The notes under the pieces are model-generated. The model had not been told where the DNA came from and did not search any database. It saw only the letters and a program-made list of their open reading frames with translations. From contig CATOTF010000002.1 in the NCBI GenBank assembly GCA_951813045.1, positions 3,162,001-3,226,000 of the forward strand: DNA of 64,000 bases, in the 5' to 3' direction. The translations under genes and the position numbers were made by a program. Below are positions 1 to 64,000 of this stretch, piece by piece. This DNA is from an uncultured Rhizobiaceae bacterium (GTDB lineage Bacteria; Pseudomonadota; Alphaproteobacteria; Rhizobiales; Rhizobiaceae). The stretch's first letter is position 1; each line of letters opens with the position of its first letter.

Positions 1-1
1 C

Positions 2-784
2 CGTGAAGAATGCGCTGTTTTGGAGCAGCTTATTGACGAATGCCCGGTTGAGGTTTTCAATCTGAAAACCCAGTTTAAAGGTTGGGCCATCGGCGACGTG
101 ATTGGGCACCTTCACATGTTCAACGTCGCCGCCCGAATTACACTTGAAGACGACAATGCCTTCGCCCCATTTTTCAAGCCCGTCGCAAAATATTTGGCGC
201 AGGGTAAAACAATGCTGGAAGCCCAATACATTTGGCTCGACGGGCTGTCAGGCCCTGCCCTGTTTGATGTGTGGCGGTTGGAATGCGAGGTGACCGCAGC
301 GCTTTACGATAATGCCGATCCAAAACACAGGGTGAAATGGGCTGGGCCGGACATGAGCGCACGATCTTCCATCACCGCACGGCGGATGGAAACATGGGCC
401 CACGGGCAGGAAATCTTCGACCGGCTTGGCAAAATACGCACGGAAACTGATCGCATTAAAAACATAGCCTACCTTGGGGTGAACACTTATGGATGGACAT
501 TCGTGAACAGAAAAATAGAGGTGCCCGAACCGGCACCATACGTAAAGCTTTCCGCACCTTCCGGTGCGGTTTGGGAATTCAACGCCCCCCAGACTGAAAA
601 TTGCGTTCACGGGTCAGCCGTTGAATTCTGTCAAGTCGTGGCACAAACGCGCAATGTTGCGGATACAAATCTTAAGACAATGGGTGACACTGCCATACGC
701 TGGATGGCCTTGGCACAATGTTTTGCAGGACAACCCAACAACCCACCGGCTCCTGGCAGCCGCCACAAGATAGAGGCCAGTTAG
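2..784 (+). CDS. Maleylpyruvate-isomerase-like (DinB-fold) protein, 5' truncated by window edge
   Basis: The reading frame is open from the first bases of the window, so the N-terminus is missing; the first possible start inside is a TTG at 20, but the codons before it already look like part of the protein. The motif FKGWAIGDVIGHLHMFN followed by an AARITLEDD stretch matches the TIGR03084 / mycothiol-dependent maleylpyruvate isomerase N-terminal family, in which conserved His residues on a four-helix bundle bind a metal. A second conserved section, RRMETWAHGQEIFDRLG, carries another His of that metal site. The physiological reaction is unknown for this subfamily, and alphaproteobacteria do not make mycothiol, so the name reflects fold only. 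The gene converges on aglK with only 7 bases between the stops. Confidence 0.75.
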   Translation, partial: REECAVLEQLIDECPVEVFNLKTQFKGWAIGDVIGHLHMFNVAARITLEDDNAFAPFFKPVAKYLAQGKTMLEAQYIWLDGLSGPALFDVWRLECEVTAALYDNADPKHRVKWAGPDMSARSSITARRMETWAHGQEIFDRLGKIRTETDRIKNIAYLGVNTYGWTFVNRKIEVPEPAPYVKLSAPSGAVWEFNAPQTENCVHGSAVEFCQVVAQTRNVADTNLKTMGDTAIRWMALAQCFAGQPNNPPAPGSRHKIEAS

Positions 785-791
785 GCCCGTT

Positions 792-1883
792 TCAAAGGTG
801 CAAAAACGATTGTCCGTTGGAGTTAAACAGATGCATTTTTGACGGGTCAGGCTTCAGGTTCACCCTGTCTCCCCGTTTCATATCAACAATACCCGCAATC
901 TTCACCACCACCGGTTCATCAACGCCTTCAACATCGAGGTAAAGATTTGTAACCTCGCCTAGAGATTCTGCGAGTGTAATTTTTCCTTCAATGAGCCCAT
1001 CCCGGTCCGATGCCACTTCAACATCTTCCGGTCTAAAACCCAGATAAGCTTTCTCACCCTGAGCGCCCACTGGCGTTTCAACCGGCACCAAGAAGGCCTT
1101 CCCATCCGACAATTTAACTTGAGTTAGTTTTCCGGGGTTCTCAATCAAAACATCGACAATGTTCATCGCCGGCGATCCAATAAATTTCGCCACAAACAGA
1201 TTGGCCGGACGCTGATAAAGCTCGATTGGCGGGCCCACCTGTTCCAAGTATCCGTCAGACAGAACCACAATACGGTCAGCCAGTGTCATCGCCTCAACCT
1301 GATCGTGGGTCACATAGATCATCGTGGTTTCAGGCATGCTCTCCTTGAGCTTCGCGATCTCAATACGCGTTGCAACGCGCAAAGCCGCGTCAAGGTTTGA
1401 AAGCGGTTCGTCGAATAGGAATACCTTTGGGTCGCGGCAAATCGCCCGACCGATTGCCACCCTTTGCCTCTGGCCACCGGACAAGGCCTTGGGAAGTCGC
1501 TTGAGGTAAGGGCCTAATTGCAAAATCTCAGCGGCATTTTGAACCCGCCGTTCGATCTCGGCTTTTGGCGCTTTGGCAATGCGCATGCCGAACGCCATAT
1601 TTTCATAAACCGACATATGAGGATAAAGCGCGTAGGACTGGAACACCATCGCTATACCCCTTTGAGATGGCGAAACTTCATTCACCCGACTACCATCTAT
1701 CTGAAGTTCACCGTCTGATATAGATTCCAATCCGGCAATCATCCGCAGCAATGTTGATTTCCCGCACCCCGATGGGCCAACGAAAACGATAAACTCCCCT
1801 TCTTCAATTTCCAGGTCGACGCCGTGCATGACTTCGGTTGTGCCGTATGATTTCTTGATGCCGGTCAGTTTGAGCGCCGTCAT
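792..1883 (-). CDS. aglK: Alpha-glucoside ABC transporter ATPase AglK
   Basis: Cytoplasmic ATPase (363 aa) that powers uptake of alpha-glucosides such as trehalose, maltose or sucrose through AglF/AglG. Visible motifs are Walker A GPSGCGKST near residue 37, signature [14 protein letters not shown] near 134, Walker B VFLFDEPLSNLD, and the H-loop YVTHDQ; the C-terminal ~120 residues form the MalK-type TOBE/regulatory region (LGFRPEDVEV). Length is normal for the MalK/UgpC group. Its ATG overlaps the aglA stop (ATGA), so it is the last, translationally coupled gene of aglEFGAK. The gene order is that of the Sinorhizobium agl locus, which supports the name. Confidence 0.93.
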   Translation of the reverse strand: MTALKLTGIKKSYGTTEVMHGVDLEIEEGEFIVFVGPSGCGKSTLLRMIAGLESISDGELQIDGSRVNEVSPSQRGIAMVFQSYALYPHMSVYENMAFGMRIAKAPKAEIERRVQNAAEILQLGPYLKRLPKALSGGQRQRVAIGRAICRDPKVFLFDEPLSNLDAALRVATRIEIAKLKESMPETTMIYVTHDQVEAMTLADRIVVLSDGYLEQVGPPIELYQRPANLFVAKFIGSPAMNIVDVLIENPGKLTQVKLSDGKAFLVPVETPVGAQGEKAYLGFRPEDVEVASDRDGLIEGKITLAESLGEVTNLYLDVEGVDEPVVVKIAGIVDMKRGDRVNLKPDPSKMHLFNSNGQSFLHL

Positions 1884-3583
1884 ACCGTTTCTCCACCATT
1901 GGCCAATTGAGGCGAGCGGGCAAAATAAGTTCCAAATGGTTCAAGCTTTAACTGGTTACCGCTTTCCACGCCGGTCTTTCCCGGTGCAGCCAGTCTCGTG
2001 AAATCCGGCGCCGGGGCATCAATCGTAACATCACTTTCACTCATATTGATCGCACAGAAGATACGCATTCCATTATGAGACCTTTCAAAAGTTAGAACAT
2101 TCTCGTCTTCACCAAAGAACCGAATGTCGCCCTTTGCAAACTCAATTTGCCCGGCACGGAACTGCAGACTTTGCCGATAATGATTGAGAAGGGATTCAGA
2201 ATCACCGTCCTGGGCATTAGCGGCAAGATCACTGTGTTCAGATGCAAGCGGCAACCACGGTTTACTGATAGAAAACCCTCCGTGTTCAGCGTTGTGCGAC
2301 CAGGCCATGGGGGTGCGGCAGCCGTCACGGCCTTTGAATTCTGGCCAGAACTCAATGCCATAAGGGTCCTGCAGATCTTCAAATGCAAGTTGCGCTTCCG
2401 TCAGCCCCAGTTCCTCACCCTGATACAGGCATACCGAGCCGCGCAAAGACAAAATCAACGTCACGGCCATTTTCAAAAACCCAGTCTGGTCTGAAAAATG
2501 ACCGGACCAGCGCGACGCGTGGCGCGTTACATCATGGTTCGAAAATGCCCAACAGGACCAGCCATCCGGCGCAGCCTTTTCAAAGCCGCCAACAATTTCC
2601 CGAATTCTTCGAGGCGTAATCAGGTCCGTCGACAGCATGTCGAAGGAGTAGCACATGTGAACCTTGTTACCACCGCTGGTATAATCGGCAACAAGTTCCA
2701 ACCCTTTTTGTCCGTCACCCACTTCGCCGACCGCGGTCGCTGCCGGATATTCATCCAGCAAAGCCCTGAATCGTTTCAAAAATTCCAGATTCTCCGGCTG
2801 GTTCTTATCGTACAAATGGTTCTGGTGATTATAGGGGTTCACCTCAGGTGCAATGGAATTATTGCGCTCCTGCGGCGGTAAGGGCGGGTTATCCTCCAGC
2901 CCCCGCGAATGAATATAAAAGTTGATCGTGTCCAGCCGGAAACCATCGACCCCCCGGTCCAGCCAGAACCGAACGCTATCCAACAGCGCCCGTTGAACAT
3001 CCATATTGTGGAAGTTCAGATCGGGTTGGCTGGTCAAAAAATTATGCAGATAATATTGGCAGCGCCCGGTATCCCATTGCCATGCGGACCCGCCAAAAAT
3101 TGAAAGCCAATTGTTTGGTGGTGTACCGTCTGATTTCGCGTCAGCCCAGACGTACCAGTCAGCCCTGTCGTTATCGCGGCTGGCCCGGCTTTCCTTAAAC
3201 CACGCATGTTGATCGGACGAATGAGAGATCACCTGATCGATCATCACCTTAAGACCAAGGTCATGGGCACGCTCAATCATCGCGTCGAAATTTTCCATGG
3301 TACCGAACATCGGGTCGACGGCGGTATAATCGGAAACGTCGTAACCAAAATCGAGCATGGGGGATTTGAAGAACGGCGAAATCCAGATCGCGTCAACGCC
3401 AAGCTCTGCAATATAGGGCAACCGTTGCGTTATTCCGTTGAGGTCGCCAATCCCGTCGCCGTTACTGTCCTGAAAAGAACGCGGATAAATCTGGTAGATG
3501 ACCGCCCCACGCCACCAGTCCGGGTCCGTGGTCATCTTCATGCTGGTATCGGCAGCGCCGGTGATTTTCGACATTTCATTCAT
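1880..3583 (-). CDS. aglA: Alpha-glucosidase, GH13 family (AglA)
   Basis: Cytoplasmic alpha-glucosidase (567 aa) that hydrolyses the disaccharides imported by the linked transporter. It begins with the typical GH13 start WWRGAVIYQIYPRSFQDSNG and shows the GH13 conserved regions: DQVISHSSD (region I), GFRLDTINF with the nucleophile Asp (region II), AVGEVGDG with the acid/base Glu (region III) and FSNHDVTR with the transition-state Asp (region IV). No signal peptide is evident, consistent with an intracellular enzyme acting after uptake. The gene starts 4 bases after aglG, whose last codons contain the ribosome binding site AAGGCGGA, and overlaps aglK by 4 bases. Confidence 0.93.
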   Translation of the reverse strand: MNEMSKITGAADTSMKMTTDPDWWRGAVIYQIYPRSFQDSNGDGIGDLNGITQRLPYIAELGVDAIWISPFFKSPMLDFGYDVSDYTAVDPMFGTMENFDAMIERAHDLGLKVMIDQVISHSSDQHAWFKESRASRDNDRADWYVWADAKSDGTPPNNWLSIFGGSAWQWDTGRCQYYLHNFLTSQPDLNFHNMDVQRALLDSVRFWLDRGVDGFRLDTINFYIHSRGLEDNPPLPPQERNNSIAPEVNPYNHQNHLYDKNQPENLEFLKRFRALLDEYPAATAVGEVGDGQKGLELVADYTSGGNKVHMCYSFDMLSTDLITPRRIREIVGGFEKAAPDGWSCWAFSNHDVTRHASRWSGHFSDQTGFLKMAVTLILSLRGSVCLYQGEELGLTEAQLAFEDLQDPYGIEFWPEFKGRDGCRTPMAWSHNAEHGGFSISKPWLPLASEHSDLAANAQDGDSESLLNHYRQSLQFRAGQIEFAKGDIRFFGEDENVLTFERSHNGMRIFCAINMSESDVTIDAPAPDFTRLAAPGKTGVESGNQLKLEPFGTYFARSPQLANGGETV

Positions 3584-3587
3584 AATA

Positions 3588-4739
3588 TTATCCGCCTTTA
3601 ACCGAGCCGGCTAAAAGACCGCGCACGAAATAACGTTGCAGAGAGAGGAAGACGGTCAGCGGAACGATTATCGTGATGAACGCTGATGTCGCAAGAATTT
3701 CCCAGTCACCACCGCGCGTACCGAGAAGGTCTTTCAACGCAGATGTGAGAACCGTCTTGGTTTCCCCGTCCCCCAAAAACACTTTAGCGACCAACAGATC
3801 ATTCCAGACCCAGAGGAACTGGAAAATCGCAAATGACGCCAGCGCCGGTAATGATAAGGGAAGGACAATTTTGTAAAATATCTGGAAATGGGTTGCGCCA
3901 TCAATACGCGCTGATTCCATGATTTCTCCGGGTAGGCCCGCCATATAATTGCGCAGAAGATAGATGGCGAGGGGCAATCCAAACCCCGTATGAGCCATCC
4001 AAATACCCCAATAGGACTTCGCATCAATACCAAAAATACTGCCAACATCGTTGTAGAGTGATAAGAGAGGAATGAGGGAAAGCTGGAGGGGGACCACCAG
4101 AAGTCCGACAATTGTCGCTGCGATCAAAGCCCGTCCTGGATACCGCATCCAGGCCAATGCATAGGCTGCAAATGCGGCAATCAGGATGGGAATAAATGTG
4201 GCGGGTATCGTCACTACCGCCGAATTGAGAAACGCCTGACCAATACCATCTCGCGTGAACACCCGTTTGTAATTGTCCAGTGTGAATATCGGAGGCTCGT
4301 TAGCGCGATATACAAAGCGCGCGTTTCGGGCTCGCGTGATTTCATTTTCGCTCGTTATGGTATATTGGCCGTCAGCCTGAACGGTCACACTGATACCCCT
4401 GCGCAGCTTTGCTGTCTCACCGACCGATAAACTGTCTTCACCGTCGAGAATTTTCCCGGTGGCAGCAAAAGCCTCGATCACCGATTCCGACCCTTCCGGG
4501 AATATACGCCCGTCAACGGTCCATTCTCCATCCACCAACCTTTGTCCCGACAGGTCTTGCGGAATATGGCGGGCGTTTTGTGTTGAACGGAAAGGAGCCG
4601 TCCACCAGCCCGACGATGAAATTTGAGATTTATCCCTGAACGATGAGACAAAAATCCCGACGGTCGGCAGCGACCAGATAACGACAAGCAACAAAACGGT
4701 CAGATGAACGACGATGCGGCCAAGTCTGGAACTACCCAT
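3588..4739 (-). CDS. aglG: Alpha-glucoside ABC transporter permease AglG
   Basis: Inner-membrane permease (383 aa) of the CUT1 family, MalG-like. An N-terminal membrane helix (VVHLTVLLLVVIWSLPTVGI) is followed by an unusually large periplasmic insertion of roughly 100 residues (about 40-150), then five further helices. The cytoplasmic EAA loop that contacts AglK reads EIMESARIDGATHFQIFYKIVLP. The large insertion is characteristic of AglG rather than of ordinary MalG homologues. The ATG overlaps the aglF stop by one base (TAATG), so translation is coupled. Confidence 0.92.
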   Translation of the reverse strand: MGSSRLGRIVVHLTVLLLVVIWSLPTVGIFVSSFRDKSQISSSGWWTAPFRSTQNARHIPQDLSGQRLVDGEWTVDGRIFPEGSESVIEAFAATGKILDGEDSLSVGETAKLRRGISVTVQADGQYTITSENEITRARNARFVYRANEPPIFTLDNYKRVFTRDGIGQAFLNSAVVTIPATFIPILIAAFAAYALAWMRYPGRALIAATIVGLLVVPLQLSLIPLLSLYNDVGSIFGIDAKSYWGIWMAHTGFGLPLAIYLLRNYMAGLPGEIMESARIDGATHFQIFYKIVLPLSLPALASFAIFQFLWVWNDLLVAKVFLGDGETKTVLTSALKDLLGTRGGDWEILATSAFITIIVPLTVFLSLQRYFVRGLLAGSVKGG

Positions 4740-5773
4740 TATCCCGTCCCAACATCTTTAGAGGCCTGTCTGATATTCCAAATCATAATTGGCAATACTG
4801 CGATCATGATGGTCAGGGCGACGACGGAGGAATAGCCATCGTGATCCCCCCGCACGAGCCAGAAGAACATGTAATTGGCCAGAACCTGCGTGTCCCACTG
4901 ACCGTCAGTCATGGTGAACACAATGTCGAAAACCTTGAGTACCAGAATGGTTATGGTGGTCCACACCACCATCACAGTGCCCATGATTTGGGGAACCATT
5001 ATTTTCCAGAGGATCTGAAAACCGTTAGCGCCGTCCAATATGGCGGCTTCAATAGTTTCTTCAGGTATACCCCGTAGCGCGGCTGAAAGGATCACCATGG
5101 CGAAGCCGGTTTGAATCCAGATCAAGATTATCATCAGGAAGAAATTGTTCCAAAACGCCATATCGATAAATGACGTGGGGTCACCGCCAAAGAATTGGAT
5201 AACCGCGTTCAACAGGCCGATTTGGGTGTCGCCAGACTGGAATTCATAAACGAATTTCCAGATTACCGACGCACCGACAAATGAAATCGCCATGGGAAGG
5301 AAAATCAACGTTTTGGCAAATGTCCCCCACCAGATACGGTCTGCCATTACCGCGATAATGAGGCCCAGGAACGTGCAGGCGGCGGGGACCACGATGATCC
5401 ACATCAGATTATTGCGCACCGCCTCCCAAAACGCTTCCTGTGAAAAGACAAATGTCCAATTATCCACGCCCACAAAACTCTGCGAGTTCTTGTCCATGAA
5501 CGAATTGATGATCGTCATTACCAGCGGGTAGAACAGGAACAGGCCCAGAAATAACAGAGCGGGAAACAAAAAGAGCCAAGGGCGAATGGCCGAACGCCTG
5601 TGTTCATTTCGAGCGTTCAACTGACCGCCGGTCACATCGCTTGGCAGCGCTTTGTCCAGCAGAACGTTGGTGCCCCAAAAAAAGCCGATACACACAACAA
5701 TACCGGCAATGACGGAAACGGCAGCAAACCCTATTTGCCCCCACGCAGCTTGTGATATTCCAAAAAGCTCCAT
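4739..5773 (-). CDS. aglF: Alpha-glucoside ABC transporter permease AglF
   Basis: MalF-type permease (344 aa from the ATG at 5773, which follows CGGGAAAT; an upstream GTG at 5794 is possible). Two regions of hydrophobicity open the protein (IGFAAVSVIAGIVVCIGFFW and PWLFLFPALLFLGLFLFYPL), followed by the CUT1 core and an EAA loop EETIEAAILDGANGFQILWK that docks on the ATPase. Together with AglG it forms the transmembrane channel for alpha-glucosides. It lies between the aglE hairpin and aglG in the operon. Confidence 0.91.
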   Translation of the reverse strand: MELFGISQAAWGQIGFAAVSVIAGIVVCIGFFWGTNVLLDKALPSDVTGGQLNARNEHRRSAIRPWLFLFPALLFLGLFLFYPLVMTIINSFMDKNSQSFVGVDNWTFVFSQEAFWEAVRNNLMWIIVVPAACTFLGLIIAVMADRIWWGTFAKTLIFLPMAISFVGASVIWKFVYEFQSGDTQIGLLNAVIQFFGGDPTSFIDMAFWNNFFLMIILIWIQTGFAMVILSAALRGIPEETIEAAILDGANGFQILWKIMVPQIMGTVMVVWTTITILVLKVFDIVFTMTDGQWDTQVLANYMFFWLVRGDHDGYSSVVALTIMIAVLPIMIWNIRQASKDVGTG

Positions 5774-5865
5774 GATTATTTCCCGGGTTTGCACGCGATT
5801 GCTCGGTTCCGAAATTCAGGACGTCAACTATGCGCAGGTGACGACGATTACGCTAAACCGTGTGG

Positions 5866-5896
5866 AAGCAGCCGACGTGTGAATGCCGGCTGCCTT
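5866..5896 (-). terminator. Intercistronic hairpin between aglE and aglF
   Basis: Arms GCAGCCG (5868-5874) and CGGCTGC (5887-5893) form a 7-bp GC-rich stem, extended by AAG/CTT with one bulge. It lies in the 131-base gap after the binding-protein gene. There is no strong U tract, so partial termination or 3'-end protection of the aglE message is more likely than a full stop. This is an inference from position and structure. Confidence 0.5.
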
Positions 5897-5904
5897 TGAA
5901 GTGT

Positions 5905-7260
5905 TTACTTGAGATCATCCCAGGATTTTTGAACACCATCAGCTACTTCCTGCGCCGATTTTCCCGAAACGAAATCAACCATGCCGGACCAGAATGTGCC
6001 TGCTCCAATTGCTCCGGGCATCAGGTCTGACCCATCAAAACGGAATGTTGTTGCGTTCAACAGAATATCACCCTGCGCTTTCATGGTCGCGCTTGGATAG
6101 ATATCCGTATTCACACCCTTATGGGGTGTCAGGAACCCGTTTTGCGCCATGTAGAGTTCATGGGATAGGGAAGATTCCAGGAACTTGATGAAGGCCCGTG
6201 TACCTTTTGACTCTTTGGTCATTGCGAACAATGTACCGGCGCCTAAAACTGGATTACCGAGTTCTTTCTTGGCAGCAAAGGGTGGCATGTAGAAGAAATC
6301 CGCATCTTCGCCAAGTTTCGTGCCGTCTGGGAAGAACGCCGGAATAAACGAAGCCTGACGGTGCAGGTAGCATTTTGGCGGCGTGTTAAACATGCCTTTT
6401 GGGCTGTCACGGAAATCTGTTGTTCCAACCGCGCTGGCGCCGCCGTCAACGTATTTGTCGTTCTTGGCGAATGTTCCAAATGTCTCAATTGCAGCAACGA
6501 CTTTTGGATCATTGAATTTCAATTCGTTCGACACCCATTTATCATAATCTGCCGGTGTTTGGGTCCGCAGCATAATGTCCTCAACCCAGTCAGTTGCAGG
6601 CCAACCCGTTGCGGCACCTGACCCTAAACCGATGCACCACGGCGTGCCGCCGTCAGCGACGATTTTATCGGATAGCGCGATGAGTTCTTCCATTGTCTTT
6701 GGGATTTCATACCCGGCGTCTTCAAATGCGTCCGGCACATACCAGACCAAAGATTTGACGTTCACATTGTAGAACAGGCCGTAGAATTGGTCTTTCCCGT
6801 CCTTATCGGCATATGTTCCAAGATCAACCCATGACTGACCCGCAGCATAATTATCAAGCACCGCCTGTTTGGCTTCATCACCAAGGGGTACTAGGCCACC
6901 TTTCGCAGCAACATTGGCCGCGAGGCCCGGCTGTGGGAACACGGCCAGATTTGGCGGAGAGCCCGCTTCCACGTCGATGTTGATTTGCTGTTCGAAGGAA
7001 TCTGAACCGGTATATTCAACGTCGGCACCGGTGAGATCTTCAAATATTTTTACGACCCGCTCAAAATTTGCTTTTTCATTTCCGGTCCACGGGCCAAACA
7101 CCGTGATCTTTTCCCCTTTTACGTCCATGGACTTAAACTGCTCAGCTTCCGCCCAATTATAGGGGCCGGCACCGATTGTGATGTCTTTAGCACCTTGAGC
7201 GAATACGCCGCAGGTGGATAATGCCAAAGCCGTGAGGCTGGCGGTGAATATTTTCTTCAT
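5905..7260 (-). CDS. aglE: Alpha-glucoside-binding periplasmic protein AglE
   Basis: Periplasmic solute-binding protein (451 aa) of the CUT1 importer. The ATG at 7260 is preceded by a strong ribosome binding site GGAGGAA; an in-frame TTG at 7272 would lie on that site and is rejected. The Sec signal peptide is MKKIFTASLTALALSTCGVF followed by AQG. Family features include ITVFGPWTGNEKANFERVVK and the late motifs VLGAGTLFAMTK and AFIKFLESS typical of family 1 extracellular solute-binding proteins. First gene of the operon, divergent from aglR, with LacI-type operators in between. Confidence 0.92.
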   Translation of the reverse strand: MKKIFTASLTALALSTCGVFAQGAKDITIGAGPYNWAEAEQFKSMDVKGEKITVFGPWTGNEKANFERVVKIFEDLTGADVEYTGSDSFEQQINIDVEAGSPPNLAVFPQPGLAANVAAKGGLVPLGDEAKQAVLDNYAAGQSWVDLGTYADKDGKDQFYGLFYNVNVKSLVWYVPDAFEDAGYEIPKTMEELIALSDKIVADGGTPWCIGLGSGAATGWPATDWVEDIMLRTQTPADYDKWVSNELKFNDPKVVAAIETFGTFAKNDKYVDGGASAVGTTDFRDSPKGMFNTPPKCYLHRQASFIPAFFPDGTKLGEDADFFYMPPFAAKKELGNPVLGAGTLFAMTKESKGTRAFIKFLESSLSHELYMAQNGFLTPHKGVNTDIYPSATMKAQGDILLNATTFRFDGSDLMPGAIGAGTFWSGMVDFVSGKSAQEVADGVQKSWDDLK

Positions 7261-7399
7261 GAATTCCTCCAAACTGCGCCCGATTGTTCGCTGCCGACAA
7301 TCTGCACACTTATTCGTTGCCAGTTTTCTAAGTCGAAACGTAGGTGACCGACTTGTCTCTCTGAATGGTTCAATTTGCGCTTGCCGAGAGGCAGTCTTC

Positions 7400-7411
7400 C
7401 AAAGCGCTTTG
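7400..7411. promoter_or_regulatory. AglR (LacI-family) operator, site 1
   Basis: Perfect 12-bp palindrome CAAAGCGCTTTG with the central CG typical of LacI/GalR operators, 139 bases upstream of the aglE start. A second copy lies at 7542-7555. Assignment to AglR is an inference from proximity. Confidence 0.8.
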
Positions 7412-7541
7412 AATATCTTAACACATCATTCAATTTGCCCTAAGTCAAGCCCATGCTGAGGCCTTCAGGGTGAATTCGATTTTGGCCAGTGCCTAACGTA
7501 TACAGCACTAACCTTGATCTATGCTGCGAAAACAGGTCTAA

Positions 7542-7555
7542 TCAAAGCGCTTTGA
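7542..7555. promoter_or_regulatory. AglR (LacI-family) operator, site 2
   Basis: Perfect 14-bp palindrome TCAAAGCGCTTTGA just 19 bases upstream of the aglR GTG start, so binding here would repress aglR itself. With site 1 (131 bases away) it could support DNA looping across the divergent promoters. Confidence 0.82.
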
Positions 7556-7574
7556 AAAAGGTGTTACTGAGAAC

Positions 7575-8630
7575 GTGCCCAAGTCCACCATCAATCTAAA
7601 ACAACTGTCACAGCACCTTGGCTTGTCGCAAACGACGGTTAGTCGTGCGCTCAATGGCTTCCCCGAAGTCAATGAAAACACGCGCCAAAAAGTATTGGCA
7701 GCAGCGGCCCAGTTTAATTACCGGCCAAGCCCCAGCGCATCATCACTTGCGACCGGTAAAACCAGAATAATCGGCCATGTTGTTCCAATTTCCGAGCACA
7801 AGATGATCAACCCGCATTTTGCCGACTTTCTGGCCGGTGCAAGCGAAGCCTATTCTGCGGCGGGCTACGATCTTCTGTTGCGAACAGCGACTCCCAAACA
7901 GGAAGAAGAAATATACCGCGAATTCGCCAGTAGAAACCGTGTCGACGGTGTGGTGGTCCACGGCCCATTGATCGACGAGCCCCGTATTGAAGTTTTAAAA
8001 TCCATCAGGCTCCCGTTCATTGTCCACGGTCGCACCACAATGAACGGCGACGATTATTCCTGGCTGGATGTCGATAACGCCACATCATTTCGAAGACTAA
8101 CACAGCATCTCATCGATCTGGGACACAAGCGCATCGCACTCGTGAACGGGCTGGAAACAATGAACTTTGCTCACCGCCGTCTTCAGGGTTATCGAGAGGC
8201 TATGGAAACCAATCAGCTGGAGATGATTCCAAAGCTAATCTCCAGTGCCGATATGAATGAACCTTACGGGTACAACGCCACCTTAAGGATGCTGGATTGT
8301 GACACGCCCCCCTCAGCGATCCTGTATTCCAGTATTTTGTCTGCTATGGGCGGTATGCGAGCTACTGGTGAACGGGGCTTGAGGGTACCGCAGGACATAT
8401 CATTGGCAACATTTGACGATGAATTATCCTTCCTGCAAACGGGTGATGGTCAGCCACGCGAGCCGTTTTTCACTGGAATGCATTCCTCCATACAGGAAGC
8501 CGGAAAAAAACTCGGGCAGATGTTGATCAATCAAATCTCCAACCCCGCCTCAAACGCTGAAACATGTCTTTGGGAATCAAAGCTTATCGTGGGAAAAACC
8601 ACCGGGCCAAGGCCAAGAGAAAATTCCTGA
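7575..8630 (+). CDS. aglR: LacI-family repressor of the alpha-glucoside operon (AglR)
   Basis: Transcriptional regulator of 351 aa. The N-terminal helix-turn-helix is NLKQLSQHLGLSQTTVSRAL, followed by the hinge region (YRPSPSASSLATGK) and a periplasmic-binding-protein-like sensor domain (IIGHVVPIS..., DFLAGASEAYSAAGYDLLLR, SLATFDDE). It starts at a GTG, divergent from aglE, with two matching palindromes in the shared control region. It probably represses aglEFGAK and itself until an alpha-glucoside is present; the inducer cannot be read from the sequence. Confidence 0.9.
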   Translation: MPKSTINLKQLSQHLGLSQTTVSRALNGFPEVNENTRQKVLAAAAQFNYRPSPSASSLATGKTRIIGHVVPISEHKMINPHFADFLAGASEAYSAAGYDLLLRTATPKQEEEIYREFASRNRVDGVVVHGPLIDEPRIEVLKSIRLPFIVHGRTTMNGDDYSWLDVDNATSFRRLTQHLIDLGHKRIALVNGLETMNFAHRRLQGYREAMETNQLEMIPKLISSADMNEPYGYNATLRMLDCDTPPSAILYSSILSAMGGMRATGERGLRVPQDISLATFDDELSFLQTGDGQPREPFFTGMHSSIQEAGKKLGQMLINQISNPASNAETCLWESKLIVGKTTGPRPRENS

Positions 8631-8639
8631 TTAACCGGA

Positions 8640-9074
8640 ATGTTAAGCCCAACAGCACAAATATTACTTATACTCCTGATATTGGTGGTCATTCCTGGTG
8701 GAATAGTCTTTCTAAGAAAACGCTAAGAGCGCAAAGCGATCTGCATAACTGTCAAAGTCATAGAGGTCAGCCACATTCAAATTGATGATGGCGATCAGTT
8801 TTACCCCAAATTTGAAGTCACAGACGGGCCGCACAAAGGAAAAACCTATGAGTCCATGTGGGATTGTAATCCAGATGACTATGAGGTCGGAGAAATAGTT
8901 CAGGCTAATTTAATCGCTGACGCTGGTGAGATCTACGGAGATCGGCGAACCTATTCCAATTACACAACTTTATTCGTTCCTCTCGTCATTCTCATCTGCT
9001 TTTTGGCTTTTATTTGGATAAAATCCAAAAAACGGGGGTTGATTATCCGATTGCGCAGTTCTGACATCGTTTAA
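8640..9074 (+). pseudogene. DUF3592-like membrane protein gene interrupted by an in-frame stop
   Basis: One continuous frame encodes, from ATG 8640, a membrane helix (ILLILLILVVIPGGIVF), then a TAA at 8724-8726, then an extracytoplasmic domain (KVIEVSHIQIDDGDQFYPKF ... DGPHKGKTYESMW) and a second helix (TTLFVPLVILICFLAFIWI). This helix-beta domain-helix plan fits DUF3592 proteins. Both halves keep coding character in the same frame, so a single nonsense change is the simplest explanation. A short downstream start (for example ATG 8856) would give only the C-terminal half. The function of the family is unknown. Confidence 0.6.
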
Positions 9075-9186
9075 TGCTTTTTAAATCGGCAATAAATAAC
9101 GAATAAGATGCGCGCGTCGCTGGCGCACTTGTTATAGAATTTAATGACAACAGCAGCTTCAGCAATTGGGGTTTGAGGAAAACACA

Positions 9187-9588
9187 GTGCGAATAACATT
9201 ATCACTCCTGATTACTATTTTCATGTATTCTGCAGGCGCATCTCAAGATTGGAATTGTGCCGACCCCGGTAATCTCCCACAGCAGGGCATGAATCACTGC
9301 GCATTTCTGGACTTTGAGAAAGCGGACCAACGGCTCAACGCCACATGGAAGAACGTATTTCCCAAGATAAGGGCCCACGACAGGGGTGTGGACAAACAAT
9401 GGCAGGGTTGGCCTGCGGCAACCCGAAAAGCGCAGCGGGCATGGATCACCTATCGTGACGCCCATTGTACGTCCCAACGTTTTAAATATAGAGGTGGCAC
9501 AATCGAGCCACTCATCTATCAGACTTGCCGTACAAAACTCACGAATGAGCGGATCAAACAGTTACAAAGACTTCTGGAGGACGGGTAG
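9187..9588 (+). CDS. LprI-like (DUF1311) secreted protein
   Basis: Exported protein of 133 aa starting at GTG 9187, preceded by GAGGA at a spacing of 7-8; a TTG at 9166 is less likely because it would put seven polar residues before the signal peptide. The signal peptide VRITLSLLITIFMYSAGASQ is followed by a domain with paired Cys residues (WNCADPG, MNHCAF, DAHCTSQ, YQTCRTKL) and the motif RKAQRAWITYRDAHC, typical of the DUF1311/LprI family, named after a mycobacterial lysozyme inhibitor. It ends 3 bases before the acyltransferase gene and is probably co-transcribed with it. Confidence 0.8.
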   Translation: MRITLSLLITIFMYSAGASQDWNCADPGNLPQQGMNHCAFLDFEKADQRLNATWKNVFPKIRAHDRGVDKQWQGWPAATRKAQRAWITYRDAHCTSQRFKYRGGTIEPLIYQTCRTKLTNERIKQLQRLLEDG

Positions 9589-9591
9589 TCC

Positions 9592-10389
9592 ATGAGATCG
9601 ATTATCTTTCAAACTCTTTATTGGTCCACGTCCGTCTTTGTGGCGCTTGTCGCCCTACCTTTGCTGCTTTTGCCTGGTCGGAAATACCTGATGATCTGGG
9701 TGCAGCGTTACTCCCAGATGATGGTGTACTGGATGGAGAAAATCCAAGGTATCGAAGTGGACTATCGCGGTGTCGATAACATTCCCGATGGCCCGTGTAT
9801 TATTGCGTCCAAACACCAAAGCTGGGGAGACGGTTATGCTGTTTTTGCCAAAATAAATGACCTTGCAATCGTCACAGGCGACCACTTGGAGAAGCTTCCT
9901 CTTGTCGGTACGATATTACGTAAAATGGACGCAGTTGTTGTCGATTCCTGTGGTGGTGCGCACGCTCGCGACCGGCTGGTCAATGAGGAGATTGAGCGCG
10001 CCAAAAGCAAACGCCGCAAAATCCTTATTTTCCCAGAAGGTCATCTCGCGCCCGTGGGATATCATTATCGATACCGCAAGGGTATTTTCCATATGTACAA
10101 GGCCTACAGCTGCCCGGTTGTTCCGGTGGCCACAAATCTTGGTCTGTTCTGGCCGATGGAAGACTGGACGATGAAGCCAGGCTTGGCGGTTATCGAATTT
10201 CTCGAACCCATCCCACCAGGTCTCGACAAAGACAGATTTATGGTTGAACTCGAAAATCGGATTGAAGATGCGTCACTGGCACTCCTGCCGGATGATTTCG
10301 AACTGCCTAAATACAGGGAGTTGGAATACGACAAAGCCACCGATAGCGGAATTCCTATTATTCCTGAAACGGCAACCGAAGACGCCTGA
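9592..10389 (+). CDS. 1-acyl-sn-glycerol-3-phosphate acyltransferase (PlsC family)
   Basis: Membrane-associated acyltransferase (265 aa) that would acylate lysophosphatidic acid or a related lysolipid. An N-terminal membrane segment (FVALVALPLLLLPG) precedes the catalytic motif HQSWGD (the H-x4-D box) near residue 75, and the substrate-binding block FPEGH near 147 corresponds to FPEGT of the family. Length matches PlsC. Whether this is the main PlsC of the cell or a paralogue with another acceptor cannot be told from this window. Confidence 0.88.
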   Translation: MRSIIFQTLYWSTSVFVALVALPLLLLPGRKYLMIWVQRYSQMMVYWMEKIQGIEVDYRGVDNIPDGPCIIASKHQSWGDGYAVFAKINDLAIVTGDHLEKLPLVGTILRKMDAVVVDSCGGAHARDRLVNEEIERAKSKRRKILIFPEGHLAPVGYHYRYRKGIFHMYKAYSCPVVPVATNLGLFWPMEDWTMKPGLAVIEFLEPIPPGLDKDRFMVELENRIEDASLALLPDDFELPKYRELEYDKATDSGIPIIPETATEDA

Positions 10390-10513
10390 GTAATCTCTCC
10401 TCATTAGGACTTTCTGGACACCAACCGTCCGCCTGCTTACAAAATTGCCCAAGTATGGCGCAGCCCAGCTTTCTGATTTAATCTTCTGCTTCAATCGAAG
10501 AAGGGAAAGACGG

Positions 10514-10729
10514 ATGATAACTGCAATCGACTATGTAAAAAGTGCCCGCAAGGAGCTGCAGGCCGCCCGCAGCCGTCTGATTGACGAAATATCCAACTAC
10601 CCAACCCCAATCGCCGGATGCGACGAGCAGTTCAACCACCTGTTATCAGAACGGAACAAGGTGGTCGCCGCACTACGGGCGCTGGAAGTCGAAACATTCG
10701 TGGCAACACCACGGCGGTTGGTTGCTTGA
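10514..10729 (+). CDS. Small hypothetical protein, helical
   Basis: Predicted protein of 71 aa starting at ATG 10514 behind a purine-rich stretch (GAAGGGAAAGACGG). The sequence is largely alpha-helical and charged (YVKSARKELQAARSRLIDEI; SERNKVVAALRALEVE), which suggests a small cytoplasmic helical-hairpin protein. No family could be assigned. It lies between the acyltransferase and the beta-lactamase gene. Confidence 0.6.
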   Translation: MITAIDYVKSARKELQAARSRLIDEISNYPTPIAGCDEQFNHLLSERNKVVAALRALEVETFVATPRRLVA

Positions 10730-10748
10730 AACCAAAGAGAAAATAGAC

Positions 10749-11540
10749 TTGCTTCGCATTTTAATCGCCTCACTCATTTACGGGGTCAGCTGCGTCTCCA
10801 GCGCCGCGAGTTCGGTCGAAGAGGTCAGCCTCTCAGGGTTCTTTTCAAAATACCACGCAACAGGCACGCTGGTGCTAGAACAACTGAGTACCGAAAAACG
10901 TTGGATTCATAACCCGGCTCGAGCTATTAAACCATTTATTCCAGCCTCTACTTTCAAAATACCACACACACTGATCGCTCTTGAGTTGGGCATTATCGCA
11001 AACGTCGATGAGATTATCCCGTGGGATGGAACGGTTCGAAGAATTCGTTCTTGGAACAGGTCACAGAGTTTGCGCGAAGCGATCAAAAACTCCGCTGTGC
11101 CAATATATCAAACAATTGCGCGAAAAATTGGTGTGCGGCGGATGTCTCATGAGATCGCTGCACTCGGCTATGGTAACACAAAGGTTTCCGGTTCAGTTGA
11201 TCAGTACTGGTTGGATGGACCATTACGCATATCGGCAATCCAACAGATTAATTTTCTCAAACAGCTATACCGTAGAAAGCTGCCGTTTCGCAAAGACGTG
11301 CAGGAGGATACAATCAGTGTCATAAAACGCAGCGAGGGTGAAAACTATGTACACCGTGGAAAGACGGGTTGGGAAATCGCAAGCAATCCGGCTATTGGCT
11401 GGTATATCGGATGGCATGAGTTTGAACACGATGTTGTGTTTTTCGCATTGAATATGGACATGACAATGAAGGGGCACCAAAAAGCCCGGACGTCAATCGT
11501 ACTCGATGCACTCAAATCTATTGTACCATTAGATAATTAG
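10749..11540 (+). CDS. Class D (OXA-type) beta-lactamase-like protein
   Basis: Exported protein of about 263 aa. Starts are TTG at 10749 (gives a clean signal peptide, LLRILIASLIYGVSCVSSAA) or TTG 10722; both are non-ATG and neither has a strong ribosome site. The class D motifs are all present in order: PASTFKIP (nucleophilic Ser and the Lys that is carbamylated in the family), NSAVPIYQ (S-x-V), GYGNTKV (Y-G-N) and GKTGW (K-T-G). DQYWLDGPLRISAIQQ also matches the conserved region after YGN. It is expected to hydrolyse beta-lactams in the periplasm; its true spectrum or expression is unknown. Confidence 0.87.
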   Translation: MLRILIASLIYGVSCVSSAASSVEEVSLSGFFSKYHATGTLVLEQLSTEKRWIHNPARAIKPFIPASTFKIPHTLIALELGIIANVDEIIPWDGTVRRIRSWNRSQSLREAIKNSAVPIYQTIARKIGVRRMSHEIAALGYGNTKVSGSVDQYWLDGPLRISAIQQINFLKQLYRRKLPFRKDVQEDTISVIKRSEGENYVHRGKTGWEIASNPAIGWYIGWHEFEHDVVFFALNMDMTMKGHQKARTSIVLDALKSIVPLDN

Positions 11541-11549
11541 AAACCAACC

Positions 11550-12029
11550 ATGCCCCTGTCCCAAACACGCCTCAACGTCGCTCTTTTCATCATGCGCCTT
11601 TCCATCGGCGCGTTTCTTTTTGTCTGGGCCAGTCTTAAGTTCCTGCGGCCTGAGTGGATGGTCAATGTTTTCAAAGGCTCTTATAAACAGGCTTGGGTGA
11701 CGCAGGATCACGCTTATATTGTTGGCGCGTTACAGATGCTGGTGGTTATTATATTTCTGCTGGGCCTATGGCGGACGGTGACATATCTGTTCATAACGCT
11801 TATGCACGGCACAGGCGTGATCAGCACCTTGCTGGGCGGGAATCTTCTGTTTAAAGGCGGCCTGATCAAATCGATAATTTCCTGGGAATTTGCGATAGGA
11901 TACAGCAGGTTCCCATCCAACTTACTTTGGACATCCGTCGCAACATTGGGGGCACTGGTTGCGCTGTTCATCCTGCGGCACCATGATGGCTGGACAATCG
12001 ATGGATTTAGAAAGCGCAACACCCGATGA
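11550..12029 (+). CDS. DoxX-like integral membrane protein
   Basis: Membrane protein of 159 aa with four predicted helices (LFIMRLSIGAFLFVWASLKF; YIVGALQMLVVIIFLLGLW; a third around TYLFITLMHGTGVIS; SVATLGALVALFIL). Helix number and length resemble the DoxX/SURF4-like group, but no catalytic motif is visible. It starts 9 bases after the beta-lactamase and overlaps the next gene by 4 bases (ATGA), so it is coupled to the ABM protein. Confidence 0.65.
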   Translation: MPLSQTRLNVALFIMRLSIGAFLFVWASLKFLRPEWMVNVFKGSYKQAWVTQDHAYIVGALQMLVVIIFLLGLWRTVTYLFITLMHGTGVISTLLGGNLLFKGGLIKSIISWEFAIGYSRFPSNLLWTSVATLGALVALFILRHHDGWTIDGFRKRNTR

Positions 12030-12328
12030 TCTACCTTATCGCCACCTTGAAAATTAAACCTGGGTCATTGCCGGAGTTCATTGACGCTGCAAAAACATGC
12101 ATCGACGCCACGCGGCAGGAACCGGGTTGTATTTCCTATGACCTGACGCAAAGCCAGACTGATCCAGATACGCTCTATTTCGTGGAAAACTGGGAAAATC
12201 AGGCCGCAGTTGATGCTCACTTTAATGCTCCACATTTTAAAGTGTGGCGGGAGGCTGGCAGCCCTTATTTCCTAGATCGAAAAATTGAAATCATCGAAAT
12301 TGATGCTGATAATGTGAAAGTGCTTTAG
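12026..12328 (+). CDS. ABM-domain (YgiN-like) monooxygenase
   Basis: Small cytoplasmic protein of 100 aa covering one antibiotic-biosynthesis-monooxygenase (ABM) ferredoxin-like domain. Diagnostic stretches are ATLKIKPGSLPEFIDAAKTC, EPGCISYDL and YFVENWENQAAVDAHFNAPH; the ENW and H-x-x-A-P-H features are typical of the YgiN quinol monooxygenase group. Its start overlaps the DoxX-like gene. The pairing of a DoxX-like protein with an ABM protein suggests a quinone or redox-related role, as inference only. Confidence 0.85.
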   Translation: MIYLIATLKIKPGSLPEFIDAAKTCIDATRQEPGCISYDLTQSQTDPDTLYFVENWENQAAVDAHFNAPHFKVWREAGSPYFLDRKIEIIEIDADNVKVL

Positions 12329-12350
12329 AGCGCAGTCCTTGCCGGCTGGA

Positions 12351-13733
12351 TCAGAAACAGGTCTTCCACTGATCATAAGCGGTAATAACGCAATCGCCTT
12401 CAACCACACCCGCATCGGGCGTCACAATCAAAGTCAACAATTGGTCAAACGGCTTAAACGTATCGGCAATAAAGCCGTTTATTTTACCTCGTTCCAAATC
12501 GTCGATCCGCTTGGTTAAAGTCGAAAGCTGGTTCATCGGTGCACCATTCAATCTGCCTTCCATTAACAGGAAGGTAGCATCTTGCGGTTTAGCCAATGAA
12601 CTCTCAATCCGTTGACGGTAAAAACGGCGGGCAAATGGAAACTCGATCAATCCGATACCACCCGTACGAAATTCCTCATAGGTCTCCTGAACTGCATTCA
12701 GCGCATCTTGAAGTTTCGCCGTTTCGACTTCCCCTGACATATGAAAAATACGCTGCTTTCGGGTGTAGTCATAATAACCAGCACCAAAGCCATAGGATGC
12801 ACGCAAACCGGTACGCACCGCTTTGAACAGTCGAGATTGTTGCCCATAGCCCAAAACTCCAAGCGCTGTGTTTGTCTCAAGCTCCTTGTTTCTGTTTGCC
12901 GCGGGCAGTTTCGCGAATGACAGGATCATCGATTTCGTGGCTTTCGGCGCGTGATAAATGATTGTTTTTCCAGGAATAGTCAGTTCTAAAGCCTCACTCC
13001 CGTTGGGAGGCTCTGCACCTTCAGAAGGTAAGCCCTCAAGCGCTTTATCGATAGCGGCACCAATCGCGTCAAAATTGCCGGAGCCGGTTGCAACGACTGC
13101 GACGTTCTTTCGGTCAAATGATCGTGCGTGCCAGTCTTTAATAAGACTAAGGGAGGCGGAATCAACATTAGCCGCAGGCTTGATAGACCAGAAGTTCCTG
13201 TAAGGATGATCCCCCATCAGGATTTCACGACTGAGGTTCCAGCCAATACCAAGCACGACCTTGTCACGGCCTCTACTCTGCCCTGCCAGTTTGTTTTGCT
13301 CTCGCTCAAACCAGTTCTGTGAAAGATTGGGACGTAGCAATACACTATTGGCAATAGCCGCTGCATTCGCCAGCTCGTTGTCGGGCGTCACAATAAACCC
13401 ACGAATTTCTTCAGGTTGAACAAACAGGCGAGACCCGGCATCGAGGTCTTCGAAGTCAGCAATGATCTCCTCAGGAGGCTTCCCGTCCGCGCCACCGTTG
13501 AGCATGACATCAATACCAATACGAGATACCATTTCCATACCAGCAGGAAGAGTAGCAATCCCGTTTGGCCAGGCAATTGCAACCGCAGTGCGCTTCGCAT
13601 TCTCAACCGGATAATGCCAATATTTTTGACCACCAGGCGACACCTGTTCCGTCACCTCCGTTGCGTGAGCCGACCCGCAAATCAGAAAAACCGATCCGTA
13701 TTTCACTGCTATGGCTAGTTTGTTGAGTGGCAT
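12351..13733 (-). CDS. M16 peptidase family protein lacking the zinc motif (inactive partner)
   Basis: Exported protein of 460 aa with signal peptide (KYGSVFLICGSAHAT). It has the two-domain M16 fold, but at the place of the HxxEH zinc motif it reads RIGIDVMLNGG, so it cannot bind zinc in the usual way. It lies 15 bases after the zinc-motif-bearing homologue. Bacterial M16 proteases often work as active/inactive heterodimers, so this is probably the non-catalytic subunit. A Cys pair near the C-terminus (EGDCVITAYDQWKTCF) may form a disulfide. Confidence 0.8.
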   Translation of the reverse strand: MPLNKLAIAVKYGSVFLICGSAHATEVTEQVSPGGQKYWHYPVENAKRTAVAIAWPNGIATLPAGMEMVSRIGIDVMLNGGADGKPPEEIIADFEDLDAGSRLFVQPEEIRGFIVTPDNELANAAAIANSVLLRPNLSQNWFEREQNKLAGQSRGRDKVVLGIGWNLSREILMGDHPYRNFWSIKPAANVDSASLSLIKDWHARSFDRKNVAVVATGSGNFDAIGAAIDKALEGLPSEGAEPPNGSEALELTIPGKTIIYHAPKATKSMILSFAKLPAANRNKELETNTALGVLGYGQQSRLFKAVRTGLRASYGFGAGYYDYTRKQRIFHMSGEVETAKLQDALNAVQETYEEFRTGGIGLIEFPFARRFYRQRIESSLAKPQDATFLLMEGRLNGAPMNQLSTLTKRIDDLERGKINGFIADTFKPFDQLLTLIVTPDAGVVEGDCVITAYDQWKTCF

Positions 13734-13748
13734 GTCCTCAGTTCCAAT

Positions 13749-15062
13749 TTATTGGCTCTTAATTGGTTTAAGATGGACCGCCATCCACCTGTGCGCGCCG
13801 TTCAATGAACGGATGAGTCCGTTCACTTGGTCGACCGTTACCGAATTAATTTTTTCAACGTGTTGCGAAACAGGTAGCGGATCTATTCCAAAGCTCAAAT
13901 CATTTGTCGCCAGATTGATGGTAAATCGCGCTTCATCAGATCGGCGTTCAAAGACCTTAACTTCCCGTTTTCGAACACGCTCAAGTGACTTTTTTGGTAT
14001 ACCGGCAGCCGCCAATTCATCGATTGCCAGACTTAATGCAATTTGTGCTGACGAGTGGTCATTCGACTCGTCCAACCGGCCAGAAAAGTAAAACTGCACT
14101 TGGCCCTGTCCATATTGGAAAAAGTCTGCGCCGAACTGTGAAAAGACGAACTTTTCTAATCGCAAGGGTTTTGCCAGGCCACCGTCCAAGGCTGAAACTA
14201 ACAATCTATTGGTCAGGCGCATGACCGCCAAATCGAGAGAGCGGTCGCCGGTTCCTTTCCAATTCGCAATCACTCCCATCGCCAAAGCAGGAAACGCCAC
14301 ATACCGATTTTGCAGAACCTCAGTTCTAGCGAATTCTTTCAAAACCCCGTCGGTTCGCCAAGATTGCACAAGAGTCTGTCCCGCCGGATATTTGAAAAAC
14401 CACCGTTCCACGTGTTGCAAAACTTCGGTTTCATCCAAATCCCCGGTTATCAACAAAACCATATTGGATGGATTGTAGTGCTTTCTATGAAATGAACGGG
14501 CATGCACCAGATTCAAAGACATAATCGAGTCCGGTGTGCCGATGACACTGCGTGAATAGGGATTCCCAGCCGCCAAAGTTCTCCAGATATGGTCCCAAGC
14601 TTGAGAATCCGGATTTTCCGATACGCGGAAATCATACTCGCGTACAACAACGCGTCTTTCATCCAACATGAATTTTTCATCCAATGTTGGAGGCGTTAGC
14701 AGTCGTTGTGCAAATGCAAACATACCATCCAGTTCACCCCGCGTACCAACATTGAAATAACTGGTAATGACGCCATTGACCCAAGCGTTACCACTGCGGG
14801 CGTGGTAGGGTTTGTCGTTCACTTTATCAGCATGCCAATACATGATGTGCTCGAGATAATGGGACAGACCTTCGGGGCCATCAAAGTCGGCTTCCCCCGC
14901 GACAATAACAGGGTGCACAATGATACGATCAGTGTTTGGCGTTTTGAGAAGATAAACACCCTTCAAGTTTGTTTTGTTTTGGACACGAAGAAGTTCCGCC
15001 TTTGCCGGAAGCGACACTGCGAAAAACAAACCAATTACAATAAATAAACTGAAGATTCTCAT
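13749..15062 (-). CDS. M16 family zinc metalloprotease, periplasmic
   Basis: Periplasmic zinc protease of about 437 aa. The start at 15062 gives a clean signal peptide (MRIFSLFIVIGLFFAVSLPA); an ATG 18 bases upstream is also possible. The inverted zinc motif HYLEH lies in GPEGLSHYLEHIMYW, and the third ligand Glu is in LDERRVVVREYDF about 75 residues later, as expected for the family. The R/Y region that closes the chamber is in the second domain. It is first in a two-gene operon with the inactive M16 partner. The substrate is unknown; peptide clearance is the usual role. Confidence 0.85.
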   Translation of the reverse strand: MRIFSLFIVIGLFFAVSLPAKAELLRVQNKTNLKGVYLLKTPNTDRIIVHPVIVAGEADFDGPEGLSHYLEHIMYWHADKVNDKPYHARSGNAWVNGVITSYFNVGTRGELDGMFAFAQRLLTPPTLDEKFMLDERRVVVREYDFRVSENPDSQAWDHIWRTLAAGNPYSRSVIGTPDSIMSLNLVHARSFHRKHYNPSNMVLLITGDLDETEVLQHVERWFFKYPAGQTLVQSWRTDGVLKEFARTEVLQNRYVAFPALAMGVIANWKGTGDRSLDLAVMRLTNRLLVSALDGGLAKPLRLEKFVFSQFGADFFQYGQGQVQFYFSGRLDESNDHSSAQIALSLAIDELAAAGIPKKSLERVRKREVKVFERRSDEARFTINLATNDLSFGIDPLPVSQHVEKINSVTVDQVNGLIRSLNGAHRWMAVHLKPIKSQ

Positions 15063-15239
15063 ATCATTATCGTCGCACATGGTATTAAGCAGTCAAGAAC
15101 GTTTAACAATATTAGCAGGGTTGTGAATCGCACTTGAACCGATTCATTGACAATGCGATAATCAATTTTCTTATGTGAGATTAGGAGATTAGTGTGGGGC
15201 GGCACAATTTGAATGAATTTGAATTCGATCTGACCAGCT

Positions 15240-16025
15240 ATGGGTGACGGTCAACAAGCTGCCACCTCCGCTATACGGGTCGATAATCTTCACAAGAACT
15301 TTGGTGATCTAGAGGTTCTCAAAGGGGTGGATCTTGACGCCCACGATGGGGACGTCATTTCAATTATTGGAGCATCCGGCTCCGGCAAGTCGACTTTCTT
15401 GCGGTGTATAAACCTTCTCGAATTGCCCTCTTCCGGGTCCATTTCAATTGCCGGTGAACCCATTCTGTTCAACCCCGCCAAAAAAGGAGAAATGCACCCG
15501 GCTGACCGCAAACAGATACAACGCCTGCGCACAAATCTTGGCATGGTATTCCAGAGCTTTAATTTATGGGGTCACATGACCGTTCTTCAAAACGTCATGG
15601 AAGCGCCAGTCCATGTGTTGGGACAGAGCAAAGCAGAAGCACGGGAAAAATCCGAGGCCATGCTTCACCGGGTTGGACTTTACGAAAAAAAGGATCAATA
15701 CCCAGCCTTCCTATCCGGCGGCCAGCAGCAACGCGCAGCCATTGCACGCGCACTCGCGCTCGAACCCCAAGCCATGTTATTTGACGAACCGACATCTGCT
15801 TTGGATCCGGAGCTTGTGGGAGAGGTTCTTAAAGTGATACGTGGAATTGCGGATGAAGGACGAACATTGATCCTGGTGACCCATGAAATGGCATTTGCCA
15901 AAGATGTATCCAGCAAAGTAGTTTTTCTACATCAAGGTCTTGTAGAGGAAGAAGGAACGCCGGATCAGGTGTTCAATCAGACTAAAAGCGAGCGCTGCAA
16001 GGCATTCGTAAAATCAGTTCATTAG
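15240..16025 (+). CDS. Polar-amino-acid-type ABC transporter ATPase (HisP/OccP-like)
   Basis: Cytoplasmic ATPase of 261 aa of the PAAT family. Walker A is [18 protein letters not shown], signature LSGGQQQRAAIARALA, Walker B AMLFDEPTSALDPELVGEV and H-loop LVTHEM. The insertion FNPAKKGEMHPADRKQIQRL after the Q-loop region is typical of HisP/OccP/NocP proteins. It heads an operon with a binding protein, two permeases, a PfkB kinase and an aldose epimerase. The substrate class is amino acid, opine or similar cationic or polar compound by family; the operon partners suggest a sugar moiety. Confidence 0.92.
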   Translation: MGDGQQAATSAIRVDNLHKNFGDLEVLKGVDLDAHDGDVISIIGASGSGKSTFLRCINLLELPSSGSISIAGEPILFNPAKKGEMHPADRKQIQRLRTNLGMVFQSFNLWGHMTVLQNVMEAPVHVLGQSKAEAREKSEAMLHRVGLYEKKDQYPAFLSGGQQQRAAIARALALEPQAMLFDEPTSALDPELVGEVLKVIRGIADEGRTLILVTHEMAFAKDVSSKVVFLHQGLVEEEGTPDQVFNQTKSERCKAFVKSVH

Positions 16026-16052
16026 TACAATAACACTTTGGGAGAAGTAACA

Positions 16053-16823
16053 ATGAAATCACTTAAAACAATTCTGGCTACTGCCGTGATAGCGGCTGGC
16101 CTGAGCGCGACGGCAGCAACGGCTGAAATCAAGCTTGGCCTCGATTCAGCCCCTTATCCACCATTCGCCGATGTTGATGCATCAGGTGCCCGCAAGGGCT
16201 TTGAAATTGAGCTGGGCAATGCGATCTGCAAGGCGATGAACGAGACATGCGTTTGGACACCAATCGCATGGGACGGTATTATTCCGGCGCTGAACTCCAA
16301 GAAAATCGATGCCATTTTTGCGTCCATGTCGATTACGGAAAAACGTCTGAAGGTAATTGACTTCTCAAACAAATATTACAACACACCCGCCGCGATGGTT
16401 GCGCCAAAAGACATGGCAATCGATGGTTCACCGGAAAGCGTCAAGGGCAAGATCGTCGGTGTACAGGGTTCAACCACCCATGCCGATTATGCAAAGAAAC
16501 ATCTTGGTGGCACAGCTGCGGAAGTGAAATCCTACCAGGGCTTTGACGAACATAACGCCGATTTGGCCGCCGGTCGCGTTGACGCCGTTGTTGGCGATTC
16601 ACTCGCCTTCCAGGCGTTCCTAGACAGCGATGCCGGCAGTAAATTTGAAATCAAAGGCATTTTGAACGACGAAGCCGTATTCGGTAAAGGCGTTGGTGTA
16701 GGCCTGCGCAAAGGCGACGCGCTGAAAGAAAAGTTTAACGCCGCCATCGCCAAAATCAGGGATGACGGCACCTATGATGCAATCGCAAAGAAGTATTTCT
16801 CTTTCGATATTTACGGCAAATAA
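16053..16823 (+). CDS. PAAT-type ABC transporter substrate-binding protein
   Basis: Periplasmic binding protein of 256 aa starting at ATG 16053 behind GGGAGAAG. Signal peptide KSLKTILATAVIAAGLSATA. Family 3 solute-binding features: GLDSAPYPPFADVDASG, GFEIELGNAICKAMN, ITEKRLKVIDFSNKYY (binding Arg region in the family is at the ITEKR position) and the late VGVGLRKGDALKEKFN. Closest named families are lysine/arginine/ornithine- and octopine/nopaline-binding proteins. It is followed by a strong hairpin before the permease genes. Confidence 0.92.
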   Translation: MKSLKTILATAVIAAGLSATAATAEIKLGLDSAPYPPFADVDASGARKGFEIELGNAICKAMNETCVWTPIAWDGIIPALNSKKIDAIFASMSITEKRLKVIDFSNKYYNTPAAMVAPKDMAIDGSPESVKGKIVGVQGSTTHADYAKKHLGGTAAEVKSYQGFDEHNADLAAGRVDAVVGDSLAFQAFLDSDAGSKFEIKGILNDEAVFGKGVGVGLRKGDALKEKFNAAIAKIRDDGTYDAIAKKYFSFDIYGK

Positions 16824-16834
16824 TCCGTATTAAT

Positions 16835-16864
16835 TCACCCGGCTCAACAAACTGAGCCGGGTGA
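16835..16864 (+). terminator. Intercistronic hairpin after the PAAT binding-protein gene
   Basis: Perfect 12-bp arms TCACCCGGCTCA and TGAGCCGGGTGA with loop ACAAAC, followed by TTCTATTTTG. It lies between the binding-protein gene and the first permease. The poor U tract suggests partial termination or stabilisation of the upstream message, giving more binding protein than permease. Confidence 0.65.
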
Positions 16865-16885
16865 TTCTATTTTGGGGAATACAAT

Positions 16886-17596
16886 TTGTTTGAGAGCCTG
16901 CAACTGCTCTGGATCGAAACACCCGGACGGGGCCTTTCGCTGTTAGCAGGACTGGTCAGCACGATTCAAATTGCCGTTGGGGCGTATGCACTTGGACTGA
17001 TTATCGGCCTATTTGGCGCTTTGGGGAAAATTAATGGGCCCGCTCCGCTTAAGTGGCTGCTCGAAATATACACCACACTTATCCGGGCTGTGCCCGAGCT
17101 GGTTCTCATTCTTTTACTTTATTACGCAGGCACGGCTGCATTGAATAACATGTTGGAAAGCTTTGGCTACGAAACCGCCAATATCAGCGGGCTTGTAGCG
17201 GGAATTCTGGTACTTGGTTTCGTTCAAGGTGCCTATTCAACAGAAGTTATTCGCGCTGCAATGCTGGCTGTGCCAAAAGGGCAGGTTGAAGCCGCACAAG
17301 CGTTCGGCATGTCACGCAGGCAATCCGTATTGCGTATTCTCATACCCGCAATGATACCTTTTGCTCTCCCCGGCCTTTCTAATCTTTGGTTGATTGTGAC
17401 GAAAGATACCGCCTTATTGGCGGTTGTCGGATTCTTTGAACTCGCCACAACGGTACGGGAATCCGCGGCAAGTACGCAAAAGTACCTCCTGTTCTATCTC
17501 GCGGCAGCTGCGATCTATCTTACATTGACTCTGGTATCCAACGTCATCTTCCGCCGTATCGAAAATCGATACAGGCGCGGACAGGCAGCAGTTTAG
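16886..17596 (+). CDS. PAAT-type ABC transporter permease (HisQ-like)
   Basis: Inner-membrane permease of 236 aa, starting at TTG 16886 behind GGGGAA. Five or so helices, with the EAA-type loop VPKGQVEAAQAFGMSRRQSV and the PAAT motif TLIRAVPELVLILLLYY. It pairs with the next permease to form the channel. The late segment LIVTKDTALLAVVGFFELA is typical of HisQ/OccQ. Confidence 0.9.
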   Translation: MFESLQLLWIETPGRGLSLLAGLVSTIQIAVGAYALGLIIGLFGALGKINGPAPLKWLLEIYTTLIRAVPELVLILLLYYAGTAALNNMLESFGYETANISGLVAGILVLGFVQGAYSTEVIRAAMLAVPKGQVEAAQAFGMSRRQSVLRILIPAMIPFALPGLSNLWLIVTKDTALLAVVGFFELATTVRESAASTQKYLLFYLAAAAIYLTLTLVSNVIFRRIENRYRRGQAAV

Positions 17597-17605
17597 GAGG
17601 CGGCG

Positions 17606-18301
17606 TTGGATTGGTCCTGGATACCAGAATATTCTGACCGCCTGATTTCCGGGTTTTGGCTCACACTGCAGTTGTTGCTGATGTCGGCCACCATGGGTTT
17701 TATGCTGGCGATCCCGATCGGCCTTGTTCAAAATACAGGTCCAAAATGGTTGTCGATGATCGCCCGAGGTTTTTGCACAACAATTCGCGGCACACCGCTG
17801 CTCATTCAACTCTGGCTCATTTATTACGGCGTCGGCTCCTTATTCCCCGACATTGACGGCATTCGAGAATCGTTCCTTTGGCCATATTTACGCGCCGCAT
17901 TCCCCTATGCGGTGACCGCCTTCACCCTGTCGGTCGCCGGTTACACCGGTGAAATCATGCGCGGAGCATTTGCGGGCGTCCCAAAAGGCGAGTTGGAAGC
18001 GGCACGAGCTATGGGCATGAGTCCTTTCAAGGTGTTGGTCCGCATATGGCTGCCACGCGCTGTGCAAAATGTATTTCCGACGCTCGCTGGTGAATTTGTC
18101 CTGACCCTCAAGGCAACGCCTTTGGCCGCGACAATTACTATCTATGAGCTCTTCGGCAGGAGCACGGAAATACGTCAGGACACTTTTAGGGTTTATGAAC
18201 CGTTGTTATTGGTCGCCGGTATTTACATTTTGATGACAGCTGTGATTGTTGTGATCTTCCGCTGGTTTGAAAACCGCATTCCCAAACCGAGTATTGCATG
18301 A
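17606..18301 (+). CDS. PAAT-type ABC transporter permease (HisM-like)
   Basis: Inner-membrane permease of 231 aa starting at TTG 17606, five bases after a strong AGGAGG. It shows the PAAT motif TIRGTPLLIQLWLIYYGVG and the EAA loop VPKGELEAARAMGMSPFKVL, and ends with a membrane helix and basic tail. Its stop overlaps the start of the PfkB kinase gene (ATGA), which ties transporter and kinase into one operon. Confidence 0.9.
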   Translation: MDWSWIPEYSDRLISGFWLTLQLLLMSATMGFMLAIPIGLVQNTGPKWLSMIARGFCTTIRGTPLLIQLWLIYYGVGSLFPDIDGIRESFLWPYLRAAFPYAVTAFTLSVAGYTGEIMRGAFAGVPKGELEAARAMGMSPFKVLVRIWLPRAVQNVFPTLAGEFVLTLKATPLAATITIYELFGRSTEIRQDTFRVYEPLLLVAGIYILMTAVIVVIFRWFENRIPKPSIA

Positions 18302-19197
18302 GTGCTTCTGTCCTTGTCGCCGGCGTTGCTGTTCTTGATTTCGTATTTCACATGCAGGAATTCCCCCGGTCAGCAGAAAAATATCGCGCCGACGGAGCCG
18401 TAATAAGCGGCGGCGGCAATGCGGCAAATGCCGCAGTTGCCATCGCTCGTCTAGGAGGAGAGGCTCATCTGGCTTCAAGGCTCGGTCATGACGAGATCGC
18501 CGATCTGATCATTGCCGGACTGGACAGGGAAAATGTCATTACCGACCTGACAAAGCGTTTTGAGGGGCATCGCTCTTCTTTTTCGTCGATCTATATCGAT
18601 AGTGCCGGTGAGCGGCAGATTATGAATTATCGCGACACAAGCCTGTCGATGGACGCTGAATGGGTCACGCAATCCGTTCCGGGCAATATCAAAGCCTGTC
18701 TCGCAGACACACGCTGGCCGCGGGGTGCACACGCCGTTATGCGGGAAGCACAAATGCAAGGCATTCCCGGCGTCATGGACGCCGAGGCCCCTGTCTTGGA
18801 AGCGCGTGAGGCGGTATATGCGGCGAGCCACGTTGCATTCTCGGCGCAGGGCGCTGCCGATTTTACCGGTGAACAAAATGTGGAAAAGGCGGCATTAAAA
18901 GCAGATCGGGAATTGCCCGGGACCGCTATAATCACCGATGGAGAAAACGGTGTCGTCATGGCAAAAGACGGGAATATCCGTCATTTTCCAGCGTTCAATA
19001 TCAAAGCAATAGACACTCTTGGCGCAGGTGACGTATGGCACGGGGCATTTGCTTTGGCGCTTGCCGAGGGCCAGATTGAAGACGCGGCCATTGTCTTTGC
19101 AAATGGCGCAGCGGCACTGAAATGCACCCGGTTGGGCGGCCGTGATGGCGCACCAACAAAAAGTGAAACGCTAGAATTTCTGGAGAACCAAACGTGA
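18298..19197 (+). CDS. PfkB-family carbohydrate kinase
   Basis: Cytoplasmic sugar or nucleoside kinase of 299 aa, ribokinase fold. The N-terminal PfkB signature is SGGGNAANAAVAIARLGG, and the C-terminal signature DTLGAGDVWHGAFALALAEG carries the catalytic Asp of GAGD. The substrate is unknown: PfkB members phosphorylate ribose, fructose, ketohexoses, sulfofructose or fructosyl-amino acids. It overlaps the HisM-like permease upstream and galM downstream (GTGA), so its substrate is probably derived from what the PAAT transporter imports. Confidence 0.88.
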   Translation: MSASVLVAGVAVLDFVFHMQEFPRSAEKYRADGAVISGGGNAANAAVAIARLGGEAHLASRLGHDEIADLIIAGLDRENVITDLTKRFEGHRSSFSSIYIDSAGERQIMNYRDTSLSMDAEWVTQSVPGNIKACLADTRWPRGAHAVMREAQMQGIPGVMDAEAPVLEAREAVYAASHVAFSAQGAADFTGEQNVEKAALKADRELPGTAIITDGENGVVMAKDGNIRHFPAFNIKAIDTLGAGDVWHGAFALALAEGQIEDAAIVFANGAAALKCTRLGGRDGAPTKSETLEFLENQT

Positions 19198-20228
19198 GCG
19201 TAAATAAAAATGACCTGGAAATCTTTGGCACCGTTCAGGAAGGCGCTGACAAAGGTCAGTCAGTCTACCGTATGCAGCTCACGGGCGGTGGTCTTACCGC
19301 AAATATCCTGACATGGGGCGCGATATTACAGGATTTACGCCTTGATTGTCACGAACACTCATTGGTTTTAGGGTATCCCGAGTTTGAGTCCTACGCGGCG
19401 CATTCCCCCTATTTTGGCGCAACTGTGGGACGTTTCGCCAACCGGATTGGCAATGCGTCATTTGTGATTGATAGCCAGACATATAAAACCGATCCAAATT
19501 TTTTGAACAAACACACATTGCACGGCGGCTCGGTAAGCATGGGAAAACGCAATTGGCAAATTGCCGATCTTGGCACATCCCATGTCTATCTAACGTTGGA
19601 TGACCCGGACGGATTTATGGGGTTTCCCGGTGAATGCCGCGTGACCTGCGACATCACTTTAAAAGAGCATGGTGTTCTGCACATCGCCTATTCCGCCAGA
19701 AGCACAAAACCGACGCCCGCGGGTCTTGCCCACCATTCCTATTTCACCCTCGACGGTGAAGGGGATTGCCGCAATCATGAGATGGAAATTATGGCGGAAC
19801 ACTATTTGCCGGTTGACGATGAGATGATTCCGACCGGCGAAATTAAATCTGTTGCCGACACCATATTCGACTTCCGCTCACCAAAAACTCTTGGGCAGGA
19901 CCTAGCGGGATCGGACATCTATGACCACAATTACTGCTTGAGTGATTCACGCCGCGGCTTACGCGAAGTCTGCAATGTGCGGTCCCCCGCATCTGGCATA
20001 TCGCTTAGTGTTGCAACGACTGAACCCGGCTTGCAATTTTATGCCGGGCATAAGGTCAACACGCCAGTCCCCGGTCTGATGGGAAACCCATATGAGGCCT
20101 ACGCCGGTTTTTGCCTCGAGACCCAGAACTGGCCCGATGCACCCAATCAACCGAAATTTCCGAACGCAATTCTGCGCCCTGACGATGAGCTTCGTCAGGT
20201 CACAGAATATCGTTTTAGTAAGACCTGA
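19194..20228 (+). CDS. galM: Aldose 1-epimerase (galactose mutarotase family)
   Basis: Cytoplasmic mutarotase of 344 aa that interconverts alpha and beta anomers of aldoses. It starts at GTG 19194, overlapping the kinase stop. Catalytic features of the family are visible: GRFANRIGNASF, NKHTLHGG (conserved His), GLAHHSYFTLDGEG (catalytic His) and FCLETQNWPDAPNQPKFP (catalytic Glu). Length is normal. It closes the importer-kinase-epimerase operon and implies that the imported compound or its product is an aldose. Confidence 0.9.
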   Translation: MSVNKNDLEIFGTVQEGADKGQSVYRMQLTGGGLTANILTWGAILQDLRLDCHEHSLVLGYPEFESYAAHSPYFGATVGRFANRIGNASFVIDSQTYKTDPNFLNKHTLHGGSVSMGKRNWQIADLGTSHVYLTLDDPDGFMGFPGECRVTCDITLKEHGVLHIAYSARSTKPTPAGLAHHSYFTLDGEGDCRNHEMEIMAEHYLPVDDEMIPTGEIKSVADTIFDFRSPKTLGQDLAGSDIYDHNYCLSDSRRGLREVCNVRSPASGISLSVATTEPGLQFYAGHKVNTPVPGLMGNPYEAYAGFCLETQNWPDAPNQPKFPNAILRPDDELRQVTEYRFSKT

Positions 20229-20253
20229 TGTTATCCAGCAAAAGATAACATCA
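20226..20253. terminator. Hairpin between convergent galM and trcR
   Basis: Ten-base arms TGATGTTATC and GATAACATCA with loop CAGCAAAA, starting inside the galM stop. No U run on either side. It could serve as a bidirectional mRNA 3' end for the two convergent genes. Confidence 0.4.
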
Positions 20254-20263
20254 AAGCCGGTTG

Positions 20264-20956
20264 CTATTCGGAAGCCGGTTCAGCCTGCGAGTCGCCCAAC
20301 GCACCGAAGTTCTTAAACACGCTATCCGCGTCAATATTTTCCGCTTCCTGCGGGTCGATAGTCGGCTCGACAATCTGCGTTTCAGAAGCCGGAAGCAACC
20401 CGTCTTCCGCCGCACCTTCTTCAACTTTGGGAAGATATTTAGCGGCTTTCGCGACCTCAAAATCGAGATCGATCTGGCTACAGATACCAAGCGTAACCGG
20501 GTCAAGCGGCTGCAGGTTAGCCGAATTCCAGTGCGTACGATCACGAATAGCGGCAATTGTTGTCTTGGTGGTTCCCACTAGACGGATGATCTGTGCATCG
20601 CGCAATTCCGGATGACTGCGAACCAGCCATAAAATCGCGTTTGGGCGATCCTGACGGCGTGACACCGGCGTGTAACGAGGCCCTTTTTTCTTCAACTCCG
20701 GCACTTTCACCTTGGGCTCCAGCAAGGTGAGACGTTTGTCGGGGTCAGCCTCTGCCTCGGAGATCTGATCTCTATTCAATTGTCCGGTTGAAATCGGGTC
20801 AAGGCCTTTAATACCCTGGGCGGAGTCGCCATCTGCAATGGATTTAACCTCTAGAGTATGAAGGCTGCACAAGGCGCCAATTTGTTCGAATGTCAGCGCT
20901 GTGTTGTCCACCAACCAAACCGAGGTGGCCTTGGGCATAAGAAGTGTCGTTGCCAT
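20264..20956 (-). CDS. trcR: Cell-cycle transcriptional regulator TrcR (DUF1013)
   Basis: Cytoplasmic protein of 230 aa. The start at 20956 gives the family N-terminus MATTLLMPKATSVWLVDNTA and has AAGGA a few bases upstream; an ATG 51 bases earlier is not favoured. Conserved DUF1013 blocks: TALTFEQIGALCSLHTLEVK, KKKGPRYTPVSRRQDRPNAI and HPELRDAQIIRLVGTTKTTI, the last resembling a helix-turn-helix. The C-terminus is acidic and variable. In Rhodobacter and relatives TrcR associates with transcription of cell-cycle genes together with CtrA. Its position near rcdA is suggestive. Confidence 0.85.
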   Translation of the reverse strand: MATTLLMPKATSVWLVDNTALTFEQIGALCSLHTLEVKSIADGDSAQGIKGLDPISTGQLNRDQISEAEADPDKRLTLLEPKVKVPELKKKGPRYTPVSRRQDRPNAILWLVRSHPELRDAQIIRLVGTTKTTIAAIRDRTHWNSANLQPLDPVTLGICSQIDLDFEVAKAAKYLPKVEEGAAEDGLLPASETQIVEPTIDPQEAENIDADSVFKNFGALGDSQAEPASE

Positions 20957-21208
20957 ATATTTATCCTTTGCTGGACAATTCCCTGACATCGCAGGGACCG
21001 AGTTCAATACAAGCCTCTCTCATGTGCTCACCCCGTTTTTCGGAGGAGCCGTGGAAAGGCCACGTTTTTTGGAAGTGATGGCGATATACGCTGACGTTCG
21101 GTAAAAAGCAAACCGGCAGTTGGAGATTATTGTGCATCGGACTTTAGAGCGTATATGTTTCACCAACGGCCTTATTGTAAGGACCAACTAAATCAGTGGA
21201 ATTTTCAG

Positions 21209-21400
21209 ATGATTGATGAAAACGAGCCAACCAAGAAACCGCACAATGAAATTACACTTGGGTGTGATCTTTCAACATTTTCTCTCGACGATATTGATGA
21301 GCGGGTAAATGTTTTACAGGAAGAAATTGAACGATTGAAAGCTGAACGCACGCAAAAATCTTCTTCTCTTACCGCCGCTGAAGCTTTCTTCAAGACCTGA
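21209..21400 (+). CDS. DUF1192 family small protein
   Basis: Small protein of 63 aa from ATG 21209. The conserved core LSTFSLDDIDERVNVLQEEI is followed by ERLKAERTQKSSSLTAAEAF, a short coiled coil ending in the AAEAFF tail characteristic of DUF1192. The family is widespread in alphaproteobacteria, without a known function. It lies just upstream of the CtrA box and rcdA. Confidence 0.85.
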   Translation: MIDENEPTKKPHNEITLGCDLSTFSLDDIDERVNVLQEEIERLKAERTQKSSSLTAAEAFFKT

Positions 21401-21426
21401 TATTATTTTACCTATTTTTAACCATT

Positions 21427-21441
21427 TTAACCATTTGTTAA
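21427..21441. promoter_or_regulatory. CtrA-type binding site (TTAA-N7-TTAA)
   Basis: The sequence TTAACCATTTGTTAA matches the full CtrA consensus TTAA-N7-TTAA exactly, with an extra half site (TTTTAACC) overlapping on the left. It lies 195 bases upstream of rcdA, a gene whose product helps ClpXP degrade CtrA and which is under CtrA control in Caulobacter. Assignment is by motif and context. Confidence 0.65.
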
Positions 21442-21532
21442 GCTTTATACGCGTTAATAAACACGATTCATATGCTTGTTCTCCAGTCGTTTTTCGGCAG
21501 TTATTTCAAGGTGAGAATCCCTGTAAACTTTC

Positions 21533-21559
21533 AAGAGCCGTACGCGGCTCTTTTTTTTG
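21533..21559 (+). terminator. Rho-independent terminator upstream of rcdA
   Basis: Perfect 8-bp arms AAGAGCCG and CGGCTCTT around the tetraloop TACG, followed by a run of eight to ten T. This is a textbook intrinsic terminator. It lies downstream of DUF1192 and of the CtrA box but upstream of rcdA, so it either ends the DUF1192 message, ends a short RNA, or attenuates rcdA. Confidence 0.85.
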
Positions 21560-21635
21560 TCTAAAATACAACAGGTCAGGTGCTTTACCATTCACTTCAT
21601 GCTGCATATTGTAGGTGGAGAACCTGGGAGGCGAA

Positions 21636-22184
21636 ATGTCCGGCATCGATAAAAACTCAATCAGTGAACAAAACAACGAACCTGTTCGACTGGCAGAACA
21701 TTTCGCTGGATCCGAGAAATTTCGTGATCTTTTTTCATATGGAATGGACCTTGTTGAAGAGACAGCCTCATTTCTGGACGGTGAGGGTCGACTTGCTGCA
21801 AAAGGCCTTTCTCCATCTGCGTCCGCAGTCTATGGCGCGGAATCGATGCGACTAACTACGCGCTTGATGCAGTTGGCCTCCTGGCTTCTATTGCAGCGCG
21901 CTGTTGCCGAAGGTGAAATGACCGTTGATCAGGTGATGAGTGAAAAGAAAAACGTAAAGCTCAACCAGCTTGCATCACGGGTCGGTGGCGCAGGGTGGTC
22001 TGAATTACCCGAAACTTTCCTGAACCTTATCAATCGTTCTGTCGCGCTCCAACGGCGCATTCAAACGCTTGACAACGAAATTTATCACAGCGACGTCGAA
22101 GTGTCTGCGGTGGAAAATACCAGTCCTGTTGCGTCTCAACAAGCCTTGTTGGAAACAGCATTCGACCGCCGTTTTAAATCCTGA
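21636..22184 (+). CDS. rcdA: RcdA, ClpXP adaptor for CtrA degradation (DUF1465)
   Basis: Cytoplasmic adaptor protein of 182 aa that, with PopA and CpdR in Caulobacter, delivers CtrA to the ClpXP protease at the G1-S transition. The start at ATG 21636 is set by a strong GGGAGG six bases upstream. The conserved DUF1465 core is present: FSYGMDLVEETASFLDGEGR, GAESMRLTTRLMQLASWLLL and QRAVAEGEMT, followed by a helical C-terminal region (LINRSVALQRRIQTLDNEIY). Length matches the family. A CtrA-like box and a terminator lie upstream. Confidence 0.92.
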   Translation: MSGIDKNSISEQNNEPVRLAEHFAGSEKFRDLFSYGMDLVEETASFLDGEGRLAAKGLSPSASAVYGAESMRLTTRLMQLASWLLLQRAVAEGEMTVDQVMSEKKNVKLNQLASRVGGAGWSELPETFLNLINRSVALQRRIQTLDNEIYHSDVEVSAVENTSPVASQQALLETAFDRRFKS

Positions 22185-22314
22185 TCTCAAGTACATAAAA
22201 TGCCTGTTCCATTTGACGGAACTCTCGATCGTTTTGTGGTTTTCCGATGGCAGAGTGATCACATACGGCCCGCTCGCGCGAATAGACGATCACAACGGGT
22301 AGTAACGTCAGCGG

Positions 22315-24300
22315 TTAAAGATTACCTACGTAAGCAAACGCGACTTGAGTGAGTGACCGTCCACTAAACCGATCAGATCTAAGGCGCGAGCGCTCAAATG
22401 CAAACCCCACCGAATAGACAGAGTTTGGTACGGCACGTTTTGTGCCCTGCTTATAATTCGGCGCAACGAGAGCTGCCACAGGCCCCACACGTGTGGAAGT
22501 TGCTACCGCCCACTTTTTAACCGAGCGCCCTTCAAGATCGCCCAATTTCAAAGAATTAGTTGTGGGCTTGTGTGCCTCTGTGTAAATAACTGGCTCTGGT
22601 TTCGTCAATCCAACTTCATTTGGAAGCGGCACACTTAGTGAAGGTTTTTCAACCTGTACAACCGTGGGCTCGGACTCATCATTCACCGCAGTTCGCCATT
22701 GAGGAGTTGTTGCAGCAACAATCTGTTTTGCCCTGTCTATCGGGGCCGCAGCTAACGCCGCTTGAAGTAATTGAGAGCGGGCCTTGGGAGACTTTGGAAC
22801 CGGAACAGATTTTAGAGCATCTGCCAGTCGCGCATTTGACTCTTCATGTTCATCAGACTGCGGTACCAGCTCAATACGCTTGCGCACGAGCGCCGATTCA
22901 ACACGCGCCCTAAGTTTCGAAATATCATATGCTGCAACAGCAGTTTCAACAACGTTCGTAGACCGTTTGGTTAATACTGCTGTATCTGGCACAGGCACGA
23001 ATACGGGGATTGGCGCCGGTAATGATGCGAGTCTTGGTGTAAGTTCTGGGTTAGGTGCACTTGCAACAACGGGTGCAGACCTAGGTGTAATCGTCGCTGC
23101 GGGTGTTGATTCGACCTGTGGAATATCCAGCGGTGGACGGGGTACCCGACCCGCATCTACAGATGATACAAGTGCCAGTTCGGTCGCCCTGACGGGTTCC
23201 GGGGTTGCTTCCTCAACTGGCACTAACGCTGCAATTTGTGTTTCCACTGGTATATCTATACCCGGTCGGCTTCTGGGAACTGGAACGCGGTCCTGTGGGA
23301 GAGAAGCGACTTGCACTTCTTCTGCAGCTGTATTTTCCAGGCTGAACGGGTCAGGCCCTTTTTGTTTTTGTAGTACCGGGGTTTGTGCAGGTTTTTGAGC
23401 AGCAGCAACAGCAACAGGTTTTTCCGGTGCAGGTTTTTTCTGCACAGGCTTCTTGGCGGGTTTTTTCACCACTTTTTTCGCCACCACCCTTTTTGCTAAA
23501 CCTGAATTTTCACCCTCATCCCCACTGCGACCATTTGATCTTCCCGATAAAATACCGGCCAGCAATGTACGTCTTACTTTCGTAGAGCGTCTGCTACCAT
23601 CAGCATTTCGGCCTTTTTTAAGATTGGCCATTGCGGTTTTGTACCCTTTGAGTGGGCGGCCATTTGAGGGAACATGGATTGTTTTGCCGCGCGGGAAGAC
23701 TCGGGCCAATTGCTTTTTATTCATTCGAGGCCAATGGCGTACCCGACCGGTATCCATGTGGACAAATGAGCCGCGATAATATCCTACACCGCCCCGGTGA
23801 GCCTTCAATCCCAATGCCCGTAGTTTTACCACACTTACGTCCGGCATGAAAAAGTCCAGCGCCTTGCCCAAGGTATGCTGGCTTATACGCGCGACCCCCC
23901 GCCCGCGACGGCGTAACATTTTGTTAGTACGCGGTGAACGGTAGCCGGAAATAACGTGAATCGGCTTTCGAGAGCCACTTTTTTGGTAAACTTCCCAAAC
24001 AAGGTCCAGTAGAGCCGGATCCATTCGGGTTGGTTCCTTACGACGCCAGTCCCTAAGAAAACGATTGGCCTTTCTCAGCCCACTCTTTACATATTTCCCA
24101 TTTTTTTTGAATGTGATCTTTGCGCGCTCTTTAGTATGCGTGAAATACATATTCAAAGTTCGCGTCTCGGCGTATGCCCGGCTGGAAAATGCCGACGAAA
24201 ATGCGACAGAAAATAAAATTACCGCAAGCGCACATAACATCGGTACTTTCGTACCTATGCAGAAAAGCCGGGCATCTGTTGATGAAATCGCCAGTTTCAT
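22315..24300 (-). CDS. DUF882 / peptidase M15-like (YcbK-type) envelope protein with long low-complexity tail
   Basis: Exported protein of about 661 aa; ATG 24300 is chosen because it places a signal peptide (MLCALAVILFSVAFSSAFSS, then RAYA) near the start; ATG 24345 is possible. The DUF882 domain (residues ~60-190) has the M15 zinc pattern SQHTLGKALDF (His and Asp ligands) and FVHMDTG (His ligand), plus HVISGYRSPRTN. Such proteins cleave cell-wall peptides or act as YcbK-like hydrolases. The remaining ~450 residues are rich in Pro, Ala, Val and Lys, probably disordered and periplasm-spanning, with clusters such as KKPAKKPVQKKPAPEKP. Divergent-strand neighbour of rcdA (convergent ends). Confidence 0.82.
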   Translation of the reverse strand: MKLAISSTDARLFCIGTKVPMLCALAVILFSVAFSSAFSSRAYAETRTLNMYFTHTKERAKITFKKNGKYVKSGLRKANRFLRDWRRKEPTRMDPALLDLVWEVYQKSGSRKPIHVISGYRSPRTNKMLRRRGRGVARISQHTLGKALDFFMPDVSVVKLRALGLKAHRGGVGYYRGSFVHMDTGRVRHWPRMNKKQLARVFPRGKTIHVPSNGRPLKGYKTAMANLKKGRNADGSRRSTKVRRTLLAGILSGRSNGRSGDEGENSGLAKRVVAKKVVKKPAKKPVQKKPAPEKPVAVAAAQKPAQTPVLQKQKGPDPFSLENTAAEEVQVASLPQDRVPVPRSRPGIDIPVETQIAALVPVEEATPEPVRATELALVSSVDAGRVPRPPLDIPQVESTPAATITPRSAPVVASAPNPELTPRLASLPAPIPVFVPVPDTAVLTKRSTNVVETAVAAYDISKLRARVESALVRKRIELVPQSDEHEESNARLADALKSVPVPKSPKARSQLLQAALAAAPIDRAKQIVAATTPQWRTAVNDESEPTVVQVEKPSLSVPLPNEVGLTKPEPVIYTEAHKPTTNSLKLGDLEGRSVKKWAVATSTRVGPVAALVAPNYKQGTKRAVPNSVYSVGFAFERSRLRSDRFSGRSLTQVAFAYVGNL

Positions 24301-24503
24301 TTTGGTTTCAAACTTACCTTTACACTCTTCAAAACACCAACACACGGTAATTCAATAGAGAATATTGACACCCAGCATAGCACAACACTTAATCACAGTT
24401 AATTGCGATTATTTAGTGGCGTGGCTAAATAGTGCTCATATCTTGGTTAATATAGCGTTTCAGGTCTGAATTTGGAAGTTTTCAGTCGGTCAATTAACGT
24501 GAA

Positions 24504-26003
24504 TCACGCAGCTTCGCCGGTTTCACTGGCCTTTATGCCATTTGGATCAATGTTATGTTCTTTCAACTTGCGATAAAGAGTCGACCGACCAATCCCCAAA
24601 CTGCGGGCGACATTTGTCATTCTTCCCTTGTGGTGGTCAATCGCAAAACGGATCATCTCCCCCTCAACATCTTCCAGAGACCGCAGGATACCCTGTTCAT
24701 TAAGCAGAGGGGACAGGGCGTATAAATCGTCATTTCCGTGGTCCGTCACCGCCGTGGCGCCGGGTTCTGAAAAAGGCACAACGGCAGAAGGCATCGCTGG
24801 CACGGTGCCATCATGCCCCATAGCGACCGCAATTTGAGGCAGATCATCGATCGTCAATTCATCACCTTCGCATAGGATAACCGCCCGAAAAATCGTATTT
24901 TCAAGCTGGCGAATATTACCTGGCCATTCGTAAGTTTCCAGAAGTGAAAGTGCGTCTTGGCGAATACCGGCTATGTTACGTCGGCCTTCTTCAAGGCAGA
25001 TGCGTGCCATGAAATGTCGCACCAGCGCAGCAATATCCGTCTTACGGGACCGAAGTGGGGGAAGATTAATCGGAAATACGTTGAGTCGATAATAAAGATC
25101 TTCGCGAAATTGACCGGCCTTGACGAGCTCAATCATATCCCGGTTTGTCGCTGAAATTAGGCGAATATCCACCTTCACGGGGCGTTTGGACCCAACCGGG
25201 TCGATTTCGCCCTCCTGTATCGCACGCAAAAGTTTTACCTGGATATCAAGCGACAGTTCACCGACTTCATCGAGAAACAGTGTACCCCCATCGGCCTCCT
25301 TAAACTTACCGACATGATTTCCGGTTGCACCGGTAAATGACCCTTTTTCATGGCCAAAAAGAATGCTTTCGACCAGATTTTCAGGCAACGCCCCGCAGTT
25401 CACGGTTACAAACGGTTTTCCTTTTCGGTTGCTCGACCCCTGAATGGCCTTTGCAATCACTTCCTTACCGACGCCGGATTCACCCTCGATCAATATCGGT
25501 ATCGATGATGAAGCAGCCCGCTGACCAAGGCGCGTAACCTTTTCCATAGCGGGGCTGTTTGCGATCATATCATCGAACGTAAAAGTGCCGTTCGTACTTT
25601 TACGGATTTTGGAGACCGCATCCTCCATTGCCCCGAGTTTCAAAGCATTTTGAATTGAAACTTTCAGCCGTTCAAACGAAACCGGCTTCGCACAAAAATC
25701 GCTGGCTCCAGCACGAACAGCACTTACAACTGTATCAATTCCACCCTGCGCGGTTTGAACAATTACAGGTTTGTCCATGCCAATTTCGCACAACTTGCCC
25801 AATACCCCCATACCATCGAGACCAGGCATAACAAGATCAAGGACAATAAGATCAATTGACTGACCGGCAGGACTTTGCAGGTAATCGATTGCCTTTTCAC
25901 CATCATCGCACAGAACAGCCCGGTGCCCCATCTTATTGACGGAATTTTCAAGCAACCGCCGTTGTACCGGTTCATCGTCAACGATAAGGATAGTTGTAGT
26001 CAT
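24504..26003 (-). CDS. NtrC-type sigma-54 response regulator (orphan)
   Basis: Regulator of 499 aa from ATG 26003. Receiver domain (1-120) with phospho-acceptor Asp in IVLDLVMPG and Lys in FCAKPVSF; AAA+ domain (about 145-370) with Walker A GESGVGKE, Walker B GGTLFLDEVGEL and R-finger region (FREDLYYRLNVFPI); C-terminal Fis-type helix-turn-helix (MTNVARSLGIGRSTLYRKLK). The sigma-54-contact loop reads GSFTGA rather than GAFTGA. No histidine kinase is adjacent, so the partner is elsewhere. Length and layout are normal for the family. Confidence 0.9.
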   Translation of the reverse strand: MTTTILIVDDEPVQRRLLENSVNKMGHRAVLCDDGEKAIDYLQSPAGQSIDLIVLDLVMPGLDGMGVLGKLCEIGMDKPVIVQTAQGGIDTVVSAVRAGASDFCAKPVSFERLKVSIQNALKLGAMEDAVSKIRKSTNGTFTFDDMIANSPAMEKVTRLGQRAASSSIPILIEGESGVGKEVIAKAIQGSSNRKGKPFVTVNCGALPENLVESILFGHEKGSFTGATGNHVGKFKEADGGTLFLDEVGELSLDIQVKLLRAIQEGEIDPVGSKRPVKVDIRLISATNRDMIELVKAGQFREDLYYRLNVFPINLPPLRSRKTDIAALVRHFMARICLEEGRRNIAGIRQDALSLLETYEWPGNIRQLENTIFRAVILCEGDELTIDDLPQIAVAMGHDGTVPAMPSAVVPFSEPGATAVTDHGNDDLYALSPLLNEQGILRSLEDVEGEMIRFAIDHHKGRMTNVARSLGIGRSTLYRKLKEHNIDPNGIKASETGEAA

Positions 26004-26179
26004 GGCGCCGCCGGACTCTGGGTAAATATGATTCGGATTCTCAATATGGCACATGCCAATAAAAGGTCATTTAACCGACTGAATGAACAATTCGTTAACG
26101 CGGAGCGAAGCAACTTGAATTAAGCGCCTATAATCAAATTAGAAATTGCGCCCCTCACCTTCGATCAAGGAAAAACTAA

Positions 26180-28033
26180 ATGTATAAAGATCTTGCATCA
26201 CCACCACATCAACACGCAGCAACTGCTGGCGCGTTGGCGGGCGTTAATTCAGAATTTGGAAAACTTCCCCTGTGGAACCTCAACGATTTATTTCCCGGCA
26301 TGGAGTCAAAGGAGTTCAAAGCTCAGTTTAAGGCAGCTCCCGAGAAATCTGCAGATTTTGAAGCCAGATACAAAGGTAAACTTGTCGACCTGTTGGCCAA
26401 GGGTGGTGATGAATTTGCCGTCTCAATCGTTGATTATGAAATTCTGGAAGAAGAGCTTGGGCGTATTATTTCCTATGCAGGTCTGATTTATGCGGGGGAT
26501 TCCACCAATCCCACCAACGCAAAATTCTACGGAGATGTTCAGGAAATGTTGACGCGTGCGGGCGGGCATTTGCTGTTTTTTACCCTTGAACTTAATCAGC
26601 TCGATGATAATGCAATTAAACAGGCAGCTGCAAAAAGCACTAAACTCAATCATTACATGCCGTGGTTGACCGACCTCCGACTAGACAAACCATACCAGTT
26701 GGACGACAGGGTTGAACAATTGTTCCTGGTGAAGTCTGCCACCGGTGCGTCGGCGTTTAACAGACTGTTCGATGAAACCATGTCTGGCCTGCGGTTCATC
26801 GTTGATGAAGAAGAACAGGCAATCGAACCAACCCTCAACCTGCTACAGCACAAAAACAGCGATATGCGAAAAAAGGCATCCGATGCACTGGCTGTGACCT
26901 TTAAGGAAAATCTGCGCCTTTTCACGCTCATTACCAACACATTGGCAAAAGACAAGCAGATCAGTGACAACTGGCGTGGCTTTGACGATGTTGCAGACAG
27001 CCGACACCTCGCCAATCGGGTCGAGAGATCAGTTGTGGATGCGCTAGTAAATTCCGTGGAAGACAAATTTCCCAACATTTCCCACCGCTACTATAAAATG
27101 AAAGCGAAGTGGATGGGCGTTGACACGCTCAATCATTGGGACCGAAATGCACCGCTCCCTGAGGGGCCTCAACGGACGATTGATTGGGACGAGGCGCGCA
27201 ACACAGTGTTGACCGCTTATTCAGGCTTTGCTCCGGAGATGGCGGATATCGCCCGCAACTTCTTTGATAAGAACTGGATCGACGCCCCTGTCCGACCTGG
27301 AAAATCTCCCGGTGCCTTTGCCCACCCAACAGTGCCATCAGCACATCCCTACATCCTGCTCAATTATCAGGGCAAACCACGTGATGTCATGACTCTTGCC
27401 CACGAACTTGGCCACGGCGTCCATCAGGTACTGGCGGGAAAACAGGGGGCATTGATGGCTTCAACACCGCTGACACTGGCCGAAACCGCAAGTGTTTTTG
27501 GTGAAATGCTCACGTTCCGTTCACTGCTCGATCAAACTCAAACCGTACAAGAGCGTAAAACCATGCTCGCTTCAAAAGTGGAGGACATGATCAACACTGT
27601 CGTTCGTCAGGTTGCCTTTTATCTTTTCGAACGCAAAGTGCATGAGGAGCGACGCAATGGCGAACTCACGTCAGAACAACTTTGTGATTTGTGGATGTCT
27701 GTCCAGGAATCAAGCCTCGGTCCGGCAATTAAACTTGGCGAAGGATATGAGACCTTCTGGACGTACATACCCCACTTTATTCATTCACCTTTTTACGTAT
27801 ACGCCTACGCATTTGGCGACTGTCTTGTTAACTCACTTTATTCCATCTATCAAAACTCCGATGCCGGATTTCAGGAAAAATATTTCGATATGTTGAAAGC
27901 CGGCGGTTCCAGACACCATTCCGAACTACTCGCACCATTCGGGCTCGCCGCAAATGATCCTACGTTCTGGAATCAGGGGCTTGCAGTTATAGAAGGGTTA
28001 ATTGACGAGCTGGAAGCCCTTGATTCCAAGTAA
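26180..28033 (+). CDS. pepF: M3 family oligoendopeptidase F (PepF)
   Basis: Cytoplasmic zinc metallopeptidase of 617 aa that cleaves short oligopeptides. The zinc site HELGHGVHQ (HExxH) lies near residue 410, and the third ligand Glu is in LAETASVFGEML about 25 residues on. PepF/M3B hallmarks include PLWNLNDLFPG near the start, FFDKNWID, GAFAHP and ILLNYQGKPRDVMTLAHELG. It stands alone, downstream of the divergent regulator gene. The start ATG 26180 is preceded by AAGGAAAAA. Confidence 0.92.
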   Translation: MYKDLASPPHQHAATAGALAGVNSEFGKLPLWNLNDLFPGMESKEFKAQFKAAPEKSADFEARYKGKLVDLLAKGGDEFAVSIVDYEILEEELGRIISYAGLIYAGDSTNPTNAKFYGDVQEMLTRAGGHLLFFTLELNQLDDNAIKQAAAKSTKLNHYMPWLTDLRLDKPYQLDDRVEQLFLVKSATGASAFNRLFDETMSGLRFIVDEEEQAIEPTLNLLQHKNSDMRKKASDALAVTFKENLRLFTLITNTLAKDKQISDNWRGFDDVADSRHLANRVERSVVDALVNSVEDKFPNISHRYYKMKAKWMGVDTLNHWDRNAPLPEGPQRTIDWDEARNTVLTAYSGFAPEMADIARNFFDKNWIDAPVRPGKSPGAFAHPTVPSAHPYILLNYQGKPRDVMTLAHELGHGVHQVLAGKQGALMASTPLTLAETASVFGEMLTFRSLLDQTQTVQERKTMLASKVEDMINTVVRQVAFYLFERKVHEERRNGELTSEQLCDLWMSVQESSLGPAIKLGEGYETFWTYIPHFIHSPFYVYAYAFGDCLVNSLYSIYQNSDAGFQEKYFDMLKAGGSRHHSELLAPFGLAANDPTFWNQGLAVIEGLIDELEALDSK

Positions 28034-28129
28034 ACTTCATTGAATTATTCAGATAATTATTACCCTCTCGTCATATTACTGGCAAAGTGGTTTAATAGGG
28101 CAAGCCAAAATCGGGTTCGGAGAAGATTA

Positions 28130-28531
28130 ATGCGAATACACTTTCACGGAACAGCCGCGGTCATAACGTTCAGCCTGCTGGCAGGTTGTCAAACGGGTGG
28201 CTTTACCCGCCCAGGGGCTTCCTTGGCTCCCAAACCAGCAGCCTCGACTTCAACAGCGGCCATTTCAATTGATGGTAAGTGGCAACCAACTGATCCTGCA
28301 AACAAAAAAATCTATTATAACGAATTCAAAAGTGGAAAATTCGCAGCCTACACCGTTGACGGCAAAGCAACATTGGCATTGGGAACCTATTCCCGCACCG
28401 AGGGCGGCGTAAAATTTAAATATTTCAGCCAAAGTCGTAAGAAGGAAGTCAACGCCGACTGCAAGTTATTCGGCTCAGACAAAATGCAATGCGCTGTTGA
28501 AGGGTCAATTGTCGATCTTGAGCGGGCCTAA
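28130..28531 (+). CDS. Omp10-like outer-membrane lipoprotein
   Basis: Lipoprotein of 133 aa starting at ATG 28130. The signal peptide ends in the lipobox SLLAGC, so Cys20 would be lipidated. The mature part has a Pro/Ala/Ser linker and then a beta-rich domain (SIDGKWQPTD, YTVDGKATLALGTYSRTEGG, NADCKLFGSDKMQCAVEGS) with one likely disulfide. The layout resembles rhizobial and Brucella Omp10 lipoproteins (Cys-x-x-T-G opening, GxW domain, paired Cys), which is the suggested family; the similarity is moderate. Confidence 0.65.
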   Translation: MRIHFHGTAAVITFSLLAGCQTGGFTRPGASLAPKPAASTSTAAISIDGKWQPTDPANKKIYYNEFKSGKFAAYTVDGKATLALGTYSRTEGGVKFKYFSQSRKKEVNADCKLFGSDKMQCAVEGSIVDLERA

Positions 28532-28739
28532 GATTGGCCCCATGATCAGCGATACAGATAAAATTGAGGCGAGTTGAGTAATCGAAATTGCGTTTTGCCT
28601 GCGACAAAACTGGTTTCAACGAAAATTTCCTCAAATTTGAGCACGAAATTACCCCAGGTCTCTTGCAGCAATCACCTCGGCTGGTTTATCTGTGTTTCAG
28701 AAAAATTGCGGATACCCGCGCACAATATGAGCTTGTCCA

Positions 28740-28961
28740 ATGGCTGATCAATCCTATGAACTGAATGAAGAAGGCGCTCCTATGGATTATCCGGAGCATG
28801 AACAGACATATTCCATGTTCCTGTTTTTGACCAAATGGGGCATTTTGTTTAATGTTGCCCTGCTGCTGGCGATGGCTGTTGGCTTTTTTATGGGCGGCGG
28901 TTTCTTGGGCGGTGTCTTTACGTTCATTATATTGATGATTATCGCCAAAATTCTGGCGTGA
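28740..28961 (+). CDS. aa3-type cytochrome c oxidase subunit IV
   Basis: Small membrane protein of 73 aa. The motif MDYPEHEQTYSMFLFLTKWG is the hallmark of the bacterial aa3-type oxidase subunit IV family (PF07835), followed by a long hydrophobic region (NVALLLAMAVGFFMGGGFLG, then GVFTFIILMIIAKILA) that forms the membrane helices. It would sit in the inner membrane with the terminal oxidase; the main oxidase genes are not in this window. Confidence 0.92.
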   Translation: MADQSYELNEEGAPMDYPEHEQTYSMFLFLTKWGILFNVALLLAMAVGFFMGGGFLGGVFTFIILMIIAKILA

Positions 28962-29100
28962 CGCCATTTGGCGTCCCGCTAACCTTCAAAGCCCCTATCC
29001 TAAAATTACCCCATCAACTCGTATCGGGCTGTTGCAGGTTTGAGCAACCATTTGCGCGCCCGCAATCATTGGGCATTTGCGGAACAACATCCCCTTATGT

Positions 29101-29922
29101 TCATCCGCCACGGGTTCTCGCCATACCATCGCGTGCCGGTTGATAGTTCGAGTTTAAAGCTGCCGAGCGAGCATAACTTTTAAACGCTCGTTTAGTTTGA
29201 CCACGTTGCTCGTATACGAGTGCTTGATTGGTCCAGGCTTCGGCATATTTGCCATCAATTTTAAGCGCAGTGTTAAAATCATCAAGCGCGTTTTGCAGCG
29301 CCCCTGTTGCCAGATAACTCAACCCGCGCCCGTTATAGGGTTCGGCTCTTCGATCCGCTAACGATATTGCCCTGGAAAAATCTTCGATCGCACCTACATG
29401 ATCGCGCGCTTTTTGTTTGAGCAGGCCTCTTCTATGGTACACACGCGGGTCCGTTGTACCCAAATCAATGGCACGGTCGTAATCCCTCAAAGCCGATTGG
29501 TCACGATTAGCCCGGCTGTAGACTTCCCCTCGCCCGATATAGGCCTTTGCATATTGAGGGTTGATCTTCAAAGCGGTGTTGTAATCACGCGCGGCGTTGT
29601 TAAATTCACCGATCGTCTTGTACATCAACGCTCTATTTGAATAGGCTTGGTAAAAGCGGTTGTTCAGCGAAATAGCTTTATTGAAATCCTGTAAGGCAGC
29701 GGAATACTGTCCAGCCCGACCGTAGGCTGATCCGCGCACATTATACGCCTCCGGATCACGTGGATTACGATTGACCACCTGTGTCAGCGAGTTAATGTTT
29801 TCGCTGCTTCCCTGCTCTTTTTCAATCGTAAGACCGGAAATGGCATTTGTCGCCGTGCAACCGCCCAAGGCGACCAAACTGGTCAACATGGTAATTGTGA
29901 TTGGAATTCCGGACCGGTGCAT
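29101..29922 (-). CDS. TPR-repeat lipoprotein
   Basis: Lipoprotein of 273 aa with signal peptide and lipobox VALGGC. The mature protein consists of about six tetratricopeptide repeats (for example AYNVRGSAYGRAGQYSAALQ, AYSNRALMYKTIGEFNNAAR, AYIGRGEVYSRANRDQSALR, AWTNQALVYEQRGQTKRAFK). TPR lipoproteins serve as scaffolds for envelope assemblies such as outer-membrane biogenesis. No closer function can be assigned. Confidence 0.88.
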   Translation of the reverse strand: MHRSGIPITITMLTSLVALGGCTATNAISGLTIEKEQGSSENINSLTQVVNRNPRDPEAYNVRGSAYGRAGQYSAALQDFNKAISLNNRFYQAYSNRALMYKTIGEFNNAARDYNTALKINPQYAKAYIGRGEVYSRANRDQSALRDYDRAIDLGTTDPRVYHRRGLLKQKARDHVGAIEDFSRAISLADRRAEPYNGRGLSYLATGALQNALDDFNTALKIDGKYAEAWTNQALVYEQRGQTKRAFKSYARSAALNSNYQPARDGMARTRGG

Positions 29923-30127
29923 CTTTAAACGTTACTCACAGTGGTATGCAGCAAAAGCTTGTTTCGTTTGACTGGATTCATCTCAACACGCTCTAACTCA
30001 TTTTTACACGGTGTTTTACTTATTTGTGAGGACGAATAAGAGCGATACACGATTGGGTAAAGCTTTGATACCACAGATTTCCCATCAGTAACAAAGGCGT
30101 TCACCTAATTTTGTTTGTCAAACATGC

Positions 30128-30161
30128 AAAAAGGGCGCCCGAACAAAACCGGCCACCCTTT
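30128..30161 (-). terminator. Terminator downstream of rpsU
   Basis: On the minus strand AAAGGGTGGCCG pairs with CGGGCGCCCTTT (six perfect outer pairs, one G-G mismatch inside), followed by a short T run. It lies about 57 bases after rpsU. Confidence 0.6.
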
Positions 30162-30217
30162 AGAGTGTACAATACCCAAAAACCAGTGAAATTCCGGTAA
30201 TATTACCGGAACGACAG

Positions 30218-30442
30218 TTAGCGGGAAGGCTTTCCTGGAATAAGGCCTTCGCGTTGCGCGTGTTTACGAGCAAGTTTGCGAGCCCGCCGAACAGCCTCAG
30301 CCTTTTCACGAGCACGTTTTTCAGAAGGCTTTTCGTAGAAATTACGAAGCTTCATTTCGCGAAAAACACCTTCACGCTGAAGTTTTTTCTTCAATGCACG
30401 AAGAGCTTGATCAACATTATTATCACGTACGACAACTTGCAC
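30218..30442 (-). CDS. rpsU: 30S ribosomal protein S21
   Basis: Ribosomal protein S21 of 74 aa, needed for base pairing of the 16S 3' end during initiation. The family signature is clear: [20 protein letters not shown], then [20 protein letters not shown] and a basic C-terminal tail ([20 protein letters not shown]). Length is typical of alphaproteobacterial S21. Single gene with its own terminator. Confidence 0.97.
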
Positions 30443-30658
30443 GGGCTATTCCCATTCTGGCGATTAAAATTTCATGAGGTCCGGTTTGCTTCTTTTCCAA
30501 CGCCGCAATCGGCAGAATTCGGGACGCAAACAAGGCTCTCGGAGTCTCACACAAGACCCGATTACAAGTGATCTAACTAATACAACTGGCTTTGTCTAGA
30601 AAAAACCGTACTTTTTTGGATGTACAGAACTGTAACTTCTACCAAACGATATCTGACA

Positions 30659-31762
30659 TTATGATTGTTTAAGACGCGTCACATGCCCCATCTTTCGACC
30701 TTCACGCGCCTCAGTCTTACCATATAGAGTCACAAAACTGTTGGGATCGGATAGGTATGCAGAAATATCCTGGGCCTCGGAACCAAGCAGATTTTGCATT
30801 TCACAATCATGGTGACGGCTGACATCCCCCAATTTGTTGCCGGTTATGGCCCTAACATGCTGCTCGAATTGAGAGGTTCTACAGGCTTCTCTTGTCCAGT
30901 GACCGGAGTTGTGGACGCGGGGAGCGAACTCATTCACGAGTAATCCGTCTTCCGCCTCAAAAAACTCGACACCGATTACTCCAACGTAATCAAGTGCATG
31001 TAAAAGCGTCTCCGTTATTTCAACTCCTTCGCTCGTCGTTTCCGCATCAAGACGAGCTGGCGTCGTTGAAAGGCGTAAGATTCCGTTTTCATGTAGATTA
31101 GTTGATGGGTCATAAGCGCGAACTTCGCCATAGATACTTCGTGCTGCGATGACGGAAAATTCGCTGGCAAATGCTATCTTCTTTTCCAAAACAAAGGGAC
31201 CATTACCCATGTTATCGAGGAATTCCCTGGCATTCGGTACCTCTGCGGTGTCGAAAACATGTTGGCCTTTTCCGTCATACCCAAAACGTCTGGTTTTCAG
31301 GATTCCGCCACCGAATTCATCGAGAGCTGCGGTCAAATCATCAGCGTTTTCAACGCTTCGATAGGGTGCAACGTGAATGCCGACTGAGTTCAGGAATTTC
31401 TTTTCCTGCAATCGATCTTGAGTTACCGACAATGCATTGGAAGGCGGATAAAGTGGTATTTGAGATTCAATTATCGATGCAGCCCGCATCGGTACGTTCT
31501 CAAATTCATAGGTTACGACATTGCAACTCTGGACCAATTCGCCCAGCGCCTCAGCGTCATCATAATCAGCAACAATTTGTTGGTTACAAACCTGAGAAGC
31601 AGGGCAATCCCTTCCCGGCTCAAGCACAATTGTCGAATATCCCAGCCTGGCTGCAGCTACGCCAATCATGCGTCCAAGTTGGCCACCCCCGATAATGCCG
31701 ATGACAGCGTTTGGTGGCAGTGGGTGTGAAATTTTTTTCAATTCATTCAATTGGTTTTTCAC
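30659..31762 (-). CDS. purK: N5-carboxyaminoimidazole ribonucleotide synthase PurK
   Basis: Cytoplasmic ATP-grasp enzyme of 367 aa in purine synthesis, converting AIR plus bicarbonate and ATP to N5-CAIR. The N-terminal motif [20 protein letters not shown] and ATP-grasp blocks ([46 protein letters not shown]) identify PurK. It overlaps the 3' end of purE by 20 bases, so the two are translationally coupled and transcribed together. Confidence 0.95.
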
Positions 31763-32234
31763 CCACCGCTTGTGACTGGTTTGCGCGCCATTTGTCTAAC
31801 CTTTCCGCCAGATCATCGTCCCGCAGAGCCAACACCGCAGCTGCCAGTAAAGCGGCATTTACCGCCCCCGCTTTGCCGATCGCCAGCGTTCCAACGGGAA
31901 CACCCGCAGGCATTTGGACAATCGAGAGTAAGCTGTCCTGGCCCGAGAGTGCTTTTGATTGAACCGGAACCCCAAATACCGGCAATGGGGTCATGCTAGC
32001 GACCATGCCCGGCAAATGAGCCGCGCCACCAGCACCGGCAATAATCACCTTAAATCCGGATTTCTTGGCATTTTTCGCGAAATCCACCAGTCTAATCGGC
32101 GTTCTGTGCGCAGAAACAATGCGCGCATCATAGTTTATTCCCAGGTTTTTCAGAATTTCGGTGGCATGTTTCATGGTTTCCCAGTCCGACTGGCTTCCCA
32201 TGATAACAGCAACGGATTCGGTATCGTCGTTCAT
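31743..32234 (-). CDS. purE: N5-carboxyaminoimidazole ribonucleotide mutase PurE
   Basis: Cytoplasmic class I PurE of 163 aa, converting N5-CAIR to CAIR. Active-site motifs are [21 protein letters not shown] (the catalytic His) and [20 protein letters not shown], all canonical. It overlaps the DUF465 gene by 4 bases upstream and purK downstream, forming the operon DUF465-purE-purK. Confidence 0.96.
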
Positions 32235-32437
32235 GCAATAATGTCCGGAATTAGAGTGGATTCCACTTTCTTGATGCGATCCTTGAGATCAAGCTTCTTC
32301 TTTTTCATCCGTTGCACTGCAAGTGGGTCGCATTTTTGTGCGATCATGGCATCGATCGCGCTATGATAATCATCGTGCTCTAGCTTGAGTTGGGCGAGCT
32401 TCATGCGCGCCTGTGCCTGGTCTTGATCATCACTCAT
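32231..32437 (-). CDS. DUF465 (YdcH) family small protein
   Basis: Small helical protein of 68 aa, from ATG 32437. The core [18 protein letters not shown] and [20 protein letters not shown] match the DUF465/YdcH family. It overlaps purE by 4 bases and so is the first gene of the pur operon. Function unknown. A second DUF465 gene lies divergently 283 bases away. Confidence 0.85.
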
Positions 32438-32720
32438 TGCATTCACCGCATAGTCAAATTGGCTGGTGTTCAGCCAGCCTGTATCGTTTTTTACAGACAA
32501 TCAGCAAGACGCCCATTGGAATGGCCGTTCTAACGGTTCAGTCGCCGCAGGCCAAGTAAGAACTTGCGAAACCGAGCTGTGTTCCTATTTAAAATTAGAG
32601 CGCCAGTTTTACCAACTTTTTCACTTTTTGTGGCTGAGGTTGCATCAGGTTGCTCGACAGGCTCACCGAATTGTGAAAGATTCGGACTGTGGGAGCTTAA
32701 ACACAAACAGGAGGACCTCC

Positions 32721-32891
32721 ATGTCAGTAGAAGCGCATATCCAACAACTTGAGCAACGTCATCAATTGTTAGAATCCCAACTAGCTGATCTCATCAGCAC
32801 CCCTTCAGCCAACGATACGGAATTAATCTCGGTAAAACGAAAGAAACTAAAACTAAAAGACGAGATTTACCGCTTAAAATCAGCAGCTTAA
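32721..32891 (+). CDS. DUF465 (YdcH) family small protein
   Basis: Small protein of 56 aa starting at ATG 32721 immediately after AGGAGGACCTCC. The sequence VEAHIQQLEQRHQLLESQLA and ELISVKRKKLKLKDEIYRLK fits the DUF465/YdcH helical-hairpin family. It is divergent from the pur operon, which begins with another member of the family. The start is well supported by the ribosome site, although the site is followed directly by its complement (CCTCC). Confidence 0.88.
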   Translation: MSVEAHIQQLEQRHQLLESQLADLISTPSANDTELISVKRKKLKLKDEIYRLKSAA

Positions 32892-33005
32892 ATTAAATTA
32901 ACACAAAGAGTATCTCACATAATTCGCCCGTAGAGTATTGATCCGGGCAGAGCTTCAAGCGTGTGAGACCTTGTGATCGAAGTCATGGCCGGTTATGGGC
33001 CGGTT

Positions 33006-33701
33006 ATGACTTCTACAAATACAATCGATCCAACAACACGATGTAGACTGGTCCTGATCCTTCAGGAACATGAGATCGTGTCCTTATCTAATTCTGAACT
33101 TCAACGAATCATCACCGCCGGTGACGTTGCGAGCGTCCTGTTTTCTGCTCCCAATATGGAAGAGAGCATTTTCCAAAACGCTGTTGAGCCATTGGTTGAG
33201 GTCACACAATCCAGCGAAATTGCCGCAATTGTCGAATTTCACACGCGCGCCGCTGGCCGAGTTGGCGCTGATGGTCTGCAATTAGGTCAGGACCCCGATG
33301 CGTTAGAGGACGCAATCGATAATTATTCGCCCAAACTAATGGTGGGTGCAGGCAACGTTAAAACACGACACAATGCTCTTGTGATCGGTGAGTTGCAGCC
33401 GGACTACCTCATGTTTGGCAAACCCGGTGGTGATATTCGACCCGAGCCGCACCCTAAAAACATTGACCTTGGCGGATGGTGGTCATCCATGGTCGAGATT
33501 CCATGCATTGTTCTGGGGGGCAATGACCACAAGTCCGTGGTTGATGTTGCGAATACCGGGGCTGAATTCGTAGCCCTGGCCGCTGCCATTTTTGCGCCAG
33601 ACAAAGGTGCCATAGATGTCGAGGCCGCTGCAGCGCAAATAAAAGAAGTAAATCGATTGCTGAATGACCATGCCCCACGATTCGAAACCTCGGATGAATA
33701 A
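33006..33701 (+). CDS. Thiamine-phosphate-synthase-like (ThiE/TenI family) protein
   Basis: Cytoplasmic TIM-barrel protein of about 231 aa; starts at ATG 33006, GTG 32973 or ATG 32985 are possible and none has a strong ribosome site. Family features are VGADGLQLGQDPDALEDAID (the LGQ-x-D substrate site), PDYLMFGKPGGD and the phosphate-binding end CIVLGGNDHKSVVDVANTGA. The N-terminal Q-x-R-x-K segment used for HMP-PP binding in real ThiE is not evident, so catalysis of thiamine phosphate formation is doubtful. Its end overlaps the Sel1 gene by 8 bases. Confidence 0.72.
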   Translation: MTSTNTIDPTTRCRLVLILQEHEIVSLSNSELQRIITAGDVASVLFSAPNMEESIFQNAVEPLVEVTQSSEIAAIVEFHTRAAGRVGADGLQLGQDPDALEDAIDNYSPKLMVGAGNVKTRHNALVIGELQPDYLMFGKPGGDIRPEPHPKNIDLGGWWSSMVEIPCIVLGGNDHKSVVDVANTGAEFVALAAAIFAPDKGAIDVEAAAAQIKEVNRLLNDHAPRFETSDE

Positions 33702-34731
33702 GCACCTAACCATTTGTTTTGCAACGACTATTGCGTGTGCCGCTTTGACCGGAACGGTTGAGATGGCATACAGCAAGGATGGCAATAAAAAGTCCTACAA
33801 GTCCCCCATCAATGGCCCTGAACTTTCCGGCCCGATTGTAAAGCCAGGCGAAATTGTCAGTGAAACCTTACTTCCGACCGGGAAAAACAGCGCTCCTGAT
33901 CTTGCATATGGAGCGTTCCAGCGGGGTTATTATCTGACCGCACTTAAACTCGCCCTCCCCCGGGCTGAATCCGGTGATCCAGCCGCACAAACCCTCATAG
34001 CTGAGCTTTATTGGAACGGTCTTGGCATTGCCCGCGATTTAAACAAGGCAATCGACTGGTATCGATTTGCCGCAGAAGCGGACAACAGAGAGGCGCAATT
34101 TGCCTACGCTGTAATCCTGTTGCGCGGTAAAGAACTCCCTCTTGATAAGGAGTTGGGGGAAGCTTTTATGCGTAAAGCCGCCGACGCCGGGCATCATCGG
34201 GCTCAATTCAACCTTGCACAGATCATCACCGCAAAACGGCCCACATGGGCCGGGTTCAAAAAGGCATTACCTTACTATAACGCGGCTGCCAAAGCGGGTG
34301 TCGTTGATGCTCAATACGCGATGGCAAACATCCACGCCCAGGCAAAGGGTGTACCCTACAATGACGATGTCGAGGCGTTGAAATGGCTGACGAAGGCGGC
34401 TGTAGGAGGATTGGATACGGCTCAGGTCGAATATGCAGTTTGGCTGGCGAACGGCCGCGGTGGGAAGAAAGACCTAAGGGCAGCGCGATATTGGTTCACC
34501 AAAGCAGCCGGGCGCGGAAATGTCATAGCCCAGAACCGACTTGCCAATATCTATGCATTTGGAGCTGGAGTAAAGATCGACGCGATTAAGGCCGGTGCCT
34601 GGCATATCCTCGCTCGAAGGGCCGGTTTCAGCGATTCTGGCATGGATCATTTTTTTCAGTCGCTCTCTGATATCGATAAAAAAAGAGCAATCGAAGCAGC
34701 CAATCAATTAACGCGACTTGGACCATCCTGA
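33694..34731 (+). CDS. Sel1-repeat exported protein
   Basis: Exported protein of about 345 aa. The start at 33694 gives signal peptide MNKHLTICFATTIACAALTG. The mature part has about six to seven Sel1-type repeats (for example AQTLIAELYWNGLGIARDLN, AQFAYAVILLRGKELPLDKE, AQYAMANIHAQAKGVPYNDD, AQNRLANIYAFGAGVKIDAI). Sel1 proteins are scaffolds; in rhizobia some, such as ExoR, regulate envelope signalling, but this protein cannot be assigned to ExoR. It overlaps the ThiE-like gene and precedes an inositol monophosphatase gene. Confidence 0.87.
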   Translation: MNKHLTICFATTIACAALTGTVEMAYSKDGNKKSYKSPINGPELSGPIVKPGEIVSETLLPTGKNSAPDLAYGAFQRGYYLTALKLALPRAESGDPAAQTLIAELYWNGLGIARDLNKAIDWYRFAAEADNREAQFAYAVILLRGKELPLDKELGEAFMRKAADAGHHRAQFNLAQIITAKRPTWAGFKKALPYYNAAAKAGVVDAQYAMANIHAQAKGVPYNDDVEALKWLTKAAVGGLDTAQVEYAVWLANGRGGKKDLRAARYWFTKAAGRGNVIAQNRLANIYAFGAGVKIDAIKAGAWHILARRAGFSDSGMDHFFQSLSDIDKKRAIEAANQLTRLGPS

Positions 34732-34886
34732 TTTCGCAACTGGTTATGGACTCCAATATACACAACGCTGTTGTACGCTTGAACCAATTGATAAAGTGTG
34801 GTCAATCGAACGCACACCCAAAAGCGCAGACTACGGCTTAAGTGTCGCAGCCTCACAGGCTTACCAAAAATAAAACAGGAAATAAT

Positions 34887-35696
34887 ATGGCCCGCTCAGC
34901 GCTGCTAAACGTCATGGTCAACGCCGTTTCAAAGGCCGGGCGTTCATTAACCCGCGATTTTGGTGAGATTGAAAATCTACAGATTTCACTCAAGGGGCCG
35001 GGAGATTTCGTATCGCAAGCCGACCTTAAGGCAGAAAAAACCCTGCGGGACAGTCTTAATAAAGACCGCCCGGGATATAGTTTTCTCATGGAAGAAGGCG
35101 GCATAATTGATACCGGATCTGATCACAGGTGGATTATCGACCCATTGGATGGAACAACCAATTTCCTGCACGGAAATCCGTTTTTCGCAGTCTCGCTGGC
35201 CTTGGAATCGGCTGGGCAACTCGTTGCCGGGGTTATCTACAACCCGATTACCGAGGAGCTGTTTACCGCCGAAAAAGGCCGGGGTGCTTTCGTCAATGAC
35301 CGGCGTATGAGGGTCGCCAACAGATCGGCTATGGACGAATGCCTGATATCTACAGGTGTTCCAGCTCTCAACAAACGAGGTCATGGTGTTGCCCTGTTTC
35401 AACAACGTAACATCATGGTTCAAACCGCTGGTGTCAGAGCAACCGGTGCAGCTGCACTTAATCTTGCTTATGTCGCGGCAGGCCGTTTTGACGGGTATTG
35501 GGAAGACGGTCTGTCCCCATGGGACGTTGCAGCCGGCATGTTGATGGTGCGCGAGGCCGGCGGATTTGTTTCAGAACCCGATCCGGATGCCTCGATCTAC
35601 GAAACCGGCAGAATTGTTGCTGGCAATGAAGTGATTCATGGAAAACTGCGCGGCATATTAAACAAACCACTCCCAGATGGGTTCAAACGGGCTTGA
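34887..35696 (+). CDS. suhB: Inositol monophosphatase family protein (SuhB-like)
   Basis: Cytoplasmic Mg-dependent phosphatase of 269 aa, starting at ATG 34887 after AGGAA. Metal-binding motifs are FLMEEGG (Glu), WIIDPLDGTTNFLHG (two Asp) and WEDGLSPWDVAAGMLMVREA (third Asp); all are intact. It may dephosphorylate inositol phosphates and, as SuhB, affect rRNA transcription. The gene stands 155 bases after the Sel1 gene. Confidence 0.9.
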   Translation: MARSALLNVMVNAVSKAGRSLTRDFGEIENLQISLKGPGDFVSQADLKAEKTLRDSLNKDRPGYSFLMEEGGIIDTGSDHRWIIDPLDGTTNFLHGNPFFAVSLALESAGQLVAGVIYNPITEELFTAEKGRGAFVNDRRMRVANRSAMDECLISTGVPALNKRGHGVALFQQRNIMVQTAGVRATGAAALNLAYVAAGRFDGYWEDGLSPWDVAAGMLMVREAGGFVSEPDPDASIYETGRIVAGNEVIHGKLRGILNKPLPDGFKRA

Positions 35697-35897
35697 TCCG
35701 TTGTACGCAACTTATCTGCGAACTTATGTCCTGATATGAATGTCCCCGACACGGTCAAAAACTAATTGTTATCAAGTGTATTTTCGCCCCTAATTACACT
35801 CAATTCTATTTTCAGCTAAACACCTGTTTTCATCTGCATTGCGATTTGCGATACAGGGTAAATTCAAGTGATTTGTTTCGCTGCTGGAGAAGACCTA

Positions 35898-36902
35898 ATG
35901 GCGCGTGAATACGACCCCCATAAATTATCCTCGCCACAGGTATATCTCCTATCCATGCTGATATTCATTGCTCTTGTGGCCTTCCTCGGCATGATCCTTT
36001 ACCGACAAATATTCGAAGCGTTCTCCACAAATCCAGGCCTTAATGGCTTGATACTTGGTGTGCTTTTAGTCGGAATTCTCTTGGCAGTTCTCCAAGTATT
36101 GCGCCTTATGCCGGAAGTTGCATGGGTAAATTCCTTTCGAAGAGGCCAGGCGGAGGAACGAAAACGCAAACCGGTGCTGCTTGCCCCCATGGAAGCCATG
36201 CTTGGCAGTAACTCAAATGTGGCACTTTCAACTGGTTCAACCCAGTCAATTCTGGATTCGATTGGTAACAGGCTTGATGAACGGCGCGAAATTTCCAGAT
36301 ACCTGATCAGCCTGTTGGTATTTCTCGGCCTCCTTGGCACATTCTGGGGCCTTCTTGTCACCATCGGTTCTATTGGTGACACAATTGGTTCGCTTGATCC
36401 TAAGTCCGGCGACACCAATGACGTGCTGGATTCCTTGAAATCCGGATTGAAAGCCCCGCTTGACGGCATGGGCACGGCATTTTCTTCCTCTTTATTTGGT
36501 CTTTCCGGTTCTTTGGTTCTTGGATTCCTCGACTTGCAATCAGGGCAAGCGCAAAACCGTTTCTATCTGGAGTTGGAAAACTGGCTCTCGTCCGTAACAG
36601 ATCTAAACAGCAATTTTGAAAGCAGCCCAGGCGCAGGTAGCCAGGATGTTACGGATGCCATGGAGCGCATCGCCGCGCAGGTGCGTGAAGGGGGTGGAAC
36701 CCGCACCACAGCAGCTATGGCAAGCCTTGCGGAAGGCATTCAGGGCCTTGTCAAACACATGCGTAGCGAACAGCAATTGATACGCGATTGGGTCGAGAAC
36801 CAAAGCAAGTCACAACAGGACATAAAAAAGCTGCTCCAACAGCTTAACAAAACAATGGATAAACCTTCCTCACGGACCAGAACGCCCAAGGACGATCTCT
36901 GA
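35898..36902 (+). CDS. MotA/TolQ/ExbB-like proton channel protein
   Basis: Inner-membrane protein of 334 aa from ATG 35898 behind GGAGAAG. Helices near 20-45, 55-75, 140-165 (YLISLLVFLGLLGTFWGLLV) and 200-225 (GMGTAFSSSLFGLSGSLVLG) match the MotA/TolQ/ExbB layout; the LLGTFWGL and GTAFSSSLFGL stretches carry the family glycines and polar residues of the proton path. The C-terminus is cytoplasmic. It pairs with the OmpA-domain protein 3 bases downstream, so the two probably form a proton-driven motor-like complex; the absence of flagellar genes argues against a flagellar stator. Confidence 0.85.
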   Translation: MAREYDPHKLSSPQVYLLSMLIFIALVAFLGMILYRQIFEAFSTNPGLNGLILGVLLVGILLAVLQVLRLMPEVAWVNSFRRGQAEERKRKPVLLAPMEAMLGSNSNVALSTGSTQSILDSIGNRLDERREISRYLISLLVFLGLLGTFWGLLVTIGSIGDTIGSLDPKSGDTNDVLDSLKSGLKAPLDGMGTAFSSSLFGLSGSLVLGFLDLQSGQAQNRFYLELENWLSSVTDLNSNFESSPGAGSQDVTDAMERIAAQVREGGGTRTTAAMASLAEGIQGLVKHMRSEQQLIRDWVENQSKSQQDIKKLLQQLNKTMDKPSSRTRTPKDDL

Positions 36903-36905
36903 TAG

Positions 36906-37940
36906 ATGCCATCTGCTCGCACAAGACGGCGCGGACATGACAGGGTCGATTATTGGCCGGGGTTTGTTGATGCTTTATCAACGCTTCTTCTGGCGATCAT
37001 GTTCCTTCTGTCTGTATTTGTCCTTGCACAGTTTCTGCTCAGCCAGGAGATTTCAGGAAAAGATACCGTGCTCAACCGGCTAAACAGCCAGTTGAATGAG
37101 CTGACTGCCCTATTGGCTTTAGAAAAATCCGCTAAACAGGATCTGGAAGACCAAATCAACACCCTGAGCGCCAGCCTTGGGCAAAGTCGCGCAGAACAAT
37201 CTCGCCTACAGGCCTTGCTCAACAGTGGGTCTGGTGCAGCAGAAATCGCTGAAGAGCGCGCGGGAACGCTCTCCCAGACTTTGGACGAAGAACGCAAGGT
37301 CAGCCGACGCGCACTCAATCAGGTACAGCTACTCAACCAGCAAATTACAGCACTGCGGAAACAGATCGCAGCACTGGAAGATGCGCTGGATGTATCAGAA
37401 GCAAAGGATCGTGAAAGCTCAACCAAAATCGCGGATTTGGGCCGGCGTTTGAATGTTGCCCTGGCTCAACGGGTTCAGGAATTAAATCGCTATCGGTCTG
37501 ATTTCTTTGGTCGATTACGGGAGATTCTCGGCAATCGCAAAGACATTCGTGTGGTTGGCGACCGTTTTGTTTTCCAGTCAGAAGTTCTGTTCCCTTCCGG
37601 TGGCGCGCAACTTAACCCGGCAGGTCTTGGCGAAATGGAAAAACTCGCCAAAGCACTGATTGAGCTGGGCTCTGAGATACCTGACGAGATCGAATGGGTT
37701 TTACGTGTCGACGGTCACACCGATAATATCCCGCTAAGCGGCAACGGCCGTTACCGCGACAATTGGGAACTTTCCTCCGGCCGAGCCACTTCGGTTGTCA
37801 AATATCTTGTCCGTCAGGGTGTACCGGCAAAACGCCTTGTCGCCGCCGGTTTCGGCGAGTTCCAGCCACTGGACATTGAAGCAACCCAGGAAGCGCGGGA
37901 CAGAAACCGCCGTATTGAGCTAAAACTCACCGAAAAATAA
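36906..37940 (+). CDS. OmpA/MotB-domain peptidoglycan-binding protein
   Basis: Inner-membrane-anchored protein of 344 aa. A single N-terminal helix (FVDALSTLLLAIMFLLSVFV) is followed by a long coiled coil (residues ~55-195, with LNSQLNELTALLALEKSAKQ) and a C-terminal OmpA/MotB domain with the peptidoglycan-binding motif VDGHTDNIP and ELSSGRATSVVKYL, AGFGEFQPL. The layout is MotB-like and the helix faces the ExbB-like partner encoded just upstream. Together they probably couple proton flow to a load on the cell wall. Confidence 0.88.
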   Translation: MPSARTRRRGHDRVDYWPGFVDALSTLLLAIMFLLSVFVLAQFLLSQEISGKDTVLNRLNSQLNELTALLALEKSAKQDLEDQINTLSASLGQSRAEQSRLQALLNSGSGAAEIAEERAGTLSQTLDEERKVSRRALNQVQLLNQQITALRKQIAALEDALDVSEAKDRESSTKIADLGRRLNVALAQRVQELNRYRSDFFGRLREILGNRKDIRVVGDRFVFQSEVLFPSGGAQLNPAGLGEMEKLAKALIELGSEIPDEIEWVLRVDGHTDNIPLSGNGRYRDNWELSSGRATSVVKYLVRQGVPAKRLVAAGFGEFQPLDIEATQEARDRNRRIELKLTEK

Positions 37941-37970
37941 GACCTATGGAACTGTCACAGGGATCAACAC

Positions 37971-38729
37971 ATGGACAATAAATTTGCGCATTACCCAAGT
38001 TTGAAAAGTAAGACTGTATTTATCACCGGAGGCGCATCCGGTATCGGGGCTGATATGGTTCGCGCATTTGCCCAACAGGGCGCAAAAGTCGGGTTTGTTG
38101 ATCTGGATGTTGCAGCTTCCAATGCTCTTATCGAAGATACCGAAGGAACGGTAGCATTTGAGCAATGTGATCTTCGCGATATAGAACAGCTCAAAACAGC
38201 GCTCACAGCCCTTTCCGACAAACTTGGTTTCGCCACCGTTTTGGTCAATAACGCGGCGCGGGATGACCGGCACGATTGGCAGAAGGTGACTCCGGAATAT
38301 TGGGACGAGCGACAGGCCACAAACCTGCGCCACCAGTTCTTCACCATTCAAGCCGTCGCACCGGGCATGATTGAGGCTGGGGGCGGTTCCATCATCAATA
38401 TGGGGTCAAACTCCTGGTGGGAAGCGGGCGGTAATATGCCTTCTTACACAACCGCCAAGGCCGCTGTTCACGGCTTAACCCGCACGATGGCCCGCGATCT
38501 TGGCGACCACCGCATTCGTGTTAACACTGTTGTGCCCGGGTGGATTATGACCGAGCGCCAAAAACAGCTTTGGGTGACTGATGAATCAATCGAAAATCAT
38601 CGCGCCCGCCAATGCCTGCCGGACCTGATTGACCCGATCTACGTCGCCCGCATGGTGCTCTTCCTCGCATCCGACGATTCAGCCATGTGCACCGCTAACA
38701 ATTATATGGTCGAAGCGGGGTCGATTTAG
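37971..38729 (+). CDS. Short-chain dehydrogenase/reductase
   Basis: Cytoplasmic NAD(P)-dependent oxidoreductase of 252 aa. Cofactor motif TGGASGIGADMV, NNAARDD in place of the usual NNAG, catalytic Ser in NMGSNSWWEAGG and the YTTAK catalytic Tyr-Lys pair; RVNTVVPGWIMT is typical of classical SDRs. An acidic residue after the second strand (FVDLDVA) suggests NAD. The substrate is unknown. Its stop overlaps the 3' end of the ABC exporter gene on the other strand by 4 bases. Confidence 0.88.
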   Translation: MDNKFAHYPSLKSKTVFITGGASGIGADMVRAFAQQGAKVGFVDLDVAASNALIEDTEGTVAFEQCDLRDIEQLKTALTALSDKLGFATVLVNNAARDDRHDWQKVTPEYWDERQATNLRHQFFTIQAVAPGMIEAGGGSIINMGSNSWWEAGGNMPSYTTAKAAVHGLTRTMARDLGDHRIRVNTVVPGWIMTERQKQLWVTDESIENHRARQCLPDLIDPIYVARMVLFLASDDSAMCTANNYMVEAGSI

Positions 38730-40528
38730 GCGACGCCTGCAAATTCGGTTTCAAATTGCAGTTTCGCCAGTTTCGCGTAAATACCACCTTTGGCGACCAA
38801 CTCGTCGTGGGTACCTTCTTCAACGAATTTTCCGCCCTCCATAACCATAATCCGCTCTGCCTTTAGAACAGTGGCGAGACGGTGGGCGATGACGATGGTT
38901 GTGCGACCGACCATCAGGCCATCAAGCGCTTTTTGAACCAGCTTTTCGCTCTCGGCGTCCAGGGCACTAGTCGCTTCATCGAGCAGTAATAGTGGCGCAT
39001 CCTTGAGAATGGCCCGGGCGATGGCAATCCGCTGACGCTGACCACCGGACAGGGTAATGCCGCGCTCGCCAACGGTTGTTTCATAACCGTCTTGAAGATC
39101 GCTGATAAAATCATCGGCCAGCGCCAGTTTCGCCGCTTTCTTGACATCTTCCACGGTGGCATCGGGGTGGCCAAAGCGGATATTATCCATCACCGACATG
39201 GCGAAAATGGTTGTATCCTGTGGCACAAGGGCAATCTGTTGGCGCAGATCAACCGGGGCAAGGCTTGTAATATCCAGCCCATCCAGCTCAACCGCGCCCG
39301 CCGTCGGGTCGTAATAGCGCAAGGCCAGGTTAAACAATGTGCTTTTGCCTGAACCGGAGGCCCCCACCAGCGCAACGGTCTCGCCGGGGTTAACCTTAAT
39401 ATCAAGCCCTTCAACGATGTTTTGCTCAAGGCGCGTTGGGTATGCAAAAGACACACCCTTGAATTCCAGTGCGCCCTTACTTGGCAAAGGCAATTTCAAC
39501 GGCTTCTGGGGAGCTTCCACCGCTGGCTTGGTGGCCAACAGTTCGCTCAAACGCTCCGCCGCACCCGCAGCTTGGGAAAGCTCACCCCAAACTTCCGACA
39601 AGGCACCAAGCGAACCGGCAGCCACGGCGGAATAGATGAGGAATTGACCCAATAGTCCGGGGCTCATCGTCCCTTCCAACACCGCCCCTGCCCCGATCCA
39701 CAGGACACCAACGACACTGGAAAAAATCATCAGGATGGCGAACGCCGTCAGGGTAGCGCGTGCAGCAATAGAAGACCGCACAGCTTCAAAACTCACTTCA
39801 ACCGCTTCGGAAAAACGATTTGAAACCAGTTTTTCATTGGTAAACGCCTGCAGGGTTTTTACCGACGAAATGCTTTCGGACGCATAGGCAGTGGCATCCG
39901 CCAATTTATCCTGGGCAAAACGGGACTTCTTACGCACCCGCCGACCGAACGCGAAAATTGGCAATACGATAATTGGGATAGCCACCAGAACGATCAGCGA
40001 AAGGCTCGGGCTGGTTGAAATCATCATGAAAATGGACCCGATGATCAACACGATATTGCGCAGGGCCATGGAAGCTGTTGCCCCCGCCGCGCTTTTGATC
40101 TGCGTCGTATCCGCAGTCAGCCGTGAAATCAGCTCCCCGGTTTTTGCCGTGTCGAAAAAATTGGCAGAAAGCGTCGTAATGTGGGTAAAAACATCCCGTC
40201 GCAGGTCTGCAACCACACGCTCCCCCAACCAGATGACGAAATAATAACGCATCGAACTGGAAACCGCGAGCAGGGCCGCAATGGCAAACAGGGCATAAAA
40301 ATAGCTGTTAACCAGTGTACTATCGGACTTGGTAAATCCATTATCCACCATGGAACGTACAGCCAGTGGCAAAGACAAAGTCGTAGCGGCGGCCAGGATG
40401 AGAAATACAAATGCACCGATCAAATGGCCTTTATAATTCAACAGGTAAGGGAACAGCTTCGCTAGCGGTCGCAGGCCTGAACGATCAGGTTTTTCAACAT
40501 TATTTTGTTCGGTCTCTTGCTCAGTCAC
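38726..40528 (-). CDS. ABC exporter, fused permease-ATPase (MsbA-like)
   Basis: Inner-membrane half-transporter of 600 aa. Six helices fill about residues 30-330 (ABC_membrane type 1), followed by the ATPase: Walker [10 protein letters not shown] near 395, signature [15 protein letters not shown] and Walker [14 protein letters not shown]-loop IAHRL. It works as a homodimer exporting lipids or hydrophobic compounds. It is divergent from rpmE, a neighbourhood commonly seen in rhizobia. No partner half-transporter is nearby. Confidence 0.92.
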
Positions 40529-40717
40529 GTGGAAAGAACCTGCCTTCTTGTCTTGTTAGAAACCTTGATGTATATGCTGCGCGAAGAAATTCAAAGATGG
40601 CGTAGTGAATATTCACCATTAGGTGACCAAACTGCCCATCTTTATCCCAAAACAGTCCGGCACACATGCTTTCCCTTTTGGAGATCATGGTCCGGCTTTG
40701 AAAACAGGACGAACACT

Positions 40718-40939
40718 ATGAAGGCCGAAATCCATCCCGACTACCACACAATCAAAGTGGTCATGACAGACGGCACAGAATATGAAACACGCTCCACCTG
40801 GGGCAAAGAAGGCGACGTTATGAATCTTGACGTTGACCCCACATCCCACCCGGCATGGACCGGTGGTGGCGGCGCAATGCTCGACCGTGATGGCCGTGTT
40901 TCCAAATTTAACAAGAAATTCGGCGGCCTGGGTATTTAA
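40718..40939 (+). CDS. rpmE: 50S ribosomal protein L31 (zinc-independent form)
   Basis: Ribosomal protein L31 of 73 aa. The start [20 protein letters not shown] and the ending [12 protein letters not shown] are diagnostic. The Cys residues that bind zinc in the C+ form are absent, so this is a C- form. It has its own intrinsic terminator downstream. Confidence 0.96.
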
Positions 40940-40964
40940 TCCAACCCAACAATTTATTTCCAAA

Positions 40965-40998
40965 AAACCCGCTGCAGGAAACTGTGGCGGTTTTTTTT
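40965..40998 (+). terminator. Rho-independent terminator of rpmE
   Basis: AAACC-GCTGCAG and CTGTGGC-GGTTT arms form a stem with one bulge around a GAAA tetraloop, followed by eight T. It ends rpmE and lies just before the convergent alpha/beta hydrolase gene. Confidence 0.88.
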
Positions 40999-41003
40999 GT
41001 ACC

Positions 41004-41726
41004 TCACGTTTGCAATGAAGTTGAATATCCAAGCCAATCTCCCAGCGCATCGTTCACCGCCAACGGATTTTCAAGTGTCGTGATATGCCCCGCATCGGGT
41101 ACAATCACCAGATGGCTGGTCGGCAGTAATGTGTGAATTTCCCGGTGTCGACTTACGGGGCACGGTTGATCATGTTCCCCACATAATACAAGTGTGTGTC
41201 CGTCGTAGCCGCTCAACACGACCGTTGCATCCTGCCGCGCCATCAGAGCCGTCGCCTGCGCCTCGAAAACCCGGGGGCCTAAGGTCTCAGCCATCTCCAT
41301 AAATACCGCGTTTAGTTCCGGATCACCCATATGTTGCGGCGCTACGTAAAATGGTTTCAACTCTTCCATCATCATGGACGATAGCTCCCCATTACGCGCG
41401 CGGCCAATCTGCCTGACCCGCATTTCCAGCCTATCATCAGCATCCGGCAGATGGTTGGTGTCCATCAGAGCCAAACGCTCAACACGGCCCGACGCCTGAC
41501 GCAGCATCTCCATGGCGATAATGCCACCCATGGAAAGCCCGCAAAGCGCAAACCGGTTGAAGTTGGTGCCGTTTAGAATGCGCGTTGCCATTTGTTCGAT
41601 TGAATCGTCAAAAACAGGCTCCGCAACTTCAATCGGGAATCTGTCCCCAAATTCAGCAATTTGCGGTGCAAACAAAAGGTGATTGCACATCAGCCCCGGC
41701 ACCAAAATCAAACCGTCAAATGGCAT
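41004..41726 (-). CDS. Alpha/beta hydrolase
   Basis: Cytoplasmic hydrolase of 240 aa. The nucleophile elbow is GLSMGG (Ser near residue 85), an acid residue is likely in LVLCGEHDQPCP, and the catalytic His is in VPDAGHITTLENP. The sequence resembles 3-oxoadipate enol-lactonase-like and esterase-like members. It is the last gene of the minus-strand operon that starts with the HisD-like gene, so it may open a lactone or ester made earlier in the pathway. Confidence 0.85.
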   Translation of the reverse strand: MPFDGLILVPGLMCNHLLFAPQIAEFGDRFPIEVAEPVFDDSIEQMATRILNGTNFNRFALCGLSMGGIIAMEMLRQASGRVERLALMDTNHLPDADDRLEMRVRQIGRARNGELSSMMMEELKPFYVAPQHMGDPELNAVFMEMAETLGPRVFEAQATALMARQDATVVLSGYDGHTLVLCGEHDQPCPVSRHREIHTLLPTSHLVIVPDAGHITTLENPLAVNDALGDWLGYSTSLQT

Positions 41727-41735
41727 TGTTGGATA

Positions 41736-42869
41736 TTAAACCCGGGCTGAAGCTAAAGCCGCCCCTTCGCTCATCGCCTTGAGTTTGGCATATGCAATTT
41801 CAGGGTCTACGGAGCCGTAACCTGCGAAAGTGCCAAACCCGCAATCGGACCCGGCAATAACTCGATCAGCGCCAACAATTTGCGCAAACCGCTCGACGCG
41901 TTGTGCGACAACTTCCCGGTGTTCGATGAAATTCGTCGTCGTATCAACCACACCGGGCATCAAAATCCTGTCGTCAGGAATTTCATTTTTACGGTCACGA
42001 AACACGGTCCATTCATGGGCATGACGCGGGTTCGAGGTTTCAAACAAAAGCGTTCGCGCTTTCGCCTTCATCAGGGTTGGGAACATCGTATCCATATCAA
42101 TATCGCAACAGTGGGGGCCTTCGTAGTTACCCCAACATATGTGAATTCGCACCCTGTCTTGTGGAATGTTTTCCAGCGCATGGTTCAGCACTTCAACATG
42201 CATGTCAGCAATTTTCACAAATTCAACATCGCTTAAATCTTCAAACAACATGTGGCGGGAAAGCGCAAGATCAGGACAATCCAACTGCAACTCAAGTCCG
42301 GCAGAGACGATTGTCTCATATTCTTCACGCATGGCACCGACCAGCGCCTCAAGGTATTTCTCACGGCTTGAATAATGAACATTTTGCAAAAACAGCGAGA
42401 TAACACCCGGTGAAGCTGCATTCATAAAGCCCCGTTCGGCACCGTGTTTCGCCATGGCCGATTTAAGATTGGCGATATCCTTATTCAATTCGTCCTGACC
42501 TTTAGACGTTACATCGCTTGTGCACTGTGGCCGAGCATAGGTCGGGGTGCCGCCACTTTCCGCAATACGTTTCAAAAATGTTGGAAACATTTTTAAATCG
42601 GCGGGTGCATTACGGTCACTGTCACCGGAAAACCCCGTGTAACGGTCTTTTACATAGGTGGCGTAGGAAATCTTCGATGTCTCCCCGTCCGAGACCACAC
42701 CGACACCGGCTTCCACCTGACGACGGACGGTCTCGTCGACCGCTTCCGTCATCGCCGCATCGAACTCACCTTGATCATATGGTTGCTCTTTTTCGCGGGC
42801 AAAAATAAAATCCACCACTTTTTGCGTACGTGGCAGCGAGCCCGCATGGGATGTGAGTATTTTTGTCAT
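41736..42869 (-). CDS. Cobalamin-independent methionine synthase (MetE C-terminal) family protein
   Basis: Cytoplasmic protein of 377 aa, half the length of MetE and covering only its catalytic C-terminal barrel. The zinc ligand set of the family is present: HIC in RIHICWGNYEGPH, the Glu in LLFETSNPRHAHEW and Cys in VIAGSDCGFGTF. The N-terminus LTSHAGSLPRTQKVVDF is typical of the COG0620 subgroup that also contains epoxyalkane:coenzyme M transferase. Without the folate-binding N-terminal half, true methionine synthesis is less likely; transfer or removal of a thiol- or methyl-linked group is possible. It lies in the NTF2-rich catabolic operon. Confidence 0.85.
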   Translation of the reverse strand: MTKILTSHAGSLPRTQKVVDFIFAREKEQPYDQGEFDAAMTEAVDETVRRQVEAGVGVVSDGETSKISYATYVKDRYTGFSGDSDRNAPADLKMFPTFLKRIAESGGTPTYARPQCTSDVTSKGQDELNKDIANLKSAMAKHGAERGFMNAASPGVISLFLQNVHYSSREKYLEALVGAMREEYETIVSAGLELQLDCPDLALSRHMLFEDLSDVEFVKIADMHVEVLNHALENIPQDRVRIHICWGNYEGPHCCDIDMDTMFPTLMKAKARTLLFETSNPRHAHEWTVFRDRKNEIPDDRILMPGVVDTTTNFIEHREVVAQRVERFAQIVGADRVIAGSDCGFGTFAGYGSVDPEIAYAKLKAMSEGAALASARV

Positions 42870-42913
42870 TCTGTCTCTCCTGATGCCTGTCGTTTTCGCG
42901 ACAAGACAATCCC

Positions 42914-43891
42914 CTAATTCAAATCCGTCGCCGTTGGTCCTGCGGGGTCATCCGTGTTGATCACACGGAACAAGCTGCAGGCCCCTGTCATACTCGGTTC
43001 CAGCGTATAGTTCGTACCCGGCGGCACCGCACTTGTGTCGCCGGGAGCAAGAGTTTTAACATTGCCGCTCCAGCCAAGGGTCCAATGGCCCTGATGAACT
43101 AAAAGGATATGATGGCGGCCGTCGCCACCCTGTTCACCGGTCAAAGAACCGCGTGTCAAAAATTCAGTTTCAAATCCTGGGCGGTCCCGCAGCATGCCGT
43201 CTTCGGCAATTACTTTCGCGGGCGCATCCGACGCCAACGCCATCATGTCCCAGTAACGGGCAACATAATAAGGCACGACTTCCGAAGAACTTGGCGAAGG
43301 ATAACGGCTAGCTTCATCGTCGCTCATGATCGGCATCGGCGATACACCATCAGGTAAGGCTTCACCTTTCTTGGTGTCATAAAGCTTGCCCGATTCCGCC
43401 AATACAAGGCCGTGATCCTGTGCATCCTGAATAACCTGCGGTGCCCAGATCACTCCTCCACCGGCATCATCACCGCCAAGAATAGCCATGATTATCCCAT
43501 AGTCCGTACCGATATTCTCAAACCCGCGAAATATGCCTGTGGGAATATTGATGATATCCCCTTCTTCCAGGGTAACTTCGCCGGACGTGCCGTAACGCCC
43601 CCAGAAAAACCGCCAGCGCCCTTTGTGGACATAAAACACTTCCGCTGTACGGTGACTGTGAAGTGAATTGCGGCATCTCGGTGGCTGCCCCGCAGCGCCA
43701 ATATTAAATCCCGGTGTTTCCTGAATATGGACATGCTGGTCGGCTGATTCAGATACACCACCGCCAATAATCGTAAAGTTTTCTTTTTGGTCGCTGCCCG
43801 GTGTATGAGCGTCAATAAACGCAGTTTTGCACGGCATAAGATCGCCATAACGAACAATACGGGCTTCCATTTGTTCCGGTGTCATGGTCAT
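42914..43891 (-). CDS. Bicupin domain protein
   Basis: Cytoplasmic protein of 325 aa with two cupin barrels. The first contains the metal-type motif NSLHSHRTAEVFYVHKGRWR followed by GDIINIPTGIFRGFEN; the second has HHILLVHQGHWTLGW and GDTSAVPPGTNYTLEPS and looks metal-poor. The layout resembles bicupin dioxygenases and isomerases, but no specific enzyme is recognisable. It lies 2 bases from the RidA gene in the operon. Confidence 0.82.
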   Translation of the reverse strand: MTMTPEQMEARIVRYGDLMPCKTAFIDAHTPGSDQKENFTIIGGGVSESADQHVHIQETPGFNIGAAGQPPRCRNSLHSHRTAEVFYVHKGRWRFFWGRYGTSGEVTLEEGDIINIPTGIFRGFENIGTDYGIIMAILGGDDAGGGVIWAPQVIQDAQDHGLVLAESGKLYDTKKGEALPDGVSPMPIMSDDEASRYPSPSSSEVVPYYVARYWDMMALASDAPAKVIAEDGMLRDRPGFETEFLTRGSLTGEQGGDGRHHILLVHQGHWTLGWSGNVKTLAPGDTSAVPPGTNYTLEPSMTGACSLFRVINTDDPAGPTATDLN

Positions 43892-43893
43892 GG

Positions 43894-44292
43894 TCAGTCC
43901 TCTGCCTTTGATGCGATTATCCGCAGTTCAACCAATGTGCCCGGTGTGACGAATCCCGTCACCTCAATTGCCGTCCAGGCTGGATACGGTTCAACCACAA
44001 ATTCACTTCGAATTTTACGGAACACATCGATGTGGTCCTGTATCGCTACGTGATAGGATGTCATTTCCAGAATGCTTGAAAAATCAAGGCCAGCTTCATT
44101 CAAGACTGATCGCACTCGTTCAAAGGCCAATCTGATTTGCCGAGCAGGATCGGGGTCAACGATGCCTCCTGGACCTGCTCCGGTCATACCAGTCAGAAAT
44201 ATAAAATTTCCATGTTCCAAGCCGGGTGACATGTTCCAATCACTCACATAACCTTCCATCCCGGACGGGACAATTGCAGATTTCTGATTCAC
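43894..44292 (-). CDS. RidA/YjgF family protein
   Basis: Small cytoplasmic protein of 132 aa. Family motifs are FIFLTGMTGAGPGG, RQIRLAFERVRSVLNEAGLD, SYHVAIQDHIDVFRKIR and YPAWTAIEVTGFVTPGTLVE. The canonical Arg of the RidA active site (usually in the P-x-R-T/S motif) is replaced by PAWTAIEV, so imine deaminase activity is uncertain. It is tightly packed between the cupin and NTF2 genes. Confidence 0.88.
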   Translation of the reverse strand: MNQKSAIVPSGMEGYVSDWNMSPGLEHGNFIFLTGMTGAGPGGIVDPDPARQIRLAFERVRSVLNEAGLDFSSILEMTSYHVAIQDHIDVFRKIRSEFVVEPYPAWTAIEVTGFVTPGTLVELRIIASKAED

Positions 44293-44293
44293 A

Positions 44294-45295
44294 TTATGCT
44301 CCCGTCTGCATCAAAATCTGTTTCCAGATCGCTACTTCATCATAAAGCGCGCATTCGCGGCGGATGGTTGCGTCCCCCTCTTGGCCGTTGGTGACAAAGG
44401 GCCCGTATTCCGCGTGGCACATGCCCATGACGTGTACATGAGCCCCGGTCGGTTTGCCGAAGGCGCCAACTCCTTCGTGCGCCCCGTCAAGCGACCACCT
44501 GATGGCGGCGCGCGGTGGCAACATATCACCGTCCAACCCAATCTGGTGATGAATTTTAAACGTTGCGTTCGGAAATGCTGAACGCAGAGCAAGCCAGAAT
44601 TCTTCAACCGGTCGCCAGGAAAGGCCGCTTTTTGCGCCTGTATATTCGCTCACAACCGCCCGGTCATAATCATCACGGATAATGTTAAAATCCTTATCCA
44701 TCAAGCGCTGCAAAGTTCGAGCGTATCGGGCACCCCATTCATTATCATTGCCAGTGCCGTGGTAACCACCATCGACGTCCTGATCAGGCGTAAAGGGCTT
44801 TGCGGCCCTATCCGCTCCCCCTTCACTTTTGATCAGCCTTTTGGCAAATTTCCTTGGGTCCATACCCAACTGTCTGACAATACCGCCGTGATCCCGAATC
44901 AGCCATTCATCAAAAATCGTGCCATCTTTTGCAGCGCAATCGGCGATCACACGAACGGTAAAGCGTTTGCCGGTTGCCTTTCCAAACAATCCATCACGCT
45001 CGTGAACACCCGTCGTGATGATGCGGTGGGATGACAGCAATCCGGTTTCGTGTTCACTCCATATCACATCTTCCCCGAACATCTCGCGGCTGGGAATCTC
45101 ATAGATCGTTCCCATGGTGGCGGAAATTACCTCTTGGTTTCCCCGCTGAATGCCCATGGGCGAGCGCACCGGTATGTCATCCGAATAATAATGATTCAGC
45201 GTTCCAACCCCGCGATCTTCCCAAATCTCCTTGGTGATCGCGATGATGTAGTCCGGGAAATCTTTCCACTGCTGCGAGAAACCCTTGATAGTCAA
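44294..45295 (-). CDS. Double-domain SnoaL/NTF2-like protein (ester-cyclase family)
   Basis: Cytoplasmic protein of 333 aa made of two NTF2-like domains (about 1-150 and 175-330). Domain 1 has LNHYYSDDIPVRSPMGIQRG and FDEWLIRDHGGIVRQLGMDP; domain 2 has PVEEFWLALRSAFPNATFKI and ALYDEVAIWKQILMQTG. The SnoaL/ester-cyclase group carries out ring closures, isomerisations or water additions on small acids and polyketides. It is the most divergent of the four NTF2-like proteins in this locus. It starts 12 bases after the SDR gene. Confidence 0.8.
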   Translation of the reverse strand: MTIKGFSQQWKDFPDYIIAITKEIWEDRGVGTLNHYYSDDIPVRSPMGIQRGNQEVISATMGTIYEIPSREMFGEDVIWSEHETGLLSSHRIITTGVHERDGLFGKATGKRFTVRVIADCAAKDGTIFDEWLIRDHGGIVRQLGMDPRKFAKRLIKSEGGADRAAKPFTPDQDVDGGYHGTGNDNEWGARYARTLQRLMDKDFNIIRDDYDRAVVSEYTGAKSGLSWRPVEEFWLALRSAFPNATFKIHHQIGLDGDMLPPRAAIRWSLDGAHEGVGAFGKPTGAHVHVMGMCHAEYGPFVTNGQEGDATIRRECALYDEVAIWKQILMQTGA

Positions 45296-45307
45296 AATGT
45301 TATTCCT

Positions 45308-46075
45308 TTAATCGGCGGTCCAGCCGCCATCGATTATAATACTTGTTCCGGTAATCAGCGCACTGGCATCGCTTGCCAAAAACACGACCGCACCCATGAT
45401 GTCTTCCACTTCGCCGACCCGCCCCAGCTTGATTTTCTCTTCAAGCCAAGCGACTCGCTCGGGGTCGTCGAATGTGCTCTGGGTCATTGGCGTGCGAATA
45501 AATGTGGGGCAGATCGTGTTGACTCGAATTTTGTGCGCTGCCAGTTCAATCGCAGAGGCTTTGGTCACCCCTTCGATGCCGAATTTCGACCCGCAATAGA
45601 CCGCACGGTCGATGCCGCCCACATGGGCCATCTGGCTTGAAGTGTGGATGATTGAACCCTGTTTACCGGCTCCAATCATACCTTTGGCAACTTCCTGCGC
45701 GACGAAAAACGCGGCCTTGAGATTGAGGTCCGTAATCATCTCAAAATTCTCAGGCGTCACATCCACGTAGGGCGTCGGCACATTCGTACCCGCATTGTTG
45801 AACAGAATATCAAACGGCCCATATTGGCGAATTTTGGAAACCATTGTGGGATAGTCACCCACGTCCAAAGAAACACTTTCTGCAGAATAACCCGCATCAC
45901 GCACGGCTTGCGCAGCAGCGCCAATCTCTTCGGCATTGCGCGCAGCCATCACAACATGGGCACCGTGCTCAGCCAATGCCATTGCACCACCGAGACCGAT
46001 GCCCCGTGACGCTCCGGTAACGAGCGCGCGTTTGCCATTGAGTTGAAAAGTCGGAGTGCGGGGAAGTGTGGTCAT
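45308..46075 (-). CDS. Short-chain dehydrogenase/reductase
   Basis: Cytoplasmic oxidoreductase of 255 aa. TGASRGIGLGGAMALAEHGA (cofactor site), NNAGTN, the catalytic Ser in IIHTSSQMA, YCGSK for the Tyr-Lys pair and RVNTICPTFIRTPMT are all canonical for classical SDRs. Resembles gluconate 5-dehydrogenase/3-oxoacyl reductase-like enzymes. Third place in an operon with the HisD-like enzyme suggests oxidation of a polyol or sugar acid, as inference. Confidence 0.88.
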   Translation of the reverse strand: MTTLPRTPTFQLNGKRALVTGASRGIGLGGAMALAEHGAHVVMAARNAEEIGAAAQAVRDAGYSAESVSLDVGDYPTMVSKIRQYGPFDILFNNAGTNVPTPYVDVTPENFEMITDLNLKAAFFVAQEVAKGMIGAGKQGSIIHTSSQMAHVGGIDRAVYCGSKFGIEGVTKASAIELAAHKIRVNTICPTFIRTPMTQSTFDDPERVAWLEEKIKLGRVGEVEDIMGAVVFLASDASALITGTSIIIDGGWTAD

Positions 46076-46116
46076 ATAATTTGCGCCTATCGTCGGGTTA
46101 GATACTGTTGATGATC

Positions 46117-47445
46117 TTATTCAGCCGCATCTGTAACAGGCTCTGCCGCCGCACCATAGGGGATGTTACGACCACCGTAACGGCGTACGCGGATGTTGCA
46201 TTGCTCCGCATGGCCAACAAACCCTTCAAGCATGCAAAGACGCGAACCGACCTCGCCAATGTCCGCAGCGGCTTCATCAGTGAGCACCTTTTGATAGGAA
46301 TGGGTCTTCAGGAACTTACCGACCCAAAGGCCACCCGTGTAACGCCCGGCTTTTTTAGTGGGCAGCGTGTGGTTGGTGCCGATGACCTTATCCCCATTGG
46401 AAACATTGGTGCGTGCGCCGAGGAACAGGGCTCCGTAACAGGTCATGTTTTCCAGGAACCAGTCATCCCGGTCGGTCATCACTTGCACGTGTTCCGAGGC
46501 AATATCGTCGGCTACCTGCAACATCTCTTCATAGGTATCGCAAACGATCACCTCGCCATAATCCTCCCAGCTTTTAGACGCTGTATCAGCGGTTGGTAGA
46601 ATTTTGAGGATCCGCTCAATCTCAGACATCGTATCTCGGGCGAGTTTTTCCGAGTTGGTCAACAGGACAGCCGGGGAGTTGCAGCCATGTTCCGCCTGAC
46701 CCAGGAGGTCTGTTGCGCACAATTCCGCATCCACTGTTTCATCGGCGATCACCATAGTTTCCGTCGGCCCGGCAAACAGGTCTATGCCCACACGGCCAAA
46801 CAACTGCCGCTTAGCTTCCGCGACAAAGGCATTGCCGGGGCCAACAATCATGTGGCACGGGTCAATTGTCTGTGTGCCAAGCGCCATCGACCCAACCGCC
46901 TGAATGCCCCCCATAACATAAATTTCGTGAGCACCACCGAGCTTCATCGCCGTAACAATCGCCGGGTGCGGTTCACCGTTTTGAGGTGGAGCCGACGCAA
47001 CAATGCGTGGCACACCCGCGACAGATGCCGTCAAGACGGACATATGGGCGGAAGCCACCATGGGAAATTTGCCGCCGGGTACATAACACCCAACAGATTG
47101 AACGGGGATATTCTTGTGGCCCAGCACCACACCGGGTAGCGTCTCGACCTCAATATCCGTCATCGACGCCCGTTGCGCCTGCGCAAAATTTCGGATCTGG
47201 GACTGGGCAAATTTAATATCATCCATATCCCGCGATGAAACTTTGCTCATTGCAGTTTCAATTTCTGAATCGCTCAATCGGAAACGCTCTGGCGCGTAAT
47301 TATCGAATTTTTGCGACAATTCGCGAACCGCCGCATCGCCACGTGTTTCAATATCCTTGAGAATCGCCTCAACAGTTGACCTAACCTTGGCATCATCTTC
47401 GGCGCGCGCCTCGTCGCTACGGGCGGTTTTCAGGTGACGGATCAT
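46117..47445 (-). CDS. Histidinol-dehydrogenase family enzyme (non-biosynthetic paralogue)
   Basis: Cytoplasmic zinc- and NAD-dependent dehydrogenase of 442 aa; HisD family members oxidise a primary alcohol to a carboxylate in two steps. Conserved features are [38 protein letters not shown] (zinc ligands Gln and His), ASEHVQVM (the catalytic Glu-His pair) and NHTLPT. It lies outside any his operon and next to SDR, NTF2 and GMC genes, as with the sulfopropanediol 3-dehydrogenase branch, so the substrate is probably not histidinol. A perfect LacI-type palindrome lies 48 bases upstream of its start. Confidence 0.85.
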
Positions 47446-47492
47446 TGTTTAACTCCGAATTCTAACAGGCATTATGTCAAAGAGTACGAGGC

Positions 47493-47510
47493 TTTGCATA
47501 CGTATGCAAA
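47493..47510. promoter_or_regulatory. LacI-type operator of the catabolic locus, site 1
   Basis: Perfect 18-bp palindrome TTTGCATACGTATGCAAA with central CG, 48-65 bases upstream of the HisD-like gene. The inner 16 bases are identical to the site at 55205-55220. The nearby LacI protein (56402-57406) is the likely binder. Confidence 0.82.
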
Positions 47511-47545
47511 CCCCTTGTTATAGATTTATGGCGCGACGTTTCAGC

Positions 47546-48091
47546 TCAGCGTCTCCACGGAAGTTGATCGGGGCGGAAATCCCGTTTTGGGTTCTCGGTG
47601 AAATTCTCCCAACCGTGTCCCGAAAACACGTCCACGCCCAATTGCCTCATGATATCGGGGAAATCGACCATCACCCAATTATCAATGATCTTCCCATCCA
47701 CCACTTTCCAAAAATCCATATATCGGATCACAACTTTTTTCCCGGACGACTCGATTCCCATAAACGGGCCTGAATGAACCGCCTCCTGTCGTCCAAACGC
47801 AGCCGCCCATTCCCCGTCAAACAACCGCGCTTCATCGATGCACACTTTTTCGGAAAATGCCGCCTGGAATGGTTTTTGCCATGCCTCCTGAAATTCACGC
47901 AGGCCTGCCTTGAAGCCGCAACCGGCATTTCCCATCCAGCGAAAATCTTCAGCAAAAAACTCACCGATATCCGAAATTCGATGATCGTTTAATCCGTCAA
48001 CCATCCCTACGATGACCCGTTGCGTGTCTTCCGTTTTAGACCGGTCATTATCCGATGAGAGATAGGCCTGTTCGGGTCTTGCTCCGCTCAT
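47546..48091 (-). CDS. Single-domain SnoaL/NTF2-like protein
   Basis: Cytoplasmic protein of 181 aa with one NTF2-like domain (about 25-150). It resembles the C-terminal half of the 335-aa protein encoded at 49654-50661: FRWMGNAGCGFKAGLREFQE corresponds to MMWYGPAAFGSFIGIERFHS, and DNWVMVDFPDIMRQLGVDVF to ENWVFVDIPHVLLQMGYDLF. Start ATG 48091 follows GGGGAA. It is the last gene of the operon led by the sugar-binding protein. Confidence 0.78.
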   Translation of the reverse strand: MSGARPEQAYLSSDNDRSKTEDTQRVIVGMVDGLNDHRISDIGEFFAEDFRWMGNAGCGFKAGLREFQEAWQKPFQAAFSEKVCIDEARLFDGEWAAAFGRQEAVHSGPFMGIESSGKKVVIRYMDFWKVVDGKIIDNWVMVDFPDIMRQLGVDVFSGHGWENFTENPKRDFRPDQLPWRR

Positions 48092-48109
48092 ATTGGTTCC
48101 CCACTTTTG

Positions 48110-49654
48110 TTATTTTTGAATATTATTGACGATCATTTTCCCGGCCCGAAGCCCGATCATCATGCTGGGCGCATTTGTATTGGCTGTGGTAATTTTCGGC
48201 ATGATGGAAGCATCCGCCACCCAAAGGTTACCCACTTCTCGCACCGCCAATCGCGCACTAACCGGCGCACCCTTATCCTGCCCCATGCGTAATGTTCCGA
48301 CCGGGTGGTAAGCCGTCGCGCATCGATCACGGACAAATTGCTCAATATCCTCGTCCGATTGCACTTCATCGCCGGGGTAAACTTCAACAGCTCGACGCGT
48401 TTCAAAAGGAGCCTTTTTCAAGACGTCACGTAAACGCTTTACACCGTAAATCAATGTATCCACATCCCGCCGGTCCCGAAGCAGCGCGAGATCGATATTG
48501 GGTTGCTCGTGCGGGTCAGCGGAACGCAATGTCAAGCTTCCGCGCGAATGGGGCCGGCAAATATTCACATCCGCGCTGTACCCTGCACCCCATGTTATGA
48601 AATACCCCTTATGTCCCACCATGAAGGGGATGAAATGGGACTGGCAATCGGGCCTGTCATCCCCATCCGTTCCAATTGGATTGGCGCGAAAGAAAGCTCC
48701 CGCTTCAACGATATTTGACGTCAGCCGCCCTTTGCGGCGCAACAACCAGTTAAACGGTGACACAGCCCAATGGGGAAACTGATTGATCGCAAGACCGTAC
48801 CCCGAATTAGCCCCTGCATGGTGCAAGCCGACTGCCGGATGGTCATGAAGGTTTTCTCCAACCTGTTGAGCGTCAACCTGCACCGAAATTCCAAGTGCCA
48901 ATAACTGTTCACCGGACCCAATGCCGGAACGCATAAGAATGGTCGGGGAGCCAATTGATCCTGCGCTCAGGACTACGCCGCGCCGCGCGGACAACTGACG
49001 TCCATCCGTCAAAATAACCCGCCTTGCCGTGCCTTCTTCAAACTCCACACGGTCGACATTAGCCTGCGTCAAAACCTCAACGCGCCCGGTATTTTTGGCA
49101 GGTGTTAAAAATGCGTCAGCTGCCGACCTACGGGCACCACTGTGCAGGTTCACATGAAAGACCCCTGCACTCTCCCGTTCAGGCGTTGGCGGTGCGTGGC
49201 CGTTATCCCCCAGCGCCAATCCATATGCTTCCGATACCGGGTGCGGATCGACAAACCGTGTGGGCTTTAAAAGCGATTCAACCTCTTCAAAGGCCCCTTC
49301 AACATCGTGCCAAGCCCAACCATCAACGTCCCAATTATCGAAATCATCCCGCCGCCCGCGAAACCAGACCATCGAATTAATCGAACTCGACCCGCCGAGC
49401 ATTTTGCCGCGGGTGACATCAATTGAACGTCCTCCCAATTCAGTCGTCGGCTGCGACTTGAATTTCCAGTCCCGTTTGCTGCCCCGGGTCCATGCAAGGC
49501 CAAAAGGAATTTTTACCTGAGGAACACGATTGGTGTATCCCGCTTCCAGCACCGCAATGGTCCCAACGTTCGCCTTCGCCAACTCATTGGTCGCAGCGCA
49601 TCCGGCTGAACCGGCTCCAATGACAATAAAATCAAATTCCATTGACCCGCTCAT
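48110..49654 (-). CDS. GMC-family FAD oxidoreductase (choline dehydrogenase-like)
   Basis: FAD-dependent alcohol oxidoreductase of 514 aa. The FAD motif is DFIVIGAGSAGCAATNELAK; GMC signatures are GGRSIDVTRGKMLGGSSSIN and LSAGSIGSPTILMRSGIG. The conserved active-site region with His and Asn is CATAYHPVGTLRMG and ITTANTNAPSMMIG. Its ATG at 49654 overlaps the stop of the NTF2 gene upstream (TGATG). It probably oxidises a hydroxyl group of the pathway substrate. Confidence 0.9.
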   Translation of the reverse strand: MSGSMEFDFIVIGAGSAGCAATNELAKANVGTIAVLEAGYTNRVPQVKIPFGLAWTRGSKRDWKFKSQPTTELGGRSIDVTRGKMLGGSSSINSMVWFRGRRDDFDNWDVDGWAWHDVEGAFEEVESLLKPTRFVDPHPVSEAYGLALGDNGHAPPTPERESAGVFHVNLHSGARRSAADAFLTPAKNTGRVEVLTQANVDRVEFEEGTARRVILTDGRQLSARRGVVLSAGSIGSPTILMRSGIGSGEQLLALGISVQVDAQQVGENLHDHPAVGLHHAGANSGYGLAINQFPHWAVSPFNWLLRRKGRLTSNIVEAGAFFRANPIGTDGDDRPDCQSHFIPFMVGHKGYFITWGAGYSADVNICRPHSRGSLTLRSADPHEQPNIDLALLRDRRDVDTLIYGVKRLRDVLKKAPFETRRAVEVYPGDEVQSDEDIEQFVRDRCATAYHPVGTLRMGQDKGAPVSARLAVREVGNLWVADASIMPKITTANTNAPSMMIGLRAGKMIVNNIQK

Positions 49655-50661
49655 CAATCAGGTGGGTTGGTGCATTTGTACCCTAACCCGTCAAACAGGT
49701 CGTATCCCATCTGCAAAAGCACATGGGGAATGTCAACGAATACCCAATTCTCGATGAGCAAGTCAGCTTCGCGCCGCCACCAGTCACAGACCCGCATATA
49801 CAGCACTTTATCAGTGGAAGGCTGGCTCAAAAACGGTTTGATCTGATGAGCATTCAACGATGGCCACCCGCCGCTGCATACGTAATCTCCATCACCGTGA
49901 CGCGTAAAATGGCGCGTTTCACTGCCCGGTTTTGATCCGCCAATCCAGTGGGAAAACTTGCCCTCAAAAGGCACTTGAAACGAGTGGAACCGCTCAATCC
50001 CGATAAAGCTGCCGAATGCAGCGGGGCCGTACCACATCATATTGTCATGCCAGAACGGCCGCCAACTCTCGTCTTTCGTTGCCAACTGCAACAGCATGTC
50101 GGTGACGATCTGGCATGATTTTGCGCTGTGCGCGGGGTCATTTTCCCACATCTGTAAGCCATCACATGTGGCAGGGCCGGGCAACATGCCGGTATAGCCC
50201 GGGGTTACCGCCGGGCTTTCTATATCGGGCCATTGATCGGTGGCAATCATCAGTTCGGGTATATCGAGAAAGATATAGCTCTCCACCGCCTTACCGTCTT
50301 CCAAGCGGTGAAACTCACCAACGCGAAGGTATTGCAGGCGATCACTGGCTCGAATACCAAGCCATTCATTTTTAAAATGGCCGACAAAATAACCCGTCGA
50401 AGAAACCCATTGCCCGCCTTCAAATTCACCGCCCAATAGAATGTAATCGCGCCGGTGCAGACCATCAAATGACGCCATCAGCAGCGTCAGAAAATCGCTC
50501 AAAAACCCTTCGCCACCGACCACCTTATTGATGGGATGAACAACATTGATCTCCGCATCATCCGCAAAAAAACCATGTATTGCATCTTCAAATGCTACGT
50601 TATCCGGATGCCGGAATGCGTCCAGATAGGTTTTATAAGTCTGCTTATTAGCCAAAGTCAT
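49654..50661 (-). CDS. Double-domain SnoaL/NTF2-like protein
   Basis: Cytoplasmic protein of 335 aa with two NTF2-like domains (about 10-150 and 180-330). Both domains end in the same pattern: SYIFLDIPELMIATDQWP in the first and ENWVFVDIPHVLLQMGYDLF in the second. Domain 2 contains MMWYGPAAFGSFIGIERFHS and GDGDYVCSGGWPSLNAH, shared with the 372-aa protein at 55280-56398. The enzyme reaction is unknown; SnoaL-type cyclases or isomerases are the closest named group. It follows the ABC ATPase gene in the operon. Confidence 0.78.
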   Translation of the reverse strand: MTLANKQTYKTYLDAFRHPDNVAFEDAIHGFFADDAEINVVHPINKVVGGEGFLSDFLTLLMASFDGLHRRDYILLGGEFEGGQWVSSTGYFVGHFKNEWLGIRASDRLQYLRVGEFHRLEDGKAVESYIFLDIPELMIATDQWPDIESPAVTPGYTGMLPGPATCDGLQMWENDPAHSAKSCQIVTDMLLQLATKDESWRPFWHDNMMWYGPAAFGSFIGIERFHSFQVPFEGKFSHWIGGSKPGSETRHFTRHGDGDYVCSGGWPSLNAHQIKPFLSQPSTDKVLYMRVCDWWRREADLLIENWVFVDIPHVLLQMGYDLFDGLGYKCTNPPD

Positions 50662-50688
50662 TTTGATAGGTTTCCGTCTCAGGTCGCG

Positions 50689-51738
50689 TTAGTCGATCCG
50701 TTCACCGCTATTGGCGTCGAAAAGGTGGCAGATGCTGGCGGGAATTTTTGTGTGAACTTCATCGCCAATTTTCGCGCGGTATTCTTTGCCTGCCTTGACT
50801 GAAACCAGGACACCGCCAACCCGAAAACTCACCATTGTTGCTTCACCGAGCAATTCCATGGAATAAACGGTTGCTTTCATCGCGCCTTTTGACGGTACGA
50901 TCTCAGAATCCTCGGCACGGAACCCAAGCGTCACCGGGCCAGAATGAGATTTTGGCAGGCCGGTTACTTTCACGCCTTCCGCTGTGAAAGTACCATTATC
51001 CAAACTGCCTTCAATCAGGTTCATCGCTGGAGAACCGATGAAGGCAGCTACAAATGTATTTGCCGGACGATCGTAGATCTCGACAGGCGTGCCCACCTGT
51101 TGAACGATACCCGCATTCATCACGACAACACGATCAGCCAATGTCATCGCTTCAATCTGATCGTGGGTCACATAGATCGTCGTGGTTGCCAGCGTATCCT
51201 GCAGGTTTTTAATCTGCGCCCGCGTTGAGACTCGTAATTTGGCGTCCAGGTTGGAAAGCGGTTCGTCCATCAAGAAGACGGTCGGTTCCCGCACAATCGC
51301 GCGGGCCAGAGCCACACGCTGACGCTGACCGCCGGATAATTCGGACGGACGGCGGTGGGTAAACTCGTTCAGTTCCACCATATCAACGGCCCGTTGCACC
51401 CGTTCTTGGTGCGTCGCAGGATCGACCTTGCGAACTTTTAATGGAAAACGAATATTTTCCCAAACGGTCATATTCGGGTAAAGGCCGTAGGACTGGAACA
51501 CCATCGCAATATCGCGATCTTTCGGCTCAAGATTATTAACGACACGGTCGCCGATCAATATGTCGCCGGTCGTTGCTTCTTCAAGCCCGGCAATCATGCG
51601 CATGGTTGTCGTCTTGCCACAGCCGGACGGGCCGAGCAGGACAAGAAATTCCTTATCGGCAATCTCAAGATTGAACTCCTGAACACCGACAAAATCACCC
51701 CAGCGTTTCGTCACATTATTCAATGTAATGCCGGCCAT
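50689..51738 (-). CDS. CUT1 sugar ABC transporter ATPase (UgpC/MalK-like)
   Basis: Cytoplasmic ATPase of 349 aa. Walker A GPSGCGKTTTMRMIAGLE, signature [15 protein letters not shown], Walker B VFLMDEPLSNLD, H-loop YVTHDQ, then a TOBE region (TLGFRAEDSEIVPSKGA). It energises the permease pair at 51745-53655. Family transports sugars, glycerol phosphate and polyols. Confidence 0.92.
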   Translation of the reverse strand: MAGITLNNVTKRWGDFVGVQEFNLEIADKEFLVLLGPSGCGKTTTMRMIAGLEEATTGDILIGDRVVNNLEPKDRDIAMVFQSYGLYPNMTVWENIRFPLKVRKVDPATHQERVQRAVDMVELNEFTHRRPSELSGGQRQRVALARAIVREPTVFLMDEPLSNLDAKLRVSTRAQIKNLQDTLATTTIYVTHDQIEAMTLADRVVVMNAGIVQQVGTPVEIYDRPANTFVAAFIGSPAMNLIEGSLDNGTFTAEGVKVTGLPKSHSGPVTLGFRAEDSEIVPSKGAMKATVYSMELLGEATMVSFRVGGVLVSVKAGKEYRAKIGDEVHTKIPASICHLFDANSGERID

Positions 51739-51744
51739 TATAAA

Positions 51745-52626
51745 TTACCCCTTCACTGCACCCGCTGTGAGACCACTCACAATCTGACGTTGAAAAAACA
51801 TGACAAGAACAAACAGCGGCGCGGTCGCCGAGACAACGGAAGCAACGGCAAACATGACATTGCCCTCCGTTTGTGTCGTTCCAAGAAAGCTCGCTATTTT
51901 CGGAACCATGGTCTGGTTCTCTTTCGCCAACAGCATCGTGGTCACCGCAAAATCATTATAGGCGAGCAGAAAAGAAAACAGCCCGGTTGTAATAACCCCC
52001 GGCCACATGACCGGAATGATGACATGGCGAAATGCCTGAAAACGGGTGCAGCCATCCACCATGGCGCTTTCATCCAGATCTTTTGGAATTTTCTGGAAGA
52101 AGGAATGCAGCATCCAGAGCGTGAACGGTTGGTTGATCGCTACAAGCACGATGATTGTCGTGGGCAATATTCCCCAGACATTCCATTCAAAGAACGGCAA
52201 CAAATAACCGGATACCAGCGTAATCGGTGGTAAAGCGCGAAACATCAACGCGATAATGAGCAGCCAGAATGTATAACGAAAGCCCGAACGTGACAGGGCA
52301 TAACCGCCGAGCGTTCCGATTGTCAGCGACGTACAGACTACGAAAAAACACACGATTGCGGTGTTGAGTACCGCTTTCCAGAACTCTTCCTTTACCCACG
52401 CCCCTTCATATCCGGTGCCCGTAAAAGGCGAACCGTAGACAACTTCGGTCCGGGCACCGGTCAGCGCGTTGGTCCAGTCGGCGATGGAGAAAAAATCCAA
52501 CTCAACCTTGAACGAACCCCAAAGGGTCCACACGAATGGGAATGCAGCGAGTATCAACCAGAAAATCACAAAGGTGCTGGAAAAGACGCGCAGGCCAATA
52601 GACTTTTGTTCAGCAGCGGCAGCCAT
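51745..52626 (-). CDS. CUT1 sugar ABC transporter permease (MalG-like)
   Basis: Inner-membrane permease of 293 aa with six helices (VFSSTFVIFWLILAAFPFVW first) and the EAA loop KDLDESAMVDGCTRFQAFRH. Three bases separate it from the upstream permease. The C-terminal end VSGLTAGAVKG is typical of MalG homologues. Confidence 0.92.
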   Translation of the reverse strand: MAAAAEQKSIGLRVFSSTFVIFWLILAAFPFVWTLWGSFKVELDFFSIADWTNALTGARTEVVYGSPFTGTGYEGAWVKEEFWKAVLNTAIVCFFVVCTSLTIGTLGGYALSRSGFRYTFWLLIIALMFRALPPITLVSGYLLPFFEWNVWGILPTTIIVLVAINQPFTLWMLHSFFQKIPKDLDESAMVDGCTRFQAFRHVIIPVMWPGVITTGLFSFLLAYNDFAVTTMLLAKENQTMVPKIASFLGTTQTEGNVMFAVASVVSATAPLFVLVMFFQRQIVSGLTAGAVKG

Positions 52627-52629
52627 TTC

Positions 52630-53655
52630 TTACACCTTCACCTTAAAGTCACGCCATGTGCGAACCAGCACTGGAGACAACAGAATTCCCACACCGATGA
52701 CGGTCAAAACCGATGTTGCGGCAGCCGAAGATAACAAGCGGGTTTCACCCCCCAGATCATTAAAAATAATCCAGGAAAGGGACGTCGCATGGGCTTCCGC
52801 ACTGAACCCGACAATCGGCTCGAACACTCGGAAATTATCCATCAACTGGATCAGTGCAACGAATGTGACCAGCGGCATAATGTGAGGGATAATCACATAA
52901 CGAATACGTTGCCAACGCGTCGCCCCGTCTATCATCGCCGATTCCAGCGTGTCCTGCGGAAGGGTTTGCAGGCCGGCATAGAAGACAACAAAAGCAAAAG
53001 GCGCCGCGTGCCAGATCCCGTAAACCATCAGCATAATCCAGGTCAGGCCGGTTGAGGCTTTTAGCGACAGGTTGGGATCATCGAATATCCATTGCAACCC
53101 GTTACCAAGTATTCCCCGTGAATCGATCATCCAGAACAGGATAAGCGACCCAATCAGCGGTGTAACAATCATCGGTAACAGGGAAAAGAAAATCACGAAT
53201 CCTTTGAGCTTTTGATTAAGCGCATTAACAGCAACCGCAATCATGAAACCCAAAATAATCGTCATCGGCGTTACAACCACGACAAAAGTGAGTGTAAACG
53301 ACATCGCCCGATAGAATGGCAGGTTTGTAATCGCAGAAAAGAAACCGCTTAGGCTATCGCGCGTCTTCCAAGACTCGGCAACCTCCTGAAAGGCTAGATG
53401 CCCGCGGTCAAGATATACCGACAGGCCTGCCCATTTGCCCAAGGGCTGATCTTCTCGAATTTTACGCGTTGCTTCCTGGTCAACGGTTACTTCCTTTTCA
53501 CAACCAAACGGACCGCAATTCTCAACTTCGACAATCACCTGGTCGTGGGCGGTGTGAAGGGATTGCGTCACGACGGATACGATTGGGAAAGCGATAAACA
53601 AAAGCATCGCCAATCCAGTCGGCAAGAAAAACCAGAAAAATGTGCTGTGCTTCAT
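52630..53655 (-). CDS. CUT1 sugar ABC transporter permease (MalF-like)
   Basis: Inner-membrane permease of 341 aa. N-terminal helix FFWFFLPTGLAMLLFIAFPI, a periplasmic insertion of about 70 residues with a Cys pair (VENCGPFGCEKE), and the EAA loop QDTLESAMIDGATRWQRIRY. It lies downstream of the hairpin after the binding-protein gene. Confidence 0.92.
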   Translation of the reverse strand: MKHSTFFWFFLPTGLAMLLFIAFPIVSVVTQSLHTAHDQVIVEVENCGPFGCEKEVTVDQEATRKIREDQPLGKWAGLSVYLDRGHLAFQEVAESWKTRDSLSGFFSAITNLPFYRAMSFTLTFVVVVTPMTIILGFMIAVAVNALNQKLKGFVIFFSLLPMIVTPLIGSLILFWMIDSRGILGNGLQWIFDDPNLSLKASTGLTWIMLMVYGIWHAAPFAFVVFYAGLQTLPQDTLESAMIDGATRWQRIRYVIIPHIMPLVTFVALIQLMDNFRVFEPIVGFSAEAHATSLSWIIFNDLGGETRLLSSAAATSVLTVIGVGILLSPVLVRTWRDFKVKV

Positions 53656-53773
53656 GGCAGGACCAACGGCTGGGGCGGATTATTTGAATAGTCGATGCGC
53701 CGTTACATCTGGTGTATTCACGTTTGAAAGGCATCGAGGCGGGAATTCAACCGAAGACTTTCAAACGGGAAAT

Positions 53774-53803
53774 AATGGGCGGGTGCACAGGCACCCACCC
53801 ATT
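53774..53803 (-). terminator. Intercistronic hairpin after the CUT1 binding-protein gene
   Basis: Arms AATGGGCGGGTGC (53774-53786) and GCACCCACCCATT (53791-53803) pair over 13 positions with one G-T wobble and a 4-base loop. It lies between the binding-protein gene and its permease genes, 12 bases after the stop. No U tract, so mRNA 3'-end protection or partial termination is likely. Confidence 0.65.
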
Positions 53804-53814
53804 AAAAACGGCCC

Positions 53815-55062
53815 TTATTTCAGGAAGCCTTTTTCCTTTGCAGCTGCGATGTAGGCAGCTTCAACGTCTGCCAGAGTTTTAGCAGCGTCTTCTTTACCCT
53901 GCATATAGTCTGGAAGTTCTGCACCCAGCGCAGTGTGCAACAGGCCCTGGAACGGACGCATTGGGTAAGGCTTGGTGCCCATTTCAGCTGCGGCAAACAC
54001 ACCCTTAGCAGCATCTGTTGGCTTATAACCATCGATCAACCAAACAGCCTGTTTGGCAATTTCATCATCACCAAGAATACTCGGATTGATAGCGTTCATC
54101 ATTGCCTTGAAGGTTGCTTCCGCATCCTCATCTGATGTGTTCTTTGAAACAGTCCAGCCATCCCACCAAAGTGTGGTCGCGGGAATTGATCCGCCCCCAA
54201 CGGTCATTGGGGCAGCGATGTCAGTGTTATCAACCACTTCTTGCGAAGAACCTTCGGTGTCTTTCAGCGGGCCAACACGTGAACCCCACATGTTCATAAT
54301 GGCGACATTGCCGGCTTTCCATTCGGCAGACGTTGCGTTTGAATCATGCGTCAGGAAGTCCGGGTTCATGTAGCCAGACAGGTCTTTCATCATTTTAAGG
54401 GCAGCAGCGCCCTGTTCATTGTTGATGGAGACTTCGGCAGTACCAGGTTTGAAGAATTCGCCACCGTAACCGATGTACATATTGTTGAATTCTTGTGCGA
54501 GGTTCCAACCGGCAGCATAAGCACCGCCAACAGGGTTCTGCATCAGGCCCTTGTCACGGATGATTTTGGCAGCAGCCAGCATATCTTCGTATGTTTTTGG
54601 TGGCTCAACACCGGCCTTTGCCAGAATGTCCTTACGGTAAACCAGGTGCTGTGCATTCGCCATAAAGGCGACAGCCATCACTTTACCGTCGATTGAAATC
54701 AGCTGATTCTTTTTCAGATCCTTTCCGTATTTAGCAATGAAATCGTCCAATGGACGGATCAGATCTTCATTCATCAACGCGACAATCGAAGAATTGGCAA
54801 CGATAGCAGATGTATATTCGGCCGGGTTGCTGGACATGCCCGCAACGTTAATTTTCTGGTGGTCTGCTGTGAGGTTTGTTTTAACTTCAACGCCATCACC
54901 GGCACAGGCTTGCGCCCCTTTACCGATCGTCTGAATTGCGGGGAATTCGTTCCCAACCACATTGACCCGGCCTTTGCTGATATCACAAGCAGCATATGCA
55001 GCCGTACTTGCTGCCGACGCCATCAATGCAAGTGAAGCGGCCATAAGAGTTTTTTTAATCAT
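53815..55062 (-). CDS. CUT1 sugar ABC transporter substrate-binding protein
   Basis: Periplasmic binding protein of 415 aa with a Sec signal peptide (LMAASLALMASAASTAAYA). Typical family 1 features are DGVEVKTNLTADHQKINVAG, YRKDILAKAGVEPPKTYEDM and AAALKMMKDLSGYMNPDFLT. The ligand is unknown, but the family binds sugars, polyols or glycerophosphodiesters. Head gene of the operon that also encodes two NTF2-like proteins and the GMC oxidoreductase. Confidence 0.92.
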   Translation of the reverse strand: MIKKTLMAASLALMASAASTAAYAACDISKGRVNVVGNEFPAIQTIGKGAQACAGDGVEVKTNLTADHQKINVAGMSSNPAEYTSAIVANSSIVALMNEDLIRPLDDFIAKYGKDLKKNQLISIDGKVMAVAFMANAQHLVYRKDILAKAGVEPPKTYEDMLAAAKIIRDKGLMQNPVGGAYAAGWNLAQEFNNMYIGYGGEFFKPGTAEVSINNEQGAAALKMMKDLSGYMNPDFLTHDSNATSAEWKAGNVAIMNMWGSRVGPLKDTEGSSQEVVDNTDIAAPMTVGGGSIPATTLWWDGWTVSKNTSDEDAEATFKAMMNAINPSILGDDEIAKQAVWLIDGYKPTDAAKGVFAAAEMGTKPYPMRPFQGLLHTALGAELPDYMQGKEDAAKTLADVEAAYIAAAKEKGFLK

Positions 55063-55204
55063 ATTTAGTCTCCCAGTTGTTTAAGGCACATGTGCCCTTA
55101 ATTTTTAGGTCGACATTCCTGCGACCAAGATATTAAGCCAGACCTCATGGTGCTATGTAACAATCCACGATCAAGCCTTTTCTCTTTCCCAAGGAAACCA
55201 TTTA

Positions 55205-55220
55205 TTGCATACGTATGCAA
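55205..55220. promoter_or_regulatory. LacI-type operator of the catabolic locus, site 2
   Basis: Perfect 16-bp palindrome TTGCATACGTATGCAA, identical to the core of the site at 47493-47510. It lies in the divergent control region between the binding-protein operon (start 55062) and the NTF2-like gene (start 55280), so one repressor could control both directions. Confidence 0.84.
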
Positions 55221-55279
55221 CGGTAAATTTTATCGATGCGCGCTAAGCTACCCGTCTGCACCATTAACAGGTTGTTATT

Positions 55280-56398
55280 ATGAATAAAAACGGTTCCATA
55301 ACCATCCCTCAGGATGTCAATTTAACCAACAAATTACGGATTCGCGACGCGATGGCAAAAATTGTCGATGCGGACAATCGCACCGTCGAAAATGTGCTGG
55401 AAAATATCTACGACAATAACGCAGTTTGGCGCGGTTCCCATCCACTTAATGAGACGACCGGGCCTGCCGAGATTGCTGACACCGTTTGGAAGCCCCTAAA
55501 AGTGAGTTTTCCCGATCTTGAACGACGTGACGAGATTTTAGTTGGCGGGCGCTATACCAATAAACACGGACAAACCCGGGATATGGTTGCCGCCATCGGC
55601 CATTACTGCGGCACGTTCAAAAAAGACTGGCTGGATATTCCCGCAACCGGCCAGCCGGTGTTCCTGCGTTATGGCGAGGTCCATGAATTGCAGGATGGCA
55701 AGATCATCCGTTCGTCTTGCCTTTGGGATGTTCTTGATCTGATACGTCAGGCCGGCTTCTGGCCTCTCGCCCCAAGCTGGGGGACGGAAGGCCGCTGGAT
55801 GGGCCCCATAACAGCAGATGGCATTGTGCTGAGCGAACAGGATATGGATGAAGGCCTCGGCTCAATTGCTCAAACACTCGCCATGCACAAAAGCCTCTCC
55901 GAATATAATGACGGAGCGATGGCGGGGCGCGATGGTCTCATTAACATGCCTCAAAAAGAGTACTGGCATGAAAAAATGATGTGGTACGGCCCGTCCGGCA
56001 TCGGAACCACCCGGGGGCTGGAAGGGTTTGTAGACTTTCACCAACTCCCTTTCCGCCTTACATGGCCCGGAAGAAAAGGCGGCCAGGTCCTCACGAATGT
56101 CGAAGATACATCCGACGCCGGTCATTACATTCAGATTGGCGACGGAAAATATTCCGTCACCGGTGGGTGGCCCAGCGTCATGGCGGTGAACAACGGCACC
56201 GGCGACGTTTTTGGGTGTGGCCCAACGGGAAAACCGGTTGGCATGCGGGTTATGGATTTTTATCTCCACCACGAAGGTAAAATTCGCGAAAACTGGGTAC
56301 CCATTGATGTGATTCATATCCTGTTGCAACAGGGCGTCGATGTCATGGGCCGTGTGCGCGACCAATTTGGGCGCAACCGGCTGGGCCTTCGGAATTAG
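55280..56398 (+). CDS. Double-domain SnoaL/NTF2-like protein
   Basis: Cytoplasmic protein of 372 aa with two NTF2-like domains. Domain 1 includes ENIYDNNAVWRGSHPLNETT and ends SCLWDVLDLIRQAGFWPL; domain 2 includes MMWYGPSGIGTTRGLEGFVD, GDGKYSVTGGWPSVMAV and ENWVPIDVIHILLQQGVDVM, closely matching the 335-aa paralogue at 49654-50661. It is divergent from the transporter operon, with a LacI-type operator between. The enzymatic role is unknown; its presence as a third double-domain member suggests successive steps on related compounds. Confidence 0.78.
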   Translation: MNKNGSITIPQDVNLTNKLRIRDAMAKIVDADNRTVENVLENIYDNNAVWRGSHPLNETTGPAEIADTVWKPLKVSFPDLERRDEILVGGRYTNKHGQTRDMVAAIGHYCGTFKKDWLDIPATGQPVFLRYGEVHELQDGKIIRSSCLWDVLDLIRQAGFWPLAPSWGTEGRWMGPITADGIVLSEQDMDEGLGSIAQTLAMHKSLSEYNDGAMAGRDGLINMPQKEYWHEKMMWYGPSGIGTTRGLEGFVDFHQLPFRLTWPGRKGGQVLTNVEDTSDAGHYIQIGDGKYSVTGGWPSVMAVNNGTGDVFGCGPTGKPVGMRVMDFYLHHEGKIRENWVPIDVIHILLQQGVDVMGRVRDQFGRNRLGLRN

Positions 56399-56401
56399 CC
56401 A

Positions 56402-57406
56402 CTATTTCGGAAGTTTAGACGATCCGCGAACGATTAACCGAGCGGGCAAAACCGCAGCGCGGCGTTTTGCTGATGTCCCATCGATCTGATCAATCAGGAT
56501 TTCCACGGTCGCATCAATCATCGCTTCGCCCGGTTGTTCGACGGTTGTGAGATCATAAGCACCCCATGAAGCCTGAGGTACGTCATCATATCCAACGACG
56601 GAAACATCGCCAGGAATGTTCAAATGAAGTTCGTTTCGAATTACATCCATCACCGCAAAAGCCATATGGTCATTAGCAACAAAAATCGCATCGGGTTTTT
56701 CAGGTGCAGCAAATAACACGCGCGCCGCAGCCGCAGCCGCTTCCTGTGTATACGCGCCAACAGACCGCGAATGGCAGACCGCACCGCGCTCCGCTAATCC
56801 CTTATAAAACCCCGCCTCTCGATCCCGGTTGGTTGATGAATCTTCATAACCGGCAATGAAAGATATACGCTCATGACCACCGTCGACGAGGAAATTGCCG
56901 ATCAGACGTCCCCCTTCGACATTGTCGGATGTAACAGAATTGGATGGTGACGAGATGACGTAACGGTTGAACAATACTACCGGAATACCATTATCCATGC
57001 ACCTTTGCGCAAGGTGTGAAGAAAGATGAGCCGACGCCATCACCACACCTTCCACCTGATATTGCAACATGTCCTGAACGACTGCGTCCTGATCCCCCGG
57101 ATCACTCATAAACAGCAGAACCCGATAGCCTTTTGACTGAAGCGATCGGGAGAGTTTTTCGATCACGACAGGGTAAAACTGATTATCGAGGTAGGCGACG
57201 AGAACGCCGATGATCCCGGATTTCCCGCTGATCAGGGAACGCGCCAGCGCATTGGGCCGATAGCCCAGCTCATCAGCCGCTTTGGTAACCCGAAGCCGCG
57301 TTTCCTGTGATACCGACGCACCAGCGGTAAAGGTACGGCTCACCGCGGATTGAGAAACCCGGGCAAGACGCGCGACATCGGCTGAGGTAACAGTTGGTTT
57401 CGCCAT
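56402..57406 (-). CDS. LacI-family transcriptional regulator of the catabolic locus
   Basis: Regulator of 334 aa. Helix-turn-helix TSADVARLARVSQSAVSRTF, hinge GYRPNALARSLISGK with the minor-groove Leu, and a sensor domain (IIGVLVAYLDNQFYPVVIEK, VSVVGYDDVPQASWGAYDLT). It lies at the end of a locus that contains two perfect LacI-type palindromes, which are its probable targets. The ligand is presumably the transported compound or an early intermediate. Confidence 0.9.
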   Translation of the reverse strand: MAKPTVTSADVARLARVSQSAVSRTFTAGASVSQETRLRVTKAADELGYRPNALARSLISGKSGIIGVLVAYLDNQFYPVVIEKLSRSLQSKGYRVLLFMSDPGDQDAVVQDMLQYQVEGVVMASAHLSSHLAQRCMDNGIPVVLFNRYVISSPSNSVTSDNVEGGRLIGNFLVDGGHERISFIAGYEDSSTNRDREAGFYKGLAERGAVCHSRSVGAYTQEAAAAAARVLFAAPEKPDAIFVANDHMAFAVMDVIRNELHLNIPGDVSVVGYDDVPQASWGAYDLTTVEQPGEAMIDATVEILIDQIDGTSAKRRAAVLPARLIVRGSSKLPK

Positions 57407-57414
57407 CGCGCATT

Positions 57415-57428
57415 TGTGTCACGACACA
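57415..57428. promoter_or_regulatory. Inverted repeat upstream of the LacI gene
   Basis: TGTGTC-AC-GACACA, a perfect 6-bp inverted repeat with a 2-base spacer, 9 bases upstream of the LacI start and 139 bases before the ThDP gene. It differs from the TTGCATACGTATGCAA operators, so it may bind a different regulator or be chance. Confidence 0.4.
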
Positions 57429-57566
57429 GATTGACCTGCAATCAACAATTAGACGTGCCGCACATCATGTTGAGCGAAAAAAGCTTGCAACAGTAGGGAC
57501 TCAGTCTAAAAAGCCTCCGAAGTGGTCCAATTGATGGATGCTGCAATTCAACAATATGGACATCAA

Positions 57567-59207
57567 ATGACAAAGCCCCAAACCGCAGAATTGACCGGTG
57601 CCCAGATTATCGCCTCCAAGCTGAAGCAAGCAGGCTGCACCCGCGCCTTCGGTATTCCGGGCGGCGAAGTGCTGGCCATTATGGGCGCCCTTGATGATAC
57701 GGGAATCGAGTTTCATCTGGCAAAACATGAAAACGCCGCCGGGTTTATGGCGGAAGGGGCATGGCATGCGGAACCCGTCGGTTCCCGCGCGCCCGGCATC
57801 CTGCTGGCCACCATCGGCCCGGGCGTCGCCAATGCGGTCAACGTCATCGCCAATGCGATGCAGGACCGTGTGCCGCTGATCTTCCTGACGGGTTGTGTGG
57901 AAACTGCAGAAGCGGAAACCTATACCCATCAGGTTTTCGACCATCAGGCGATGTTGCGCCCGATAGTCAAGGCAAGCTTTCGCGCATCATCCGGCACGGT
58001 CGGCGTAATGATGGAAAAAGCTCTCGCCATCGCGTTTGAAGGTCAACCCGGCCCTGTCCACATAGACGTGCCAATTGGTGTCGCGGAAGAAGTCAGCGAA
58101 GAGCTTTTGCGCGACCTGCCTGCTCTATCCGGTCCAACCATGGTGGCCCCTACCCCTTTGCTTGGGGAAGCTATTGAGGCTCTAAACAACGCTCAACGCC
58201 CATTGGTTATTGCCGGTGTGGATGCTGTTCAGGAAGGGGCCGGGCCGGCGCTCGCGGATTTCTGCGAAAAACACAGCATTCCGCTTTTGACCACCTATAA
58301 GGGCAAAGGCCTGATGCCGGAAAACCACGCGCTTTGCCTGGGCGGTCACGGGCTATCTCCCAAAGCCGACAAAATCCTCATGCCGTTGATCCAACTGGCG
58401 GATTGTATTCTGCTTGCCGGTTACGACCCCATCGAAATGCGCACCGGCTGGCGCAACCCGTGGGGTGACGACGCCAAAATCATCGAGATCACCCCAGGCC
58501 TGCGCACCCACGGCATGCACCGTGTTGACATCACGTTACAGGCGTCCATCGAACCAACATTGGCCCAAATCAATCATGGTATGGATTCAACGCAGCGCTG
58601 GCCCGATGACGAAGCAACTTCTGCGAAAAATGCGTTGGAGGACTGTTTTACCGCGCCGGGCGACTGGGGCCCCGGACAGGTTTTCGAAACCCTCAACAAG
58701 ACATTGCCACACGATACGGTGATCACGGCGGACTCCGGTGCCCACCGCATCCTGCTCTCCCAAACTTGGCAAAGCACGCGTCCCCACGCATTCCTTCAAT
58801 CCACCGCACTCTGCACCATGGGCTGCGCGGTTCCCCTCGCCGCCGGTTATAAAATGGCAAGCCCCAACACACCCGTCTGCGCCTTTGTCGGCGATGCCGG
58901 ACTGGAAATGGGGCTGGGAGAACTGGCTACCGTCCGCGAAATGAAACAACCGCTGATCATCTGCGTACTCGTCGATGAATCGCTTGCACTGATCGAGCTA
59001 AAACAGCGTGGCAGCCAGCGCAAGAATGTCGGCGTGGACTTTCCCGGCACAGATTTCGTCGGCTTAGCCAACGCCATGGGTGGCCACGGCGTCTGGGTCG
59101 ACGACGTCGAAACCCTGAAGGAACAGGCAAAGGCCGCACAATCCCGTAACACCTACACCCTTCTAGCCTGCCGCATCAGCCGCCGCGCCTATGATGGGGC
59201 TTTTTGA
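57567..59207 (+). CDS. Thiamine-diphosphate-dependent enzyme (acetolactate-synthase family)
   Basis: Cytoplasmic ThDP enzyme of 546 aa; start ATG 57567 is preferred, with ATG 57534 and GTG 57522 possible. The N-terminal domain has the catalytic Glu in LAKHENAAGFMAEGAWHAEP; the middle domain is Rossmann-like; the C-terminal ThDP site is VGDAGLEMGLGELATVREMK, with VDES in place of the usual NN. Reactions in the family include decarboxylation, carboligation and acyl transfer to 2-oxo acids. It is divergent from the LacI gene. Its last 15 codons recur at 61289-61330 beyond an IS630 island. Confidence 0.85.
   Translation: MTKPQTAELTGAQIIASKLKQAGCTRAFGIPGGEVLAIMGALDDTGIEFHLAKHENAAGFMAEGAWHAEPVGSRAPGILLATIGPGVANAVNVIANAMQDRVPLIFLTGCVETAEAETYTHQVFDHQAMLRPIVKASFRASSGTVGVMMEKALAIAFEGQPGPVHIDVPIGVAEEVSEELLRDLPALSGPTMVAPTPLLGEAIEALNNAQRPLVIAGVDAVQEGAGPALADFCEKHSIPLLTTYKGKGLMPENHALCLGGHGLSPKADKILMPLIQLADCILLAGYDPIEMRTGWRNPWGDDAKIIEITPGLRTHGMHRVDITLQASIEPTLAQINHGMDSTQRWPDDEATSAKNALEDCFTAPGDWGPGQVFETLNKTLPHDTVITADSGAHRILLSQTWQSTRPHAFLQSTALCTMGCAVPLAAGYKMASPNTPVCAFVGDAGLEMGLGELATVREMKQPLIICVLVDESLALIELKQRGSQRKNVGVDFPGTDFVGLANAMGGHGVWVDDVETLKEQAKAAQSRNTYTLLACRISRRAYDGAF
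59164..59188. repeat. 25-bp direct repeat, left copy (end of ThDP gene)
   Basis: A 25-base block at the 3' end of the ThDP gene that reappears exactly at 61289-61313, on the far side of the island. The similarity continues imperfectly to the stop codon, with both copies ending TGATACG. Confidence 0.85.
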
Positions 59208-59400
59208 TACGATCAGGTGCATGACTTGACCTGAAGACCAACACCTAACATTGACTGTCCACCGGTATCAGGCGACGCTACTTGTTGAACGCGGCAGGTG
59301 TGCGAATGGTTTGGGGGTGGGTATGTTGGGTGAGAAATGGCGAAGCGAGGTACTGTCGAGCATCACATTTTTCCGGGCTAAATGTTGGCCAGAGAATTGG

Positions 59401-59906
59401 GTGATTTGTTTACTATGTAGACCGGTAAACTTATTCATAATTGTTCTATTTTGTTTATTTTGCTCAGAATCATTTCCCAACGATAATCGCGACACTCTGA
59501 GACTTCAAAACGAGCAAGAATACAATCAACTTTTAGAAAGCTCAAAATATTTAACTTTATGTATAATGAAGCCAGATGTAACATGTAAAAAATACAGAGA
59601 AAATTCCAATATTTCTATTTTTATGGATTTTTTGTATCTATTTATAAGTTCAAAGACAGAAAAAAAGAATTTTTCTACAGTATTTTGAGTAATTTCCTTA
59701 CATCTTCATACCTCGGATTTGGAATTGAGAAGGAAATTTTTGGTAAAATTATGGATGAAGATAGCTTTTCTTATAAATTTAAAGGGACTGATTTCAAAAA
59801 ATTCTCTTATTGCTTTGTTCGAATTGATGAATTCGGCCGAGAATTAATAGAGACTATTTTGTCTGAAAAAATGGAAGTTTGTGTGAGGGAATTCGATGTC
59901 AATTAA
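59401..59906 (+). pseudogene. AT-rich frameshifted gene, foreign-looking, unknown function
   Basis: Base composition falls sharply after about 59400. A GTG at 59401 could start a protein with a hydrophobic leader (VNLFIIVLFCLFCSESFPND); that frame runs to 59688. A second frame, displaced by one base and open from 59589, runs to 59906 and looks strongly coding (YLGFGIEKEIFGKIMDEDSF, FSYCFVRIDEFGRELIETIL). The two can be joined at the six-A run at 59587-59592, giving one protein of about 165 aa, so a one-base indel is the likely cause. No family is recognised. AT-rich codon use differs from all neighbours, pointing to transfer. Confidence 0.5.
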
Positions 59907-59913
59907 CTTTTGA

Positions 59914-60036
59914 GGTGATGATTCTTCAGAAGATCCAGATGCTGTTGAACATATGCAGCTCGCGGCACGCTATGTTATCATACGTGATCATGTTGTCTCC
60001 GTGAAGTTCGACGGATGTTATAGTGACACCATTTAA
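59914..60036 (+). pseudogene. Short coding-like fragment between the AT-rich gene and the IS
   Basis: An open frame of about 40 codons without a usable start ends at TAA 60034-60036 and includes DAVEHMQLAARYVIIRDHVV. It has host-like GC and coding character, so it could be the tail of a truncated gene. The remaining bases to 60121 show no recognisable gene. Low confidence. Confidence 0.25.
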
Positions 60037-60130
60037 CCAACCAACGGAGCGGCATGGTCGTACTAAGCCGGTAAGGCCAACTGTGAGGTGAATACTATAC
60101 CAACACACAACTAACATTATACCAACGGCA

Positions 60131-60658
60131 TTAATTTTCGACCGTTCTGACATGGGCCCAATCTCTCATTCCGATTGACGTTATGATTTTCGGTGTGTCG
60201 ATGAGCGCGTTCCATGCGTCGCAGGCGGCATCAAGGATGGCGGTGTAGTCTTTGAAAACGCGGTTTGAGAGATAGTTTGACCTCAGATATTGCCAGATGT
60301 TCTCGACCGGGTTCAGTTCAGGTGACTTCGAAGGTAGCAGAATGATGGTGATATTCTTTGGTACGACCAGTTTGCCGGTGCTGTGCCAACTTGCGCGATC
60401 CATCAGGATCACGGCATGGGCCTTGCGGGTCACGTATTTGCTGATCTCATCGAGATGCAATTGCATTGCTTGTGTGTTGGCTTTGGGCAGTACCAAGGCC
60501 GCGCCCGTGCCACGCTTTGGGCAGATCGCACCGAACAGATAGGCATTGTCGTAGCGCTGGTCGGCGGGCAGCCGGGGACGGGTTCCTTTCCTCGCCCAGA
60601 GGCGAACCTGACCGTTCTTTTGCCCGATGCGCGCTTCGTCCTGGAACCAGATCTCCAC
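60131..60658 (-). CDS. IS630-family transposase, C-terminal part (DDE domain)
   Basis: Catalytic DDE domain of the transposase, 175 aa when counted from its internal ATG. The three acidic residues are in IWFQDEARIGQ, VILMDRASWHSTG and SPELNPVENIWQYLR. Its frame extends upstream past the ATG to the seven-A run at 60711-60717, where a -1 shift from the upstream frame would give the fused sequence EAFKKNFPDTLAAHIADLPQ. The ORF is therefore probably expressed as a frameshift fusion, as in several IS630 relatives. Confidence 0.88.
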   Translation of the reverse strand: MEIWFQDEARIGQKNGQVRLWARKGTRPRLPADQRYDNAYLFGAICPKRGTGAALVLPKANTQAMQLHLDEISKYVTRKAHAVILMDRASWHSTGKLVVPKNITIILLPSKSPELNPVENIWQYLRSNYLSNRVFKDYTAILDAACDAWNALIDTPKIITSIGMRDWAHVRTVEN

Positions 60659-60681
60659 CGGCGTTCTCTGCGGCAGATCAG

Positions 60682-61203
60682 CTATGTGGGCTGCGAGCGT
60701 GTCGGGGAAGTTTTTTTGAACGCTTCGATCACACGTCCATCCTGCTCAGGGTGTTGTGGACGACCGGAGATGTTGGAGAAGCCCAGTTGTGCCAGATAAT
60801 CCGACATCACCCGCTCGGAGCATTTGATACCGAACTGTTCCTCAATAACGCGTACCAGATCAATGCGTCGCCAACGAACCACGCCATCCACTTCCCGGTC
60901 CGGCCCGGTTTCGACAATCAGCGACAGTTCCTGCATCTGCTTATCACTCAGCAGGCGCGGTCGCCCTGCACCCTTGGCATTGGTCAGACCGTCCGGACCC
61001 AGTTCATTGAAACGATGGACCCAGTCACGCAACGTTTGACGATCCATCCCGCCAATCCGAGCCGCCTCCGTGCGGTTCATGCCGTCATAGACTGCGGCAA
61101 GCGCAAGCAGCCGGCGTATCTGTCGGTTGTCACTGCATTCCTTGGTCGTCCGGCGCAGGCTGGCGGCATCAAAGTCCGTCCGAAGTGGCACTGATGATCC
61201 CAT
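60682..61203 (-). CDS. IS630-family transposase, N-terminal part (DNA-binding)
   Basis: N-terminal helix-turn-helix region of the transposase, 173 aa from ATG 61203 behind GGAGA. It has the paired HTH pattern NRQIRRLLALAAVYDGMNRT, EAARIGGMDRQTLRDWVHRF and the winged part GRPRLLSDKQMQEL. The frame ends shortly after the AAAAAAA run; a -1 shift there continues into the DDE domain. Confidence 0.87.
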   Translation of the reverse strand: MGSSVPLRTDFDAASLRRTTKECSDNRQIRRLLALAAVYDGMNRTEAARIGGMDRQTLRDWVHRFNELGPDGLTNAKGAGRPRLLSDKQMQELSLIVETGPDREVDGVVRWRRIDLVRVIEEQFGIKCSERVMSDYLAQLGFSNISGRPQHPEQDGRVIEAFKKTSPTRSQPT

Positions 61204-61288
61204 AGCAAATCTCCTTTGCCACAAGGAATCAGATCAAACTCGATTTGGGAATCCCTACAGAGTCAGAAAATAATGCCGTTGGTATTAT

Positions 61289-61313
61289 TAGCCTGCCGCA
61301 TCAGCCGCCGCGC
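61289..61313. repeat. 25-bp direct repeat, right copy
   Basis: Exact copy of 59164-59188, starting 5 bases after the TA at the right end of the IS. In frame it encodes LACRISRRACDGKF and a stop, a variant of the ThDP enzyme C-terminus (LACRISRRAYDGAF). Confidence 0.85.
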
Positions 61314-61354
61314 TTGTGACGGCAAATTCTGATACGGCAGAATACATTACCCGT

Positions 61355-61858
61355 TCAGTTTTCAGCCGTTGCCCGTTCCGCAATTGCTGCAAAAATCGTG
61401 TCCAACTCCCTGGCCACTTCTTTTAGTTCAGGCTCTGCCTTTTCCATATAAGGCTCGAAAACGGCGCTTGGGGTTTTATAGGTTAGCTTGGCGCTGCCGT
61501 CGCGTCGCTCCGTGATATAAAACCGGATGGGCGCTTCAATACCGGCATCAATACTGGCTTCCAGCATGCGGCGGGCGAAATCATTACGGTAAACGCCGAC
61601 CACCATATTACCTTTGATAGTAATGCCTTGACGCCGCGCACCAATCGTGGCGCTTGCCCGTGTCACCAGCCCCATTTTTTCCGCCTTTACGGCGGCGTTC
61701 AGCCGCTTGATCATATCCTTGTAGGCAATTTGCGTATTGATCTCGACGCGGCCTTTATTAGCAGCAGATTTAGGCGCACCCATCTGTGCATGTGCTGGAA
61801 TGGCGACCATCGTGGTCAGGGCCAAGGCGGCAATTGCGCCGCGAATTGCGAGGTTCAT
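61355..61858 (-). CDS. DUF302-family exported protein
   Basis: Exported protein of 167 aa from ATG 61858 behind AAAGGAAAA. Signal peptide NLAIRGAIAALALTTMVAIP and AHAQ cleavage site. The DUF302 region includes AYKDMIKRLNAAVKAEKMGL, GNMVVGVYRNDFARRMLEAS and EAPIRFYITERRDG. Such proteins are often found beside sulfur or redox genes; here it follows the YeeE/YedE gene with 19 bases between, so they are likely one operon. Confidence 0.85.
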   Translation of the reverse strand: MNLAIRGAIAALALTTMVAIPAHAQMGAPKSAANKGRVEINTQIAYKDMIKRLNAAVKAEKMGLVTRASATIGARRQGITIKGNMVVGVYRNDFARRMLEASIDAGIEAPIRFYITERRDGSAKLTYKTPSAVFEPYMEKAEPELKEVARELDTIFAAIAERATAEN

Positions 61859-61877
61859 TGTTTTTCCTTTCGAACTC

Positions 61878-63062
61878 CTAAATAGAATATCTAACTTTGA
61901 TTTTTGACATGATGCTGCTTCCGGCAAAGGCGAAAATCGCCCACAACCAGCCGTGCATACTGCCCGATACAATGCCGCCCAGATAAGCGCCGATATTACA
62001 GCCATAAGCCAAGCGCGCGCCATATCCCATCAGCAGACCGCCAACCACAGCGGTGGCGACATCTTTGAAACTGAGCCGCAAAAGCGGCGCGAATTTACCG
62101 GCAAGCGAAGCCGCCGCCATGGCGCCGAAGATCAGGCCGAAATTCATGATTGATGTTGAATTGGCAAAAACACTGCGATCAAGAGAACGCGCCCGACCGC
62201 CGCTCCAATAGGGCCAGGAAACTACATCCATGCCCGCAAATGTCGCGATCTTCGCGCCCCAAAGGGCGAATGCCGATGTGATTCCCCATGGTCTGCCGAG
62301 GGTCAAAATGGTCGCGACACTCACGAACACCAGCGCCAATATGCCCAATGTGTGGGACCACGGACCACCCAGAAAGGAGCCTGTTTCCCGCCGGTTTTCC
62401 AGCGAGCCGTGGGCTGATAATTCAATACGCTTGCTCAACCAATAGACCGTGCCGGTGATAGCGAATATTACACCAAGCGCCCCGAACGCGCCAAATTCCC
62501 TGATAAACGAAAAACTACCGAACCGGGGCAGCCCCGCCCATGCGGGCAAGTTCCACGTACCAATGAGAGAGCCCACAATAAATGCTGCCAGCGTAATCAA
62601 CATGCGGCTGCTTCCGCCGCCGACGGTGAACAGGGTGCCTGATCCACAGCCGCCGCCCAATTGCATTCCCATGCCGAAGATGAAACTGCCAACCATAGCA
62701 GTCACCCCGAAAGGTAAAACCCAGGCGCCACTTCGAAGGCCCCATTCGGCAAATGGTGCACCCCAGGCAATAATAGGAAAAGTTAGTAAACAGGCACCAG
62801 CCAGAAGCATCATTTGGGCGCGTAACCCCTGTCCACGACGCTCCGTGACAATGCGTCGCCACGCGGCGGTGAACCCAAATGCCGCGTGATAAAGGCCAAA
62901 TCCACCGATTAATCCGATAAAAGTGGCAAATACATACCGGAAACCGCCAAATTGCGAGGCCAATCCAGCAACAATGACAAAGCCGATCAGAGATATCGCC
63001 AATGGCATTTGGGGTGGTAAAGTCAGTTTACCATCATGTGCCCAGGTCGCCGTTCTAGCCAT
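61878..63062 (-). CDS. YeeE/YedE family (TsuA-like) sulfur transporter
   Basis: Inner-membrane protein of 394 aa with about nine to ten helices, composed of two related halves. Conserved Cys-containing loops are LGGGCGSGT and YGCNIGAYLGG, which in TsuA form the path for thiosulfate. The family imports thiosulfate or other sulfur compounds. It is first in the operon with the DUF302 protein and divergent from the TPR gene at 63224. Confidence 0.88.
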   Translation of the reverse strand: MARTATWAHDGKLTLPPQMPLAISLIGFVIVAGLASQFGGFRYVFATFIGLIGGFGLYHAAFGFTAAWRRIVTERRGQGLRAQMMLLAGACLLTFPIIAWGAPFAEWGLRSGAWVLPFGVTAMVGSFIFGMGMQLGGGCGSGTLFTVGGGSSRMLITLAAFIVGSLIGTWNLPAWAGLPRFGSFSFIREFGAFGALGVIFAITGTVYWLSKRIELSAHGSLENRRETGSFLGGPWSHTLGILALVFVSVATILTLGRPWGITSAFALWGAKIATFAGMDVVSWPYWSGGRARSLDRSVFANSTSIMNFGLIFGAMAAASLAGKFAPLLRLSFKDVATAVVGGLLMGYGARLAYGCNIGAYLGGIVSGSMHGWLWAIFAFAGSSIMSKIKVRYSI

Positions 63063-63223
63063 TCTTCATCACCATAAATAACTGGTCCGTGAGATGGTAA
63101 CTTTTGCCATATTTATGACACTTGTGAAGTCAAATGAATCACCCTTGGCATCACACAAATGTCACGAGGGTTTATTTGCTGCTAGCCTTATGAAATGCTG
63201 ACTACTTTTTCAGATTGTCCCGA

Positions 63224-64000
63224 ATGAGAAATAACTTGATGAATACACGCGATGACCTATTCGGCTGTCCAGTTACGCTTAGTGCCGAAGGCGATTTAGA
63301 AGCCTGGAATAACACCCAGTTAGGGTTCCTGGCCCACGCAGCTGTAACCCCCCAACATTTGGGAACCACAATTGAAAGCGACCCCGGTTTCGCTCTGCCA
63401 ATCATCTGTAAGGGTTTGTTTTCGCTACTTCTTGGCCGCCGCGAGCTTGCTATGGTCGCCTTGGAAGCGGAACAGCAGGCCAGTGGGCTGGTTGCCCAAC
63501 GGCCCGTATCCCATCGTGAAATGGAATTTCTCGGTGCCCTGCACGATTGGAATTCCGGTTACCCGAGCAAGGCGGGCGACCGTTTAGATCGCCTTATGGC
63601 CGTCAATCCGAAAGATGCGTTGGCCATGAAGCTGGTCCAGGCCATCCGGTTTACGCTTGGCGATGCGCAGGGCATGCGCTCATCCATCGAAAGCGTTATT
63701 CCGCACCTGAACCAGGATAATCACGCATACGGTTATGCGCTTGGCTGCCACGCCTTCACGCTGGAGGAGACCGGCGAATATGCCTTGGCCGAAAGGATTG
63801 GCCGAGAAGGTGTTTTACACAGTTCGGATGACGCGTGGGGCCTCCACGCTGTCGCCCATGTCTACGATATGACGAATGACACGGATAAAGGCATAGACTG
63901 GTTGCAAAACCGCACCAGCGCCTGGGCCCACTGCAACAACTTCAGCTACCATGTGTGGTGGCATCTGGCACTGATGCACCTCGACCGCGGAGAAATCGAT
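63224..64000 (+). CDS. TPR-type (TTC38-like) protein, 3' truncated by window edge
   Basis: Open frame from ATG 63224 (ATG 63239 also possible) to the end of the window, at least 259 aa. Features of the TTC38-like group are HDWNSGYPSKAGDRLDRLMA, AYGYALGCHAFTLEETGEYA, GLHAVAHVYDMTNDTDKGID and NNFSYHVWWHLALMHLDRGE. These proteins are helical-repeat scaffolds or amine-modifying-like enzymes of unknown role in bacteria. Divergent from the YeeE gene. Confidence 0.8.
   Translation, partial: MRNNLMNTRDDLFGCPVTLSAEGDLEAWNNTQLGFLAHAAVTPQHLGTTIESDPGFALPIICKGLFSLLLGRRELAMVALEAEQQASGLVAQRPVSHREMEFLGALHDWNSGYPSKAGDRLDRLMAVNPKDALAMKLVQAIRFTLGDAQGMRSSIESVIPHLNQDNHAYGYALGCHAFTLEETGEYALAERIGREGVLHSSDDAWGLHAVAHVYDMTNDTDKGIDWLQNRTSAWAHCNNFSYHVWWHLALMHLDRGEID

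Follow-up and report, generated by a model that had tools for sequence, protein, structure and literature searches.

What does a CUT1 importer do beside four NTF2/SnoaL-like proteins and an assortment of redox and lyase-like enzymes in an uncultured Rhizobiaceae bacterium, and do these genes serve one catabolic purpose? A sequence-only reading of the window (the whole stretch of DNA analysed, 64,000 nucleotides) had proposed a route of import, oxidation and cleavage. Our answer builds on gene content, conserved clustering, a shared operator sequence and conserved catalytic and metal-site residues, all of which were observed directly. Judging from sequence, we consider it rather probable that the locus forms a regulon of the LacI type, through which a ring- or sugar-like marine metabolite with a methyl and a CH2OH group is catabolised.

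Gene content and conservation of the locus

An open reading frame check of the window recovered every gene named in that reading, arranged as two minus-strand operons and two plus-strand genes, although counting the LacI gene brings the total from about 16 to 17. The first operon (minus strand, 47445-41004) encodes HISD, a HisD/HpsN-like NAD dehydrogenase (46117-47445), an SDR dehydrogenase (45308-46075; the 25 models shown for it, such as glucose 1-dehydrogenase and KduD, all score below cut-off), NTFA2 with two fused SnoaL/NTF2 domains (44294-45295), a RidA-family protein (43894-44292), the bicupin CUP (42914-43891), the core-MetE-like protein METE (41736-42869; PF01717) and the alpha/beta hydrolase ABH (41004-41726; PF00561/PF12697, with a PcaD likeness far below cut-off). 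The second operon (minus strand, 55062-47546) encodes a solute-binding protein with very weak UgpB/NgcE likeness (53815-55062), a UgpA-like permease (52630-53655), a MalG/UgpE-like permease (51745-52626), a UgpC-type ATPase (50689-51738), the two-domain SnoaL/NTF2 protein NTFC2 (49654-50661), a GMC oxidoreductase (48110-49657) and the single-domain SnoaL-like protein NTFB1 (47546-48091). The plus-strand genes encode the two-domain SnoaL/NTF2 protein NTFD2, divergent from the importer (55280-56398), and an acetolactate-synthase-like ThDP enzyme (57522-59207); the gene for the LacI-family regulator (56402-57406; RbsR likeness below cut-off) lies on the minus strand. The number of four NTF2-like proteins was right, three having two domains and one a single domain. 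The importer set of ATPase, two permeases and solute-binding protein is complete, and the ATPase exceeds its curated cut-off (NF008653, 452 versus 432 bits). Pfam assigned a family to all 10 proteins scanned, among them NTFA2, NTFC2 and CUP; the RidA, GMC and NTFB1 assignments come from the Pfam and NCBIfam scans. NCBIfam gave no match for the bicupin or for two of the two-domain NTF2 proteins, and matches below cut-off only for the solute-binding protein, the permeases, NTFD2, LacI and the ThDP enzyme. No RNA family matched within 40500-60000.

Scattered homologues had been set beforehand as one refuting outcome, to be looked for by a cross-genome search, which instead found the families to stay clustered. 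The combination of CUT1 importer, HisD-like dehydrogenase, SDR, LacI regulator, two-domain NTF2 protein, bicupin, MetE-like protein and alpha/beta hydrolase turns up repeatedly, among others in Rhizobiaceae, Roseobacters, SAR116 and Thioglobus/SUP05, with gene order kept between genomes, which makes the locus more than a chance neighbourhood. Among 151 family genomes, NTFA2 at ≥54% identity was found in 16 (18 at E ≤0.001), METE at ≥58% in 17 (19 at E ≤1e-60), and both together in 15 (hypergeometric 1.2e-17, uncorrected for kinship). We also surveyed the best 80 of at least 587 confirmed METE loci, 62 of which have at least 9 kb upstream and 74 at least 2.5 kb downstream. Within the 62, HISD and an A-type NTF2 protein each occur in 58, CUP and SDR each in 57, LacI (at 45% identity or more) and CUT1 parts each in 54, and a single-domain NTF2 protein in 51; ABH occurs in 46 of the 74. 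This conserved clustering supports the earlier claim that the genes form a single catabolic unit with its own importer and regulator, and NTFA2 is a core component. NTFC2, by comparison a variable component, was the best label in 6 of these best 80 loci, GMC was present in 9 and RidA in none, so the proposed part of RidA in the route was not borne out; both RidA and GMC look accessory. A flanking MsbA-like exporter, found in 5 of the same 80 loci (three at 75-79%, two at 26-32%), was rejected as a core component.

The number and kind of NTF2 proteins vary between genomes. In the stretches examined, the version of the cluster in Sinorhizobium medicae, Martelella and Roseibium has an amidase but lacks METE. 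HISD and SDR also occur as a pair unaccompanied by NTF2, cupin or METE; HISD is present in 40 of the 151 family genomes, and in a genome of the same genus (G082) it lies on a different contig. The hosts of METE relatives are mostly marine by name among the matches listed. A saltern haloarchaeon has METE with five NTF2 genes, Vibrio pelagius has CUT1 with four NTF2 genes, and a 1.2-Mb Thioglobus assembly, of unstated completeness, contains the cluster. No phage records matched NTFA2.

A shared palindrome and the putative regulon

The palindrome TTGCATACGTATGCAA precedes both operons of the locus, as putative operator O1 before the HISD operon (47494-47509) and as putative operator O2 between the importer operon and NTFD2 (55205-55220). 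At up to two mismatches the 4.84-Mb genome holds four such sites, two of them in the window, versus one for the reversed control. The third lies 46 bases before the RRAA gene, about 930 kb from the locus; a gene of this RraA family sits inside the cluster in other genomes and at a distance from it in this one. The fourth stands about 80 bases before an mtgE-type methyltransferase gene, with a divergent desaturase gene on its other side, and is retained in two close relatives; a search of 28 other genomes, with inspection of the surroundings of 13 stretches, showed it in only 2. Across 108 cluster loci, some of them overlapping, 37 sites at up to one mismatch were found in 23 loci versus a mean of 0.37 and a maximum of 2 for 30 control palindromes; at up to two mismatches the comparison is noisier (58 sites, control mean 5, maximum 24). 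The remaining 85 of the 108 loci show no putative operator at up to one mismatch, partly because flanks are cut, and G082 likewise shows none at this threshold. Not all sites need be operators, given a perfect match immediately beyond the 3' end of a gene in G151 and G152; the idea that an operator precedes the hydrolase gene there was rejected, the site being beyond its 3' end. We presume from sequence that the LacI protein reads the palindrome, and the genes of the locus look to be under one switch. The ThDP gene probably does not belong to the unit: no putative operator lies upstream of it within three mismatches, and its occurrence in 1 of the best 80 of at least 587 METE loci, at 27%, does not bear out the suggestion that it cleaves a C-C bond.

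Enzymes of the proposed route

The CUT1 importer would take up the compound, and the SnoaL-like proteins would remove or rearrange varied side groups. The single domains of NTFA2 fit IdmH well (TM 0.77 by target), and its whole chain aligns loosely with Lsd19 (TM 0.32, rmsd 18, identity 12%). In these two respects the NTF2 proteins of the locus resemble the SnoaL/Lsd19/MonB/IdmH enzymes, from which they differ in their catabolic setting and in the presence of several paralogues per cluster. ABH may be an esterase or a C-C hydrolase.

HISD would oxidise a primary alcohol that neighbours a hydroxyl, yielding the carboxylate (CH2OH to COOH). Its closest solved structure is HpsN, and it keeps the catalytic Glu-His and the Zn-site Asp, aligned with E318, H319 and D352 of CpHpsN. 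The HpsN motif GRY(A/S)H ends in a Zn- and sulfonate-binding His according to PMC11382572; HISD has GKFPM in its place, and equally in place of the HisD motif GSAPL. Over 62 HISD hits this position reads KFPM in 52, KYPL in 2 and KYPM in 1, with 7 not read by the pattern. HISD nevertheless passes TIGR00069 (435 versus 243.8 bits), which therefore does not separate the types. The motif, the context and two further HisD-like genes in the genome (46% and 32% identical) make a biosynthetic histidine role unlikely, and DHPS was rejected as the substrate on the HpsN motif. With DHPS degradation (hpsN/hpsO; Roseobacters, Cupriavidus) the locus shares a HisD-fold NAD dehydrogenase that keeps the catalytic Glu-His and Asp, together with an SDR, the class to which HpsO belongs in PMC11131964; it differs in the GKFPM motif, in having a CUT1 importer and in the additional bicupin, NTF2, RraA and MetE-like proteins. 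These likenesses to HpsN and HpsO, and the sarcosine-oxidase-like or DmdA-like genes near some clusters, would suit a substrate with a glyceryl group, on which HISD and SDR act as HpsN and HpsO do on dihydroxypropanesulfonate, for example an N- or O-methylated glyceryl ether or glycoside such as a betaine-lipid head group. We regard this as improbable: the NTF2 set, the bicupin and RRAA would have nothing to do, and few clusters have methyl-amine genes nearby (of the best 80 of at least 587 METE loci, 7 carry a SOXA label and 3 a SOXB label, two of the seven SOXA labels being DmdA-like proteins). The Vibrio sarcosine oxidase and the DmdA-like genes of SAR116 and Planktomarina, near few clusters, were left as neighbours.

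METE would transfer a methyl group onto a thiol. Its residues H242, C244, E276 and C342, which we take to be the MetE Zn-site residues, are invariant in 15 of 15 aligned proteins, in support of the methyl-handling role suggested earlier from sequence. Its gene, unlike those of core-MetE methyltransferases with the same His, Cys, Glu and Cys, sits in a catabolic cluster with an importer and a LacI gene. A Croceicoccus homologue (51%) lies within 9 kb of genes for aminomethyltransferase, MTHFR, purU, folD, ligK and ligA. PMC12478193 defines core-MetE by four Zn-site residues (Cys, His, Cys, Glu) and describes mtgE as a methionine-synthase module; the matching site in METE and the putative operator near the mtgE-type gene would thus also suit a methionine synthase that has stayed beside a catabolic cluster and does not demethylate the substrate. 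The tie of the METE gene to the cluster speaks against this, and we think it unlikely.

The bicupin would open a C-C bond with oxygen. Its HxHxxxE motif (H77, H79, E83) is invariant, as is R121 where the third His is usual, the usual cupin metal motif having three His. At E ≤0.1 no solved structural relative was found by sequence; fold matches, all loose (TM about 0.5), include quercetin and salicylate dioxygenases, MncA, oxalate decarboxylase and seed storage proteins. CUP shares two cupin domains and HxHxxxE with the enzymes among these but differs in its invariant Arg. The RraA-family protein would perform the final aldol cleavage to central metabolites. RraA-family class II aldolases have an Arg-Asp pair in the active site, and R128 and D129 of RRAA are invariant in 9 of 9 aligned rows, LigK among them. 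The Ruegeria RRAA is 24% identical to LigK and scores 29.7 bits on the LigK model (cut-off 304.5), so RRAA was rejected as a plain LigK. A terminal RraA-family protein, and the Croceicoccus METE homologue beside such genes, recall the end steps of gallate/protocatechuate 4,5-cleavage, from which the locus differs in this low identity and in a LigB label in 0 of the best 80 of at least 587 METE loci. Of the originally proposed route, then, the catabolic unit and the methyl-handling enzyme are supported, whereas ThDP cleavage and RidA membership are not; the bicupin and the RraA-family protein outside the window are the likelier C-C cleaving enzymes.

Candidate substrates and significance

An O-methylated sugar or sugar acid, degraded by an oxidative sugar-acid route with a lactonase-like amidohydrolase, SDR and RraA, would agree with the CUT1 importer, with the sub-threshold RbsR likeness of LacI and with the amidohydrolase that neighbours an NTF2 gene in one Shimia and two Ruegeria (L-fuconolactonase likeness, 110 versus 400 bits). 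That amidohydrolase occurs within the flanks of 1 of the best 80 of at least 587 METE loci, the core has no kinase, isomerase or sugar-acid dehydratase, and the multiplicity of NTF2 proteins is not explained, leaving such a substrate a doubtful choice. The Ruegeria amidohydrolase was rejected as a LigJ hydratase, its sole NCBIfam match being L-fuconolactonase, below cut-off.

Mycosporine-like amino acids are the best single candidate for the substrate, and that the compound is one of these or gadusol is a possibility we hold tentatively. The NTF2 proteins would strip the amino acids to give 4-deoxygadusol, HISD would oxidise C5-CH2OH to COOH, and METE would remove the methyl group from the C2 enol ether, leaving a cyclic reductone whose C2=C3 bond the bicupin would split, like acireductone or quercetin dioxygenase, to 4-carboxy-4-hydroxy-2-oxoadipate. 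This product is a known substrate of an RraA-family aldolase, and RRAA would cut it to pyruvate and oxaloacetate. Each core enzyme but SDR and the hydrolase would have a definite job, the carbon count would close, and the large number of NTF2 paralogues would answer to the variety of side chains. The mostly marine hosts by name among the matches listed, including the saltern haloarchaeon and Vibrio pelagius, and the quercetin and salicylate dioxygenases among the bicupin fold matches point the same way. So do statements in a review (PMC3083659), which relates a suggestion that V. harveyi converts shinorine and porphyra-334 to mycosporine-glycine by side-group hydrolysis and refers to the formation of 4-deoxygadusol by bacteria. 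Against this, SDR and GMC are left without a job, RRAA is far from LigK, the loose bicupin matches also include MncA, oxalate decarboxylase and seed storage proteins, and the soil Sinorhizobium has the amidase version without METE in the stretch examined. We also know of no CUT1 importer for mycosporine-like compounds. Aromatisation to 4-O-methylgallate was set behind direct cleavage because the core showed no dioxygenase of the gallate type. That bacteria mineralise these algal sunscreens with the genes of the locus, from NTF2 stripping through to the RraA aldolase, is a speculative proposal to which we give slightly less weight still.

In the open-licence PMC literature searched, mainly by titles and the starts of abstracts, we found no gene set for mycosporine degradation and recognised no description of this cluster. 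The locus looks like a route for import and use of a methylated ring- or sugar-like natural compound, undescribed in the literature so covered. A catabolic cluster of about 20 kb even in the 1.2-Mb Thioglobus assembly suggests a widespread marine substrate. The function of core-MetE homologues in cosmopolitan marine bacteria is called questionable in PMC12478193, and the locus offers a role for them, together with an ordered, testable pathway and an operator for finding the inducer. If mycosporine-like amino acids are indeed the substrate, Roseobacters, SAR116, Thioglobus and Rhizobiaceae would carry a set for their mineralisation.

Gene content and conservation of the locus

All genes named by the sequence-only reading are present in the window where it placed them, in two minus-strand operons (47445-41004 and 55062-47546) with a divergent NTF2 gene and a LacI gene. 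The window corresponds to G000:C2:3162001-3226000. Its count of four NTF2-like proteins also held, three having two SnoaL-like halves and one a single domain. Families were assigned with Pfam for ten proteins and with NCBIfam for eighteen, one of which is the flanking exporter. The ATPase of the sugar-type (CUT1) ABC importer scored above the cut-off of the NCBIfam UgpC model (452 versus 432 bits), and its permeases and solute-binding protein gave only below-cut-off NCBIfam matches. The predicted model of the two-domain protein NTFA2 (44294-45295; mean pLDDT 93) contains two NTF2 domains and fits single-domain structures such as IdmH well (TM 0.77 by target); over the whole chain, its likeness to Lsd19, at the top of the match list, is loose (TM 0.32, rmsd 18). 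Just past the ThDP gene lie two adjacent ORFs (60131-61224, minus strand) that presumably represent an IS630-type transposase gene in two halves.

Among 151 genomes of the family, NTFA2 had matches in 18 (E up to 0.001; at least 54% identity in 16) and METE, a core-MetE-like protein (41736-42869), in 19 (E up to 1e-60; at least 58% identity in 17). Both were found in 15 genomes (hypergeometric probability 1.2e-17, uncorrected for kinship). The HisD/HpsN-like dehydrogenase HISD (46117-47445) was present in 40 of the 151 genomes (E up to 1e-130), including 15 of the 16 NTFA2-positive ones. The same genes stand side by side in most stretches around these matches; in one genome of the same genus (G082) the HISD gene lies on a separate contig. 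The genes of the locus thus form one unit.

For a wider survey, a MetE-like alignment was scanned against named genomes, which confirmed at least 587 relatives, and the best 80 loci were analyzed (two stretches, L039 and L083, are probably one and the same). These 80 come from Roseobacters, Rhizobiaceae, Planktomarina, HTCC2255, SB2, SAR116, Thioglobus/SUP05, Granulosicoccus, Porticoccaceae, Devosia and others. Laboratory isolates that bear the cluster include Ruegeria halocynthiae DSM 27839 (L071) and Epibacterium ulvae U95 (L093). Neighbours were counted with identity thresholds. Of the best 80 loci, 62 extend at least 9 kb upstream; among these we found HISD and an A-type NTF2 protein (58 each), the bicupin and the SDR (57 each), and LacI and CUT1 parts (54 each). 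Another subset, the 74 loci that reach at least 2.5 kb downstream, gave the hydrolase (46) and an RraA-family protein (44). Bicupin, LacI, SDR, HISD, CUT1 and either hydrolase or RraA were all present in 38 of 61 of the best-80 loci. The view of the locus as a conserved single catabolic unit is therefore supported, but the inclusion of RidA (none of the 80 loci) and the ThDP enzyme (1 of 80) is not; GMC was found in 9 of 80.

More distant arrangements were also seen. On a Halobellus limi (haloarchaeon) plasmid, five consecutive ester-cyclase (NTF2) genes precede a METE homologue (L053 8747-15140), and in Croceicoccus a METE homologue lies near THF-linked genes and ligK. On a Vibrio pelagius plasmid, a CUT1 importer and four NTF2 genes adjoin sarcosine oxidase genes (L056 6461-22139). 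Downstream of the cluster, SAR116 (L123:9932-11113) and Planktomarina (L098:11963-13162) each carry a DmdA-like gene, which scores below cut-off with the DMSP demethylase model. In Ca. Thioglobus, the start of a DddP-like gene, also below cut-off and truncated by the locus edge, is found beyond the cluster (L127:20585-21127).

A candidate operator and its distribution

The candidate operator TTGCATACGTATGCAA occurs before HISD (47494-47509) and again (55205-55220) in the gap that separates the importer operon from the divergent NTF2 gene. With up to 3 mismatches the window holds 3 matches (expected, 0.33); besides these two there is one at 22322 with 3 mismatches. With up to 2 mismatches the whole genome holds 4 sites (reversed control, 1), and by our own arithmetic chance would give about 1.3 sites per genome at this level and 0.06 at up to 1 mismatch. 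A 2-mismatch site ends 46 bases upstream of a gene for an RraA-family protein with 57% identity to the RraA protein at the cluster end in Ruegeria, Octadecabacter and others. A 1-mismatch site (G000:C2:2180566-2180581; L149:10566-10581) is upstream of two divergent genes, some 80 bases from an mtgE-type gene (PRK07534 passed, 505 versus 338 bits) and some 70 from a desaturase-like gene, near MtgC-like and MttB-family genes, both below cut-offs; it is in the identical place in the close relatives G151 and G152. The mtgE-type gene encodes a module of the split methionine synthase, and for a gene required for methionine a repressor site would be odd.

Of 28 other genomes, each selected for carrying all or part of the cluster, 24 had sites at up to 1 mismatch (reversed control, none). 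The surroundings were inspected in 13 stretches from ten of these genomes: 8 fall within the cluster or parts of it or next to them, 2 are the mtgE-type site, and 1 (G151) lies before another solute-binding-protein-like gene. In the other 2 (G151 L185:8950-8963; G152 L189:8905-8918) a perfect site follows a presumably haloalkane-dehalogenase-like gene, which was rejected as a regulon member because the site is just past its 3' end. In 108 cluster loci, some overlapping, we counted 37 sites in 23 loci at up to 1 mismatch (30 control palindromes: mean 0.37, maximum 2) and 58 at up to 2 mismatches (controls: mean 5, maximum 24). The cluster thus likely has a regulon, and because the LacI gene belongs to the cluster in most relatives, the LacI protein is the likely reader of the operator.

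Enzyme chemistry and possible substrates

The nearest solved structure to HISD is HpsN, whose catalytic Glu-His and Asp are kept in the alignment. The HpsN motif is GRY(A/S)H, according to PMC11382572; HISD has GKFPM instead, with KFPM in 52 of 62 related hits. From these residues, the expected substrate of HISD is a primary alcohol with a neighbouring hydroxyl (or amine), in a molecule whose other end carries no sulfonate. A rival proposal is a glyceryl-type substrate, with HISD and SDR acting as HpsN and HpsO; this pair also occurs apart from the other cluster genes in Aminobacter, Pararhizobium, Sulfitobacter and Agrobacterium, which makes it a general module with little information on the substrate. 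Elsewhere in the window genome, a second HisD-like gene (G000:C2:274510-275799) has 46% identity to HISD and a third 32%.

METE keeps the complete MetE Zn site, all four residues, in 15 of 15 aligned proteins, making a thiol its likely methyl acceptor; a rival reading takes METE as a mere methionine synthase. The bicupin (42914-43891) keeps HxHxxxE, with an invariant Arg in place of the third His, and its predicted model (mean pLDDT 86) loosely resembles MncA, quercetinase, oxalate decarboxylase and salicylate dioxygenase. The RraA-family protein RRAA shares an Arg-Asp pair with LigK at an identity of only 24%.

We tentatively consider, with more doubt than confidence, a pathway for mycosporine-like amino acids via 4-carboxy-4-hydroxy-2-oxoadipate. 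Their core, 4-deoxygadusol, bears OH and CH2OH at C5 and a methyl ether at C2, the amino-acid groups being at C1/C3. HISD would oxidise the CH2OH to COOH, METE would remove the methyl of the ether, and O2-dependent splitting of C2=C3 by the bicupin would yield HOOC-CO-CH2-C(OH)(COOH)-CH2-COOH, that is, 4-carboxy-4-hydroxy-2-oxoadipate, for cleavage by RRAA as aldolase. The aldolase for this compound releases pyruvate and oxaloacetate. The known enzyme is of the RraA family (3noj). Each of the four proteins would thus have one step, and multiple NTF2 paralogues would match multiple side chains, but the scheme has no step for SDR or GMC. We know of no CUT1 importer for mycosporine-like compounds. 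A methylated sugar acid is a rival substrate.

Sinorhizobium medicae, Martelella and Roseibium contain a second version of the cluster. It has CUT1, HISD, SDR, LacI, bicupin, hydrolase and RraA in common with the first, plus an amidase and a different two-domain NTF2 protein; no METE was found in the stretches examined. METE and the amidase may therefore handle different decorations of one common core. Devosia pacifica (L106) has both METE and the amidase. Mycosporine-glutaminol, known from fungi and terrestrial cyanobacteria, would suit the amidase version, but the failure to find METE in that version counts against this match.

No description of the pathway was recognised in the open-licence PMC literature searched. 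The enzyme families themselves are known; the catabolic system that they make up is widely conserved and uncharacterised, and it comes with a testable list of substrates.
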